DNA from: Labyrinthula sp. Ha
Taxonomy: Eukaryota > Sar > Bigyra > Labyrinthulida > Labyrinthulaceae
DNA length: 64,000 bases
Assembly (NCBI GenBank): GCA_015227615.1
Contig: JAALGZ010000007.1
Coordinates: forward strand, 62,001-126,000
Direction of reading: 5' to 3'
Positions 1 to 64,000 of the stretch are shown piece after piece. A model generated the notes under the pieces. It did not search any database, had not been told where the DNA came from, and saw only the letters and a program-made list of their open reading frames with translations. The first letter of the stretch is position 1. Every line of letters starts with the position of its first letter. Made by a program: the position numbers and the translations under genes.

Positions 1-2512
1 ATATGGTTTCTGGGTCAGTCCTAAAAATTATAGCACATGGATAATCAAACAGGTATTTAAAAGTGTCTGTCATAAAATTGTTTACTTTTTTTACTAAAAA
101 GGTGGTATTGAGGTACAAGATAATAATAAGTAACTTCAGCATTAGCGGATTCATTTACATTTCTCCTCGTTGCCCAATAGACATTGTTCGAGCGCTGCAT
201 GTAAAAATATTACCTGAAAACTCATCTTCAGACATGTTCTAATAGTTATTGGGGTACATTACATACTAGAATTTTGAGTCATTACAGTTTAACAGGGAAA
301 TGAGGAGCCTTATTAAAACAGTTCACTGGTATAAGACCTGTACAAATCAAGAAATGTTTATTTTGACAGACGATATCTGAAACCCTTCTATAAAGTAGAG
401 TGTTGTTACAGTTCCACATACTATTTTTAAGCATTATGTTTGATAGTGTGAGAAAAGTCCTAACAAGCTATACAAATTTTTTTCTGAATGTTATTATTTA
501 CCTTCCAACATCCCAAAAAGATAAACTTCTACCCAAAATGTCAATGTTAGCAACGGGACATACTTTTTATGTAACGAAAAAAAATGTTACATATAGTTGC
601 AGTATTAGTCATATTTTTCATCATAAAAATATTTTCCCCAGCAAAATTGTTATACTATTCTTAAGGACATGCAAGAGATAATACAATGTACTTGTATGAT
701 TCGCATCGTACACAATTAGCCTTTGCAATTGGAAAATCAGTATGGAACTTGAAACGGTGCTGGTGATTCTTGCTTTTCAGGTATTATATGGATAAACTGA
801 TTTCAAATAGTAGTTCCAAATGGCTAGACGCAGTCAAATCCATGGATTACTGTATATTGTGGCTGGTCGCAAAGATTCCAATTTCACCAGGTCTTGTCCT
901 TCCAGTTTCAACACCTTCTTGTTATTTACAGTTTCGTTGCATTTCTCTTAATAGCCTGTGCACATCAAAGGAAATATTTTTCTATGAGAAATTGTTCTCA
1001 TCGTAAATATAGTATATTTTCTCATCTTGTGGAGGGTTCTCGAGAAATGAAACAAGTTGTGACTAAACTTCTTACATCTTCCTGTTAGCCAGTTCAATAT
1101 GAAAATTATAGCTCTGTAGAAGGTAAAAGAGTTATATTAAGCCTCAGATCATATTGTTTCTTTAAGTTGTTTTAGAAAATTTAAGGGTAACTCAATTTGA
1201 TTCTGTAGTATAATTTTAATTTGGTTGTCAGAAGATGATTTTTCTACGCCAAGAGAGAGTTTGAAGTTTCGATTATTCTAGGCTTTTGGATTGATATCCC
1301 AGGTTTTTTTTCGACTATTTGGACGGGAATATCTGGAAGTTTTCATTCTGTTCTTTCTATTTGCGATGTATATACAAGGATGGGTCTGATAACTGAGAAA
1401 TTAAGAAAGCTTCAACAAAATTATAGGTACATGTTTTACTCATGAAGCGAATCTGCATAACAAGGCACAGATATAACTCTAACTATATAACCACCGTTTG
1501 CGGAAAAGGTCTTTTTGAATTACACATACCCAATGAGAGTTGATCTGGTATCGCTAGTTATGACGCAGATATTTTCCTTAGTGTAATAAAATTATCAAAC
1601 TTATTGGAATATTAGGAACGAGACTCATCTTATCTTGATACTGAATTTTGTTGGTTGTCTCATGTCTTGAAAAGATCTTGATACAAGAAAAAGTCAATAG
1701 TAATACCTACCAATTCTAAAGTTCACTCAGCGGTGGGAGAACTTTCTCTCATTCCATTATAGAACAGTTGGGAAAAGAGCATATAAACAATCAAACGTTC
1801 ATAATGAGGTTTAACTTGAGAAACTATGGAAAGTTGGTTGAAGTATAGTTATAATCACCATTCTTTAATTCATACAAAATTATGTTGTTTACTGCTTGAA
1901 ACTAGTTCACTGCTCCTTAAGTAAAGAAATCAGCAATTGAAGGTTTCAAGAACTAAAGCATCAGACAAAAACAAGATTGTCAGATAAATATTTGGGTCCT
2001 CAGCCGCAAATACTTAAATCTGCATGGACTACAAGCTTCTTTCCAGCTTTGAAATTAGTACTTGGATTTTTCTTCATAATACAGCTAAATATAAAAGGCC
2101 CTTACAACTAAAACTATAAACAAAGTGAGCTTGGAAGATAAGTGGCGAGGTCAACCAATTATAGCTTCCACATTTTCATAATTCAAACTCTTAATATTTG
2201 CTAACTACATGTGTCTTTATCTTGCCTCTCCACTATCTAACTTAGTGCGGGAGCTTTGGTTTGACTGCTGAAGAAAAAAAGGTTACCAAAATACGGTCAA
2301 TTCGCTAGATGCTAAGACTAGTGTGTTAGCTAACGAAAAACTAAGGTTAACAACAAAATATTTATATTTCTGTTAGTTTTGTGTTTGCTATTGTTAGCTT
2401 TATCATTGGTTTACATTAGTAGATTAATGATAGACATATCTATATAGTATTTACTAGTCATTTTATAGCTGACAATGACTCACTTTTAAATATGATTTTA
2501 TGGTGGCAGTGA
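1..2512. other. Intergenic DNA, no gene recognised
   Basis: AT-rich sequence with only short open frames (up to about 90 codons) of skewed composition and no recognisable motif. I see no coding gene or RNA gene here. The left edge is cut by the window, so the tail of a neighbouring gene cannot be excluded. Confidence 0.5.
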
Positions 2513-2649
2513 CACGTATAGGCCTGTTTATCGAAATAACAAAAGGTTCTCGAGAAAGATTTTACCTAAATATTTGTTTTGTGAGATAACCAAAGAAACC
2601 TTCTCAAGAAGCTCTCGTTAAGACTCTCTCGTTAAACACGCCTATACAC
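2513..2649. mobile_element. Small foldback / MITE-like element
   Basis: The left arm (from 2513, CACGTATAGGCCTGTTTATC) is an imperfect inverted copy of the right arm (about 2630-2649; read inwards CGTGTATAGGCGTGTTTAAC). The arms are flanked by a candidate duplicated target, GTGGCAGTGA on the left (2503-2512) and GTGGTTGTGA on the right (2650-2659), 8 of 10 bases identical. The 137 bp between have no coding capacity. The right half also repeats CTCTCGTTAA twice. A non-autonomous DNA transposon (MITE) is the simplest reading; a 9-10 bp target duplication would suit a Mutator-like parent, but that is inference. No second copy was found in the window. Confidence 0.5.
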
Positions 2650-2739
2650 GTGGTTGTGATTCCAAAGTAATATTCTCCAATAATAGATATAATATGGTGC
2701 AATACATGAAAAAGATTTGTACAATTTACTTTAGAAGAT

Positions 2740-2890
2740 CAAGCTATCTAGAGTGAATAGTAATAAAGAATGAGTAAATTGTATGTGTATACATTTTATA
2801 AAAATGTTTTTATTGTATGATTGTAGTTAATTGATCATTTGCCCAAAATATGAATTAAGTCGTATCTTGTTAATCTGTAAAGGCTAACTT
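2740..2890 (+). repeat. Dispersed repeat, likely LTR fragment of a copia-like retroelement (fossil)
   Basis: This stretch aligns by eye with about 57750-57890. Both contain AATGAGTAAAT followed by TATGTG, and further on TAGTTAATTGAT, ATTTGC-CAAAATATG and CTGTAAA-GCT in the same order and spacing. At the second locus the repeat directly follows coding resembling a copia RNase H end, which suggests the repeat begins the LTR. Both copies are old and diverged (rough identity two thirds) and broken. Confidence 0.45.
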
Positions 2891-3308
2891 CTGGTTTAGG
2901 TGTATATTCAGTTAAAAAGATATTTTAACTATGATGTATCATATATGGTAGTATTAATAGAGTTAACCAACTGTTAACTAGAACAAACCAATGAAGATAC
3001 AAAAAAAAAATACACTTCGCTCACTCCTTAAACTCTTAACTCTGACTTGACATATCTATAGCGAAAATACAAGAGCTAACTCTTCAATACAACGTTTCCA
3101 ACTGTTTTCTCTAATAGAACAAGAGACAAATGTCTCTCTAAGGAAAATGCACTTTACTGGAACAAGTTTAACTAAAGATAACAATATTGTAAAATATAGC
3201 CACCGCTGACTTAATACTTGAAAACAAACAAAACTTAATTAAAATAAAACAGCAGTGGAAAACAAAGGTAGCATAAATTTAAAAGAAAAAGGCGTAAAGA
3301 ATAGTAAT
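2891..3308. other. Upstream region of the M8 protease gene
   Basis: AT-rich non-coding DNA with a 10-base A run near 3000. No specific regulatory motif is recognised. Confidence 0.4.
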
Positions 3309-4560
3309 ATGAAGGTTATAGTTTCAGTTGTGGTTACACTCGTAGTGACTTTTATTACGGCTATTGCTGTCATTGCTGTGCGTGAAAATACGCATAATAA
3401 CTCTGAAAACACCTATATTGCTCAAAATATGAATGCACAGGAAATTTTGGAGAAACGTGTAAAAGATATTTGTCGAAGAGTGAAAACTGGTGCCAAGACT
3501 AAGGTACGCTCAGCTGACTACATATCTATTATATTTGACCAGGTACCAACTATTGAACAGTGTTCTGATTTTCTTTTAGCATCAGCAAGACTTTCAACAG
3601 CTGTAGGAAAAACAAATCATAACCTTAATATGCAATCAGATAATACTTATAATGTAGATGATCTGTGCGGAGTTGAAGTTCCAAATAATCCTGTGCTTCT
3701 TTACCAAGGAGAGAATATCCAAGATTTAACTATCGTAGTGGTATTTCAAAAGTTTGATGGACCTGGAAACTTATTTGCATATGTATATTTTTGCTCCTTT
3801 TTTAGTGTAGGCGGGACCATGTTATATTTCTTCCCGTTTTAAACTTCCTCTAGTTGGAACTATGTTTTTCGACATTGAAGATATTTCAAAAGTCGCAGAT
3901 TATGGCAGATTCTATGATGTTGTTCTTCATGAAATGATGCATGTTCTTGGTTTTGGAACACTTTGGAATCAATTTCCAGGAAATTCTGGAAAGTTTCTAA
4001 CTTCTATTGATGTCCTTAAAGATGAAGTGTATGATATTGATGCCTATGGAAAAATAGTAGGAATACATGGAAACAATCAACCAAAATATATAGGCAAAGC
4101 AGGAGTTCGTGCGTACCAGAGATTGATGGGGAAAGCTGAAAATTTCTTTCCTGTTCAAGGAACAAGAGTAAATGGGGAACAGATCTTTAATGCGCAAGAG
4201 AAGGAAGGTGTTGGACGTATTGATAGACACCTTGAAAAAGATACATTTCAAGATGCGTTAATGACTTATAACCTGGACTTTAATACTGGTAGCCCTTTAA
4301 CTAAAATGAGTATTGCAACTTTAGCAGATCTTGGATATATTGTTGATGACTCAGTTGCTGATGATTATATTCCTACTATTTCGCGACAACTATCAAGTGA
4401 ACGTAGATTGCGAGGAAACAGTGAAAGCAGTTTTGATTTTTTTGACGATGTGTTGCCTATTGTACCTAAGATGATGCAGATTAACTCTGATGGAAAAGGT
4501 CACTTCAATGTATTTAAGAATGTTACTAGTTTAAAGAGCTTCCATCAAGTGCGAAGATAG
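3309..4560 (+). CDS. Leishmanolysin-like M8 metalloprotease, membrane-anchored or secreted
   Basis: Zinc endopeptidase of family M8. The start at 3309 places an uncleaved anchor or signal peptide at residues 1-24 (MKVIVSVVVTLVVTFITAIA...), so the enzyme should act outside the cytosol. Two exons, 3309-3782 and 3811-4560, joined across a 28-nt GT-AG intron, give 407 residues. The join restores the family block FDGPGN...AGPC...LPLVGTMFFDIED. The zinc site is HEMMHVLGFG at about 198-207. The third zinc ligand is probably His298 in GRIDRHLEKD, followed by the LMT Met-turn and the family-typical DLGYIVDD. The last 60 residues are polar and probably not part of the fold. An open frame extends upstream to 3255 without an ATG. 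The gene stands alone, with no close neighbour on either side. Confidence 0.88.
3783..3810 (+). other. 28-nt spliceosomal intron in the M8 protease gene
   Basis: Begins GTATATTTTT and ends TTTAGTGTAG. The upstream frame soon ends in the intron reading, while the downstream frame is open only from just after the AG. Removing exactly 28 nt joins LFAY to AGPCYISS, matching the order of conserved residues in M8 proteins. Confidence 0.85.
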
Positions 4561-7500
4561 GTTTATAATGACTAATTTAATTGGTTCAAACTACTATTTA
4601 TATGGTTAAGGATTATAGGTTTCAAAGTATCTACACAATTAAAACAAACTGAGCAAACCGTGCTATCTGTAGGAGGGAAGAAAATTTCTTTTCTATCAGT
4701 ATAACAGAAGTCACTCAAATTTCAGAACTAATTTTTTATCCTTTAGTTCGTATGTTAATTCAAAACTCTAGATGCTCTCTAGTTTACCAATATTGCAATT
4801 GGTGCTAGATGTATCAAGGTGGATTCATGGAACGCTACAAAATTGGAAGTTACATCAAGTTTTTACGCTTTATGGAAAACATTCATTTGTAGCACATGGG
4901 CACGGAGAAAAACGCCAACTATTTAGGCACCTGGACGGGATGAAGTAAGAGCTCAAAGCATGCAAATTCTCGATATCTCCAATACAAGAGGTCTGAAGAA
5001 GCTACGTCCTTTATAATAACTTTAACAAAGTAGCAACCGAATGTAGAAAGGGGCATTGGAGGAAATCCTCCGCGGCATTAACTTTGGATAGAATAAGTGG
5101 AAGATCACATGGAAGAATTTTCTCGAAGCAGCAACTATGATCAGCAGCTTAACTAGAATTAGAACTATGAAAGTCAATAATCCACGAAGAAATGTTAAAC
5201 TTCTTCCATATGATACAGATTCACAACCCATAAATCGAGCCTTCATTAACTATTAATTGAATGAAACTTTAAACTTGAGTTTCTCTTGATGCTATTTGGC
5301 TATGATTTTGAAGGTTTTCATTCAAAGATCAAATAAAGCGTACATGAAGTACAATGAGCCTAAATGAAAAGTTTTTATTTACTTGCAATCCAAAAATATC
5401 TATGTACCATGAGCATTAAATAGTACGAACTGCTCAAACAATAGTTGAAAATATTTGGCCGGTTTGCAAGTTATTAGATTTTAGTTGAGAAGCCAAGTAA
5501 AATTTGTGTACTGCAGAATACAAACTTCATAGGGGTATTTTTTCTAGCATTGTCTTCGTCAACATAACAGCAAAAAATCTGAGGTTGTTACTTCTTCTAA
5601 GTGCCTAGAACCTTACACACATGTGGGCCAGAGAGGTTTTTCAGCAATTGAGATTTCACTAAGTTTTTGATTAACCATAATGATGCAGAAACATCTCTCC
5701 ATGTTAAATCTGAAGTATGGCTTCTTTCTTATAGTTGAGTAAGAACTTCTAATAGTCATGACTCAATCTAGTCAAGGATGTAACTTAATCTGCGTCAACA
5801 CAGGCGGTTTTAATGCTATGGAGATTATATACCATTCGTCACTTAATCATGCTACAAGCATCTTAATCACCAAAGATTTGCACGAGAGTTATTGTACTAG
5901 TCGCGAAAATATGAGAGAGTTAATCTAGGTTCATGATGTGATTTTGATTGAAGCCAGTCAACCAAACTTAGACGCGTAGCCAACTTATTAGCTGAAGAGT
6001 TCTCTTCAAAGACTTTCGATGCAAAAGGACATAAAACTAGAGAAAAACTCACAGTTAAGGTGAGAACTGATTATATCACATTTTCTTAGAGTATTTCAAA
6101 TAAAAAGCCTTAAAGGTAGAAGCGTTTTCTATTGCAGAACCAACCCGGTTTTGTTCGATACCGAAGCCATCACAAGATTAGAACCCCAGAAAAAGTAGAC
6201 CCTCTAAAGCAGCTCTGTTGTTTAGTTTGAGCATCATTTTGATCTACTGCGTTTCTTCCCCTTACGTGTATGTTACTTTTCTATATTTATTTTTCTTTTT
6301 ATATTTTGTAAAGATATTGTCATACATTTTTTTCCTAGCACTGTAAGAACTGTTTCACAGCTGTGTGATTATCACAGGTTTATAAATTAATTTCAATATC
6401 TTGTAATTAGAGGACTGACAAGCAACTAGGTTTGTTATCCTAGATATACTCTCTTCCAACCATTCTAAGAAAAATTTTGAGATCCTGAAAAAACGTAACA
6501 TTAATCATGTAATCTAAAAATAACTCATGTCATTATGAACTCAAGATATCATCATTTTGTCCTATAATATTAAAATTTCTATGAGGTCCATAACGTATTT
6601 TTACTTAATTTGTAGAAATAATTATTTTTAGATATAAATAAAAAGGGTAAGAATTTCTGACAGGATTTTTTTGAATTTAGCTACTTTCCTGTATTGCAAA
6701 ATGATTTTATTTTCCATTCAATGCAACTGCTCGAAATACAGAAAACTTAGAGTTAATAAAATGTGGCAAGAAATACGTTTAAAAAAGGCTGAGTATAGTT
6801 TCGATTTTCGAGAACTATGTTTAGAGTGAAGTGAGATTTTGTTCTTAAAAGAATTGAAATTTAATACATTACCAGAGCAAGAAGAGAAATTGCTAGATAT
6901 TTTGCTTAACTCAAGGAATTTCCACTCCCCAATAGATTTATGAGGTAACACGTGCTTCACATAAGCCTTGGAACAAGGTGATATACAGTTCAAGATGGTG
7001 GAGAACTATATCAAGTTAATTTGAATGATTCGTGATCGTTAATTTTCTACATTAATAGTTTTCCAATACTCGCACCAAGCGAGAGACCATGTTATCTGGT
7101 GTATTCCGAAAATTTTTCAGTTGTTTATGCTCAAACAGGGGGAAAGAATATAAGGACTAGGTGTTCAAGACTGAAACCTTAGCTTTTAATCGCATGAAGC
7201 AACTTGTAGAATCATAGACAGAGCAGTTGGGTGTACACACTCTCATTACTGGTTTTTTACACTTCGAATATTTACGTACTAGTAATACCCCATTTCCGCA
7301 TACTTGATGCCAAATCACACAATATTTCTTTGGTTATGAATAAGAGTGGAATCAACAAATCTTAAAGTTTAATTATCACAGTAACTAATACGTATAGGAA
7401 GATTTTGCTTGTATCATTTGAAAGCTTGCATGAAGATGTTTACCATTATTTATTCTGCTATGTTTCTTCCTTCAAATATAAAGGACATCCTTACTTGTCA

Positions 7501-9361
7501 CAGTCCTATTTTTTGTAATCTCGTTAGATATTAGAGTACTGCAAATTGTAGTTAGTGAAGTGTCTAACATTTAGGTTTAAAAAAAATTTCATCGGTGTTT
7601 TCTTCGTTCCGAAGATAAAATTTTCTCTCTCTCTCGGAAAACATGGGCTATAATGAAAAAATTCGGGCAAGTTAGAGTTTCGTCGTTTTTCATTATACTT
7701 CCCAGTTTTAACATTAGCAACAGGATGAATATTTCTACAACTGGAGTAGAGGTTCAAGAAGGACAGAAAAGTAATATTAGATATTGGTTACAGAATCTTT
7801 CAAACAGTATGACTTGATTAGGGGTTTACAGCAATGAAAATTCTTTATCATGGAGTTACGGATCCTGAAATTCAAACTCACTCATTGCACTAGTTGTAAA
7901 ATTTAGCGATACTCAAATCTCAGCGATTAAGCTCAAACACTAAATCAATTCTTCATCGGAAATCCTCGAAACTCTTCAAAAAATTCCCTAAAGCGCCTCT
8001 TTCACTTCTTCATTGAGCTCTTCATAGCTCGCTCAGTCCTTATCCAACGTGGTATCCAAACTTAATCAGACTCACTCACGCAACTTGAAAAATTTGTAAA
8101 AGGTCCCAATGTGTCCTCAACAATAACTCATTCTACAGTCTAGACTACTGTTAATAATAGAGCTGGTATTAGAAAACTGCTTTGTCTTGGTTAAATATGA
8201 GTAAAAAGAGATAGAATTGGTATCATACGTAAGACAACTTAACCTTTAAAGCTCCAAAAACAAATCAAGAAATAATAATAACTATTGTAGAGTTTGTTCT
8301 TAAATCCATTTGAAGCAGATTTAAGTAATTGTTCCTAAGCATTAGGATATTTATATTAAACTTGTCGCATGAGAAAAATATTAGATTATAGACTTAACAG
8401 TTTTTTAAAATATGTAGTATGAAGGAATTGTGCGGAGAAAAAGATTTGTCCAAATGGTTTCAGCATCACATATCTTTGTGAAACCCAATAAAACAACGAA
8501 GAAAACTCCATTGAACCTTTCTGTTCTCTATTATAGCCAGATTCTTCATGAAAATACTAAGAAAAATATTATACATATATGTACCGTGGAGGGTCTGTGT
8601 ACATTTTCAGGAACTGCGTTTCTTACTACTCTCTTGAGGTAACGTTTCACCGTGCCCGTGAGTTTATCTGAGTGGTAGAAGTTACTGTGATATAAAATAT
8701 AAGTGAGTTTTCATAGGTTTTATAATGATTCAAAACTAAAAGATATTGCTATAGATACAGTATCAGCTCTACCTCGGAGAATTTCACACCTACAGAGACT
8801 ATAGTTTAAAAAATTCGGTGAGAAAGGTGCGTCTTCCAAAATTAATTTTTCTAAGATTTAATTCTTAAGAACATATTATAATTAGTTTACTAAAATCAGT
8901 ATTTCTAATACTGCCATGCTTTCAATTGTTCAAAAGTCGTTTGGCTCGTCGAACTTAGCCTCAGCTGAAAGCGAATAATGATCAACCGCCTTCTTATGAC
9001 AATAGGTTGAAAAACCAATAAGTACACACATAGCTTTTAATTTAAAGATTTTTAGTTATAACTATATGAAGTAGTATTCTTCGCAAGCCAATTTCCCCAT
9101 TAGACGAAGTTCGTAGGAACTTTTAACATAGGCAGAGATAAACAAATCTTAACAATAATGACTATTAGTTTAAAGGATATTCAGTTATAAAGTTCAAATG
9201 GAATGTTTGAGATTTAATAATTCTTTAAGCAGCTATTAAGCATTAGTGATTAGCTAATTGGAGGCACTAAATATAAAGTAGAGTTGGATTGTGTAAAGTT
9301 ATACGAGATCGTTTACTCACGTGTTACCCTTTGTTGATATGACATTACTGTGTAACCCTCA
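4561..9361. other. Intergenic DNA (4.8 kb), probable decayed mobile-element sequence
   Basis: No intact gene is seen. Stretches around 5000-5250 and 5800-6230 have higher GC and coding-like texture, but no frame stays open long enough to identify. They are probably relics of mobile elements. Near 6351-6375 lie overlapping small palindromes (CACAGCTGTG, TGTGATTATCACA). A few open frames of 70-90 codons look like chance. Confidence 0.4.
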
Positions 9362-11684
9362 ATGAAAAAAGGAACCACTTTTGTTCATGAAGAACCTTCT
9401 ATATTCTTTAAAATATGCGTCGCCTCTATCATGGGAACTCTGCTAATTATAGTACGAAACTCTTTATATCTTATGTATCTCTGTTAAATATGTTGAATTT
9501 AGAGAATACTCTTTTTGCGTCGAGAAAACTGAAGGGACGAATGTCCAAGACAAGTCTCAATGGAAGGGTTCAGAGTTGCCAGAGGAGCCTAAAGAAGCCG
9601 TGTTCATAAAATATGAAAATAATGATGCCATAAAATATAATTTTGTTTTGTCAAATCTTTATATTGAAACTTTTAAACGAATGGGAGTTGAAGAGTCTAC
9701 TAACTTAGAGCTTTCGGCGCTCGTTACAAACTCAGAAGTTGATAAAGTATTTGAAAAACTAGAAGAGTGCTTGGAAAACAGTATCCTAATTGATGAATTA
9801 AAAAAATACAATGTTTCTTCTCACCAGAAGTTGCAATATGAGACATTTTGCAGTGAGGAATGCATTAAGACAGAGAACTTTTTTTTCAAAATAATAAGTG
9901 ATTTATACTTCAATAAAGGGGAATCTCTTTGGCTGCAATCATCTCTACCACTTTCTTTTCTCAAACTAAAGCAAATAAAAACTGCGAATATCAGCTTTAT
10001 AATCTCCACTGAAGAGTTGGTTTCCTCATTCAAAGAAAAAGGGCTGGACACAAGGCAAGATGACAGTGATCAGTTAGTGCAGCGGCAGGTTTGTAAAGGT
10101 CTTTTACCTTGTTTGGCAGAATCAGAAAATAAAAATATTCAAAGGTACCTTAAAGACCTTATGGCGGAATTAGGCGGAATGTTTTCTGATAAAGGGCTTC
10201 AAGCCTTCCGTATCAAAATAGGCGAACTTGAGCAAACTAGGAATACGGCACTCGTCAATCAAGTGTTAGAAACTTTTATATCTTTTTTTCCTTTGCTTGA
10301 GTCACCTCTTTTGTTGAAACGTTTTGATATTTATCAAGTATCTAGCAAAAGAACTGAAGTTTCAAAAATAGAAACTCAACAAGAGGTTGCCATGTTCTTA
10401 ACGAAGGTCGCAACTAAAGTTATAGACAAGACTAATGATAACATCTTCGCAAGCAGCACGAACCTAGCTCATGGTTGCAAAGTTAACTCCGTAGGAGTGC
10501 TAAGTTGTCTTCCTTCAGTGCTAGTCATAGGTGCACAAAAAGCAAGTACTGACGAATTTGGCGTGTGGTTGAACTTCAACAAGCATATGAGGCGCCTCAA
10601 TGGTGGAACTGAGACTCACTTCTTTGATTGTATGAGGGAAGAGCGTCCGGAACATGATAAAGTCGTAATTAATACTTGGAAGAAGCAACTCCTTGATGGA
10701 GGATTCAGCTCTATTGTAGAACAACGTTTGGCTCAGCTAGGAAACCAAGTAATAAATACTTCATGGAGTAAGGATCGTAAAGTATGTCACAGAAAAAGGG
10801 CATCTGTTCCATCCTCGTTAACAACTCCAAAACAGCAAAAGAGAATAATGGAAAACTTTAGTTGGAATGCCATAACAGGAAATACGAAAGGCTTTAAACA
10901 GCCCATGGAGATGTATAGAAGCTTAGGCAGAAGATTAGATACAGTCTCAGAAAGACAGGTTAGACTCTTTGACAAAACCCCTGCATATTTTGATCTCGCT
11001 GACCCTAAAGAAGTGTATAATGCTATGCCCAACGCCAAGATTATCTTGCTTCTGCGAAATCCTGTTGATAGATTATACTCTGCTTATTTTCAGCACTGTC
11101 GGCGACCAGGCTCTCTAATGGTTTCAACGAACTGCACTATTGAGAGGTTTGCTAACTTTTTTACCTCCTCCAAAGTTCAGGACAGCATGGATGCGCAAGA
11201 AAGTCTTACTAGAGCACTTATTCATGGGCAATATGCTAATCATTTAGTGAAGTGGACCAACAGTTACAGGCCTGAAAACGTTTGTGTTTTGTTTTCAACT
11301 GACTTTAAAAGATATCCAAGAGCTGTGATGCAGATTGTAGAAGACTTTCTCCGACTCCCTAAGCCATTTCACAGGTATCATCCAAGAAAAGTCAATGGAT
11401 ATTTCACACTGGGCAAGTATAGTAAAGCATATCATTCCTTTAGACCACCCCCTCTAAATTCAACAAAGCTTGGACAGGAAGCACAGGAAATTTTGTATAA
11501 ATTTTATTCAAAGTTTAACAAGATATTGAGAAAGTTGCTTGTGGAGCTCCCCTTTGGTTGCATCTCGAACCCACAAACCGTAGATAAATTTGAAGCACTG
11601 ACGAATTCCATTCCAGCAGGATACTTCGAAGGATTTTCAAGGAAACCCTTTCTTAGCTTTCCAGATTGGTTAGCAAATTCATAA
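9362..11684 (+). CDS. Type II membrane sulfotransferase (heparan/carbohydrate sulfotransferase-like)
   Basis: Transfers sulfate from PAPS to an acceptor, probably a glycan in the Golgi lumen. The start at 9362 gives a short cytoplasmic tail and then a signal anchor (FFKICVASIMGTLLIIV). A 28-nt intron (9475-9502) joins this exon to a long second exon; the product is 764 residues. The C-terminal half is a sulfotransferase fold. The 5'-phosphosulfate loop is LVIGAQKASTDEFGVWL at about 377, and the 3'-phosphate site is FDKTPAYFDL ... KIILLLRNPVDRLYSAYFQ at about 530-565. The roughly 300 residues between anchor and PAPS loop are charged, partly helical and not recognised. Without the intron the main frame has no ATG, which decides the start. 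The gene converges on POLE2 with 20 nt between stop codons. The acceptor substrate cannot be told. Confidence 0.88.
9475..9502 (+). other. 28-nt spliceosomal intron in the sulfotransferase gene
   Basis: Begins GTATCTCTG and ends TTGAATTTAG. Phase 2: AT before the intron plus A after it forms an Ile codon. Removal joins the signal-anchor exon to the large frame, which otherwise lacks a start codon. Confidence 0.82.
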
Positions 11685-11704
11685 AATGTATTGCGCTGAA
11701 GTAT

Positions 11705-13639
11705 TTATTCACAAACTTGTAGAAACTCAACCGTTTTGTCCCTGTTTGGATAGATTTTGGTAACACACCTATCTTGGATAAAGCTACCCGTTCCAACGAT
11801 GGTACAATCTTCTACCTTTTCCCCAAAGCGAATACCGGGGTCAGCACAAACTACAATATCTGGCAGAGGAGTCAACCTGAGTGAGGAGTCCTTTTGCGCC
11901 ATAGTTAAAGTTGTGGACGCCCCTGTGCCGTTTATTAGGGGGAACAAATGAGCTTGTTCTATCAGTGTTCTAGCTATAATTCTTCCTATAGTATCATGCT
12001 GGGGGTTATTTATGGAAGATTCTGACATTTCTTGATATAAATTCTTGTTAAAAACTATAACTTCCTTTCCGCTAAAGTTAAACCTGCAAGGGTTTGAGGC
12101 AAAATGTATTTTTGGTTTTATTAGTCTTGGTTCGTTCCTTGGAACAACTGCGTCTTGGGTGTCGATTAAGCTGAAGTCAACTGGAGTACTTCCAAAAGCA
12201 GTGTCGAGTGTACTCTGCTTTGTAAAGTCCATCTTATTGGATTTCTTCTGAAAAACACGTTTAAGATGCAGATTTATCTCAGCTTGAAAGGCATCAACAA
12301 ATGATGCCAACAACGGTCCATTAGGTAAAACTTGTGCTGTTGCAGTAGGGTCCAAATTGCCAGGAACAAAGCAAAAGCTGCATTTTTCAAACAGTCTATA
12401 ACCTAGAGTTTCATCTAATTGAATGAGTTTATGTGCTAGATCTGTGAAAGTTCGTCTAAAATTTTCTCTATTACCAATACTATTTGAAGGGAGATAGTTT
12501 TTCAATACCCTCTTTGGGTTAGTGGAGCTTTTCAATGCTTGTAAGACATCCTCGGGAACTGAACAGAGAAAGTTTCCGGCAAACACAACCATATCTGGGA
12601 GCGACTTACCTTGTCTTGCTGAATTTTCTATTTGTTGCATCAATTTACCAAAAAGGGTATCTATTCTGACTTCAGTTATAACCATAAAATAACTTTCCTG
12701 TTTTGTGTCAGGATTTTCTTCCTGCAGCAGTACTTGATTCTGACTCTGGAAAAAATTATGGTGCAGCCTAAGTGTTTCTATCCTGGCTTGAGCAGGAGGA
12801 AAACCTATTGAATCAACTTGAAACAAGTTCTTAATGCAAATCCCTTGCACTATCACAAAACAACCCTCACAAATGTAAACGTCAGTGGAACTCGTTTTCT
12901 TTTCTTCCTCTATTGAAAAGTTTAATTTCAATTCAATACTTGTTTCAGAGTCTTCCAAGTAATAGCTATCGTCTTCGTGTTTAACTAACAGCCCAAACAT
13001 AACGTGTTCAGGACTTTCCTTGCTCGAACCGATTAAACTCGATATCGGAGTTAACTTAATAGAAGCACCTATGTAAAAGGGATAATAAACACTACTATCA
13101 AAGGTATTGGAGGAGTTAAATGCAGCGTGGCTTTCAATCCTATGTCTCAAAATCTCATATCGCTGACGAAGAAATGAATGACGACTTGAAAACTCTCTCT
13201 GTGTCCAAGAGTTTCTTTCCTCGGGAAAATCAAAATATTCCATTCGCTTCTTTGAAGAATTGTACCTAGAATAAAATAGATGTTACATGTACCAGAATGG
13301 TCGTAGATTGAATGAATTAATTATCTGTAGTTTCTCGCTTAACCGTGGAGAATTTTTGTTTTGTTCTGCTTCAACCTGACAAGTTTCTTGAAGTAATTGA
13401 TTAAGAATATTTTCAATATCTTCAATTCCCGCGCTTGAAGTTCTTCCTTGCGAGTTTTCTGGACTATTCTCATCTCGGACCTTTGTCTTCTTTAACTCGT
13501 TTAGTATCATGTTTAGTGACTCGTCAATATTCTCCTCATCCTTTAATATTTCAAGCAAATACTTCACCCCTTCGCTGTTCACAAGTAACCGTTTTGCTTT
13601 TAATCCCTTTGAAATCTTTTTCAAAATGTTTCTTTCCAT
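11705..13639 (-). CDS. POLE2: DNA polymerase epsilon subunit B
   Basis: Second subunit of the leading-strand replicase, nuclear; in this family the phosphoesterase fold is inactive. Exon 1 (13639-13293) encodes a Dpoe2NT-type helical domain (start MERNILKKISKGLKAKRLLV, VKYLLEIL). Exon 2 (13265-11705) carries the junction motif YNSSKKRMEYFD, FLRQRYEILRHRI, an OB-fold region and the calcineurin-like domain (MVVFAGNF, CFVPGNLDPT, NPCRFNFSGKEVIVFN). With the 27-nt intron removed the protein is 635 residues, between human (about 527) and yeast Dpb2 (about 690). It is divergent from the hydrolase gene (204 nt between start codons) and convergent with the sulfotransferase. I am sure of the family. 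Confidence 0.95.
13266..13292 (-). other. 27-nt spliceosomal intron in POLE2
   Basis: On the minus strand it begins GTACATGTAAC and ends TTTATTCTAG. Its length is a multiple of three, but read in frame it contains a stop. Splicing forms a Trp codon (TG+G) and joins SFNLRPFW to YNSSKKRMEYF, exactly where POLE2 proteins have an aromatic-Tyr-Asn motif. Confidence 0.88.
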
Positions 13640-13843
13640 TTTTGCTTCTTGGCGGTTAACTTCACTCGTCTTAACGGTTTAGTTTCTAGAACTGTCTGAA
13701 TTAGCCACTCTTGGAGTTTTTCGAAAAAGTAAACATTTCCTCGGCAGTTGTGTTGAAGAGATAATCTGGGGTGGAATTACTCTTAGGTTTCGGCAAATAC
13801 AGTAACAGTAAATCAAAGAACGTTATTTGTTTCGAGGAAAAGA
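13640..13843. promoter_or_regulatory. Bidirectional promoter region, POLE2 / ABHD-type gene
   Basis: Only 204 nt separate the two divergent start codons, so both promoters must lie here. On the plus strand CTTCTTGGCGGTTAA at about 13646 contains TTGGCGG, loosely like an E2F-type site, which would suit a replication gene. This is a weak single-site observation. Confidence 0.45.
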
Positions 13844-15562
13844 ATGAACGCAGTAGAATTTGTTTCAACTATCCTTGGCTTCTTTCTTGAAACTTTTTAT
13901 GGCTTTTGTGCATACATCACTGAAACGATAGACCTAAACACTGTGCTGATAATCACCACTGGGTACTTTCTGGTGTCATGGTGGAAGAACATGGGAGAGA
14001 AGCTTAGAGTGCTCCATCACAAACACGACCAAGTGTACGCTAGTATCAAGCACTCCGATGTTTTCACCAAAGGGTACAGGCCTCCTTGGTGGGTGGGAAT
14101 TGGATCAGAATTTTTTTCTGGCAGCTGGCATACTGTTGCCCACAATGTTATGAGGACAGTCAAAAAGGGGCCTAAAGTTGTTTATAGTAGGGAGTTGGTT
14201 CAGCTTAGTGATGGTGGTACTGTAGGTTTGGATTGGGCAGTAAGCAGCACAGACACACGCACAGGAGAGACTTATGTATCACCAGATATTAACGACGATA
14301 GTTTTCCTATTGTTTTTTTGCATCATGGACTCTGTGGTAGCTCAACCAGTCATTACGTAATTCAGGCTGTGACCTTGTTTCTAAAGATTCAGAAATATAG
14401 AGTTGTTTGTTTGGTAGCCCGAGGGTGTGGAAACGTTCCACTTACCACCCCAGACATGTTTATTGCTGCTCGAACTTTGGATATGCGAGAAGCTTTACAA
14501 AGAATATTTAATAGGCACCCTCAAAGCCCCGTGTTTGGTGTAGGATGGTCTTTGGGCGCTGGTCTCATGGCTAATTACATTGGGGAAGAAGGTGAAAATT
14601 GTAAATTAGCAGGTGCATTTATTAATTCACCCTGCTGGGACTTTATGTGTAAGAGTCCATGGTATAAATTTTGGAATACGTATTTCATTGGAAGCTCTAT
14701 AGTTGAGTACGCTAAAATCAACCTAGAACAGTTGAAAAACTTGAGAAAAAAGAAGAAAATCAACCTAGACCTCGCACTCCAGAAACCAGATATTGAAGAG
14801 TTTGATAAACTAATTACTGTTCCTTATCATGGTTTTAAAGATGCAAACGAATACTACCAAAAATCAAGTCCTCTCAAAGTTGCCCACAGGATACATATTC
14901 CAACCCTTTCCATGAATGCTGACGATGATCCAATTTGCTCTGTTATTGGATGCCCAACAAAAAAGAAGCAAATGGGCCCCGGGTTAATTATTGTAAGAAC
15001 CAAACGTGGTGGTCACGTAAGCTGGGCAAGCACTATGGACGCCTATGGCTCTTATATGGATGATGTTATGATGATGTGGATTGAAGCCTGCTACGACCAT
15101 CATAACAGGCATCAAGTTCGCCAAAAAATAAAGAGGCAAAAGGTGTTGTTGGCCTCTAGAATGTCAAGACAACTTCGTAAGAGGACCAACTCGGAAACTG
15201 CTCTAGCTGATTTTACTCTAAGGAAAACCTTGAGTTTTAAGCGTAATTTGGCGAAACTTGGTGCAAAAATGAAAAAAAACAAGGACAGTTTAAAACTGAG
15301 TGCACTGTTTCAGGATAAGAGTAGGACAGGACTTCCAACTGTACAAAGCTTGAATAGCATTGGGTTAGAAAAGCCAGATAAAATTCAAAGGGTAAAGCGG
15401 GAGCTCACACCTATTGTGGAAGGTGAGTCGCTCAATTTTGAAAAACTTGAAGACGATAAAATCGATTCTCCTCAAATTCTTGGAACCAAAGCAGGTTACC
15501 TTGGTGTTGGAGCAGTTGTGGTCTACCTTGGGTATAAGCTTGTTCAAAGGATAAGATCATAA
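13844..15562 (+). CDS. Alpha/beta hydrolase, ABHD1/3 - EMB8 - YheT family, membrane-anchored
   Basis: Probable lipase or esterase on a membrane. The 572-residue protein opens with hydrophobic segments (about 8-55). The AB-hydrolase core follows: oxyanion region VFLHHGLCGSS, RGCGNVPLTTP, nucleophile elbow GVGWSLGAG with Ser236, acid in NADDDPICS (about Asp360) and His391 in RGGHVSW, so the triad is complete. The core resembles yeast Eht1/Eeb1 and plant EMB8. A basic linker (about 425-520) leads to a C-terminal hydrophobic helix (YLGVGAVVVYLGYKLVQ). Both ends therefore look membrane-associated, which is less common than the single N-terminal anchor of ABHD3. There is no intron. An AATAAA lies about 14 nt after the stop. 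Substrate unknown. Confidence 0.9.
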   Translation: MNAVEFVSTILGFFLETFYGFCAYITETIDLNTVLIITTGYFLVSWWKNMGEKLRVLHHKHDQVYASIKHSDVFTKGYRPPWWVGIGSEFFSGSWHTVAHNVMRTVKKGPKVVYSRELVQLSDGGTVGLDWAVSSTDTRTGETYVSPDINDDSFPIVFLHHGLCGSSTSHYVIQAVTLFLKIQKYRVVCLVARGCGNVPLTTPDMFIAARTLDMREALQRIFNRHPQSPVFGVGWSLGAGLMANYIGEEGENCKLAGAFINSPCWDFMCKSPWYKFWNTYFIGSSIVEYAKINLEQLKNLRKKKKINLDLALQKPDIEEFDKLITVPYHGFKDANEYYQKSSPLKVAHRIHIPTLSMNADDDPICSVIGCPTKKKQMGPGLIIVRTKRGGHVSWASTMDAYGSYMDDVMMMWIEACYDHHNRHQVRQKIKRQKVLLASRMSRQLRKRTNSETALADFTLRKTLSFKRNLAKLGAKMKKNKDSLKLSALFQDKSRTGLPTVQSLNSIGLEKPDKIQRVKRELTPIVEGESLNFEKLEDDKIDSPQILGTKAGYLGVGAVVVYLGYKLVQRIRS

Positions 15563-18500
15563 ATCTGTTCATACATATGAATAAACGTTAGATTTACACT
15601 GTACAGAATGCTTAGTGGTACTGTATATCTAGTTTTTTGTTTAACCTTAAGCTGAGAAAAAAAACTTGATCCCCTAGGATTATCATAGTTGAAAGGATCT
15701 AGTTCAATTGTTTTCACGCAAGAAACTGCCGGTAAATAAACAACCGCTATGCGGTGGCTAGCGTTCAGTGACTAGTTTTGGTTTGAAGGCCACGCTAAAG
15801 GGATTATAAGACCAAGACTGGGAATGCAAAGGTTTCAGCTACCCACATTGCTTTGTAGCCAAGCAATTTAATGTTTTATTTTTGTTTTCCTTGATTGCTT
15901 GTTAGTATGGTTCGTCTTGGGTGCAAGTTAAGAATGAAGAAATATCCGAGTACAATATGGTGCTTCAACTTCCCCGTTTCAAAACATAGCTGCTAGGAAA
16001 CCAACTCAGCTGAAGTTGAAGCGTGATTTATCTTTGGATAGTTTGCCTTTAATTTTGGAGAAAATAACCGCACTCGCTAGTCTCAGGGCACAAGTAACAT
16101 TAAACGCAAAGTGAGTAACTAGAAAGAGAAAGAATCTACATGGAACAAGATCGGTTTAATATGAACTCTAACGATAAAACATACTTGATATGATTAAGTG
16201 TTGGACTTTAAAATTACATGCAAGAGGTTTGTTTCGCTCTTCATTATCTCTAATAAGTCAAGATATACTTGCCACAAAAAAAAGATTACAGTATTGCAGA
16301 CATGCTGCTATGAAAAATATAACTATTTATGAGTATATATCCCTGTGCACTACTTCACTTTATGTTCTAATTGCTCTCAGGTGATTTGAGACATTCATAA
16401 TATCTTCATTGGTAATAAGCGCTGCAAACTTTTTCAAAAGATTGAATTTATTTTATAAAGAAAAGCAACAAGAAACGATAATACTACGAATAATTAATAG
16501 CATTCACGAAATTGAGAACAAAACTTTGGCATTAAAAAATATATTGATACGCTTTGTACTGAGGACTTGACTACAAGACGCTGCGTTTGTTTTGCCTCAG
16601 AGGGCAACATGCGTGTCCGCCTACCTATTGTGCAGGTCTCAGAGTTCTCATCACATTAGCGGCACCATTATCCTACTTAGTTGGAAAATGTGATGATTAA
16701 CTTCGCTAAACAGTCTTCTTTGTACAGATTCTAGTATAACGGCACTAAAACTACACCAAATACATGGGTGGCGCGGTGTTCTTTTTGCATGTATACAGCC
16801 TTGAAGCCTTGTTCAACTGCAAAATCGTATTTTTGGTGTGAAATGTTCAATGCCTCAGAAGACCATCAGGGAAGACTTAACTGAAACCAAGAGGAATTTG
16901 CAGCGTTCTACATTACTTATAGAATCCTCAAGACTCTAAGGGTTTATGCCATCGGGATTACCTACACGTCAAGAAAATTGAGAATTACAAATTGAACAAT
17001 AAGATCGAACCTGTTTCTGTTGATCCCGAAGTAAATATATTATATTTTGCTTTATTCACTCTAGAGTCAAATTGCTTTTTTGTAATCGAATCTTTTCTAG
17101 CTCCATAAAACCTCAACAGAAAGTTCAAAAATTATAAAAAAATACATGATCAAGAAGCATTTTTCAAAATTAGGAATAAGTTTTAACAAGAATTTTCAAT
17201 AATGAAATTAATTTATTTTTTTCCTGATTAAAAATAGGAAATGCAGAATTTTGACTGTTATTAAATGATTCTGTAACTAATTTGATTATTAACCCGCTAA
17301 TAATAATCAACCAAAAGAGTTGAATAAATATCAATGATCATTGATAGCACTAAACTAGGTACAAAACTTATAGATAAGATGCAAATTAACCGGAATAGCT
17401 CAAATAACTCCGTTGAAAGTCAAAGTTGTAACACCAGTAACAAGATATGGCCTCATTTCTGTAGTTGCTCAAGCGACGAATTAACACTGAACAATGCACA
17501 AGCTCTTCTAAAACTTAAAATTCATCTCCCTCATCGACCACTTGGTGGATTCACATCAAACTTTATCTCATTGAGATTCTTAAGACACAGGCTACACAGT
17601 CAGAGCAAAGTCAATGTATGTGTGAAGGTATTCTCATACTGTAGCAGGAATTAAGACCTGATGTATCCCTAATTAAAGACAAAATACAGCATAGAACCTC
17701 TTTGTAGAATTAGAAAGCAATTGAGAAACTAATAAACGATGGCAGTGTTGATAATGCTACAAGAAAAATGAGCCCAATGAGACATCAAAATGTGGAAACG
17801 TTACACCCCTTCCGTGAATTAGTAGGAAAAAACTATCTAGAAAAGCAGAGAAGGTTATAATAACCGGATCCAGATTTGAGTAATATGAATAAAAATTAAA
17901 CAAAATTTAGCTGATTTCTCCGAAGAACTAAATCTAATTATGGTATTTTCATTAAACCATGAGTATGTTCTATTTCATTTATCTTAATTAGGAAAAAACC
18001 TTTATAGGAAGTGAAGTTATTATAAGCAAATCAATAAACTTCCAAACTTGATTTAGGAAGTAGGCCAAGAATATCCATTTTTCATTACTCACGGATTAAA
18101 ACTAAGATTTATAAATATCTTTTAGTGTTGCTTACAATAGTTCTTAATATTTTGTGTAGTTTGCTTTACTGTCATTACTACATGAAAAGGGCTTTTACCG
18201 AAATCAGATCTAATTTTACAAGAAAAAATTCTATGAGAGAAAAAAGAGAAATATCCATAGTAAAAGTCAGAAACTAGAAACATATTGTTACAAGAAAATT
18301 ACAAAACAAATATTTTGCTCAACTTTGTATCCCTCTTCCAAATACCAAGTTGTCTTCATCCTGATAAAAAAAGAAACGATTCTAGTATTGAAGCAACAAC
18401 TAAATCTCTATCCACTGTCTCAAAGTGGTAATTCTGCTCTTAGCTATACGGGGTAACAGTTTTATCGAATATATCCAGTAACTCCCTTGTTTTTACCTTA

Positions 18501-21500
18501 TTGCCCCATAACTGCCTTTGTTACACATTGGTTGCATCTCGACCTTCTCTTTGCGTTGGTTTAGAACTTGTTTGCCAAGACTTGTTTCTATTCCTAAAAG
18601 CATAGGTCAATAAAATTGACAGGTTAGGGTAGATGGACCTGCAATGAAACTGAACAATACATATATAAAGCAATGTGTTTTTGACTATTTCTCCGCATAT
18701 TAATAGTAGGTGATTTCATTAGATCATTTCAGTTATTTGCCCAAGAAACATAAATACTTAGCAAAAAAATATTTTCTATAAAAGCTTAAACCACAATGAC
18801 TTGCAAAGATTGGGTGGGTCATTTAAGAACAGTAACAAAAATATTGATCACTTTTTCTCGATATCTGGCTTAGTGTACTTATCTTTCAGGGAAGTATTTT
18901 CTCAGCAAATGCTTTTGTTCTAAATGTACTGAATTGAAGAGTGTATGTTTGAACTAAACAGAAAAGAAACTATACAATTGGAAGACCATTTGGATATGAT
19001 GTGAATGAATATTAGAAGAATAGCCCCAATACTTCGCGGGGCTTACTCAGCAGTCATCATAAATTTTATTCTAAATTTCTATCACCTTAAGGAAAATTTC
19101 GCGACAAAGTAGATATAAGCTTCATAAACATGTTGAATACTAAGGGTAACTTTTCTTACTACTTGTTGAGGAAAAATCCCGTTGAGGTCGCTTTATTCAC
19201 TTGTTTGTGGTGTAACTTGATATAATAAGCCGGTTTTGTTGCCGCGTATTTAGTTGTCTTTTTGTGGAAACCTCACGACATAGTTTTCACCATGCCACGT
19301 AAGCAAGTACCAAAAAACTGAAATATGGAAATACAAGATATATGTTCTTAACCGTTTATTGGTGGTATTAAGTGCAAAAAGTTCTTGTGAAAAAGTGTGT
19401 ATTCAATTTTAAGAGTGTTTTTGAAGCTACAAGCAAGGTTTTACGTCTAATAAAGTATTCTACACTACGCTGTCTAAACTCTGTGTCTGTGGTAATTCTG
19501 GATGCGCACGTCCGGTTTGTTTACTCGAGACGGAAAACCTCAATATACTCTAATCATTTAATCTAAAAGCATGGATTGAGTGTTTTGCAGTTCTAGAGTG
19601 TAAATATAGCTTGCAAAGCCTAATTATATCAGACATGGCACTTCCCAATTATTACATTGACATATTTTCTCATAGAGAACTAGAAATTATTATTCTTTTT
19701 CTTGTCTACAATCTGTAGCAATTCAAGTAATTAAGCAGGAAAATTCACACTTTTTATCAAATTAGAAACAACAAAAGTGCCGGTAAGAGGTTTTTCTATC
19801 TCAAGTAGAAATGGTATAAAGAATGTTATATATTCAGAAGATAAATATTACTGAATCTATGATTTTCTTTGAATTTAATTTGATTTTATTCTCGAATGAG
19901 AGTTTTCCTAGTCTTTTACAATCTTTTCTCCATATCTGATACTGAGAAAAGTAATAAGAACGTTTCAGTACACCTGAAACAGTTTAATTAGAAAAAAATA
20001 CTCGATGGCCATAAACTGCAATAGTCTTTTCAAAGTTTGGGTCAACAATATCGCTCCACCGATATAGATTGAAATTGTTATTTCATAGTCAAGCTTGATT
20101 GAATGGTTTTTAACATCCTCCTTCTAGCCTAGTTAAATTGTTTTCTTTGGTTTTTTATAAATTTTTATTCGCTTGGTAACTTGAATTAGAAGAAAAGTTG
20201 TCCTGTGCTAAAATTATATTTTAACTTTTTAAACTATACAGAACAGCACAACTATTCAATTACTGCATATGGTATGCCGAAATAAAAGCTAGAGTTAGAG
20301 CTATGACCATGTAATATGTTCAAGTAAAGCAAGAAAGAATAATATTAAACACACTTGTTAACATATATTAAAGGCAAAAATTTTTATGTATCTTAATTTT
20401 TTATTTGGGTTGATTCAAGCGCTTCTCGCCTAAAGCAATATTATTTTTCTTTTGAAAATATTTGTATCTGAAAAGAAGTAGTTATATGTCACCTACCATT
20501 TATATGCAACAACGAATTTACATAAATCAATAGTTGGGATAAATTATCCCCCAGTATACATTTAAAAATAAAACAATATAAGTTTCTTACCAAACACCTT
20601 GCACATGGATATCAAAATGTAGATTAAAAACACCGTAGAGCCCGGCATACTAGCCTGTACAGAATAACACCATGAGATTAATTACTAATGGAACTTTCGT
20701 GTATATTGCATTTGGGTCTAACGATCTAAAACAGCGTGATCAAATGGCATCATCTCAGGTTTGAAAATAAATATTATCTATGAAGTGTTTCATTCCTTTC
20801 AATAAATTTCATTTCTTATTTTATAGCTCATTTACTCGTTTACAAGGTCTTCATTAAGACGTGCAAGATTCCAATGTGCATAATTAGCCAGAATTATGAA
20901 CGTTAATAAATGGAGGGAATTGAGGTCGAAGCAAAAATAAGTAGATAATAAATACGGTTTTCGACACATTTTTGTGAAACATACAAAATATAGTTTATAT
21001 GTTTCGTCGTTCCTCAAAATCAAATTTCCTCGAACCTGAAATTATATTCGACATAACTAAACTAAAACCAGTGCATAAAAGCAACAAAAGACTATTCTTA
21101 TAAACGCCGTGAGAGGAAAAACTAAATACACTTATATACCGATAGTAAAGGAACGTATTTTCTCTACGAATTATTGATAAGGAAACGGTATTTCACATTA
21201 ATTTCCGAGAATAGAAAGCCTCGCCTTTTCAATCAAGCATGCTGCAAGAATTGAGGAGATGAGCTCCTCGCAGAGAAAGAAGAGATAAGTAGTTCCTTAG
21301 AACAGAATCACCTACCAACAGATAAGAAAGAACTCTCTTACTTCAACCACTTATTATCCGAGTACAATGGCTATACTATCTTAAATATACGAAAAGCATA
21401 TTTAGTATCATGTTCGAGTTCAAAAGGCCAGTTTCTCACAATCTCTGTGAAAATATTATCAAACGAATTTTGTTTGATCTATATCGATATGGTGGAATGA

Positions 21501-24500
21501 TGTGGAAACTATAACTGGATCTAGTAGGCTCAATGAGAATACTTATCGACTGTTCAATATATATCTTGCTTTCAGTGTGGTTGGTTTTAGTAATCTGGTT
21601 TCAAAACTAAAGCTGAATCCTTTGTTCAACAACTTCGTGTCTTTTGATGCCATATGACTTCTTGATGAAGTTGTAGAAGGTATTAACACGAAGATTCGAT
21701 AGTCTCATGTAGTGAGTATGCCTTTCTTGGATTTTCTTTGCAGATTTTCAATATTTTGGAGGGGAATGTTTCTAATGGAGTGGAAGGGTAGAATATTTGG
21801 GTGTTGTGTTAAAGGAAATCCTTCGTAGACGCGGAATCATAAATTGTTTTTTTGAATAAAATTCGAGCATGGTTTCGCAGATTTTGTGCTTATAAATCGC
21901 CTTTATCTTGGTAGCTTACTAGAGGAAATGGTAAAGTAGTTTCAATATAGCTCCGTAATTGTAACCTATAGTGGATGTTTGTAACATGTACGTATAGAAC
22001 CTAAGAAGAAACTCTTTATGTCACCCCTTCCTTTCTTTGAGTCATCTTTCTTCCTAGGGGGATTCAATGTTACTCCAAGACTCTCACATATCGGATCCGA
22101 ATATCCAAACACAATATCTTCGGTGCTTTGAAACATCGTAGACGACTTAGATAGGATTCAAATCTCTACATTTCTCACATCTTCTGATTCTTCATCTCAC
22201 ATAGTATAATCTACACCCACTTAGTAATAATGGTGTTTTACAGTTTGTTTCTATGTGAAACCGTTCTTCTAAGGTCCTAAAACCTTTGAGCCAAACTCGA
22301 ACTGGACTTGCCAAATTTTTGTTTTCTATGCTTCCTAATAATATTGTTTTAAAGAAATAAATTTCTCGTTCATCTCATTTCTGAAAACTATAAGTCTACT
22401 TTATAAAAAATAGTCTTTTCTCTGAAACAGACCTGTGAAAGGTGTCTACATGGATAATTATGGTTGTTTCATGTTTCATAGCTGCACTGTTGAATTGTGT
22501 CTTATCCATTTTCTTAATTTGAGGAGTAGTTTTTTTTTTCTTTAAGAGAAAAGTTCCATAGCTCATCATATATTTATTTTCACCAACCTTTTGTTACCCA
22601 ATATCTAAACGTTACTTTTAACTTGATCATAGAAAGGTTGCAAACTAAGTTTCATATCTGGGTCTTTTATTTCACAAGTCTTTACAAATACTTATCATAA
22701 ATGTAAGAACTTGGCAATATATTTTATTTTGGTGATTCACAACTTTTACTGCCAAAACTTTTTCAGAGGCTCCTATTTTGCTTTCGCTTCCCCACTGAGT
22801 TAAGTAGCAACTATTTCGGGTACTTTGTATGATAATAGCTGAGAGCTATCCATCTGAGTTTGGTCTATTTTTTCTGAATCCCTAGAAATTATTTAGATAT
22901 TAACTTTAATATGTTGTTAAGATCTGAGTAAAATGCTAATTTAGTTGCTTTGTAACAGGGAAAGTTTCATTGGCAGCTTCTAATAGCTTCTAATAGAACC
23001 TTATTAACTGGTCATCTCTTACACACTTTAAGTATTATCAAAAAATATAGCAAGATTATTTTGATAACGAATATTTCTTGCAGTATACTTCCTGGCTGTT
23101 TAAGTATCTATTGAATTTATCAGGGACATTATCATAACCCTTGCAGTATATATACCTAGAGCTATGAGCCACCAACAATATATATCTCACACTTTCCATC
23201 GGCAGCAAGGTGCTTAAATTTTTATTATCATAATATTACCTTCAGTATCTAAGTGAAAGCCAATAGAAGTCAGTATTTACTTCCTACATGCCCAGTATCA
23301 AGCCGAATGAAGTCGCTATACACTTTTATGTTTTCTTTGTAGAAGATCCTTAGACAACAAATATTCTAGTACAGTAGAGAGGTCATAATGTAACTCATAC
23401 ATTTATCTATGGGCAGTGAATCCTAGCTATATATCACTTTTTTAAATTTCTTTTTGATAATTGTTTAATCCATTTGTTAACTTATTTGGACCACCTTTAA
23501 TAAGATCTATTAAAAATATATCACCAGGAAAGCTTCACCAAACGACAGTGATAACGAGTGGTAATCTTCCGTCAATGATATTAAGACTGTGAAGTAGGTT
23601 AAAGTCTTGTTTTACTCTCCAATCAAAAGATATATACTAGATCTGTGTAACCTCACTTCGTGATACAGGCATCTGGAACTAATGGCGGTCAAGATCCTAC
23701 ACATCTATATGTTTAAAGTAAATATGTGTGCCAAAATTGAAAATTGTGAGATCGCAATTTAATATACATATCTTCAGCTTTTAATTATTTATTTTAAATT
23801 AAACCTTAGCATATATTCAGGTATGTTCAGCTGTTGTATTCTTTTCTTGTGTGAGCGTGTGTTTTGTCATGAGCCCGAGGTACCAGGAAATTCCAACCCC
23901 TACTTATAATTTGAAAATGATCAGTATTTCTTTTGCATTTTTCATTGAAGTTTCACAAGGATTTAATAGCTTCATTAAATCGTCTTTATTGCTAAAATTA
24001 AATATAAGCTTAGATTTGACGTTTTCCTGGTTGACGCTCTGTGATATGAGCTGCTAGGTTGAACAAGACAAATATGTAGTTCTCTGTCACCATGCTATCG
24101 ACCAATTCTAAGGCGCAAAAAAGATAACAATTGAGCTTCGTGAATCGAATTGGTAGGATTTAAAGCTTCAATGCTTTTAAATTCATTGCCTCATCTTTCA
24201 AGGAGGGTAACTCAGAAGTACTAAGCATTAGTTGACAGTATTTAAAGTTAACAACGGAATGTTATTAGTTAATGCTGCTACTTGCTGCTTGACACAGGAT
24301 TATATATATACCCATTTTATCTATTTTTTCTTTAGGTAATAAAACAAAGTGAGGGACTTAACCCAAATAAAACAATTACAACCCTTGCCATAATTTAAAT
24401 ATGCGTACTATTATATTAAATGATGAAAGCAGAAAAAAACAAGTAACATATGCTTTCGAAAAACTAACTATAGCTCCTATATAAGGAATAAACTACTACG

Positions 24501-25654
24501 AGAACCTCGAGAAACATCTTTACCGAGCTCATAGAATATCGGAGATTTAAGTCATAGAACCATATCGCAACTTAATTGGATTAAGCCTCACGTGTAATAA
24601 TAACTTCGTCAGATAAGCTCATACCTTTCTTTGCTTAATAAATAATGGAAAATAAAAATTAATCATCATATCTACATATTATGATTAATAAAACCTTACC
24701 TGAAACCAAATTTGAGAAAATTTTCAAGTGTTTTCAGACACCTGCTTAATTTGGACCGTTCTTTATATGAGCTCCCAAATGAACTGAGCAGTTAATATAT
24801 ACTGCTAATGGTTTTGAACATAAATAAGTAAAGTGTGTTATAATACAACTGATTCTAGCTGCATCGTTCGCTTCTGTTTCAAGACATGAGCATAATTGGG
24901 TTTACAGTATATCAAGTGCGTAGTATTGATCCAACATTTTGTACTTGTGGTAGTTGTGGCCGGAGATATATGGAATTGTATATATTCAATTAAGATATGA
25001 TCTAACGAAATTAGAAATTTTGACAGATTGGTATAATTAAATGTTATAAATCCAAGCAGTTCAGAAGCATAAAGTTTGTAGGAAATGTAAGAGAAAATGG
25101 AAAAGTCTGCATGTGGACTAGAAACAACAGAAGTTCTTGAGGAATTCTCATAGTTCTCTGATTTAAAAAACTATAATTCTTTAAATTAGTATAAATAGAG
25201 TAATCCATCAATGGTTAAACTCTCTAGATCACTTTGGGGTGCACAAAGTTGATATTAATACTTCTTACTCCTAGAGTGGTACTGTAGTTGGTCAAAAGAA
25301 GAAGTTAGGGTAAAAGTGTTAATTATATTAATAAAAATTTTTATTCACATAATTTCATAATTAGGTCTTGTTTCTCTCAAGCTGAAATAATAACATATAA
25401 AACTGCTGGGAAGTTTCTTCCTAACGCTGACTTGGGTGACGTGATTCTTTATTAAACTTTATATGTTTTATATGAAGGATTCCAACCTTATTTTCTCTTA
25501 AGAAAAGGTGATTAAATTAAGTCGCTGTCTAAATAAAGTTTTGGAATACTTGGTAGCGCTACAGTAGTCTAAATCCTCTTATGCTTCGTAACGGATACTT
25601 CGTCTCGAAGTATGAGTTTGATATTTAGATGGTACATTACTACATATACTAAAG
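15563..25654. other. Gene desert (10.1 kb)
   Basis: No intact gene was recognised on either strand. The longest frame, 17334-17654 (+, 106 codons), has no known motif and an improbable composition. Short coding-like fragments occur on the minus strand around 21.7-22.1 kb and 18.4-18.6 kb and on the plus strand around 21.27-21.5 kb. They are too broken to assign and are probably decayed mobile elements. The rest is AT-rich with homopolymer runs. Confidence 0.45.
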
Positions 25655-26539
25655 ATGAAGCTTAAGATTGGAGTGTTGCAATTGTCTCCTATTCACGGTC
25701 AAATAAAAATTAACTGTAAGCGTGCTGAAGAGATTCTAAAGACAAAAATTGGAAAAAGGAATTTGAATGCGCTTGATATTCTTGTTCTTCCCGAAATGGC
25801 CTTTTCCGGTTATCTCTTTAGAAATAAAGAAATGATAGAACCCTTGATTCAAGAAGCTATGGAAGAAACAGCAAAATTTTGTTCAATGACGGCCAAAAAT
25901 TATAATTGTTATGTAATATCTGGTCTTCCACGCTCGGATGAGATGGGTAATTTATACAACTCCCAATATGTAGCAGACAAACATGGTGACATGGTGTCTC
26001 TATACGACAAGTCCCATCTCTATGAAGCTGATGAAACATGGGCAACCGAAGGAACAGGTTTTAAAACAATATCCATGAATTTTATCGATGTGAATGAAAA
26101 CTTACAGGTTTTAAAGGCTGGATTAGGTATTTGTATGGACATTAATCCAAAAGGATTCAAAGCTCCATACGAAAAGTATGAACTCTCAACTTTTCATCAA
26201 GATCAAGCTGTAGACCTACTGCTTTTTTCATCAAACTGGTGCACTCATGGGGAAGAACCGAATAGTTTTCAGACAATTAACTATTGGTTTGATAGGTTAA
26301 AACCTTTATATAGCTCAAACTCTGGCAAGAAAACTTACTTTTGCTGTGCTGATCGAGTTGGCACTGAAACGAACGATCTACTAGAACAAGGAAAGGAAGG
26401 AGTAACACCTTTTTGTGGAACTAGCTGTGTTATATCCTTAGATGATGACTCCTGTTCGGGGTCTAACATGAGTGAGTTGCTCTTAGGTTATCTAAACTCC
26501 AAGGATGAAGATTTATTGATTGTTGAAGTCGATTTGTGA
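25655..26539 (+). CDS. NTA1: Protein N-terminal Asn/Gln amidase (nitrilase superfamily)
   Basis: Likely deamidates N-terminal Asn/Gln of proteins, the entry step of the Arg/N-degron pathway in the cytosol. The single frame of 294 residues contains the whole carbon-nitrogen hydrolase fold: Glu47 in VLPEMAFSGY, Lys119 in YDKSHLYEADE and nucleophile Cys160 in GLGICMDINP. The sequence after the Cys (NPKGFKAPY, then a SFHQD-like helix) and the LYEADE motif are characteristic of yeast Nta1 rather than of beta-alanine synthases or plant nitrilases. It is somewhat shorter than yeast Nta1 (457). No intron. The upstream neighbour is 10 kb away; the downstream gene converges on it. Other amidases of the superfamily remain possible. 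Confidence 0.85.
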   Translation: MKLKIGVLQLSPIHGQIKINCKRAEEILKTKIGKRNLNALDILVLPEMAFSGYLFRNKEMIEPLIQEAMEETAKFCSMTAKNYNCYVISGLPRSDEMGNLYNSQYVADKHGDMVSLYDKSHLYEADETWATEGTGFKTISMNFIDVNENLQVLKAGLGICMDINPKGFKAPYEKYELSTFHQDQAVDLLLFSSNWCTHGEEPNSFQTINYWFDRLKPLYSSNSGKKTYFCCADRVGTETNDLLEQGKEGVTPFCGTSCVISLDDDSCSGSNMSELLLGYLNSKDEDLLIVEVDL

Positions 26540-27152
26540 CATTCTGAAACTATCATCTCATTCCAGAAGTTTTATAAGCAATACTTTTCTTTTACACTAA
26601 TAGATACAAAAATAACATTTTAAAACCAGAATGCCGTTCAAAGAGGAATAACCCATGAATTATCTGTATTGATATTATTAAAATTACAAACTATTGAAGA
26701 ACGGCAACGTTATACTGAGGAAAGTTTGACTAACCATTGAACAGAGGAATCAAAAAGAAGTTTTGACAGAAAGAAGATAGTAATAATATCAATGTGTTGT
26801 AAAATGAGTGTAAATTAGCGCAAAATTGAAAATTGTTATTCGTTTCTTGATGGAAGAAAGCCTTTCCTTCGTAATATAAAAAAATCGTATGGCTATATTT
26901 CTTATTTGCATGGATGTTTTTCTGGTTGCTTCAGTCCTGTTGAGTAATCAGAACATCGAAATGAATACCGAGCAAAGAGGTTCAAGTGTCCACGCTTATT
27001 TGAATCAAGTTTAAAGTTAGAATAATAAATTGAAGGTCACGAGAACAATTCTCTTAGCTGTGTGCTTTACGGAAAAGGACTTACCCAAAAATTTACCTAA
27101 CAGAAGTACATGAATAGATACTAAGAGAAAAATTACTTTGTTTTTCGGTGAC
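26540..27152. other. Intergenic DNA, 3' of NTA1
   Basis: AT-rich non-coding DNA without recognisable features. Confidence 0.4.
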
Positions 27153-27335
27153 ATGGTTGTAGGACTCGATTCTTCCATGGAGGAATCAAAGACTTGCACG
27201 AAAAATAGCAAGAAATTCTTGGGCATGAATCAAAACCTACCAGAGTACAGGCAGTTGATGAAGAAGAATCTCACAGAGGAAGGTTACACAAGTTTTAGAG
27301 TGTTCACTACCTTAAACTCTTGCTCAGATATATAA
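27153..27335 (+). CDS. Possible small hypothetical protein (60 aa)
   Basis: A frame from an ATG at 27153 encodes a polar, unfolded-looking 60-residue peptide (ends VFTTLNSCSDI). It contains a 20-nt near-palindrome at 27168-27187 (GATTCTTCCATGGAGGAATC), so both strands read DSSMEES there. It stops 64 nt before the convergent EEP gene. No family is recognised. It could be the last exon of an unrecognised gene, or chance. Confidence 0.22.
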   Translation: MVVGLDSSMEESKTCTKNSKKFLGMNQNLPEYRQLMKKNLTEEGYTSFRVFTTLNSCSDI

Positions 27336-27398
27336 TGAGAAAAATTGAAAGTTTGAATTTAATGAGTGCCAAAAGGTTAAATTTATTTACATTTCGGT

Positions 27399-29021
27399 TC
27401 AAAGGAAAGAAAGTTTGCATGAAATTACGGCGTGATCTGAAGGAAATTCCATAGTTGGAAAAGCAATGTCATCGACAAAACTCTGTTTCCCTGTATTATC
27501 TTTAACCACGCTTTCTTCAAGTTTGAAGCTTGATCCAAATAGAATGAAGTCTTTCTGGTTTACATCTCCTTTAGAAACAATTTCTTCTCTTCCCACTGCC
27601 TTATTCAGTTGTGGCTGAAGGTAAGTTCGTCCATTATATGTTGTAACATCATTCTTTATATTTTGAGCAGCTATTGGACCTTTAGAATATCCATAACAAC
27701 TCTCTATCCCGTTTCCATGGAACCAATCTATAAAGCTCTCCAAATCAAGAAATTGATCTTTCTTCTTTGTTTTGAAATAAGTGTTTCCATCAATACCACA
27801 AACCAGTTTTGTAATACTAGGAGTCTTTTGCTTAAATGCGAGAACTGCTTCTATAACAGGAATTGTTGCAAGTCCATTTGTATCTCCATGAAAACTAATA
27901 AGCAATAAGTCATTTAGCTTTAAGGCTATAACATCACCTTCAGCAATTGGAACCTTCTTTGTTGCATCACTAGTTGCGGTCGCTATAATCTCCTTTGTTA
28001 CATCCTCCGCTGCATCAGCGAATAGATTTTTATTTATCATAATAACAGAATTTTGATCTCTTTTTCCTGAATTTTCTGCTACGATTGTTGTAAAAGTTTT
28101 ACCAATAAGTTCATCCGCATCCAAAGTATCTTTAAAAGAATTAGCTACCTCTTGTAGGAAGATAAGTCCACAATCAGAATAAGATGTTTTCAGAATATCT
28201 AAGATCTTTTGGTTCTTATTTGAGCACAAATTTCCTGCAATATTTTGTCTTATCTCTTGCCAGTTGAGTTTATTTTCTTGCGAGATCTTATCCAATAGAC
28301 TGACTAGTACACAGTCAAAAACTGCCATATACAAACAAGAGAGCGGGATGGAAATACTCTCTTCCGTTTCTGTGATTGCAGGGTATTTTGCTTTCTTAAT
28401 TGGTTGCAAAAGCTCGAATCCCATTTTAGTCCCTTTCGATGTTTCGAGTTTTGTATCAAACATAAAATTAACCCACTGATCAAACCAATCATTAATACTT
28501 GTAAAACTCTTCTCGTAGCAATTAATAGCAGTTGGTCTACATATCTTTCCATTTACTGTATTTACAGTATTTGTAGTTCTATCTGGCATAGAAGTCAACC
28601 TCTTTTTTCCTATTTCACCATCTGTGAAAAATTTGGAAATACAAGGACGTGAAGAAAGCCCTTCCCAAGATTCTTCAAATGGTTCAACTTGATCTGATTT
28701 TAGTAATCCACACTCGATCAGTTTAGCCTTCAAAGTACTAAAATATTCTGGAAGGAAAACTGTGGAAACAGGAGGATCATACTGTAGAGGTGAGGAGGTT
28801 AGGAAGCCTTGCAGCTTGTCCATAAGCACATTGTAAGATTCAGAAGGGTATGTGATCCAGTACTCAAAGGGATTGTTGTTGATTGCAGCTATATTCCAAC
28901 TTGCAACTTTAAAGTTTTGTCCTTTCATCATTAAGTTAGATTTGGTTTTGTTTTCCCACAAACTAAGTTTTCCGTGAAAACTAGTATATACCAACGGTTT
29001 GAATTTCCGAAGTCTTTGCAT
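27399..29021 (-). CDS. Endonuclease/exonuclease/phosphatase (EEP) family protein
   Basis: Metal-dependent phosphodiesterase of the DNase I/sphingomyelinase superfamily. All the core motifs are seen in 540 residues: KVASWNIAAINNN (first strand with Asn), the metal-binding Glu in CGLIFLQEVAN, RDQNSVIMINK, the His of SFHGDTNG, Asp and Asn in KLVCGIDGNTY, and the terminal SDHAVISCKL. About 180 residues are inserted between the first and second motifs, longer than in classical members. The substrate (nucleic acid, phosphoinositide or lipid) cannot be told. There is no clear targeting peptide and no intron. Two near-identical 17-nt palindromes precede the start. The gene converges with NTA1. Confidence 0.82.
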   Translation of the reverse strand: MQRLRKFKPLVYTSFHGKLSLWENKTKSNLMMKGQNFKVASWNIAAINNNPFEYWITYPSESYNVLMDKLQGFLTSSPLQYDPPVSTVFLPEYFSTLKAKLIECGLLKSDQVEPFEESWEGLSSRPCISKFFTDGEIGKKRLTSMPDRTTNTVNTVNGKICRPTAINCYEKSFTSINDWFDQWVNFMFDTKLETSKGTKMGFELLQPIKKAKYPAITETEESISIPLSCLYMAVFDCVLVSLLDKISQENKLNWQEIRQNIAGNLCSNKNQKILDILKTSYSDCGLIFLQEVANSFKDTLDADELIGKTFTTIVAENSGKRDQNSVIMINKNLFADAAEDVTKEIIATATSDATKKVPIAEGDVIALKLNDLLLISFHGDTNGLATIPVIEAVLAFKQKTPSITKLVCGIDGNTYFKTKKKDQFLDLESFIDWFHGNGIESCYGYSKGPIAAQNIKNDVTTYNGRTYLQPQLNKAVGREEIVSKGDVNQKDFILFGSSFKLEESVVKDNTGKQSFVDDIAFPTMEFPSDHAVISCKLSFL

Positions 29022-29034
29022 AAGTAGATATCTC

Positions 29035-29135
29035 TAACGTTAGAACGTTACATTTTTTTTTATGATAATACAAGAATTTTCATTTTTTGAAATAATAAAA
29101 TTCCTTGGCGTCGCAATATAACGTTATAACGTTAC
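29035..29135. promoter_or_regulatory. Paired 17-nt palindromic elements upstream of the EEP gene
   Basis: TAACGTTAGAACGTTAC at 29035-29051 and TAACGTTATAACGTTAC at 29119-29135 differ at one base. Each holds two AACGTT palindromes. They lie 14 and 98 nt before the start codon, 84 nt apart, which suggests binding sites for a dimeric factor. They could also be a small repeat. Confidence 0.4.
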
Positions 29136-31340
29136 CAATACCGATTCTATTTATTGAGTGAATAAAATAGCTCATGTTCAATTCCTATAAACTAAATCAA
29201 CGGAATTTTAAGAAATCAAGAAAAAGGAAATTCCGTAGAATACCGATAAAAGACATTAAGTTTTATGTTAAGTCTCTATAATGATTAGAATTGAATGAAT
29301 TAAGAAAACAAGCTGCAGAAGTTATGAAGAAACTTAAACCCAAGAAACGAATACTGCACAGAAGGGGGTCAACGACAAGGCTACTCTTTAACTATTTGTT
29401 CAACATAGGTATAGACATAAACACTACATAAGTCTTAGTTTTCAAATAAATCGATTTTCGAGTATCTCTAATAAATTTTTATAACACATACCAAACTAGC
29501 TTGTTTTCTTGACATCTTTCTTCATTCCAACTAATCCAGCTTTAGATGCTAGTAAGCTAAAAGCTATGTTTGATTGACTAGGATAACTATCTCTCGAAAT
29601 TTCCTTTTGTTCTTTGGTTATGAACTATACTGTAACATTTAGTGCGTTGGAAACCTTTGTACTTGGCTTTGCTTATTATAGCTCGGCGTGGTACTTGCTA
29701 CTCAGCATCAGCTAGCCAGTTCTATATCTTAACATAAAAAAATGTTGCTGTACGGAATGCCTGTTTCAGTCCTTAAATCGTAGGTAGTTCTCAACATTTT
29801 GCCAGGTAAAATTATCCTTAACTCCTAGTATGATAAACTGCAACATTAGTAATATTACCATGGTTACATACATATCATCGCAGCAAAAGGTAACGACAAA
29901 AATTAAAACACATAGTTAGAGTAGAATCTCATGGTTACTGCATCTAAGAGCCTGACCTTTAGGTATGTTACATTTTGAAACCAAAATCTGCACTGTGGAA
30001 ATTCTTAAGCCTAAGGAAAGCAAGTATTTCCTAGTTTTAATTCGGGGCTTTGTTAACCATGAGAACTATATTGTATTCCGTCGCCCCTTATCAAGACATT
30101 TCTTGTTATTAACATTGTAATTATTCTAGGAAGCATTTATTACAACTTTACTGATATTGAGATCTTATTCCATCCCTAACAAGATTATTTCAATCCGGCA
30201 TCTGCAATATATAGCAGTTTTTCGTAACTGAGTGTTACATCATAGGCTTGTCTTCAGAAAACATACCTGGGAGCAAACTAGAATTAAGAATAAATGATGC
30301 TTATTACTAAAACAATCCATTAGATACATATTCACTCTTCTTTGCAATGGTTGAGTTCCCCTGATACGCATATACCTCCGTACTAAGGTACTTTTCGAAG
30401 GGAATAAGTATTAAAGATTACTTAAGCAGGATTCTTACCGGGTGCAAATAAATTTACACAACCTTTTGATATCCGGTTATTTTGTGTAATTCAGCTTTAA
30501 TGTCTACGAAATGCAGTCATTTTCAGAAATGAACATAGTTTAATTTTCAAATGTTGCATGCGGATCAAAACAAACGAAGTAGTATACGCTATGCAAGCTG
30601 CAGCAAAAATATGGGCAGGCATTTCATCATTGAGCCGAACCTTAATGTTCACTTAGTCGCACGTATAAAAATAACAACCCTATTTGAAGAGAAAATGATA
30701 AAAAAATACGAGGACAAAAATTTCATCAAGAGATCAGTCTTTTACGTGGTATTGAATTTAATTGATCTATCCTTTTTCTTTTGTTATAAGCAGCACGTCT
30801 TATGAAACAGAATTTTCATGTGTTTAAGGCGCATTGGTAAGTGTCCCTCCTGCTAATTGGTGGATGGGGGAAAATGAAGTAGATTCTTGCCTCTTTGAAG
30901 AGTTTTTACCCAACTTAGTATTTACTGTTATCCACCTAAACAAGTAGAGAAACAAAGTTCTCTACTAGAAACACCATCACAGAAGGCGGAAGAGCCCAGA
31001 ACTGTTTCTAATGGTCCCTCTTCACAAATTTAATTCTCAAAAAGTGTAATCCAAGCATATATAAACCTTAGATGTTTGGGTTTTAATGAACGATTGTTGT
31101 TCCAAAATACGCTCTACACCGAAAAAGGATTTACATAGGGTAGGTTTTGGAAGATCATTCTTATCGATGCTGCCAATAGTACAATTTCCCAAATTAGAAT
31201 CTAAAAATCATCAAAGAAACCAATCAATCAAAAAAATAGCGAAATAGAGAAAAAATTCAGGAAAACAAGAAAAGAAGAAAGCAGGTGAACAAGATGAAAA
31301 CTTTATTGATTACGTTGAAGGGAAAGCTATTTAACATACT
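29136..31340. other. Intergenic DNA (2.2 kb)
   Basis: No gene recognised. The 84-codon frame at 30551-30805 (+) has no known motif. A perfect 9-bp hairpin stem (AGTAGAGAA, loop, TTCTCTACT) lies at 30943-30966. Confidence 0.4.
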
Positions 31341-31528
31341 CTTGATACAGATGAAGATATACCTCACGACGCATAAAATAATACCGTCAGAGAAGGATCC
31401 TGAAGATGTTTTTATATTCTGATATAGTCTCACGACGCAAAAAACAATACAACGAGCGAAGGGTTTTGACGATGTTTTTATATTCAGATGTTTCATCACG
31501 ATGCATAAAGTAATATCGTGTGTCAATA
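31341..31528. repeat. Minisatellite, about three 67-bp units
   Basis: The markers CACGACGCAT (31364), CACGACGCAA (31431) and CACGATGCAT (31497) recur every 66-67 bp. GATGTTTTTATATTC precedes the second and third, and a more diverged form precedes the first. The units are imperfect. The repeat lies just downstream of the unidentified minus-strand gene. Confidence 0.75.
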
Positions 31529-31597
31529 GTAAATATATTGCTGTTTCGCAAGGTCAGTTTCCTTCTGGGTGATAATGTTGTTTGCAAAAGGGGCTTA

Positions 31598-32318
31598 TTA
31601 TGGGAGGATATGTTGTTTGAAGGAAGGATGGGTGAACTGAATACTTATGAAAAACTTCACCCGGAGAAAATGGAGGGGTAATAAGAAAAGAACGCTGGCT
31701 AAGTAGTACGGTTTAAAGCGTCCATGATTAGCTGGAGAGATTTGAACAAATTTAATTAATCTTTTAAAATTTTTGTCTTCTGAGAGTCTACCCTGCTCTA
31801 TGGTTCTCTTTAATTCACACTTAAGTAAATCTTTGTTGAAGTAAATCCCTGGAAATTCATGATGAAGTGCGGCTTCTACGGCTGTTGAGGGTGTGTCAGC
31901 AATTCCTGGGTATCTACTCATCTTCAATTTCTCTGGTTTGGTTCAAAGGGAAACTTATTTCATTTTCATTGAGTTTTGCTTCATGATCTGAGTCACCAAA
32001 AGACTTAACTTGAAACATGTATTTTCCAAGATCAAAATCAAACTGAAGGTATATTCGAAAAGAAGAACACTCAGGGGAAATGCAAATTTCACTGACCTTC
32101 GCAGTATTTTTTGTGTGTCTTCATCTGAAAAGCGGTGGGACGAAGCTTTACTTCCCTCTAAATCGGTTTGTAACTACTTTTTCAAGTACTCCAAAGATTG
32201 CCTCTGGTGTGGGTTCTCTATACAGGATCTAATCATCCAGTCCAGCCATTTTTATTTTGTCTTGGAGGTTCGTAACCTCCCTTTCAGGCATGTTTGATGT
32301 TTCTTTTTTACTTGTCAT
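31598..32318 (-). CDS. Unidentified gene, exon structure uncertain (minus strand)
   Basis: Coding-like sequence in two overlapping frames. Frame 1 starts at ATG 32318 (MTSKKETSNMPERE...) and resumes as ILYREPTPEAIFGVLEKVV, then IYLQFDFDLGKYMFQVKSF, ending in a TAG at 31914. It needs two introns with lengths divisible by three: 48 nt (32276-32229) and about 33 nt (GTAAAGC...GATGAAG). The second frame runs from an ATG overlapping that stop (ATGAGTAG) to 31598. It encodes SRYPGIADTPSTAVEAALHH and DLLKCELKRTIEQGRL, which faintly resembles a linker-histone-type winged helix. A 22-nt GT-AG segment could fuse the two frames into one protein. I recognise no family with confidence, and a decaying pseudogene is possible. 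Confidence 0.35.
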
Positions 32319-32528
32319 TTTTATTTTGTTATTTTCACAAGTTTTAGGTTTTGTGGCCTAAGAGCCTCAGACTTTCTTATTGGAAATAATCATCCAAAGG
32401 CTGGCCTCTGAAAATTCAGAAATACATTTGTTAGTCCATTCTGTCCTAGAGGAAATTTCCTGGATTAATATTGCTTCTTAATGAAATTATTTTGGGCCCA
32501 AATTAACAGTTAGACAAGAAATATAAAG
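32319..32528. promoter_or_regulatory. Shared upstream region of the unidentified gene and WDR76
   Basis: About 210 nt between divergent start codons. No specific motif is recognised. Confidence 0.3.
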
Positions 32529-34013
32529 ATGCCAGTAAAACTGAGTTATGAAGATAAAAGGCTTCTTAATATTCAAAAGAACAACGAAATACTTGCAAAC
32601 CTAGGCCTTGAGGCCACTAAAAAAGTATTTACCGAATCCAAGAAAAGGAAAGCTGTCTCACGCTCAAAAAGCAGGATTCAATTAAAACGGTTATTAACGA
32701 GTTTTTTGCTTATTTATAGAAAGAAAGAACCAATTGGTCCTCTTAGAAGATCCCTTAGAGTTCAAGGTGTTAAGATAGAGGAAAATATGTTGCCTGATGA
32801 TTACAAGGAAAAAACAAGGAATATAGAAACAACTCTTCCAGAGATAGAGTTGTCGCTTCAAGGAAATGTGGAGCTAGAGGAAGATGGTAAAATATATTTA
32901 GAAAGCTTAAAGAAACGCATGGCGGGAAGCGGTGATGTTATGATAAAAAAAGAAAGTAAAGAGTTTATCTCTTTGGCAGAAAAATATGCGTCACTTGATG
33001 TTCAGGAAGTGGATGCACTAAAATTGACATACGCGAGGGCTTATTCTCTTGATGTTTCACCAGCGAACAACATATTACTTTTTGCAACAGGGGATAAAAA
33101 GGGAAATATAGGAATATATTCCTCCTCGCTTGAAAAAAAAGAAAGAGAGAAAAATGAACCACACATATTTTCAAAGAGAATTCATTCGGACTCGATCTCT
33201 TCATGCTATTTCGACAGGATTAACACAGCCAAACTGCTGACTACCAGCTACGATGGCTCCATTAAGCTTTTGGATGCTGAAAAAACGACCTTTGAAGAAA
33301 TTCTAAGCAGTGGCGACGTAGGAAATAATCTAGTCTTTGACATAACAAATTATTCCTCGACAGAGTTTGGAGCTGCTGGACATCCTTGTTTTGCCGCACT
33401 AAGTGATGGATCTCTACTACATTTTGATCTGAAGCGAAAGAAGCCCATTGGCAAACCAATAATAGCGCATGAAAAGAAGATTAACTGCGTGGAGGTAAAT
33501 AGAACAAACGAAAATTATCTCGTGACAAGTTCCCTGGATCGTGTTGTCAAGCTTTGGGATATTAGAAACATAAGCAAAGGGGTGGCTGTTAGCGAGGTTG
33601 TTCATCCACTAGCTGTAGCTCATGCAGATTTTTCACCTGATGGGAAATATGTCGTTTCCATTTGCAATGATGACTACCTTCATGTGTTTGAGGCTGGAGA
33701 TGGAAACTTAGGCAAGTCTATGAAGAGTCAAATCGGAAGCTTCAAACATCGGAACCAAACAGGAAGGTGGTTAACGAGATTTAAGTTAAACTTCAGAAAG
33801 GATGATAAATCTAATCATTTTGTAGTTGGCTGTATGGATCAACCACGATGTATTGAAGCATTTTCAATAGGTTCCGGTAAGCAAAAAATTGAGCGAGTAA
33901 TGCGAATGCGCTCTGACATGGTGAATAGCGTGCAAAGTTTGAATAAGTTTCATGATACACAGGACATTATTGTCTCTGCCAATGGATCTGGCAGAGTTCA
34001 TATCTGGCAGTAG
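32529..34013 (+). CDS. WDR76/CMR1: WDR76/CMR1-type WD40 protein
   Basis: Nuclear WD40 protein of the DDB2-WDR76-CMR1 group, tied to DNA-damage response, replication stress and chromatin in yeast and animals. The N-terminus has the family signature: SYEDKRLLNIQKNNEILANLGL, a basic stretch, then RRSLRVQG. The seven-bladed propeller occupies about 165-490, with readable blades such as TTSYDGSIKLLD and TSSLDRVVKLWDIRNI; the WDIR end is the DDB1-binding DWD/WDxR type. The frame is 494 codons, but 32690-32719 is probably a 30-nt intron. Splicing gives 484 residues and joins IQLKR to KKEPIGPLRRSLR. The stop TAG lies 2 nt from the convergent DPH2 stop. Confidence 0.9.
   Translation: MPVKLSYEDKRLLNIQKNNEILANLGLEATKKVFTESKKRKAVSRSKSRIQLKRLLTSFLLIYRKKEPIGPLRRSLRVQGVKIEENMLPDDYKEKTRNIETTLPEIELSLQGNVELEEDGKIYLESLKKRMAGSGDVMIKKESKEFISLAEKYASLDVQEVDALKLTYARAYSLDVSPANNILLFATGDKKGNIGIYSSSLEKKEREKNEPHIFSKRIHSDSISSCYFDRINTAKLLTTSYDGSIKLLDAEKTTFEEILSSGDVGNNLVFDITNYSSTEFGAAGHPCFAALSDGSLLHFDLKRKKPIGKPIIAHEKKINCVEVNRTNENYLVTSSLDRVVKLWDIRNISKGVAVSEVVHPLAVAHADFSPDGKYVVSICNDDYLHVFEAGDGNLGKSMKSQIGSFKHRNQTGRWLTRFKLNFRKDDKSNHFVVGCMDQPRCIEAFSIGSGKQKIERVMRMRSDMVNSVQSLNKFHDTQDIIVSANGSGRVHIWQ
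32690..32719 (+). other. Probable 30-nt stop-free intron in WDR76
   Basis: Begins GTTATTAACGAG and ends GCTTATTTATAG. It is divisible by three and stop-free, so the frame stays open either way. It encodes a hydrophobic patch (LLTSFLLIY) inside an otherwise basic, disordered linker, and its size matches the other introns here. Confidence 0.7.
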
Positions 34014-34015
34014 AG

Positions 34016-35563
34016 TCAAACCTTGGTTTTTGTTTCATCGTCTATATATGTTAAGCTGCTGGCTATCCCAGTTTGTCCAATTTCCGCTGATTTTGGTTCA
34101 ACATTTGCGTTGTAATCCATTCCTTGAAAAGTCATTGTTTGTAGAAAAGATGCAGCAGAACTTTCGAACGCTCTTCCCAGTTGCCTCGAGGATTGATCAA
34201 TGTGGACCAACTGTTTAGTTTCCGTTTCATACTGAAGGGAAAGGTGCTTTGTTTGGTTCGAAGTTGATGTCTCTTGTTTTTCTACTATAGGTTTGATTTC
34301 ATAAGTATGATCCTCAAAATCTATGCTACCAGTCCATTCTTTCAATCCTAGCGCAATTTCAAGCTCCACTAAAGTAACTAGAGGCTTATGGTAGCTAGAT
34401 TGAATAGTTGTTTGAATAAAAGAGTTATACGGGCAGGATAGTAGTACAAAGAAATCCACATTCGGAAAGTTAGCAAGTTTTTGTGGAGTAAGTTTTCCAA
34501 CAAAGAAAGTGTAGTATGGTAAGCCCAGCTCCATAAGAGTGTCCCGGAGTTTCTGAAGTGTTTGTATATAATTCTCAGAGCTTAAAGTACCAATTACTAA
34601 GCCAAAAGTTGGCTTGTCTTTTTCCAGCGAATCTTTTATCTTGCTAATTTTTCCATAGCAACTACCTATCAATCTCTTGTAACATCGATGTGGATAAAGC
34701 AAAGGGAAATCTACTGACTGTCTCAGTTCTTCTTCTAACTTTATTATATTGCAATGTACAGTAATACTAGCTGTATCCGGGTTAAGAGCAAAGATTAAAT
34801 ACTCAGAATCACTAAGTAGCAGGAGCAAACGGGATATATTTATTTCATCCTTCCCTATATAGAACACAATTTTTATTGATCTTTCTTCACTTGTATGGTT
34901 ATTCTCGAAAAAACTGAGCTCATCCAGAGAAATAATCTGTCCTTGAATATCATTATCAAGGCTTAAATGGTCACTTTTATTGCTAGCATAAAAAAATGAT
35001 TTAAATTTTGGAATAATGAATTTGGTTCCTTCTTTGTCTACCATCCCCACTAGTTCCTTCGCCGCTGAGTAAAATCGAACATCACACAACATCGGTATCG
35101 TTCTGTTTTTTTCACAAATATAGCAACCTTTGAGAAACTCATATAAAGTAAGAAGCTTTTCTGGAAGGCCACATATATTAAGTGGACTCTTTGATGGAAC
35201 AACTAAACTCGCAACCCTAGAACTCCTTGAAAAGCAATGGAACCCAATATGGACAACAAGGTCACAATGGTAGTGCATAGCCGTTATTTCATCAATACAA
35301 CAATTACTCCTTTCTGTAGATAAAACTTTACCTAAATCATCGCCACTAGCACCAAAACTTGTATCCCCTAGCACAACAATGTCAGCAGCTACTTTACGAA
35401 CTTCTATATCTTGCCTTAACCACTGTACAACTTCGTGAGAATATTTCAAATATTTATCAGGAATTTGAATACCAACCCGTTTAAATTCGTTTTGTTCAAT
35501 TACTTTTCCAATTGACTCTATTTCGAAGAAAGTTTTTACATTGAAGTTGGTAAGGTTTTTCAT
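34016..35563 (-). CDS. DPH2: Diphthamide biosynthesis protein 2
   Basis: Partner of DPH1 in the radical [4Fe-4S] enzyme that starts diphthamide synthesis on elongation factor 2 in the cytosol. The 515-residue frame has the DPH2 layout: VGIQIPDKYLKYS, VVLGDTSFG..., NCCIDEITAMHYHCDLVVHIG, a divergent middle domain, GLVIGTLSSENY and the late cluster cysteine in VLLSCPYNSF. The C-terminal tail is Gln/Thr/Ser-rich. Oddly, DTSFG and CCIDE, adjacent in other DPH2 proteins, are separated by about 14 residues. The in-frame segment 35314-35346 (33 nt, GTGGCG...CTACAG) may be a stop-free intron. Start codons of DPH2 and the Kelch gene are 76 nt apart. Confidence 0.9.
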   Translation of the reverse strand: MKNLTNFNVKTFFEIESIGKVIEQNEFKRVGIQIPDKYLKYSHEVVQWLRQDIEVRKVAADIVVLGDTSFGASGDDLGKVLSTERSNCCIDEITAMHYHCDLVVHIGFHCFSRSSRVASLVVPSKSPLNICGLPEKLLTLYEFLKGCYICEKNRTIPMLCDVRFYSAAKELVGMVDKEGTKFIIPKFKSFFYASNKSDHLSLDNDIQGQIISLDELSFFENNHTSEERSIKIVFYIGKDEINISRLLLLLSDSEYLIFALNPDTASITVHCNIIKLEEELRQSVDFPLLYPHRCYKRLIGSCYGKISKIKDSLEKDKPTFGLVIGTLSSENYIQTLQKLRDTLMELGLPYYTFFVGKLTPQKLANFPNVDFFVLLSCPYNSFIQTTIQSSYHKPLVTLVELEIALGLKEWTGSIDFEDHTYEIKPIVEKQETSTSNQTKHLSLQYETETKQLVHIDQSSRQLGRAFESSAASFLQTMTFQGMDYNANVEPKSAEIGQTGIASSLTYIDDETKTKV

Positions 35564-35639
35564 GTTGTGGAACAGAGGTGGAAAATGTATTTGCGATATC
35601 TATACTTTTTGGGCAAATATTTCATTTGAGATATCTTAG
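35564..35639. promoter_or_regulatory. Compact bidirectional promoter, DPH2 / Kelch gene
   Basis: Just 76 nt separate the divergent start codons. It contains GATATC-type palindromes twice (GCGATATC and GAGATATC). Both 5' UTRs must be very short or the transcripts must overlap. Confidence 0.5.
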
Positions 35640-36992
35640 ATGACAGACAAGAGCAAAGATAAAAAAGAGAAAGTCTTTACTGGAAATGGCTACTCACCTC
35701 CATGCAGGAAAGGTGCAATGTGCACAATTCTAGAGGTGGATAATTCACTTTGGGTTGATCAAGCTACAGAAAAGCCTAACCATCTTTTTGTTGTCTACGG
35801 CGGGCAAGTAAGTAAGACTTCAATGCGGAATGATACTTGGGTTTCTTCAACCAGTCGCACTCGAGAAACTGCAACCCAGTGGCTTCAACTCTCCAGAAAC
35901 ATTGCTGCACCTGAAAAACGATGGAAAGGAACTTTGGCTTCAATTAAACCTGTGAAGAAAGGAGAAACTGGTACTGGCAGCTATGCTCTTCTCTTTGGCG
36001 GGTCGGATTGCATTGATCCAGCTCAACCAGATGAAGAATTTTACTATAATGATCTTTGGAAGCTTTCTCTTTCCAGTTCAAGTACACCACTTTGGCAAAA
36101 TGTATCTAATACGGGGGTGAAGCCGTCCGCACGAAGGGCGCATACAGCAGTTGATTTTTCTATTGGAAACACAGAGCAAATGTTAGTGTTCGCAGGAAAG
36201 AACAGTAAAAATGCCGTTTTGAGTGATCTTTGGTTCTATAGTGTGGAAAAAAATGAGTGGACAGAATTTAAAACTCCTCAGTTCCCTGGGCAGGACCGCA
36301 AAGGTCATTCAGCAGTATCTTTTATAAAAGATTCAATAGTTTGTATGATCGTATATGGCGGTAGAGTGGATGATTATACATATTTGGATGACATGACAAT
36401 ATTTTGTCAATCTGAAGACTTAAAGGATGCAAATTGGTGGAGAGTTTTGTATGATAAATCTGGTGTTGTGGGTAAGGATTATCCTGAGGCCAGAAACCAT
36501 CATTCTGCAGAGTTTTATAATGGGGTTTTTTATGCCTTTGGTGGTAGAAGTAGCTACGAGTCAACAGCTACTCATGAAGATATCTGGGCTTTTGACTTTA
36601 GCACTTTAGATATGAATATTCTCTTCACGAATAAAGATAAATTATTACTGAAGAATCGAAAGTGGGAAAAATTGCAACCTTCCAATCATGGTGATATCAA
36701 TGTTTACAGTGGAAGAATTGAACATTGTACTGACATTCTTGATGAAACTATCTTTCTTTTTGGTGGTCAGGATTCCTTGGATAACAGGAAGAATGATCTT
36801 GTTTCGTTAGATTTGAAAAATGATTTGTTTGAAACCATCCACTACGATGATTGTAATATGCTTGGAGCTGAGCTAGCAAGTGAAGGAAACTTGCCTTTAA
36901 TCATAGGCTTCCTAGTTTTAATTGTAGGCTGTGCGCTTTTTTATCAAAAGTTTAGACAGAACCAGAGGCAAGGGTACAGAAGGCTTCGATAA
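35640..36992 (+). CDS. Kelch-repeat membrane protein
   Basis: A 450-residue protein with about five Kelch/galactose-oxidase-type blades. These show as YGG/FGG turns followed by an Asn-Asp-X-Trp blade end: VVYGGQ...RNDTWV, LLFGGSD...YNDLWKL, VFAGK...SDLWFY, IVYGGR...DDMTI, YAFGG...EDIWAF, LFGGQDS...KNDLVSL. It ends with one hydrophobic helix (LPLIIGFLVLIVGCALFYQKF, about 418-438) and a short basic tail. No N-terminal signal peptide is visible, so the propeller may face the cytosol with the protein tail-anchored; an unseen upstream exon could change that. No intron detected. Partner and role unknown. Confidence 0.8.
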   Translation: MTDKSKDKKEKVFTGNGYSPPCRKGAMCTILEVDNSLWVDQATEKPNHLFVVYGGQVSKTSMRNDTWVSSTSRTRETATQWLQLSRNIAAPEKRWKGTLASIKPVKKGETGTGSYALLFGGSDCIDPAQPDEEFYYNDLWKLSLSSSSTPLWQNVSNTGVKPSARRAHTAVDFSIGNTEQMLVFAGKNSKNAVLSDLWFYSVEKNEWTEFKTPQFPGQDRKGHSAVSFIKDSIVCMIVYGGRVDDYTYLDDMTIFCQSEDLKDANWWRVLYDKSGVVGKDYPEARNHHSAEFYNGVFYAFGGRSSYESTATHEDIWAFDFSTLDMNILFTNKDKLLLKNRKWEKLQPSNHGDINVYSGRIEHCTDILDETIFLFGGQDSLDNRKNDLVSLDLKNDLFETIHYDDCNMLGAELASEGNLPLIIGFLVLIVGCALFYQKFRQNQRQGYRRLR

Positions 36993-37109
36993 ACTAAATT
37001 ATTAGTCTTTGCAGTTTCACTTTCTTGAGAATCAAACCCTAGACAACAGCTAGTACCCTTTATCTATTCAAGAAACTAGATACTCTTGAACAAACCTTTT
37101 CTTGTGCAT

Positions 37110-37547
37110 TTAAGCGCGTAGAGTTCCAGCAGAGCCTGTAAAACTAACTGTAGGCAATCTGGTGGGTGTACTAGTGGGTCTATTAGTTGGGATAATTGTA
37201 GGAGCACTAGTTCCTTCATCTGAGAAACTGTAAGTTGTTCCATAAACGATTAGGCTAACTATGGTAAGAGCAACTATAATAGCTCCCCAGAAATTAAATG
37301 AGTGTCCCAAAACTCGATATGTTATTATACTGCTTTTATCTTCAGTATTTTCTCTGAAAGCTGCAGAGGTTGGTATGGGTAAATTTTCCTCTGAACCCCA
37401 AGAACTCTCTATTTCTTTGACATTTAAATGATGCTCAAGTTCCTTAGAACCCGGTGTGCTTGCTCTTCGAAATGTAAAAGTACTTTCTTCCTTTTTACTC
37501 TCTGTATGAAAGTCAAAGTTAAGTGGCCTTGGTTTATCTGTCTCCAT
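37110..37547 (-). CDS. Small single-pass membrane protein with Thr/Pro-rich ectodomain
   Basis: A 145-residue protein starting at ATG 37547 (METDKPRPLNFDF). About 78 polar residues are followed by one transmembrane helix (FWGAIIVALTIVSLIVYGTTY) and a tail rich in Pro, Thr and Ser (TSAPTIIPTNRPTSTPTRL), typical of an O-glycosylated outer segment. The PT-type spacing is common in algal and stramenopile surface proteins. No enzymatic motif. It converges on the Kelch gene, 117 nt between stops. An open frame extends upstream without an ATG. Confidence 0.6.
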   Translation of the reverse strand: METDKPRPLNFDFHTESKKEESTFTFRRASTPGSKELEHHLNVKEIESSWGSEENLPIPTSAAFRENTEDKSSIITYRVLGHSFNFWGAIIVALTIVSLIVYGTTYSFSDEGTSAPTIIPTNRPTSTPTRLPTVSFTGSAGTLRA

Positions 37548-40500
37548 AGTTTTACAAATTGTCCACAATATTCTGGCTTTAGAACACAGACTGTATTAGT
37601 TACTGCGGCTGGGACTAAATTATTCAGTCGCCGAAACCCCGCTTCCCGACAACAGGGCCACGAGCTTTCAAAAGACTTCTGTTTAGGAAACAAAAAGCCT
37701 CGTCGCTTAACAAAATTGCCCGACTTATCGACAATTGAAACAGCACTATTAAAATGGTATAGATTGTGATTTCATACACTAAATTCAACTTGAACTATTC
37801 TTTCGCTGTACTTATAAAACGAAATCTCAGGAGGGTTGCTATCACTTCTACTGTTGGATGGATAAGATAAGTACCGAATGAAACTAAATTCTCGCCCCAG
37901 TGTTCTTACTTTCCAAAGAGTTTTCGCGCTGGTAAGTTACGCCATTAATATATCATCAGAATTCTATACAATCTTCGTGATGATATGCCCATGCCATAAC
38001 GGGAAAAGGTTATTTTGTTGGTGAAAAGCTCTAAGAGAATCCGGCGAGGCTTAATCAGTGGTAGGGATATGTGCCTAGATCTAGAAAACCCAAAGTTCTG
38101 GATTGCAGACTTTAAGTTGTGACTTTATTGAAGCTCTTGATATTTGCAGCTGTAGCTGCTGGAATCAACTTTTAGGATCTGAAAATAAAGTTGCAGGTTC
38201 CAATAATAGACGCCATGTGCCCACCCCTACTCCTGAAAACTTATTTGTAAACCCATGGAGAAAACCTAATAGTCATCAAACACTATTTCTGGAAGTGTTT
38301 TTGCAAATGGGACAGACTTTATTATGCTTTGGACCAGTCTAGTAAATGTTTCAATCAAGGTCTTGTAAAAAGCCAAGAGCTCATTTGATTGGTTCTTAAG
38401 AGTAACACCAACTAATCTGTTTTTCCCAACAAGGTTGAAAGTCTTTTTTTTTATTTCTTAGTTATTAAAGTCTTCCTTGGTGAGACAACATAAGTACGAT
38501 GGCTATATATATATTCCCCGCCACTTAGAGGAAAGTTAAAAAATCTCTAAGAGAGGTTGTATCTATAACTATATTGAACACAGAATAGAAACTCAATTCG
38601 GAAATGTTTATTCCATGAGGATTTGCTGCGTTACAATGTGATAAGCTCCATGTTGGTATGGGATGCTTCATCATTAAGTGCACTTAAATGATATTGTTTC
38701 GGTCTTTCCATCTAATTTTTGCAGGGTTACAGGTGTAACGCCACAGGTAACAAGGCACCGAGAGAAGAGTGTCAGACTGAGTGCGTATTATCTAGAAATT
38801 CAATGAGTTATAGTCCCTTATTCCTTTTTGACTGGCTAGATTTAGTATCTGGCATCATTTAGGCTCAGTTGTTATTGATCTAGACCGTTTGGAGTAGCTA
38901 CAATAACACTAAATATACTCTATAGCGAAACTAAACTAATAGTGAATCACTAAGTGACTTGATATGGTAAATTTCCTCCACATCAGCCTCGAAAAATATG
39001 TAACCTTTCTCTTTTCTATGTGAACAAATTAATCGAGATTCTTCATTGCAAGGCAAAGCCCCAACCCTCTAGCAACTTATTTCAAAAAACCATAATAGTA
39101 GTATATTTAGCTTCAACGGTACGGTATCCGACTACAAATCCATATCTAGCCCTACTTCATTTGCTTTGAAGAAAATATAAATTGCGACGGTTCTCTCTTC
39201 AAGATGTCCAAGACCAAAATTCTGCAGTGTCCAATGAAAACGGTTTTAAATAAAATCTCTGGGAACATATGTAGGAATCACAATTAGTGAAACTAGGTCT
39301 GCAGAACAATCTATATTATGCTCTAGCTGTGAGAATTAGAGAAGTTCTTTACAAGCATTGGTTCAGATTGAGTTTTCTGAGATCATAAGTTTGATTTAAC
39401 ATTCGAAGCACAATTCTATTCTGGTTGCTTGACACCTAAATTATTAACAATAGAAAATTGAAGACAACATTCTTAGGACAAAAATAAGAGAATTTGTGTT
39501 AACCATATTTCGTAACTTACTTTTACTTGATGGGTAGTACTAGTATATAGTTATATTGTATTGGTAGCCAAGCAGAATATACAAAAAATAATCTTTTATT
39601 CCTTAATCGTTTACAATTAACCGCTAACCACAAAATTACCTACTATGGTTATATAGTCAAACAAATTAGATATTAAGTTTTGCGTGCAGCTATATTCTGT
39701 GTTTTGACTCCATTGAGCATCGCTGTTGCTTCCGGTATTATTTTATTTTCTAGCTAAACCATTTGTTCCCACGTACAAATACTTAATAATGGTCTCTAAA
39801 TGATAACTCTTGATAAGTAGAAGGGAACTTCTGGTTCTCCTATTCAACTATGAGAATCATTGCCTTAACAACGTAATTAGTGAGCTAAACCACCAAGAAA
39901 ATACCTGGTAACCCTTGAAAAGGTACCACATCTGTTCAATATAAGGGAAATTGAAGCTAGATGATTGCATAAAATAGGTATGGATAAAATTGGTTTAAAC
40001 AAAATATCGAAGGAAGAAAATGCATAAAACTTAAAATGAAGTAGTTTACTTGATAACAGCATGCGGGAAAAAATAATAATTAATAGAATTATGAAAGCAA
40101 AATATTTTCTGAAACTAAAATCAAAATCGTGCTCTTGAAAAGAGTTTTCATCATTTCTACATAGTCTTATTCCATGTTCTACCAAATCTTTTAGTTATGT
40201 CAGTTTCAAATTTCAGTGCAGGGCAGGTCCTTCAAGAACGCTAAACATAGCTGTAAAAGCCTTATTTAGAAGTATTTCACACCACGTCCTTTGATTCTGT
40301 ACCAGAAATAACTCTTTGAACACTAATCTTTCTTTACTTAAATTTTCTATCATTATTGACTTTGTCTTTTATGTAAATGGTGGGGAGCTTTGGCCGATCA
40401 TGCAGAATAACTGCATGAATATGAATACGGACTATGATAAAATATATTCCACTTCTTAGTCTCACATGATAAACAGGATTACTCAAAAACATGTTTCCAG

Positions 40501-40945
40501 TAAAGTCTCTTCAGCAGAAATTAGTGTATCTGCCCTTAATAGATGAAAAATATCTCCCGAGCTCCCGATGTATTAGTGTGTTGTGATCCTTACCTCATTT
40601 CTTCAAGCAGTGAAGTTTGATCACTTTCATATTTTCTCTATTGGTATATATTGATCCTTTACACATTTTTTGACTTAGTGTGTATGAAGACCTGTGTCTT
40701 CGTCTATGAGCAAGGCTTATTTTTGTATTTATGTTTATTTCAAGTTTTGTGTCATTTAGGTTACTGGCTATTGGTTTTGTGACTTTTGTCTTTGGTAGTT
40801 GCTCTGATGAATCACGAGCAAAGAGTATTTGACTCCGGATGAATCAACATATTCCCAGAGCTTGAACTAATCGGTTCCTGAACAGTTTGGATAATTTTCT
40901 TCAAGAATGCCAGCAATTTTAGAGTACAAAAAATGCTCAAGTATC
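37548..40945. other. Intergenic DNA (3.4 kb) left of the hAT element
   Basis: No gene recognised. The 79-codon (38103-38342, +) and 102-codon (39877-40185, -) frames have no family signature. A TATATATATA run lies near 38500. Confidence 0.4.
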
Positions 40946-43168
40946 CAGTGATGCTCAAATCTGGCCGCCCACTAATATCCGATATCCTCAGTCCGACCAC
41001 CATACGTCCCCACACGAAATTATTAGTGGCAGGTTGCGTGGAGAAATTACTGCCAGGAGCCCACAAATAAAAAAAAAATTGCCCTGTGTCCAATCCGGTC
41101 ATTGTGAAACCGTTAAAATAAGAGTTAAAAACCACAACTTCGGATAAAAATGAGTATTGATTTGACAAAGTCTGCCACAGAAATGATCCATGAGGCTGCT
41201 CCGAGACGAGATCCAGTCCTTTTTGCAGTAATTAAACAGAATTTTGACATTGGAAAACCCGAATTAACAAAAAAAGCGCACGTATTCAAGCTTCCTTGCA
41301 AACATTACCCAAGAAAGATGACTTGGTGGAGTAAAAAAGGTTATACTGGTCTCATGGAACACCTGAAAACGCACTTAGACGAAGAAACTATCGAAAAACT
41401 AAAAGAAGAACATGCAAGAAAGCGCAGAAGAAAAAGCAAAGATATTCTGGAGTTTATGAACATTGAAAAAAATGATGCTTTCAAGAAATATATCTGTAAC
41501 TTTTTGCTAGAGAAGAATATGCCCTTGAGCTGGTTGAGAGCCGAAGATTTTAAAAATATCAGGCTAGCTGATGACGTTGTAAGTGAAAACACGATGAGAG
41601 TTTATATGAAGCGCATGGAGCACCTTTTTATAGAAAAGATCAAACAAGAAGTGGATTTAGAACTATTTTGTTTAGTCATCGATGGTTGGGCTCACCAAGG
41701 TTACAGTTTTAATGGTGTTTATTTATGTTTCGACAAGATGAAGAAGATGACGTTTCGCCTTCTTGGAGTTCTTCCTTTAGAAAAAGAAACCCAGAGAGCT
41801 AGTGACATTGTTCCTTTCCTGAAGAATTTGATGAACAAGTTTGCTCTTGATGAATCACTGCTGGTTGCTATTGTTGCCGACAGCACAAACACGAACAAAA
41901 AAGTTTGCAGAGATCTTGGAACGCAGTTTGTGGGCTGTCTTAGCCATCGTGTGGCTCTAGGTGTTAGAGCATTTATCAAATCTCAACCAGAGTTATCCGA
42001 AGGTTTAGACAAAGTGCAGTTGCTTTTTCGCAAGATCAAGAAGTCAAAGAAATTAACAGCAGCTCTTAGAAAATATACGGATAAAGTTGTTGTTCTTCGA
42101 AATGTGACGCGTTGGAGTGGAAATTTTCTCATGATGAAAAGGTATCTTGACATTTGGATGTTCATTGCGCAGATTAGAGACGATGAAGTTAAAGATCTTA
42201 TTCTGGATCAGGGTGGAGTAAGAACTCTGGAAAAACACCTTCCCTTTCTTGCTACCTGCGACCGGTACACAGTTGCTCTTCAAAATCCAAAGTTTAACCT
42301 TGGAAATGGGAGGAAAGTTATTGCAAATCTCTTAAGAGATGTAAGAAATAATGATTGTTTGTTGAAGTATTTAGAAGATGATGCAGATATTTTGGCTGAG
42401 TTTGGTGCCTTTGAAACTAGAGTGTTTAAAGTTTATTGGGAGGAAGAAGATAAGCTTGATGCAGGAGAAACAACAGCTTTGACCAGATTAGTAAAAGATC
42501 CTTCTGAAGAAGAAGAGAAGACCCCACCTGGTAATTCTGTGGCTGCAGAGCTCGCTTCTCAGAAAAGAAAAAGCAAAAAGAAGAGTCCATTTGCAGATGT
42601 GAGCTTCATTCCGGCGACTTCGTGCTGTGTAGAAAGATTGTTTAGCCAGTGCAAGCTGATTTTTAGTCACAACAGAAATAGGATGGTGCCTGCAACTTTA
42701 AGCAGACTTGCATTTTTGAAGATGAATCAAGATGAGTTGATGAATCGCAGCGTTAATTTTTCTATAAAAAACGAGTTCCAGGTTTCGATTATGGTCAAGA
42801 AGACAAAGAGATGGAGGAAGAGCATGAAGCAGAAGAAAGAGAAGATTTGACACTTGATGGAATTCGTTTCTGTGAAAAGGAGGTGCATAGCGATGACGAA
42901 GCTTAAGCTTTAAGGGTTATTAATATGTTTTATCTTTTCTTCATATAAATATGTATTACTGTGTAAAAGTTTAGCCCCAACCTAACCTTCTGACCTATAA
43001 AACTCTTGAGAATAAGGTACAGTTTGCACAGAAAAAAGCAACAATATTTTGTGCAATTTGCGCGTAGTCGCGGGGACGCCGAGGTTTCCCACACTTGCCG
43101 CGTCCCCACAGATTTCCACGGAAATAGTGGACCCGTAAAAATCCACAAAAAAAATTTGAGCATCACTG
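40946..43168 (+). mobile_element. hAT-family DNA transposon, nearly whole
   Basis: Terminal inverted repeats CAGTGATGCTCAAAT (left 40946-40960; right 43154-43168 in inverse) match the hAT end type CAGTG. Both ends are preceded by a further shared C. The flanking 8-mers CAAGTATC and GTAGTAAC agree at 5 of 8 positions, so the target duplication has eroded; the right one fits the hAT nTnnnnAn pattern. Subterminal CGTCCCCACA occurs at 41005-41014 and 43101-43110. Near the right end GGGGACGC (43073-43080) is inverted against GCGTCCCC (43100-43107), perhaps transposase sites. The element is 2.2 kb and carries one transposase gene. Confidence 0.9.
41150..42850 (+). CDS. hAT transposase with intact core
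   Basis: A 566-residue cut-and-paste transposase. The N-terminus has a degenerate BED-like zinc finger (FKLPCKHY...HLKTHL). The RNase H-like core shows the first catalytic Asp in CLVIDGWAHQGYSFNGV, the second in VAIVADSTNTNKKV...CLSHRVALGV, the conserved Trp in RNVTRWSGNFLMMKRY, and Glu in the hATC dimerisation block (IPATSCCVERLFSQCKLIF, NRNRMVPATLSRL). The last 20 residues are basic, but the alternative frame from about 42783 to 42908 gives an acidic tail (FDYGQEDKEMEEEHEAEERE...HSDDEA), the usual hAT ending. A one-base frame shift near 42780-42790 therefore altered only the tail. Activity is possible but unproven. Confidence 0.9.
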   Translation: MSIDLTKSATEMIHEAAPRRDPVLFAVIKQNFDIGKPELTKKAHVFKLPCKHYPRKMTWWSKKGYTGLMEHLKTHLDEETIEKLKEEHARKRRRKSKDILEFMNIEKNDAFKKYICNFLLEKNMPLSWLRAEDFKNIRLADDVVSENTMRVYMKRMEHLFIEKIKQEVDLELFCLVIDGWAHQGYSFNGVYLCFDKMKKMTFRLLGVLPLEKETQRASDIVPFLKNLMNKFALDESLLVAIVADSTNTNKKVCRDLGTQFVGCLSHRVALGVRAFIKSQPELSEGLDKVQLLFRKIKKSKKLTAALRKYTDKVVVLRNVTRWSGNFLMMKRYLDIWMFIAQIRDDEVKDLILDQGGVRTLEKHLPFLATCDRYTVALQNPKFNLGNGRKVIANLLRDVRNNDCLLKYLEDDADILAEFGAFETRVFKVYWEEEDKLDAGETTALTRLVKDPSEEEEKTPPGNSVAAELASQKRKSKKKSPFADVSFIPATSCCVERLFSQCKLIFSHNRNRMVPATLSRLAFLKMNQDELMNRSVNFSIKNEFQVSIMVKKTKRWRKSMKQKKEKI

Positions 43169-43736
43169 GTAGTAACTGCGTAAGATAGGGAAGCCGTACA
43201 TGCAGAGATCAGTATATATGACTTCACTGAGTCTCGGGATCATCCTGTTTAGCTTTCAGCAGCACTATTAATTTAGCGTTTAAAATTCTGTATCTAAATT
43301 TGAAAAATAATACACAAAAAATATACCATATTGGAATAAGGGAAAGGTCATGAATGATTGCACCTCTTCACTCTCTTCGCCATATGAGGCAACTAAGACA
43401 AAGGCATCTCCTGTATTGTTCCAAAAGTAGAGAAATAACCTAAAATTATATTATTTCCATTTTTTTCGATATTATGTTGCCGCAATTCAGTTTCCTGTAA
43501 GCTTGAGCGAAGAAGAATCCGTCAACGACATGTCGCGCAACCAAAAGGTTTCATGGTTGGATAACCATGCGATTATATGCTAGCCTAGCATGGGAAACCG
43601 ACTTCTCACTCAAATGAAATTAAAGGCTTGTACGGCTCTAAGTAAATTTAGCTTATTTTCCTATTGCTCACACCTTAGTGTTGGTGCAAAGTCTATAAAA
43701 GACATTGAACATAGATAAGGGGTTCTATCCAGGGTA
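43169..43736. other. Intergenic DNA right of the hAT element
   Basis: 568 nt of non-coding DNA preceding the methyltransferase gene. No recognised features. Confidence 0.4.
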
Positions 43737-44505
43737 ATGCGACACTGTGCAAGGAGTATGATCAATCACTTTTCTCTGGCTGTTGTTGAAGAGAATAATA
43801 GTGTTGTTCACATCTCAGTTACTTCCAAAGGTGAAACCACTTTACTTAAATTTGAATTAAGCAGCAAAGAAGCTCATGTCTCACCTTTGTTCTCTGGTGT
43901 TAGCTGGTCTTAGTCTATTCTCATTATTATTTCTTAGGGAATCTTGTTTGTGGGCAGCATCGAAGGAGTTAACAAAGTATGCTTTGAACGAATTACAAAT
44001 CGAGATATCCAATAAGACTGTAATAGAACTTGGATCTGGCATTGGTCTTTTGGGTATTTCTTTAAGTTTTCTTCGTCCTGCGCAAGTTCTTTTAACAGAG
44101 AAGAACCCAGAGTTTGCGTTACTAAAGAAAAATGTTGTCAAGAACAATATAAGTTCTAGTATCTCATGTCAAGAGTTGGATTGGACAAACTCTAAGCAGA
44201 TTAATGAAGTTTCAAAAACCCAATGGGATTATATATTTTTTACTGATTGCGTTTCAATAGATGTATATGGAGAGAAGATTATTGAAGCCCTTGCACAAAC
44301 AGTATTGATGTTGGTTTCTAAATCTACAGTAGTTTATTTTAGTGCTACTGTACGGGAAAACGATGGATTAAATGATTTTATTTTTCTTTTGAAAACGAAA
44401 CTTGAAACTGAATCACTAGATGTTATCATTTCCGAAATGAAAGAAACTGAAACAGAAGAGGGTTTGTGCAAAATCTACAAAATGTTTTATGCGCAGAAAG
44501 AATAA
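43737..44505 (+). CDS. FAM86/METTL21-type protein-lysine methyltransferase
   Basis: SAM-dependent class I methyltransferase of the lysine methyltransferase-16 family. Members modify EF2, chaperones and similar proteins in the cytosol. Exon 1 (43737-43906) and exon 2 (43938-44505) join across a 31-nt intron to give 245 residues. The join restores the family entry motif PLFSGVSWESCLWAASKELTKY. Motif I is TVIELGSGIGLLGISLSF; LLTEKNPEFALLKKNV is the acidic-loop region and WDYIFFTDCVSID the post-II motif, with TDC in place of the usual SDV/ADV. The N-terminal 55 residues form a beta-rich extension. It is convergent with the 7-TM gene (318 nt between stops). Which protein it methylates cannot be told. 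Confidence 0.83.
43907..43937 (+). other. 31-nt spliceosomal intron in the methyltransferase gene
   Basis: Begins GTCTTAGTCTATTC and ends ATTATTTCTTAG. Phase 2, forming a Trp codon (TG+G). It joins two frames that are otherwise out of register and creates the family's WES/WDA-type motif. Confidence 0.82.
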
Positions 44506-44823
44506 ATATCTCTAGCCACGAACTATCTTCCTGCTTGTTCTTTCTTCTCAAATCCTTCCCTCTGTTATGCTGGTGTTCATAACCTGGGTAACTAAACGCA
44601 GAGCAACTGCGAACAATACAATATACAAAAGATGCAAACCACAAGAAAATCACTACCAGCTCATCTAAAATCGAGAGGTGTGTCAGAACCTAACTAGCCA
44701 ACCGGTGAATATCTATCATTAATCTGAACTAATGGGTATTTAACAAAACTAACCCGACGCCCATTTGAAAAAAAGACAAGTCTTTACTACTTCATAGTGG
44801 TCATTATTACTCAGCATCGGTAC
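44506..44823. other. Convergent intergenic spacer
   Basis: 318 nt between the stops of two convergent genes. It should contain both 3' ends. No further feature is seen. Confidence 0.4.
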
Positions 44824-46722
44824 TTAATGCCATTTCTTGAATCCGTTCTTGTAGTAACTATTCTTTGAATGTTCATACTTGGTTCCATTAGTATCTGTCT
44901 CTGCTGTCGTGCTGCCTAAACTATGAGCTGTAGTTTTCTTCCTTCTTCCTCTGCCTGGGGTTGGACTTAGGACCTGATTCTGATACGTTGTGAGTGAATA
45001 ATTTTGAGAATGACTGTCAGGAGGGGGGATATACTTCTCTGGACTTCTTAGATCGAAACTAAGTTGAGGACTCTCTGGTGGACTTCCAGGAGGTGCTTTA
45101 GCGAAGCTTGAGTAGAATTTTGTTCTGTGCTTTGTGTCATCATTACTACTGCTCTGGACTGTAAGCTTTGCTGTTTTATTTGTTGTTGTTCTATCCGATT
45201 TGGGACCAGCCAAGCCAAGTACCACACAATAAAAGGTAAAAACTTTAATAACTGCAAATGCTGTTGTATAAGTACTTGCTTGGCAAACATCTGGATCATC
45301 CTGTAGTAGAAATAGAGGGAAGGCATTAACTGCCCCAAAAAATAATAATCCACTGGCAGTGGTGGTAATGAGAACAAATATGATCAACCATTTAGAGAGG
45401 TGTACTGTGAGCTTTACTAATCTTGAATTTATTTGTGAATTTGCTGGATGGGAACTATTCACTTTAAAAGCAGATGCATTCCCTTTGATAACATCCCACA
45501 ACGAAAAAAGAAAATCTTGGATCATTTCATATCTAGTCTGATTTCGGCTCCTTAATTTTCCAGTGTTAGATAGAGACATAGTTTGATTTAATCTGATCAC
45601 AAATAAACTCATGTTAAAGAACAGCCATAGATTGACAAGAAAATCAATTATCACAGTAATCAAACTTCGACGTCTGAATTCATCTACATCACCCTCTGTG
45701 AATGCTTGAACTCCAATAAGAAAACTGTTCACCAAGAAAATTGCTACAGCTGATATTACAAGAATCCAAGGTGAGCGAAAGAAATTTTTTCTCCAGTATT
45801 CTTCAGTCTCAGATCCTCTAGAATAACAACCTTTACGTAATGCACTCCAATAAACTGCACAAAGCATAGTAGCATGTGAATTTCCAACAATTTGAATTGA
45901 ACCAATGACATCTTTTACTTCTGCAGGTAAAACCTCTCCAGTTAGAAGAGGTCTATAACCTCTTAGAGACACACCAAAGAAAAAAACTAATGCTGTGAAA
46001 CCAAACCAAAATGCTTCGTACGCAATAAGAAAACGTCTTGGTTGACTTGAAGGTGTAGGTTTCATTCTTCTGACAATAGAAATAGACAAATATAACCCAT
46101 AGAAGGAAACTAAGGAGAAGAATAAGAAGGATGCGAAGTATCCATCAAAACATGGAGTCCATGGGCTTACATCAGCGCAACCATCTATGAAAATTGTTGA
46201 ATTATCCAAAGTGCCAAACAAAGGGCTTTCCAAAATAGCAAAGGATAAAAAAAATTCTGATCCAACTTGAAGGAACGGGACATCTCCAAATTGAAACTTT
46301 TGACCAAGGTTGTGGATAAATTGTGACACTCCGGGAGGAACTGGTGCAGCATCTAGCAAGACTAGTGCCCCTAGCTCAATTGCGTTTTCATATGCAACTT
46401 CTTCTACACAATCAAAAGAAACTACACCAAAAACAACCAATACTTTTTCTGATACATTCGTATTTATCGTATTTATGTTGCATAAATCTTCTTCAGGTAA
46501 TAAAGTAACTACTGTTGAGTTAATGGAACACTCTGCTTCAAAACCTCCTATGAAATCTGAATACCTCGGAGTTAGGAACTCAAAATCACCTGTCAAAGCT
46601 GGAATAGTAGCTCTACAAGTTGTTTCTTTTAACTCAAAGGCAAAAAGTATAGCCAACAGAAGAAACATTCGCGACAAAACTAGTTTCAAGTTTGTATTGA
46701 GCGTTTGAGTTGACTCGTACAT
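44824..46722 (-). CDS. PA-like ectodomain plus seven-transmembrane protein
   Basis: A 632-residue membrane protein. A signal peptide (LVLSRMFLLLAILFAFEL, about 14-31) leads to a lumenal or extracellular domain with cysteines. Its middle (VLVVFGVVSFDCVEEVAYENAIELGALVLLDA) reads like a protease-associated (PA) domain. Seven hydrophobic helices follow, at about 192-215, 231-253, 270-290, 318-340, 350-372, 430-455 and 480-505 (for example FASFLFFSLVSFYGLYLSISI and SPWILVISAVAIFLVNSF). The roughly 125-residue cytosolic tail is Ser/Pro/Thr-rich, with APPGSPPESPQLS like phosphorylation sites. The topology is receptor-like, but no GPCR class motif is seen. No intron. An alternative start is Met19. 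Confidence 0.75.
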   Translation of the reverse strand: MYESTQTLNTNLKLVLSRMFLLLAILFAFELKETTCRATIPALTGDFEFLTPRYSDFIGGFEAECSINSTVVTLLPEEDLCNINTINTNVSEKVLVVFGVVSFDCVEEVAYENAIELGALVLLDAAPVPPGVSQFIHNLGQKFQFGDVPFLQVGSEFFLSFAILESPLFGTLDNSTIFIDGCADVSPWTPCFDGYFASFLFFSLVSFYGLYLSISIVRRMKPTPSSQPRRFLIAYEAFWFGFTALVFFFGVSLRGYRPLLTGEVLPAEVKDVIGSIQIVGNSHATMLCAVYWSALRKGCYSRGSETEEYWRKNFFRSPWILVISAVAIFLVNSFLIGVQAFTEGDVDEFRRRSLITVIIDFLVNLWLFFNMSLFVIRLNQTMSLSNTGKLRSRNQTRYEMIQDFLFSLWDVIKGNASAFKVNSSHPANSQINSRLVKLTVHLSKWLIIFVLITTTASGLLFFGAVNAFPLFLLQDDPDVCQASTYTTAFAVIKVFTFYCVVLGLAGPKSDRTTTNKTAKLTVQSSSNDDTKHRTKFYSSFAKAPPGSPPESPQLSFDLRSPEKYIPPPDSHSQNYSLTTYQNQVLSPTPGRGRRKKTTAHSLGSTTAETDTNGTKYEHSKNSYYKNGFKKWH

Positions 46723-49700
46723 ACCATATTTGTCCCAAATACGTAGGAAGTCATACTTAAAAATGTATTATATTGTAGCTTAGGTCTGGGATTACTCTAG
46801 ATCATGCTTCATACTTTGTGAACTGAAGCTTACTAATCTACGAATATATTCTATTTTTTTTTTATTTACCGATTACCAAAATATTTAAATAATAAATGAG
46901 ATGACCAATTTAGTCTTAACGAGACGAAGAAATTATAAAAAAAAATATCAAGAAATATATTCGAGGGATTAGGGAAAGTATTGATTCAATGTTGATGCTA
47001 ATAGTAAAGAAAGTTTAGTCAAACTGCTTGGAATGTTGAAGTTATGATATGTTTGGCAAGGTTGACTTTCAGATACTAGCACTATTATTCTTAGTTTATA
47101 TTATATTTTTTGATTCAAAAGGTAATATCTTAAGTTTCACACAGTTTTGCCTGTTTAATGTACTTGAAGACCAATGTTTCGACGTTTAAATCGAGTTCTA
47201 CTGAAAAACTTTAATGGCCAAGGAAGGTACCAACACTCTAAGTTTAATAAATATTTCTTCATCAATTGCATGTTTTCCGAAGAGAGAAGCTAGTTGATCA
47301 TTAGTAGGCTTTGGTTTCACATTAGTTCCTTTTTGCTAATTAAAAGTTTTCCGTGTTTACAACTGAAGTTCATTGAAGAAATGAAAAGTTTACTAATGGA
47401 GTTTGTAACCTAGTTAGAAATAAAAATTGCAAGAAATGTTGCACATTAACCATGAGAATATATAATCTTTTGTTTCCTGTTGTTTAGAGGCAAGATGAGT
47501 TTCTACATATGCAACATAATCAAGCCAAAACCTAGGCTTTGCTGCATAAAGAAAATTGAGAGTATATTTCAAGCAAAGTTGCAATAAAAAATATCAGAAA
47601 ATACTTCTCTTTGGTTTTACTTTTCTAAGAATTTCAACTAAAGGTGCCTGTTGGTTAAAATAATTGCTACCTATATGAGCAGCAAGATACTAGGAACTAA
47701 TTTGGCAAGTTTCATATGTTACTGGAAACAAGTACTTTAACTGAGTGAAGGTCTTCGTTAAAGTTTTACTGATGCACATATGTTGAACTATTTTTCGCCT
47801 GAAAAAACATCAACGGTACTACCAAGTTCTCAAAATATGTCCACATATTAGACAACACTTGAAGAAAGTTAAAGTAATATAGAGATTTTAATATTCTCAA
47901 AACTATAATTATAAGCTTAAACACACTTTATTTGGCAAGAAAGTTTATCTAGGTTCATACCATGACCTAAAAGATTGCACCACAGTACAAAACTTGAAAT
48001 ATTAATGATAAAAATGCAGAAAAAAGTTTAGATTCCTTAGCAGTCGGAGGTAAATACACATTGTGACAAGAATTATCAATAGCAAAACCAAATTTCTTCG
48101 GATTTATGCTGCTAATAAAGGTATAATTATTTTTTCACATCAAACCTTTCTGATTTAGCTTCAATTATCACAAATCAAGTGAAATAGTTATTGAATTACC
48201 AGAATTACATGAAAAGAAGCAGTTACTCGAAAAAAATTCACCAAATTATACTAAGGCTAAACAGTTTCTCTAGTTACAGGAGAAAGTCAAAACTCATAAC
48301 CTCATAAAAGTATAAATAAAATGAAGTAGGGCCTAATGCATCGTTTCCTCTTTGGATGTAACTGTTAGTATACTCTTATAAAGTAGCGTTCATGATACAT
48401 TAGAAAAAATCTTGTGAGGACCGAGAATTCTAATTTATCATTTTCCTTAACTAGCTCTGTATATTGTTTCTTTTATACATATTTTTCTTGTGAAACATAT
48501 TTAATAAACTTACATTACAGGGTTCAACTAATCTCGAATATTTTTCAAGAAAAGGTGATGTGTAGCAACAGCTTTTCCAACTATCCCTTTATTAGGCGAA
48601 ACTATATAGACATCTATTGAAATTCTCATTTACCCTTCAAAATTTAAATTTAAATTTCTTTCTACAAACAAGTAATCTACACATAAACTTACTTTACAGT
48701 TCAAATTAATGATTAATAATATTTATGTAATTACTAGGTCTTCAAGGGTGCCATGACTTGATCACTGGGTAAAATAGATGCATATACCTGTAAAATTCTG
48801 TCTTATTTCGGCTCTGAATATTATATTCACTTGGCATGTCTTGAAAAAATAGACACAAATAATATACTCAAACTTATCTTCAGTGCCAGGCATAGCATTT
48901 CATTTGCGTATTTGTAAGCTATGTTAATATTTCGTGATGGGTTAGATAGTTACATTGGAGATCATACTCTGTATCTAGGGTTTTCCAAGAAAAAGCTTTG
49001 GCCAGGGTGAAAACGCGCTGCACGAAAAATATGTGACATATTACCAATAAGAAATATTTATAACTTGCTCGACTAGTTTCAACAACGCGAGGTTCGGTAG
49101 CAATTAAGAACGCAGCTGCACTTCATCAGGGGTGTCTGTATAGGTTTTCCCGCTACACTTAATAATTTTTTGCACTGATTCCATTTTGAGTACTTACCAT
49201 CATCAACAAAAAACCTTTGTCCCTATTGCATAATTTGCATATACCGCAATCATGGTTAGAATTTGCGGTTTCTAGAATGCCTTTGGATTTGAATCCTTCG
49301 ATATAAGAGCTGACGTTAGCTCGAGCAAGAGTGTATTAAGTTCACTCACAATTGCAACATGGGTGATTCAGAAGCAGGATAGGATAGCATCAACTTGAAA
49401 AATATTCCATGTTATTCTAGTATACTCTACAGTGTCCGGACATATTGGGTAGTATTGGTGGTAGGTTCTTACGGACGTAGCAAAATCTTCTGGAGAAACT
49501 GTCTGCCTAAGTGTACATCTTACCAAGTAACAAGAGAAGCCTTCTGGAAAAGTTTCCCTCCATATTAATGTTTAATTTTCATTATGGGAGCGAACCATTT
49601 ACCAAAAATATTTATTAAATATTCAGAAAACTAAGAAAAAATACCAACTATCTGAAATAACCTTGTTTTTTAGCCACATGTAATTCCGTGATCAGAAATC

Positions 49701-52700
49701 CTCTGACGTAGATGACTTCATGAGTGTCGGAAGAACCAGTTCAAGCTTCGACATTAATGGATCCCATAGTTTTAAGTTCAGAAAACTTTCCTAACTTCTT
49801 AGAGCTAAAGCAATATATATATATATGTAACTGTATTTTCTTTCTTTTCTAATAGAAGGTCTCCATTTTTTTATTTACAGTAATGTTATTTTATTGGTTT
49901 GCAATTTATGTAAGTTTCGGAGTTTATATTCTGGTAAATTACAGTTACAGATGTTCTTATAGTTGGTTTCATAGTTTGAGCAATTAGAATGTGATCTTTG
50001 AGAGAATGTGCGGTTATGCTTACGTTTCAAATTATTGGCACACAAAGAGTACCAACATAACCCGCCTTATACCTAGATTTGAATATATTTTAATGTTGAT
50101 CTGATCTTAGAAACACCTTTTATATCTCTATCAAAAGTATGAAAAGTCATCCAAGCCCATAGGAATCAAGCTCCTACTGCATAGAACATAACCAACAATA
50201 AAATCAAAAGATATACATATATGAACCTAAAGCCATGTTTAATGATACACATAAAAGGAATATATAGACTCTTTTGCATTAGATTCAAAAATTTATTTTC
50301 CCTTTCAAGAACTACTATTGTATCTAAGTGCAACATCCAAATTCCCTGCATTCGCTAAAAATGTCAACATTTCTTTCATTGATGCCAATTAGAAATCTGA
50401 CAGTAAAATAATAAAGAGCAACGTAATATGCACAGCTTAATTAAACATAATGTAGCTATATCTTATGTTTCGAGAATGTCATAGATATTAGAGAGAGTAC
50501 CGAAATGCTTCCCATCGTATGGTTAAATTTTCTTAATAGCATCTACTGTTGCAACTGAAGATATGGGGAATGGTACTGGAAGTTGTGTGTACTACACTGA
50601 AGACTTCGCATCTAGGTTCACTGAATCCTTTATCGGCTATTACCTTTCCTTGGGTTACTACTGAGAAATATGACACGAAAAATAAATCTTATCTTTCCAG
50701 AATTATCTGTGTTCTTTCACTAGATACTTGCATTGAATAGATTATTTGCTTAATTAAAGGCAACATAACCGTAATTAAAGCATTACTGCAATATACCTAG
50801 GAATTCCTGTCAGAATATTATCCAGATATACATTTATATGTACCTTTATTTTTATACAAATAACTTTTCCCTTTTTGATCAAATTATTCTAACTTAGTTA
50901 CAATGAATATCAACACCTAGAAATTTAAGTATATAACATCCTCAAGAGATTTTGGAGATAATTACATTGGCCAGCTGTCATACTAGACAGCTGCTAGGAC
51001 TATTACTTGGTTTATATGTTCACATCTCCTAATAATAAAAAAATACCTGGTTGCTCACAGCTCACTAATGACCTTACCCTTATTATGAACTAACATCAGA
51101 TGTAACAGTATATGAATTCAATGCCTTGAAAGTATTCAGCCCAAGAAGAAACATTCAATCCCAACTTCAAAGCGCTATACAATTCGACATACTTGTACAT
51201 GAAGCTATAAGCCTAGCACCTATGTAACATGGAATGGTGAAGGTAGTAAGGGAATTCTTGTAAACGTGACATATCTCATATCAAGCATATTCTCAATCCT
51301 CTGAATGCAGTATAGTGGTATCTTACAGAGTTTTGATACTTATTGGCCTTATGACCACTTAAATCTAGCTAGTGCATCTGTATGTCTTCATACACGTCGC
51401 TTAAAATTTGGATTATGATTAATAATAGCTAAGATCTGCTAATCTTTGCGGAGTTTGCCTCAACATATTCAAGCCAAAACTATTCAAGCATTTCCCTTAT
51501 TAAAGACAGGTTTAATTTACTGTTTCAGAATAATAAAATCTTTTGTACAGGTCCTAGCATGCTTTGAAATGTCTTGTGTAAATTGTTTCTAAATTTTGAG
51601 AATGCGTGGTTTCTTGGTATCAGAGAAACAAGATCAACATTGAAAAAGTCTTGTTCATTATCTAAAATTTACTTCACTGAAAAGTAGTACTTACATCCAT
51701 TTAGTCCAATAAATACGTGGTTGTAAGACCAAAATCTTTTGGTTATTTGAAGATGTAGCATAGTTCTTCAGTAAAACACGTGGATAATCACCTATTGTAC
51801 ACCGCCCATATATATTGAACTTAAGATTATATTGCAATGAAAGTTCTACTGAGTTCGTGCAGCATCCATATAACAAGTTCATACTTATGCTAAGGTGTGC
51901 TCATTGGCACGGGTGTATGTTGTTAAACCGTAATTATACATCGACATTCCTGCAGGTTTTGTTTATATTTTGATACATAAAGTCCTCCGTAGTTTTCCCA
52001 GGTTCTTAGAGAGCTCTATAGTCTCATTGGCTGCACGTTCCATTTTACATGCGAGATTACAAACCAATAGCTGATATTGCTGGTCTTCAAATATTTTGAG
52101 CTTGAGTAGAGGTGTGGTAAGAGCAATTTTGTTATTGACCATATAGCTCGCCTATACACATGTAATTTTTAAAAAGTTTGAGAAAACGTTAGATTTTGTT
52201 AATACTTTAATCATATTTCGTATAATTCAATGCATAGTTCTTTGGTGATTTAATGTATGGTGCTTGAATATTATTGTTATGTGAACCAGAGAGGTGCTTG
52301 GAAGATGTCTTCATAACATTAAACCAAATGGTTGGTTCGAAAGTTTGAAATAATAGTGCAGTGGTGTGACAATTAAGTACTTCCAACCTGAGAAGTTGCA
52401 GGACTTATTGAGGTAGTCACTCAACTCTTCTTAAATTGAAATCTCCAGTCTTGTTTATCCACAGTCAAAACTGTTTTGGAATTTCAGAAGACATCTCAAT
52501 CATAAAATCAGCTTTTCATTATCTAAGCCGAGTTACGATGTTAATCAGAGATGATTACCCTTCCGATACGATACTAGGAAATAATAAATTTAATATTACT
52601 AACCTCTTACTCGGTTGATATTCAAAAAACTAAAACTTGGGTTACTACTAACATTATGGGATAATTTTTTGCAAAGAGTTTTCAGAGCACGGAAACTGAA

Positions 52701-53400
52701 CCTTTTATGGCTAGAGCAAAAAGATATAAATTATATTGAGCAGAAAAATACTTTTTAAATATTTTTAGCCGTATTATAATTATAAAATTACCAAACAATT
52801 TTGAAATCTTGTTACTTAAACTTGGAGCGAGCAAATAGTTGACGCCGTTTTCAGTAACATTGGTACGTGCACTGTAGTGAGCATGAGTTGGTTACGGGCT
52901 GACTTTTTACCATTATTTAAATTATTCTTATCCCTTTAAAGGTATTTGAAGTGGGATTTTGCGACTAGATCTAGATCAACAATAGCTTGTTTCATGGTTA
53001 CATATTCATTACCTCTGGAAATGTAGAAGTTTCGTACTCATTTGGAAGAACTATGTAGGACTGGTTCGAAAGACATGAGTTAATAGCTATTTTATGAGAA
53101 TATAAGATCACTAAGCAAAATTAGAGGGTTACTAGTGTGTCCCCATTGAGAATTCACACTGCCTTTTGAGGAATTTCCTAGGTGATCGAGTGAACCTTGA
53201 TACCACATTGAACAAGGACTCAGGAATTTATTGAGGAACTTCAGTTTCATGACTGAGTTTTTAGGATTCCTAGAGATCTTCAATCTGAATGGAGTGAGTT
53301 TTATTTTAGGTTTGAGAAGTTTCCCTTCCTCTGCTCGCCCTAGTTACGACTTAAAACAACAGTTTGGTACAGTTAGACCCTACTTATCCCATGCGACCAA
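46723..53400. other. Gene desert (6.7 kb)
   Basis: No intact gene recognised on either strand; open frames are at most about 70 codons. A short AT microsatellite lies near 49811. The stretch 53231-53400 is open in one frame into the TTC38 gene, but in the wrong register. Confidence 0.45.
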
Positions 53401-54789
53401 ATGTTACATTACTACAGAAAAAATCTTAAAGTTTCAATCTTCACGATGTGGAAGACAAACTGTGTTGAAGTCTATTTTGAAGCAGTTCTTGGCTACGAAC
53501 CCTATGAGAACTGGGGAAAAATTATCGAGTATGTGCAGAATCAAAATGAAGGATCCTCAAACCTTGAAAAGTTGCTAGCTGTAGATTCTTTGAGTTCACC
53601 GTTTGGGAAGTTAATGGAAGCCAAGGAGTTGTTGCAAACCATAACAAAATCTGATAACCCGACGGTGGAACTTCTTCGAAATGCTCTTCTTAGCACTTTA
53701 GAAGAAGGCGACCTCATGAAAGGATACTCGTTTTTCATGAAAGCTGTTGAGGAACTCTTGTCTAATGACATTACTGACCAGACAACCATTCTCTTTGCAT
53801 TGTATCTTGCTAAGAAAGCCCAGCTCATGGCCCTTTTATCTGGAAATAATAGTTTAATATTAAAACCAGTATTATACTTGCAAAAAAAATTGCCAAATAT
53901 AGAAAAGGAGCGCTATTTTAATGGTATGCTTGCATTTGGATATGAGCAAAATGAAGAATTTAAGTTAGCGGAAGAAACCGCAAGACTTGGTCTCTCTCTA
54001 GAGTATTCCGATGGGTGGTGTGATCATGCCCTTCTTCATAGTTTTTACTTCCAAGGAAAGGAAAAGCTATCAGATTCGTTCACAGTAGTTAAAGAACGTT
54101 CACAAACGTGGAATCTAAATAATATGTGCAACTTTTTGTTTTCTCATCTTTGGTGGCATTATTCCTTGTTACTTATTGAAACCGGATATTTTCAGGAAGC
54201 GCAACTTATCTATAAAACAACACTATGGCCGTCAGAAGATCCTGTTCTTGAGCTTAATGATACCACAAACTTTCACGTTAAGTTTCAAATTATTGAAAAT
54301 TTCCGTACGGCTTTAACTCAAAAGCAAGATTATAAAAGTGATGTGCAAGTTCAAATAAATTCAATGGAGTTCTTATGGCGGTTAGAAGGCGCAAGTAATG
54401 ACTTAGGTCCAATCTTAAGATCATATTGGCGCGAAATTTTGCCTGTAATCTGGGGCACGTTTTCAAAATTTAGAGATGAAACTGGTTCACATGGAGATTA
54501 TCTACATAGTTGTCTGCTTTTGCGCGGCCTATGTAAGCTAGAAGAAGGTTCTTTATTAGACGAGTATTTTGCATTTCTGCATTCGCAAACCGGAGACACG
54601 TCGGCAAAGTTCCTCCACCTTTGTAATTGTTTAAGAAATATTTTCGTTTCTGAAGGTTCACAGGAAGTAAGAAAGACTCTCTTAGAAATAGAGGATCTTT
54701 GGGATGTTGTAGGAAACTCTACAGAGCAAAGGATGATCTTTCGCGAAGTTGGTGAAGGTAAGAAAGTTGTGTTTGGATCTACAATGTAA
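53401..54789 (+). CDS. TTC38: TTC38-family tetratricopeptide protein
   Basis: Helical-repeat protein of the TTC38 family, a conserved but poorly understood cytosolic group. The 462-codon frame shows the family core at about 175-300: FNGMLAFGYEQNEEFKLAEETARLGL, then DGWCDHALLHSFYFQGK, a Trp-rich turn (FLFSHLWWHYSLLLIETGYFQEAQLIY) matching the canonical HNWWHLALFHL..G.YDEAL, and FLWRLEG. ATG 53401 is the first start. ATG 53446 (MWKTNCVEVYFEAVLGYE) fits the family start better, because TTC38 proteins begin just before an SS/A-Y-DA helix. No intron seen. Its stop lies 57 nt before the start of the coiled-coil gene on the same strand. Confidence 0.8.
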   Translation: MLHYYRKNLKVSIFTMWKTNCVEVYFEAVLGYEPYENWGKIIEYVQNQNEGSSNLEKLLAVDSLSSPFGKLMEAKELLQTITKSDNPTVELLRNALLSTLEEGDLMKGYSFFMKAVEELLSNDITDQTTILFALYLAKKAQLMALLSGNNSLILKPVLYLQKKLPNIEKERYFNGMLAFGYEQNEEFKLAEETARLGLSLEYSDGWCDHALLHSFYFQGKEKLSDSFTVVKERSQTWNLNNMCNFLFSHLWWHYSLLLIETGYFQEAQLIYKTTLWPSEDPVLELNDTTNFHVKFQIIENFRTALTQKQDYKSDVQVQINSMEFLWRLEGASNDLGPILRSYWREILPVIWGTFSKFRDETGSHGDYLHSCLLLRGLCKLEEGSLLDEYFAFLHSQTGDTSAKFLHLCNCLRNIFVSEGSQEVRKTLLEIEDLWDVVGNSTEQRMIFREVGEGKKVVFGSTM

Positions 54790-54846
54790 GGATTTAGCCG
54801 TTAATTGGCAATTTGAAGTATCTATGCTTTTACGCTGCTTCTTTTG

Positions 54847-56112
54847 ATGTCTTTTAATTCTTTCAATTCCATACAAGTTTCTCCCGAAAAATTGAACAGC
54901 GACAATTATACTCATAGTTCTCTCAGTTGCTTCACGGAAAACATGCGGAATGATACCATTGCGACAAAGAATAAGTGGAAAAAAGCAGTACATGGACATA
55001 CGAAGCGAGAAATTAATCATGCAGGAACTGAGGGAGGTTCTATCGGGAGGAGAAATCATGAATGCAGGAGTACAAAATCAGAAAGAAAGGGTTTTTCAAG
55101 AGCTCCTCGGAGCAAAAAAATGTTACCCAAAACCCCAAGAAAGCATCGTCGCCAGCAATCAGGATCATCCGCAAATGTTATCCGCTTGCTAAAACAGGTT
55201 AAAGGTGACAATAATAAGCTGAAACTTGAAAATCAACGCCAGAGAAAACATTTGAGGATTATTAAACTGGATCGTGACGGAATAAAAAAGAAATGTGCAG
55301 ATAAAGAGCAGAAACTTAAGAAACAAGTCGCGGAAACTTCCTTTTGGGTCTCCAAGGCTGAAAAAGCGTTGCTGCAGGTAAAGCGACTAAAGAGTCAAAA
55401 AGTTTTATGTACCCAAAGAAACATTAAAACACCAGTGAAAATTCGCTCGGGTTCATTTCAAGGTAAGCTTATGACAAAATCTGTGGAGGATAAAAAGGGA
55501 ATCAGATCTATCCTACTGAGAAGACGAGGAGTACAGACTTTAGAGTATCAAACGAAGGAGATAGAAATGAAAAATAAGAACAGAGCACAGGTGGAAGAAT
55601 TGGAGGACCGATTATCAGTAAGTTTTCAAAACTATAGTGCGCTACAGAAAACACATGAGCGTGCTTTGCGGGAACTTCGGCGCTCTAAAACCGAATCCAC
55701 GAAAATGAAGTCTACATTATCGGAACTTATGGAGAAGTTAGATAAATCAAGAAATAAGATCCTTGATCTTACGAGACAAGTTGGGGTACTGCAGATGAAA
55801 CTTAACCAGGTTAAGGCAATAGATCAGTTGAAACAGGCACAATCAGAAGATGAGTTAGGTGAGTCTAGGGAGACAGAACCTGACCCGGAGGAGGTTTCCT
55901 TCTACACTAAAGACAAGAAACAAGAGCGGTTTAAGAGGAGGGCAAAGCTAGGGGGAAATTTACAAAAATCGGCAAAGTTTCACCGATGTCAAAGAAGTTG
56001 CTCTGAGAGTATCTTGGGGATCAGCGCGCCTGCAAGTAAACAGGAACCAGCGGTCAACCTTGTGATATATGATAAATACAGGAAGTTAAAAAATTTGTAT
56101 AGAAAACACTAA
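54847..56112 (+). CDS. Basic coiled-coil protein of unknown function
   Basis: 421 residues starting at ATG 54847. Residues 1-105 are polar and basic without predicted fold. Two coiled coils follow, about 108-185 (VIRLLKQVKGDNNKLKLENQ...) and 238-335 (KNRAQVEELEDRLSVSFQN...ELMEKLDKSRNKI), separated by a basic Ser/Arg/Gly linker. The tail is acidic, then basic (QERFKRRAKLGG). The charge and heptads suggest a cytoskeletal, centrosomal or chromatin scaffold, but no family is recognised. The 57-nt gap after the TTC38 stop means that either the promoter lies inside TTC38 or the two are co-transcribed. Confidence 0.65.
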   Translation: MSFNSFNSIQVSPEKLNSDNYTHSSLSCFTENMRNDTIATKNKWKKAVHGHTKREINHAGTEGGSIGRRNHECRSTKSERKGFSRAPRSKKMLPKTPRKHRRQQSGSSANVIRLLKQVKGDNNKLKLENQRQRKHLRIIKLDRDGIKKKCADKEQKLKKQVAETSFWVSKAEKALLQVKRLKSQKVLCTQRNIKTPVKIRSGSFQGKLMTKSVEDKKGIRSILLRRRGVQTLEYQTKEIEMKNKNRAQVEELEDRLSVSFQNYSALQKTHERALRELRRSKTESTKMKSTLSELMEKLDKSRNKILDLTRQVGVLQMKLNQVKAIDQLKQAQSEDELGESRETEPDPEEVSFYTKDKKQERFKRRAKLGGNLQKSAKFHRCQRSCSESILGISAPASKQEPAVNLVIYDKYRKLKNLYRKH

Positions 56113-57420
56113 GACTTGAGTTTTTGGTGTATCATGTTCAATCCAAAAATTTTATACCAATGTGAAAATATTGTTGAACGAATGCTGGAAAGTACATAGC
56201 TCTATAGTAATTAAGGGGCAAAAACCTAAAAAAAAGCGAAGAGAACATAATTACTTCAAACTGCTAGAGGCACATGAAACTCAATCTCCTAGTTTAGCTG
56301 GATTGTGTTGAATAGCTCTTTTATCTTCTCAAAGTATTAAGTCTGGTTGGTACCAGAATACACAATATACCCACGTAAACCAATAATAAATACTAACCTT
56401 CAACAGATCGTCCTGCAAATGCAATTCCAATGATGTAGAGAATATGAACTTAAAGACAAGAATACTCAATTCCGTGCTTCTACTATATTATGAAAACTAG
56501 ACTCCACATAGCCAATGCTAGCGCGTTGAACAAGCATGTAAGTTATTCTTTACTCAAAAACATTGTTTTGGTCGCTTTTTTTAGCTTGGAATCATAGAAT
56601 GTCAACCCTTGGTCCAGTCTGTAACAAGAATTATAGTCTTTTTCATTTTAAAAGAAATTGTCAGACGCAAAGAGAAATTGTTTGATTAAAATCTCCGCTT
56701 TCGTTGCAATCATTTTCAAACAAGTTAATGTATGATGTTACTCTTGAATTGTTGTTTCTTATTCTAATTAATTTACTAATGTTTCTCTAATACTTCCATG
56801 CAGGATCCGAATTCGGGTTAAAAGCAACACCGTCACCAAGGATTATGGTTCTTGTATTCTAATCTCAATAGAACCTTGAACTTTTAAGGTGTCGGATATA
56901 TATAATAGGTGGGAGTAGCATCTTCAAATTTCCATAAATTCTTGAAATGCAACTTAAGAACTGGCTAAGCGAAATGCAACTATAATCTAATGAAACTTTG
57001 TTCAATCCTATAAACCCAGGATCTTTTTGAAGAATATTTTCTTGAAGAAGCCTTTGTTCTAGTAATCCCACAAGATATATACCAAAACAGGCAGAGGTTT
57101 ATGATCTTCAGTGGCGACTTAAGTAGTTTCAGATAAACTTGATGAGTTTCAGAATCTATACAATGATGTAAAATATACAAGTAAAGCCAGAGTCAGAAGA
57201 AAAACCTCGTTCTAAATTTTAGGTATTCTTGAAATATCTTTCTCGTGATACACGCTGTTATTACTATCTCTGAGTGAACATCTGGTTCAAGTTAAAATAG
57301 TAAATAGAGTATTGTATATATAAGCAAAAGTAAGTGGGAAAGTTGAAGGGTTACCAGAAGAAGTAAGAGTGCTAAGTTAAAAAGGAGGAACTTCCAGGAG
57401 GTACACTGATTCCTATTGCT
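56113..57420. other. Intergenic DNA (1.3 kb)
   Basis: AT-rich, with no gene recognised. Minus-strand frames of 66-68 codons near 56.9-57.2 kb lack motifs. Confidence 0.4.
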
Positions 57421-57426
57421 TTCTGT

Positions 57427-57890
57427 ATGATTCTAGAAATGATAGATAGAAGAGTAATATACAACAGAATAACACTGGTAGAACAAGATAAAGAAGTAAA
57501 ATACATTGCCCTCGTGGATTATAAGGTGTCAGTTACAGAAAATATTGAGCTAGCAATTAAGTTCCTAATGCAGTTGAAAGTTAGTCTAGTAAATTCTGAC
57601 CTAAACGCGTATCGAAGCAAAGACAAAACTAAGCAAAAGCTTTGAAAACAACAAGGGGAAAAGTTAGTAAGCCCATCAAGAGTACAGCATTAACAAGAAT
57701 TGTTTGCAGAAAAAAGAGACATGGCCTTTATTTGAAGGATTTAAGTGAATACAAGTTAGCAATGAGTAAATAGTATGTGCATGCGCTTTATTTTAGAATG
57801 ATGTTATTTGTGTATTGGTAGTTAATTGATAATTTGCACAAAATATGTATTTAGTTGTAAGTTGTAGCTCTGTAAATGCTTAGCATTTGC
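57427..57890 (+). mobile_element. Copia-like retroelement fragment: RNase H end plus LTR start (fossil)
   Basis: A short coding-like block (57427-57645) includes KEVKYIALVDYKVSVTENIE, resembling the copia RNase H block (SEYIALSDA...EAIWL). After it comes a repeat (about 57750-57890) shared with 2740-2890, the likely LTR start. The element is broken and truncated to its 3' end. The divergence between the two LTR-like copies indicates an old insertion. The family assignment is tentative. Confidence 0.4.
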
Positions 57891-60800
57891 TTTTGGCATA
57901 CTGGAATTTTGCTTGGTGTCATGCAACACAAAATAGCCGTAGAAGAGGAGCACCCTCAGTCTAACACCGCATAGACCTGTTGTATAACCTATCCAAACAA
58001 ACCCCGTTAAACCTGACCATCCGGGATCTTGTAGTATAACGAGTTACCAACCTTAACTATCATTGAAAGCTCTATGCTTCGGGTGAATATAGTGAAGATA
58101 TGATAGTTTACAAATTCGAAAAAGCTTAGGCTTCAATTATGCCTCGGTAAAACTATTTCAGAATAAAATACGAGCGCAGAATATCAACCCCCCCCTCCAT
58201 ATCACACCTGTTCACCTCTTTTAAATGTGGATGAAACTTTTTTAATCGCGCCTCAACTCAAGAGCCAGGATGCCGGATTATATTGCAACAGGAAATGAAT
58301 TACAAAAACCTCGAAAAAAACAAATGAAACTCCCCCACGTAGACCTCAAAATTAGTGAAATAATACAAAGAACAAGCAAAAAACAAAATGTGTAAGGACT
58401 AATGGGTAGCTTTATTTTTATACGGGAAGTAACTCAAAAAGATGGACCATGCGAGAATGGGAATTGAGCGCTGTACCAACACAAATCATCCCATACAACA
58501 AACCGTTACTCAAAGACAGAAGAGAAGAGTAGTAAAGTTAATGTATGACCCTCCTTAAATTCTTTTGACAACCTTTAGGTCCCGCTAGGAATCATTCCAC
58601 CAGCATTTCCATCTATGAACCTAAGTCTTTTACCATTTAAAACCGTTTCTGATAGAAATGGAGACCAAAAGTTTCCTGTTCTAGGCAACTCAAACGATGA
58701 CCTGACTAATTAGAGTATATCAGAGGTCTAGGAATAGCTCAAGCAACAAGTGAAGGCCAAAACATAGAAAGTTTCTATATACCTCTTTCTAATTACCTTG
58801 AACACGATACCTACAATCAACTCAAAAGAAAATTTTATTAAACGTCTTATACCCCTTCTCCTTTAGAATGTTGAAGTCCATCACTCAACAGATACTGTAT
58901 CTTTCAATACTCAAGAAACTAAAAAAGAAGCCAGGGCGTGCTCTAAAATGATTATTTTCACTTTTGACTTTATACAATATCACTGTCTTTGGTATGGATT
59001 ATGGGCATTGTACCGTTAGGACCTGCGGAAATGCAGTAGCAGCCACTGTATCGTTAAGGCCTAGGGAAACATAGGAGAGGGAACCCGCTATAGCGTACCA
59101 ATAAGTTTGTCAAGTATGACAATAGTATAGGTATAAATAGAATAATATCATTGGTAGATAGGATTTGTCATCACTATGTTGGATAATGCCATAGTGAAGA
59201 ACCCAACCAGTTAGCAATTAACCACAACAAAAGAAAGAATAAAAGTCACGTGCAAGCCAACCAAATTCAAGAAAAAGTACGAATTTGGTGCAACATCAAC
59301 AAATGGATAGAGGTTCTAGGTAATGATCACAACATCCATTGGATAGAGTTAAAAATGTTTCTAAGTTTATCAACAGGGATTTGTTCTGTTAAAGGTAGAG
59401 TAGGATCAGAATTTTCACCATAACGACACTTAACTGAATTGATTCCGCTTGGCGCTTTCACGAACTCTGTGAAAAATTTATGACTAACTAACCAATCCAC
59501 GGTGTTGGGCTCTCACAGAAGAAGATTGTCACGGTACAAGCTCTGGAAGTGCTCTTTTGATTTTATTTGCGTTACTTAAACTCGATCAATAAAACTTAAA
59601 TTATGCATCAAGCCCAGAAAAAACCTCTGAATCAAGAGTTAGAAGTAAAATCTGAGACTCTGATTGTAGTAATTCAGTGTTGATCATTCTATCTTGTCTT
59701 ATTGACCCTTGGTGTAAATATCAACCACTTTGAAAAGTCAGAACGAAAGACAGAAAACGTGAAACTTTCATTGGTACTACTCTTAGTTGCACAGAGCTAA
59801 TATCCCATCAATCAACTCAAAGAACTCCTTTGATGTGCATTTTGTCATGAAGGCAAGCAATAGAAGAAAACCTAAAGAGCTTCCTTCAACAAAAACTGGT
59901 AACTTTGGTAACAAGGCAGTGCCACAAACAAGCAAAACAAAATAAAGTGGAAATGGACTCGAAGAACCCCTTTGATGTTCAAAATCCTAACGTTAGTAGC
60001 AACACAGTGCTGCATTATTGTAGTTCTTTAAGTAATTAATTAAAACTGAACATCAAAAGATCTTCCAAAACTGAAAAGCCGTCTCCTAATTTGACTAATT
60101 GGCAGATTCACAACAACATTCATTCTAGTGAGAACATCCAAGCACAGGTTACACAGTTTGAGCAACTTCAACATGTACCAACACTTTCGCGTATCAAAAC
60201 AAAAGTGCAACCAATCATTTCGAAACTGCACATTATTCCATCAAGAAGTTTACGACTAATGCAAACTTTAAATCCCCGGAAGCTTCTATTTGAGCCCTAT
60301 AATAATTGTTACCTGTACCCTTATTTTGATTAATGAAGGGCTAGTAAGTTCTATGAGGTGAATTTCATTTGAATGATGAACTAAAATACTTGTATAATGA
60401 GGTAAGAAGGCTCTACACGCTCAAATCATTATCTTAGCGCATTAGATATACTTAAGAATTGTATATCCTAAGTTAAACTTATTGAAATAAATTCTGCAGA
60501 GTAACGACTTAAAAGTTCATTGTTTGACCAACCTACGAGTACCGCTTAATTTTCAGAATATTTTGTATGCACTCAGGTTTATGATGGTACTTAGTTTCTA
60601 CCAGTAATAAACTGTTGGTTGCGTTATTAATGTGGAATATAACTCTCTTAACTTAATGGCTATGGTGGTGTATTAGTACTCACAGAGTTTCTGTACAGTT
60701 ATCATGACTACTGTAACTCTGTTTACGCTGAATGGTACCAATCTTACCTAATTTCAATCATGTACTAAGATCATGAAAAACATGTTAAATCTACAGGAGT

Positions 60801-62615
60801 GCTCCTACAGTAGCAGAATACAGAGAGGTAAACACCCCCTTAGGGCACTCGGGTGAGTCACTAGAACCACAAGTTTGTTGAGTCTCTGTATTTAAAAGCT
60901 GTTCTTAGCCCTTCAGAAATGGATTTTGTAAAACCCTAAGTTGTATTTTATCAAAATAGTTCCTCGACGAACAGGTGGCCTGTTTACTATACATCTAAGG
61001 TAGGAAAACCCTCTCTGTTCTGACTAAATTAAGTGCGTTACAAGTACTGGGAAAGTTCGTAAGGTAAATATGATTATGGAATGCATAATTCGCATTAGCT
61101 GTTATATTTTATGCTTAAAATCAAGGATTTTTCTTGCATTCTCTACATTGCATTGCTAAAATTATTGAACGAGATTGGCTCATCGAAAGCAAAGCCAAAT
61201 AGTACAAACCATAGGGTTTCTTTGCTAAAAAATGTTTTGTGTATTTTTCTAGTACTTAATTCAATAACGAATTGGGAAATTAGGACAACCGCGTAAATTA
61301 GCATTATTTGCTAACCAAATTTCCGCAAAAAACTATTTTCAAGCTATATCTTTTTCGCATCAGGTATATCCTTATTGACAGACACAACCCAAAGAAAACT
61401 TGAGGATAATAATACTTGAATGACATTCATTTTGAATAAACTCATTGTTATCATACAGCTGAAGCTTTTCTGAAAAGCTCTGTTAACTGGTGGATTCTAA
61501 AGAGTTGTACAGATTTAGTAGAGTCAATAAGCGCAATTTAGTTTACTTTAATTTCATTCTAGATCGCTTGCTACTATAATAGAAGATTCAGTTTAAAGTT
61601 CCAAAATTAAAATCCCTATTGTAGTTCTTATTTAGGCTCACATAACTGCGCTAAAATTCAGGGGAGTGGTACATGGCTATATATATTTCTGTAAATTGAA
61701 CTCTAGCACCCAGGTGTAATTGCGATTTGCCAGTTGCAAAAATGAAAAGTTTACTTTATACTTATTCCCAAAGCATTTTTTCTTAACAAAAAAATAAAGT
61801 AGTAGGGTAGAGATACCTAACTTTAAAATGGTTTTTATTATCAGCTTAATATGGTTTGAAGGTTCAATGAGCTGCAAGCAGCACCAACTGCATATTCAGG
61901 AAATAAAGTTAGGGTGTCTTTTCTATTCTCGTTCTAAGTAGTGGAGCATATTGTTTGATAGAAGATGTTATTTTGAAGAAGTTCAGAATTTCTAAAAGAG
62001 GGTTTTAAATATGCACTCACCCATGAACGGCATATGTTTTATTATGTTCATGGTTAAAGTGTTTTCACTATGATATGGATACTAATGCAGAATTGTAGTG
62101 TTCATTTTACTGTCTACCCTAAACGATAAGACCAACAAAAAACTTTCTTGCAAAAAAAGCTCAGTTTCATGTAGATTGATATAACCATTCAATCTTGTTA
62201 AACTTGGTTGTGTTGCGTATAGGTGAAACAGTTTCAATCATATTGCAAAACTGTATTGAATACACTTAAAGGTTATTCAAAGAACATAAATATTAAAATA
62301 TCACTAAAAATTCTTCAACAAAGAGGTGAAACTTTTCCGTCCAGACTCAAGAGGGAATAAGAATTTTCTTGGAATATTCTGATATCTCACTGATAAAGAA
62401 TAAATCTATTACTCCATTATGATAAGTGGTGTTATTTTATACTCTATATTTGCTGTTAAGAATCGACCATACATCCATAATATATACGAACCAATAATTT
62501 ATTGTCCCCATTTCTCACACGTGTCTTCAATAAGAACACATACAGATGCCCAGCAGAAAGCGTGTGATGAAGAACACTTTTATCAAACTTATTCAAAACC
62601 AAACAAAACAAAAGT
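57891..62615. other. Intergenic DNA (4.7 kb) with a coding-like but unidentifiable block
   Basis: 58.2-60.3 kb is less AT-rich than its surroundings and has patchy coding-like texture on both strands (for example an 80-codon plus-strand frame at 60091-60333), but no family can be named. It is presumably an old mobile element. A 28-bp motif (TACCGTTAGGACCTGCGGAA and relative) is repeated at 59009-59036 and 59047-59074. Nothing is recognised in 60.4-62.6 kb. Confidence 0.4.
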
Positions 62616-64000
62616 ATGAAAGAAACTCCACCACAAGATACAAAAACGGAATTAATAGATAAAGTTGATATTGGAGAAGAACCCAAGGTATATATGAGGT
62701 CATGGATTTATTTCTTAGGTTTATTTTCGGAGATGGATCGTGCTAGTCGCATACAGTATAACTATGTTCACTTGGGCCTTAGAAAGTTATAGACATGTCT
62801 CCTTAGTTTCAGAGTTTTCACTCTACTATGATACAACGAATGAGTTTAATCCAGGAGATGGAGAATGGGGAATAGATTCCATAGGTCTTGTTTCCACTTC
62901 AGTTGCTATGATCACATATCCAGTTGCTGGATATATGGTCGATAGATTTGGACTAATGAGTGTTATTTTTGGTGCTTTTCTTCAAGCATTTGGTGGTTGG
63001 GTTTATGTCTTAGGTGGTCACAATTTAAACATGGCATTGCTGGCAAGAGCAATTATCTCCACAGGTGGTGGATTTCTTGCAAGTTCTATGCTTAGAGTAA
63101 CAGGAAACTGGTTTCCACAGAAAGAAAGACTTTGGGCTATTGCAATAAATTTTTTTATTGGAGGTTTAGGAAGTTCTGCAGGTTTAGTTTTTCCTTTTGC
63201 TTTTGTGACTGGTGATGAAGTAGTTGATTTAGAGTTAAAAAGTTGCTTAGAAGTGTATAAAGACGAATACTTGAGTGAAGTTCATAATTCTACAGAGTGT
63301 CCTCTTGAAGCAGATAACAGTTTCTGTATATTTTATTTTTTGTCTTTTATTTTAGGTTGCGCTGCACCTACAGAGATTGACAGAATGTACCTTTATTTAG
63401 CACTAATATTGACAGGAAGTTTTCTACTCACCTTGATTTCTGTTAGAGATAAACCACCAACACCAATTGGATACTCAGGAGAAATTACAAAATCTGTCAA
63501 TATATTCAAAGCATATAAAACAGTATTTTCAAGAGCAAACTTTACTTTAATCAATCTTGCTGACTTTTGTGCCTCTGGAGTATTTTTTGTTGTGTACGCA
63601 ACAATCTCCCGTGTTATGCCTGCAAACTTAGTTGAAATTGCTATTTATGTTGCTTCAATTAGTTTTGTCATTACTTTTCCTATAAGTTATCCATATTCAC
63701 AATATGTTGGTAAGCGAAATGCTTATTATGATGCAACTGCTTGGTTATATTACGCTGGATTTTTGTGTTATTTGTTTGCGGTAATTGGTTTGGCTGTTGG
63801 AGGTAATGCGCAGTATTTGATTTTAATTGGAACATCTTTTGCTTCACTTTTATATGTTTTGTGGAAGATGACAATTTATGAATTAAAATTGGAATATGCA
63901 TTTACACCTGAGTTTGCTCTGCAAGGAACAGTAGTTTCTATTGATCGTATTTTCGCAAACTTATCATCTTTTGCATTTGTTGCAGCTATTCCACCAGAAA
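62616..64000 (+). CDS. MFS transporter, FLVCR-like (partial, runs off window)
   Basis: Multi-pass major facilitator of the FLVCR/SLC49 type (heme, choline or related solutes in known members). The 5' exon (62616-62687) encodes a polar tail. A 31-nt intron then joins GEEPK to VYFRRWIVLVAYSITMF, the family's Y-x-RRW entry into TM1. Motif A between TM2 and TM3 is GYMVDRFG; ARAIISTGGG, VTGNWFPQKERLWA and FFIGGLGSSAGLVFPF follow in FLVCR order. A second 30-nt intron (63326-63355) probably interrupts the region before TM7. At least 441 residues are present, and the 3' end lies outside the window. Substrate not determinable. Confidence 0.85.
62688..62718 (+). other. 31-nt spliceosomal intron in the MFS gene
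   Basis: Begins GTATATATGAGG and ends TTATTTCTTAG. Phase 0. Without splicing the frame reads into non-homologous sequence and soon stops; with splicing RRWIVLVAY follows directly. Confidence 0.87.
63326..63355 (+). other. Probable 30-nt stop-free intron in the MFS gene
   Basis: Begins GTATATTTTATTTT and ends TTTTATTTTAG. It is divisible by three and open, so unspliced mRNA would still be in frame. It encodes a hydrophobic insert (IFYFLSFILG) in a loop segment. Its donor shares GTATATTTT with the M8 intron. Confidence 0.78.

Follow-up and report, generated by a model that had tools for sequence, protein, structure and literature searches.

Sequence evidence for a genome-wide class of 27-32 nt GT-AG introns in Labyrinthula sp. 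Ha, and a putative variant of the U6 ACAGAGA box

The 64,000-nt stretch of Labyrinthula sp. Ha DNA analyzed here (the window) contains about fifteen genes, over which six GT-AG introns of 28, 28, 27, 31, 31, and 30 nt were located. An earlier sequence-only reading had proposed seven; six of these could be placed, the boundaries at 3783 and 63355 being exact, and the seventh, of 30 nt, was not identified. The first intron (3783..3810, plus strand, 28 nt, phase 0) lies in a gene for an M8-peptidase-like protein (leishmanolysin-type), with a downstream Peptidase_M8 match that scored 20.8 bits in a profile search, marginally below the cut-off of 21, and its assignment is backed by paralogues with and without an intron at this site. 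A predicted intron of 28 nt (9475..9502, plus strand) is found close to the 5' end of a sulfotransferase-domain gene, with Sulfotransfer_1 located downstream; the prediction is based on the motif and on the start codon and frame, as the long frame would gain an ATG further upstream if the segment were removed. On the minus strand, excision of a 27-nt intron (13266..13292) takes out an in-frame TAA from the gene encoding DNA polymerase epsilon subunit 2 (POLE2, DNA_pol_E_B domain), whose sequence is 99% identical to the EukProt POLE2 record. An alternative donor giving 21 nt is equally in frame, and the public model (EukProt P0001) has the same two exons with this 21-nt choice, at an AED of 1.00 and without evidence.

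The remaining three introns are all on the plus strand. A 31-nt intron with an unusual GTCTTA donor (43907..43937) was placed in a Methyltransf_16 gene, where splicing yields a continuous frame into the domain (E 1e-24), which starts just 3' of the intron, and where a 25-nt alternative would produce a stop at the junction. Similarly, once a 31-nt intron (62688..62718) is removed, exon 1 of an MFS transporter, which bears the ATG, runs on into the long frame and continuously into the MFS_1 domain (E 1.9e-11). The same gene also holds a predicted intron of 30 nt (63326..63355), open and in frame if unspliced, which was called on its motif, the top-scoring one of the window.

Among 40 M8 paralogues fetched from the genome, 25 are interrupted at the same exact position by an intron of 27-32 nt, which differs among copies in both sequence and length, and 14 are intronless at that site, with contiguous codons that match GT..AG excision exactly; the fortieth copy (L039) has a TT donor. 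The tree of these paralogues has an arbitrary root. In the METTL16 gene, starting at the ATG where the public protein P0126 maps, the sole fitting solution was a 29-nt GT-AG intron. It reproduces the public model, whose MAKER string (AED 0.00, 2 exons, splice-site confirmation 1) we take to mean transcript-confirmed splice sites, this support being read from the annotation string and not from alignments; the METTL16 sequence is identical to the EukProt METTL16 record, which, judging from how the entries are named, probably belongs to the same proteome as the POLE2 record. In a DUF1365 gene, the flanks of the intron align to profile positions 13-69 and 78-133, and in a GTPase-like family (weak Roc match, below the cut-off) the intron interrupts the first Gly codon of the P-loop GDGRTGKT. 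Prp8 had been considered as an intronless gene, a view that was dropped when its 5' end was found to hold a predicted 31-nt intron, running into the conserved N-terminal block, and a predicted intron of 52 nt that also fits.

At the level of sequence, these data confirm that the window introns are part of a genome-wide class of 27-32 nt GT-AG introns with a mode at 28-30 nt. A gene-model decoder with flat intron length was run on 264 kb, using 12 dinucleotide pairs as control, and made 10 GT-AG calls of 27-31 nt versus a control mean of 1.5 (range 0-4). These ten calls, made over 94 predicted genes, represent a lower bound, and the decoder is insensitive, recovering one of the six introns placed in the window; three of the ten are devoid of the intron motif derived later. 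In the same 264 kb, no excess was detected for GT-AG calls of 41-100 nt (10 versus a control mean of 14.3) or above 100 nt (23 versus 23.7), nor for introns with other terminal dinucleotides. A genome-wide search with the intron pattern at free length (25-55 nt) produced 124 matches in total, compared to 57 with the reversed pattern. Among the matches listed, 56 of 100 entries (40 of 81 distinct ones) measure 28-30 nt, and 36 are scattered over 33-55 nt. Splice-compatible coding flanks were found for 13 of 20 inspected matches at 28-30 nt, a figure to which one family contributes three copies and another gene two, versus 0 of 20 at 33-55 nt (Fisher test; P 1.3e-5), with seven of the shorter matches having no such flanks. 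An earlier motif search with the length fixed at 30 gave no excess (13 matches versus 16 in the control). The existence of a narrow ultrashort class in a non-compact genome, as the sequence-only reading had put forward, is thus sustained by the decoder, the free-length motif, the coding flanks, the M8 family, and METTL16. The broad length distribution that would have spoken against it was not seen with these partial methods, which gave a few longer candidates, the 52-nt segment of Prp8 included.

The donors have the form GTA-Y-N-T, with G nearly absent from position +5, and are followed by a T-rich interior and 3' ends of the type TTTAG. At +5, the 37 curated introns have A in 18 cases, T in 12, C in 5, and G in 2, whereas T predominates among the distinct motif matches of 28-30 nt (33 of 40, with A in 1). 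All 37 curated introns present an A at -7 to -10 from the 3' end, a figure that is unbiased just for the 24 M8 introns obtained by homology, because the remainder were selected with a motif spanning the last 9 bases. In an overlapping set, such an A was present in 39 of 39 introns, compared to a shuffled mean of 22.7 and with none of 2000 shuffles reaching the observed value. The commonest context of this A, a likely branch point, is TTTAT.

Genes for U1, U2, U4, and U6 were all detected, as expected for a U2-type spliceosome. The U1 match falls below the gathering score and has a canonical 5' end, whereas the U6 match, from a covariance-model search in which 48 of 6155 candidates were scored, reached 59.9 bits versus a gathering score of 44; U2/U6 helix II would form 10 pairs (-12.5 kcal/mol). 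No U12 was found in the genome, by a search that missed U12 in control genomes too. The ACAGAGA box of U6, whose C normally pairs with the G at donor +5, ranks among the most conserved words in RNA. One survey reports it as invariant across 240 species, of which 230 are Saccharomycotina yeasts (PMC10581693). In the sole U6 found in Labyrinthula sp. Ha the box reads AUAGAGA, and a 20-mer around it has a single match in the 50.8 Mb, which carries the T; the variant is seen at one locus of one assembly, where a base error may have produced it or a further copy may have been overlooked. Pairing of the U6 U with an A at +5 as a general rule of compensation was unsupported, +5 in the motif set being mostly T. 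METTL16 is retained, its NPPF motif included, and its loss was accordingly rejected as a reason for the rarity of A at +4. Outside this genome, no U6 with an AUAGAGA box was found in a viral collection, and the one match in a prokaryote collection, in a spirochaete bin, has surroundings unlike U6; the latter collection also contains, in a bacterial bin, a single sequence with the canonical ACAGAGA.

We consider it highly probable that an ordinary U2-type spliceosome removes the 27-31 nt introns of the window, together with the genome-wide class around 28-30 nt to which they belong, by way of intron definition, the branch A being predicted at -7 to -10. As their size and motif suggest, each short intron would be recognized as a single unit, which would impose both a lower and an upper limit on length. 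The change in U6 and the loss of G at donor +5 may be coupled, in which case the usual C:G contact would go unused. A broader proposal, for which we would give somewhat less than even chances, is that the reading of the 5' splice site was rewired in this lineage: U6 would have changed to AUAGAGA, the near-universal contact between its C and +5 G would have been abandoned, donors would have shifted to GUA-Y-W-U, and introns would be read whole as units of 27-32 nt. As METTL16 was kept and its target site in U6 is altered, m6A on U6 would then be lost or retargeted.

The host genome measures 50.8 Mb, with sparse introns. Read with the standard code, its long frames stay open, which makes an altered genetic code unneeded. 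In a tree of 37 sequences, in which the host has a long branch and Blastocystis is absent, Prp8 groups with stramenopiles (node supports 0.78, 0.916, and 1.0), which makes the host a likely relative of diatoms and water moulds. The sequence-only reading had described such a narrow size class as known from a few eukaryotes, Blastocystis among them. Blastocystis is indeed the closest in length, with an intron mode of 30 bp that accounts for 54% of introns in ST1 (PMC5608401, PMC3129679), so the length class itself is already known, and it is perhaps also the nearest in lineage. Both organisms share the ~30-nt mode, GT-AG ends, and probably the major lineage (stramenopiles), and the rquA introns of the opalinate stramenopile Proteromonas lacertae match those of Blastocystis in position and size (PMC5953543). 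In contrast to the sparse introns of the host, Blastocystis is intron-rich and compact, with 18,200-35,412 introns and 4.6-6.5 exons per gene in assemblies of 12.9-18.8 Mb (PMC5608401, PMC3129679). The list of known cases proved longer, as it includes mikrocytids and Trichomonas. Mikrocytid introns are likewise very narrow in range and have conserved motifs, but at 16-17 nt they are much shorter, and the parasite that carries them is itself reduced, as is its spliceosome (PMC10245619). Those of Stentor (15-16 nt) and of the chlorarachniophyte nucleomorph (18-21 nt), also narrow and ultrashort, are again shorter than the host's and occur in other lineages (cited in PMC10245619). Type B introns of Trichomonas (about 25 nt) resemble those of the host in their low number, short class, and T-rich remainder, though Trichomonas has an additional class of 56-196 nt and keeps a CTAA branch motif (PMC12316389). 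In the host, a second class did not rise above the decoder controls, and the most frequent context of the predicted branch A is TTTAT. What appears to be new, judging from the sequences, is the combination of AUAGAGA in the sole U6 found with donors that seldom carry +5 G.

Other explanations would account for the same segments without splicing. They could represent DNA removed before transcription, like the internal eliminated sequences (IES) of Paramecium, which at 26-30 nt and AT-rich are similar to the host segments in length and composition. This is very improbable given that the segments end in GT..AG, that the intronless M8 paralogues lack the surplus bases which a cut between flanking TA repeats would leave behind, that Prp8 is stramenopile-like and not ciliate and the standard code is open in long frames, and that the A at -7 to -10 and the T-rich 3' ends suit splicing. 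Least probable of all is that introns are mimicked by sequencing-error frameshifts or by pseudogene decay: errors would not insert a whole segment precisely absent from 14 paralogues, and a length peak at 28-30 nt, GT..AG ends, and a common motif recur across unrelated genes and 25 paralogues, against which stand the TT donor of L039 and the stops present in several M8 matches.

Accepting the segments as introns, the class could be one of two, with longer introns, as in types A and B of Trichomonas, having been missed by methods built on a short motif. The predicted 52-nt intron of Prp8 agrees with this, as do four longer candidate calls with good motif scores (67, 174, 234, and 325 nt) and a mild excess in a motif search at 56-86 nt (52 matches versus 33 in the control), among which repeat families were seen. 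On the other hand, all 25 M8-site introns measure 27-32 nt and the decoder, insensitive as it is, found no excess of GT-AG calls of 41-400 nt over controls, so we regard a second class as unlikely. A stronger contender, which we rate as a real but minority possibility, is that deletion bias has shortened the introns to the minimum tolerated by the spliceosome and so accounts for their narrow size range, with no upper limit set by recognition. The variation of the M8-site introns in sequence and length (27-32 nt) fits such a process, whereas lengths above 32-34 nt are rarely seen, and long intergenic non-coding stretches in the window make a general bias less obvious.

Ultrashort introns reveal the minimal RNA that a spliceosome needs, and finding the class in a genome neither small nor intron-dense argues against genome compaction as its cause. 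If true, a changed U6 box together with a changed donor position facing it would constitute a natural test of the co-evolution of U6 and the 5' splice site, and also of the role of METTL16 once its site is altered. Gene callers working with the usual minimum intron size may overlook or misplace such introns, as the 21-nt model of POLE2 suggests.

The assembly comprises 50.84 Mb in 153 contigs, and the window corresponds to bases 62001-126000 of a 2.09-Mb contig. Its GC content is 32-41% in 2-kb steps, and long reading frames stay open across it under the standard code. Codon scoring detected 22 coding segments, which visual inspection merged into some fifteen main genes; because long non-coding stretches separate these genes, the window is not compact. 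Pfam searches identified genes for a sulfotransferase-domain protein, a DNA polymerase subunit B (POLE2 by homology), an abhydrolase, a nitrilase, a WD40 protein, and a diphthamide synthesis protein, together with an M8 peptidase-like gene (just under the curated cut-off) and a hAT-like transposase frame at 41129-42850 (dimerisation region, just below cut-off).

Seven GT-AG introns of 27-31 nt had been claimed for this stretch, of which six could be placed (28, 28, 27, 31, 31, and 30 nt), whereas the other 30-nt intron was not found. They lie at 3783-3810 (28 nt) in the M8 peptidase-like gene, 13266-13292 (27 nt, minus strand) in POLE2, 43907-43937 (31 nt), and 62688-62718 (31 nt), with two more predicted solely from the motif plus reading frame or start codon, at 9475-9502 (28 nt) and 63326-63355 (30 nt). 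In POLE2, a 21-nt donor choice is equally in frame and is the one taken by a public EukProt model (P0001), which is marked AED 1.00, the value of a model without evidence; the 27-nt choice fits the length class better.

A gene decoder using only codon statistics and GT..AG ends, with a flat length prior of 12-400, was run on 264 kb. Among 94 genes it called ten GT..AG introns of 27-31 nt, compared to 0-4 (mean 1.5) for 12 other dinucleotide pairs, and three of the ten, lacking the motif of the rest, may be false. Within the window it recovered one of the six placed introns, plus one doubtful call at 42782, so its short-intron count is a lower bound. No excess of longer introns was detected by the decoder, either at 41-100 nt (10 vs a control mean of 14.3) or above 100 nt (23 vs 23.7). 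A whole-genome motif search for GTATNT, 9-39 free bases, and TTATTTTTAG returned 124 matches vs 57 for the reversed pattern used as control. Among the 100 matches listed, 12 were 28 nt long, 12 were 29 nt, and 32 were 30 nt, and 36 were spread out over 33-55 nt; merging near-identical ones left 21 clusters at 28-30 nt vs 30 across the 23 lengths from 33 to 55 (about 1.3 per length). With 40-70 free bases there were 52 matches vs 33 in the control, and no length peak was seen besides a repeat family near 57 nt.

Coding flanks within ±200 bases were analyzed for 20 matches of 28-30 nt (56 listed) and 20 of 33-55 nt (36 listed), hand-chosen down the list. Splice-compatible coding frames on both sides were found in 13 of the 20 shorter matches, not all of them independent (a GTPase-like family accounts for three copies and another gene for two), vs 0 of the 20 longer ones (Fisher; P 1.3e-5), with seven of the shorter matches failing. 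The weaker-flank score was at least 6.5 in the passing cases and at most 3.3 in the 33-55 nt controls, and the lack of coding flanks in the latter implies that such ends set at another spacing do not mark introns. The decoder excess, the peak at 28-30 nt when length was left free, and the flank test all bear out a narrow ultrashort class, and from the comparative evidence we are highly confident that the ultrashort introns are real and that the sequence-only reading was right. Identical 30-nt introns occur at two places on one contig (C72:453887-454370), in opposite orientation and some 450 bases from each other, a layout that would fit a palindromic gene pair or an artefact of assembly.

The second exon of the M8 gene has 51 matches in the genome, 40 of which were fetched around the match start. 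A GT..AG intron occupies the same phase-0 site in 25 of these 40 paralogues, with lengths of 27 (1), 28 (6), 29 (9), 30 (5), 31 (1), and 32 (3) nt, whereas 14 are intronless with contiguous codons. In the remaining paralogue (L039), TT replaces the GT donor 31 bases upstream of the second exon, which may denote a pseudogene or an odd donor. The introns have diverged in sequence across the family but not in length, although a few copies are near-identical duplicates. The first-exon piece was of sufficient length in 38 of the 40, and in a FastTree phylogeny of these (arbitrary root) intron-bearing copies cluster, with one intronless copy among them. Many M8-peptidase-like paralogues are located at C110:483131-647114, with more on other contigs.

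A 30-nt intron in a DUF1365 gene is flanked by matches to profile positions 13-69 and 78-133. The GTPase-like family has a weak Roc match, under the cut-off, and its intron interrupts the P-loop within the first glycine codon; this 30-nt intron is nearly identical among copies on several contigs (L076, L079, L091), possibly a recent gene family expansion. The only RNA-related support for the class, read from an annotation string, concerns METTL16 (L117 1501-2178; C88:1119299-1119976, minus strand). From the ATG where the public model P0126 maps, a 29-nt GT..AG intron in this gene reproduces the P0126 sequence, the two mapped pieces of which are separated by exactly 29 nt. The record name gives AED 0.00 and a quality string that lists two exons and a value of 1 for splice-site confirmation, which denotes transcript support in MAKER. 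Other intron solutions among those listed for METTL16 start near the locus end and are run-off artefacts.

Prp8 holds the best longer-intron candidate, predicted at 52 nt, which slightly weakens the case for a uniform class. The Prp8 frame of 2353 aa is uninterrupted from an internal ATG; at the 5' end a predicted 31-nt intron runs into the conserved N-terminal block, and the 52-nt one lies upstream of it (both about 150-305 bases from the start of L073, contig C66, minus strand). Other candidate longer introns with good motif scores are one of 67 nt at L018 6330 (minus), two of 234 and 325 nt at L014 6955 and 8407 (minus), and one of 174 nt at L023 7141 (plus). The Prp8 candidate moved a second, longer length class from quite improbable to somewhat less so, and we still regard it as unlikely; it took very little from our strong confidence in the main explanation, a GT-AG class of 27-31 nt with its mode at 28-30 nt, likely spliced by the U2-type machinery through intron definition.

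Among the best 120 of 3315 Prp8 relatives, identities to Tribonema, Albugo, and Aphanomyces (74%) and to animals and fungi (72-73%) are so nearly equal that identity alone cannot place the host. In a FastTree analysis of 37 Prp8 sequences, Blastocystis not among them, the query has a long branch and falls inside the clade with these stramenopiles (successive supports 0.78, 0.916, 1.0); several tips of this tree bear shorthand labels, their records being truncated or without a name. We propose, as a hypothesis only, that the host could be a bigyran related to Blastocystis or Proteromonas. In the relevant passages of published work, the introns of Blastocystis have a mode of 30 bp, the same as here (PMC5608401), or a sharp distribution around 32 (PMC3129679), with both of which a median of 19 nt (PMC12817076) conflicts; Proteromonas rquA introns share Blastocystis position and size (PMC5953543). 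Mikrocytid introns measure 16-17 nt (PMC10245619), and Trichomonas has introns of about 25 nt alongside a longer class (PMC12316389). Given the Blastocystis, mikrocytid, and Trichomonas cases, the length class is thus of a known kind.

The anatomy of the introns was analyzed in 37 curated cases, excluding three found with a motif fixing +5 G. Donor +4 is T in 24, C in 8, A in 4, and G in 1; +5 is A in 18, T in 12, C in 5, and G in 2; and +6 is T in 28. An overlapping 35-intron set has an interior of 62% T, with A at +3 in 34, T at -3 in 34, and T at -11 in 32. An A is present at -7 to -10 in all 37 curated introns, of which the 24 from the M8 family were identified through homology and some of the non-M8 ones were picked by a motif spanning the last 9 bases. 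In an overlapping set it is present in 39/39 (shuffled mean 22.7; 0/2000 shuffles reach 39). The commonest contexts of this A are TTTAT (15) and TTAAT (5), with a TACTAAC-like word once. It is preceded by 20-22 bases in 35 of the 39 introns, a spacing that is not independent ruler evidence, since lengths are uniform and the A nearest -8 was chosen in ties.

Genes for U1 (three copies that fall slightly short of the gathering score but have the canonical 5' end), U2 (three copies), U4, and U6 (one detected) are present. U12 had no match in this genome and none in the control genomes either, so this negative says little about loss. The introns would most likely be removed by ordinary U2-type splicing via intron definition. 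The only U6 found (L114 1501-1609; C46:223545-223653, minus strand) has the box AUAGAGA, the Rfam consensus being ACAGAGA, and the genome contains a single match to the 20-mer ANAGAGAAGATTAGCATGGC, carrying the T. Toward its 3' end, this U6 base-pairs with the start of the organism's own U2 (10 pairs, -12.5 kcal/mol), so it looks like the functional U6. The C changed here normally pairs with donor +5 G. Such a G is rare both among the curated introns (2/37) and among distinct 28-30 nt motif matches (2/40). The U6 U may now pair with +5 A, the commonest curated base (18/37), though this base occurs in only 1 of those 40. METTL16 is the methyltransferase that places m6A in the U6 box, and it is kept here, NPPF motif included, although its target site differs. 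Yeast data in PMC10581693 associate METTL16 with +4 A, whereas here METTL16 coexists with +4 A in 4/37 introns. The same source describes the ACAGA box as invariant across 240 species, Saccharomycotina making up 230, and the box is also described as retained in a tunicate whose introns are mostly non-canonical (PMC13326754). A literature search of open-licence papers found none on AUAGAGA in an snRNA; within the reach of such searches, both the U6 change and the sparse occurrence of ultrashort introns in a genome of larger size are new. The putative U6 variant deserves follow-up more than anything else here and also has the thinnest basis, a single assembled locus. U1 and U2 genes form an inverted pair on C96:200293-222920 and again on C135:72694-77477, and U4 and U3 adjoin U1 (L115).
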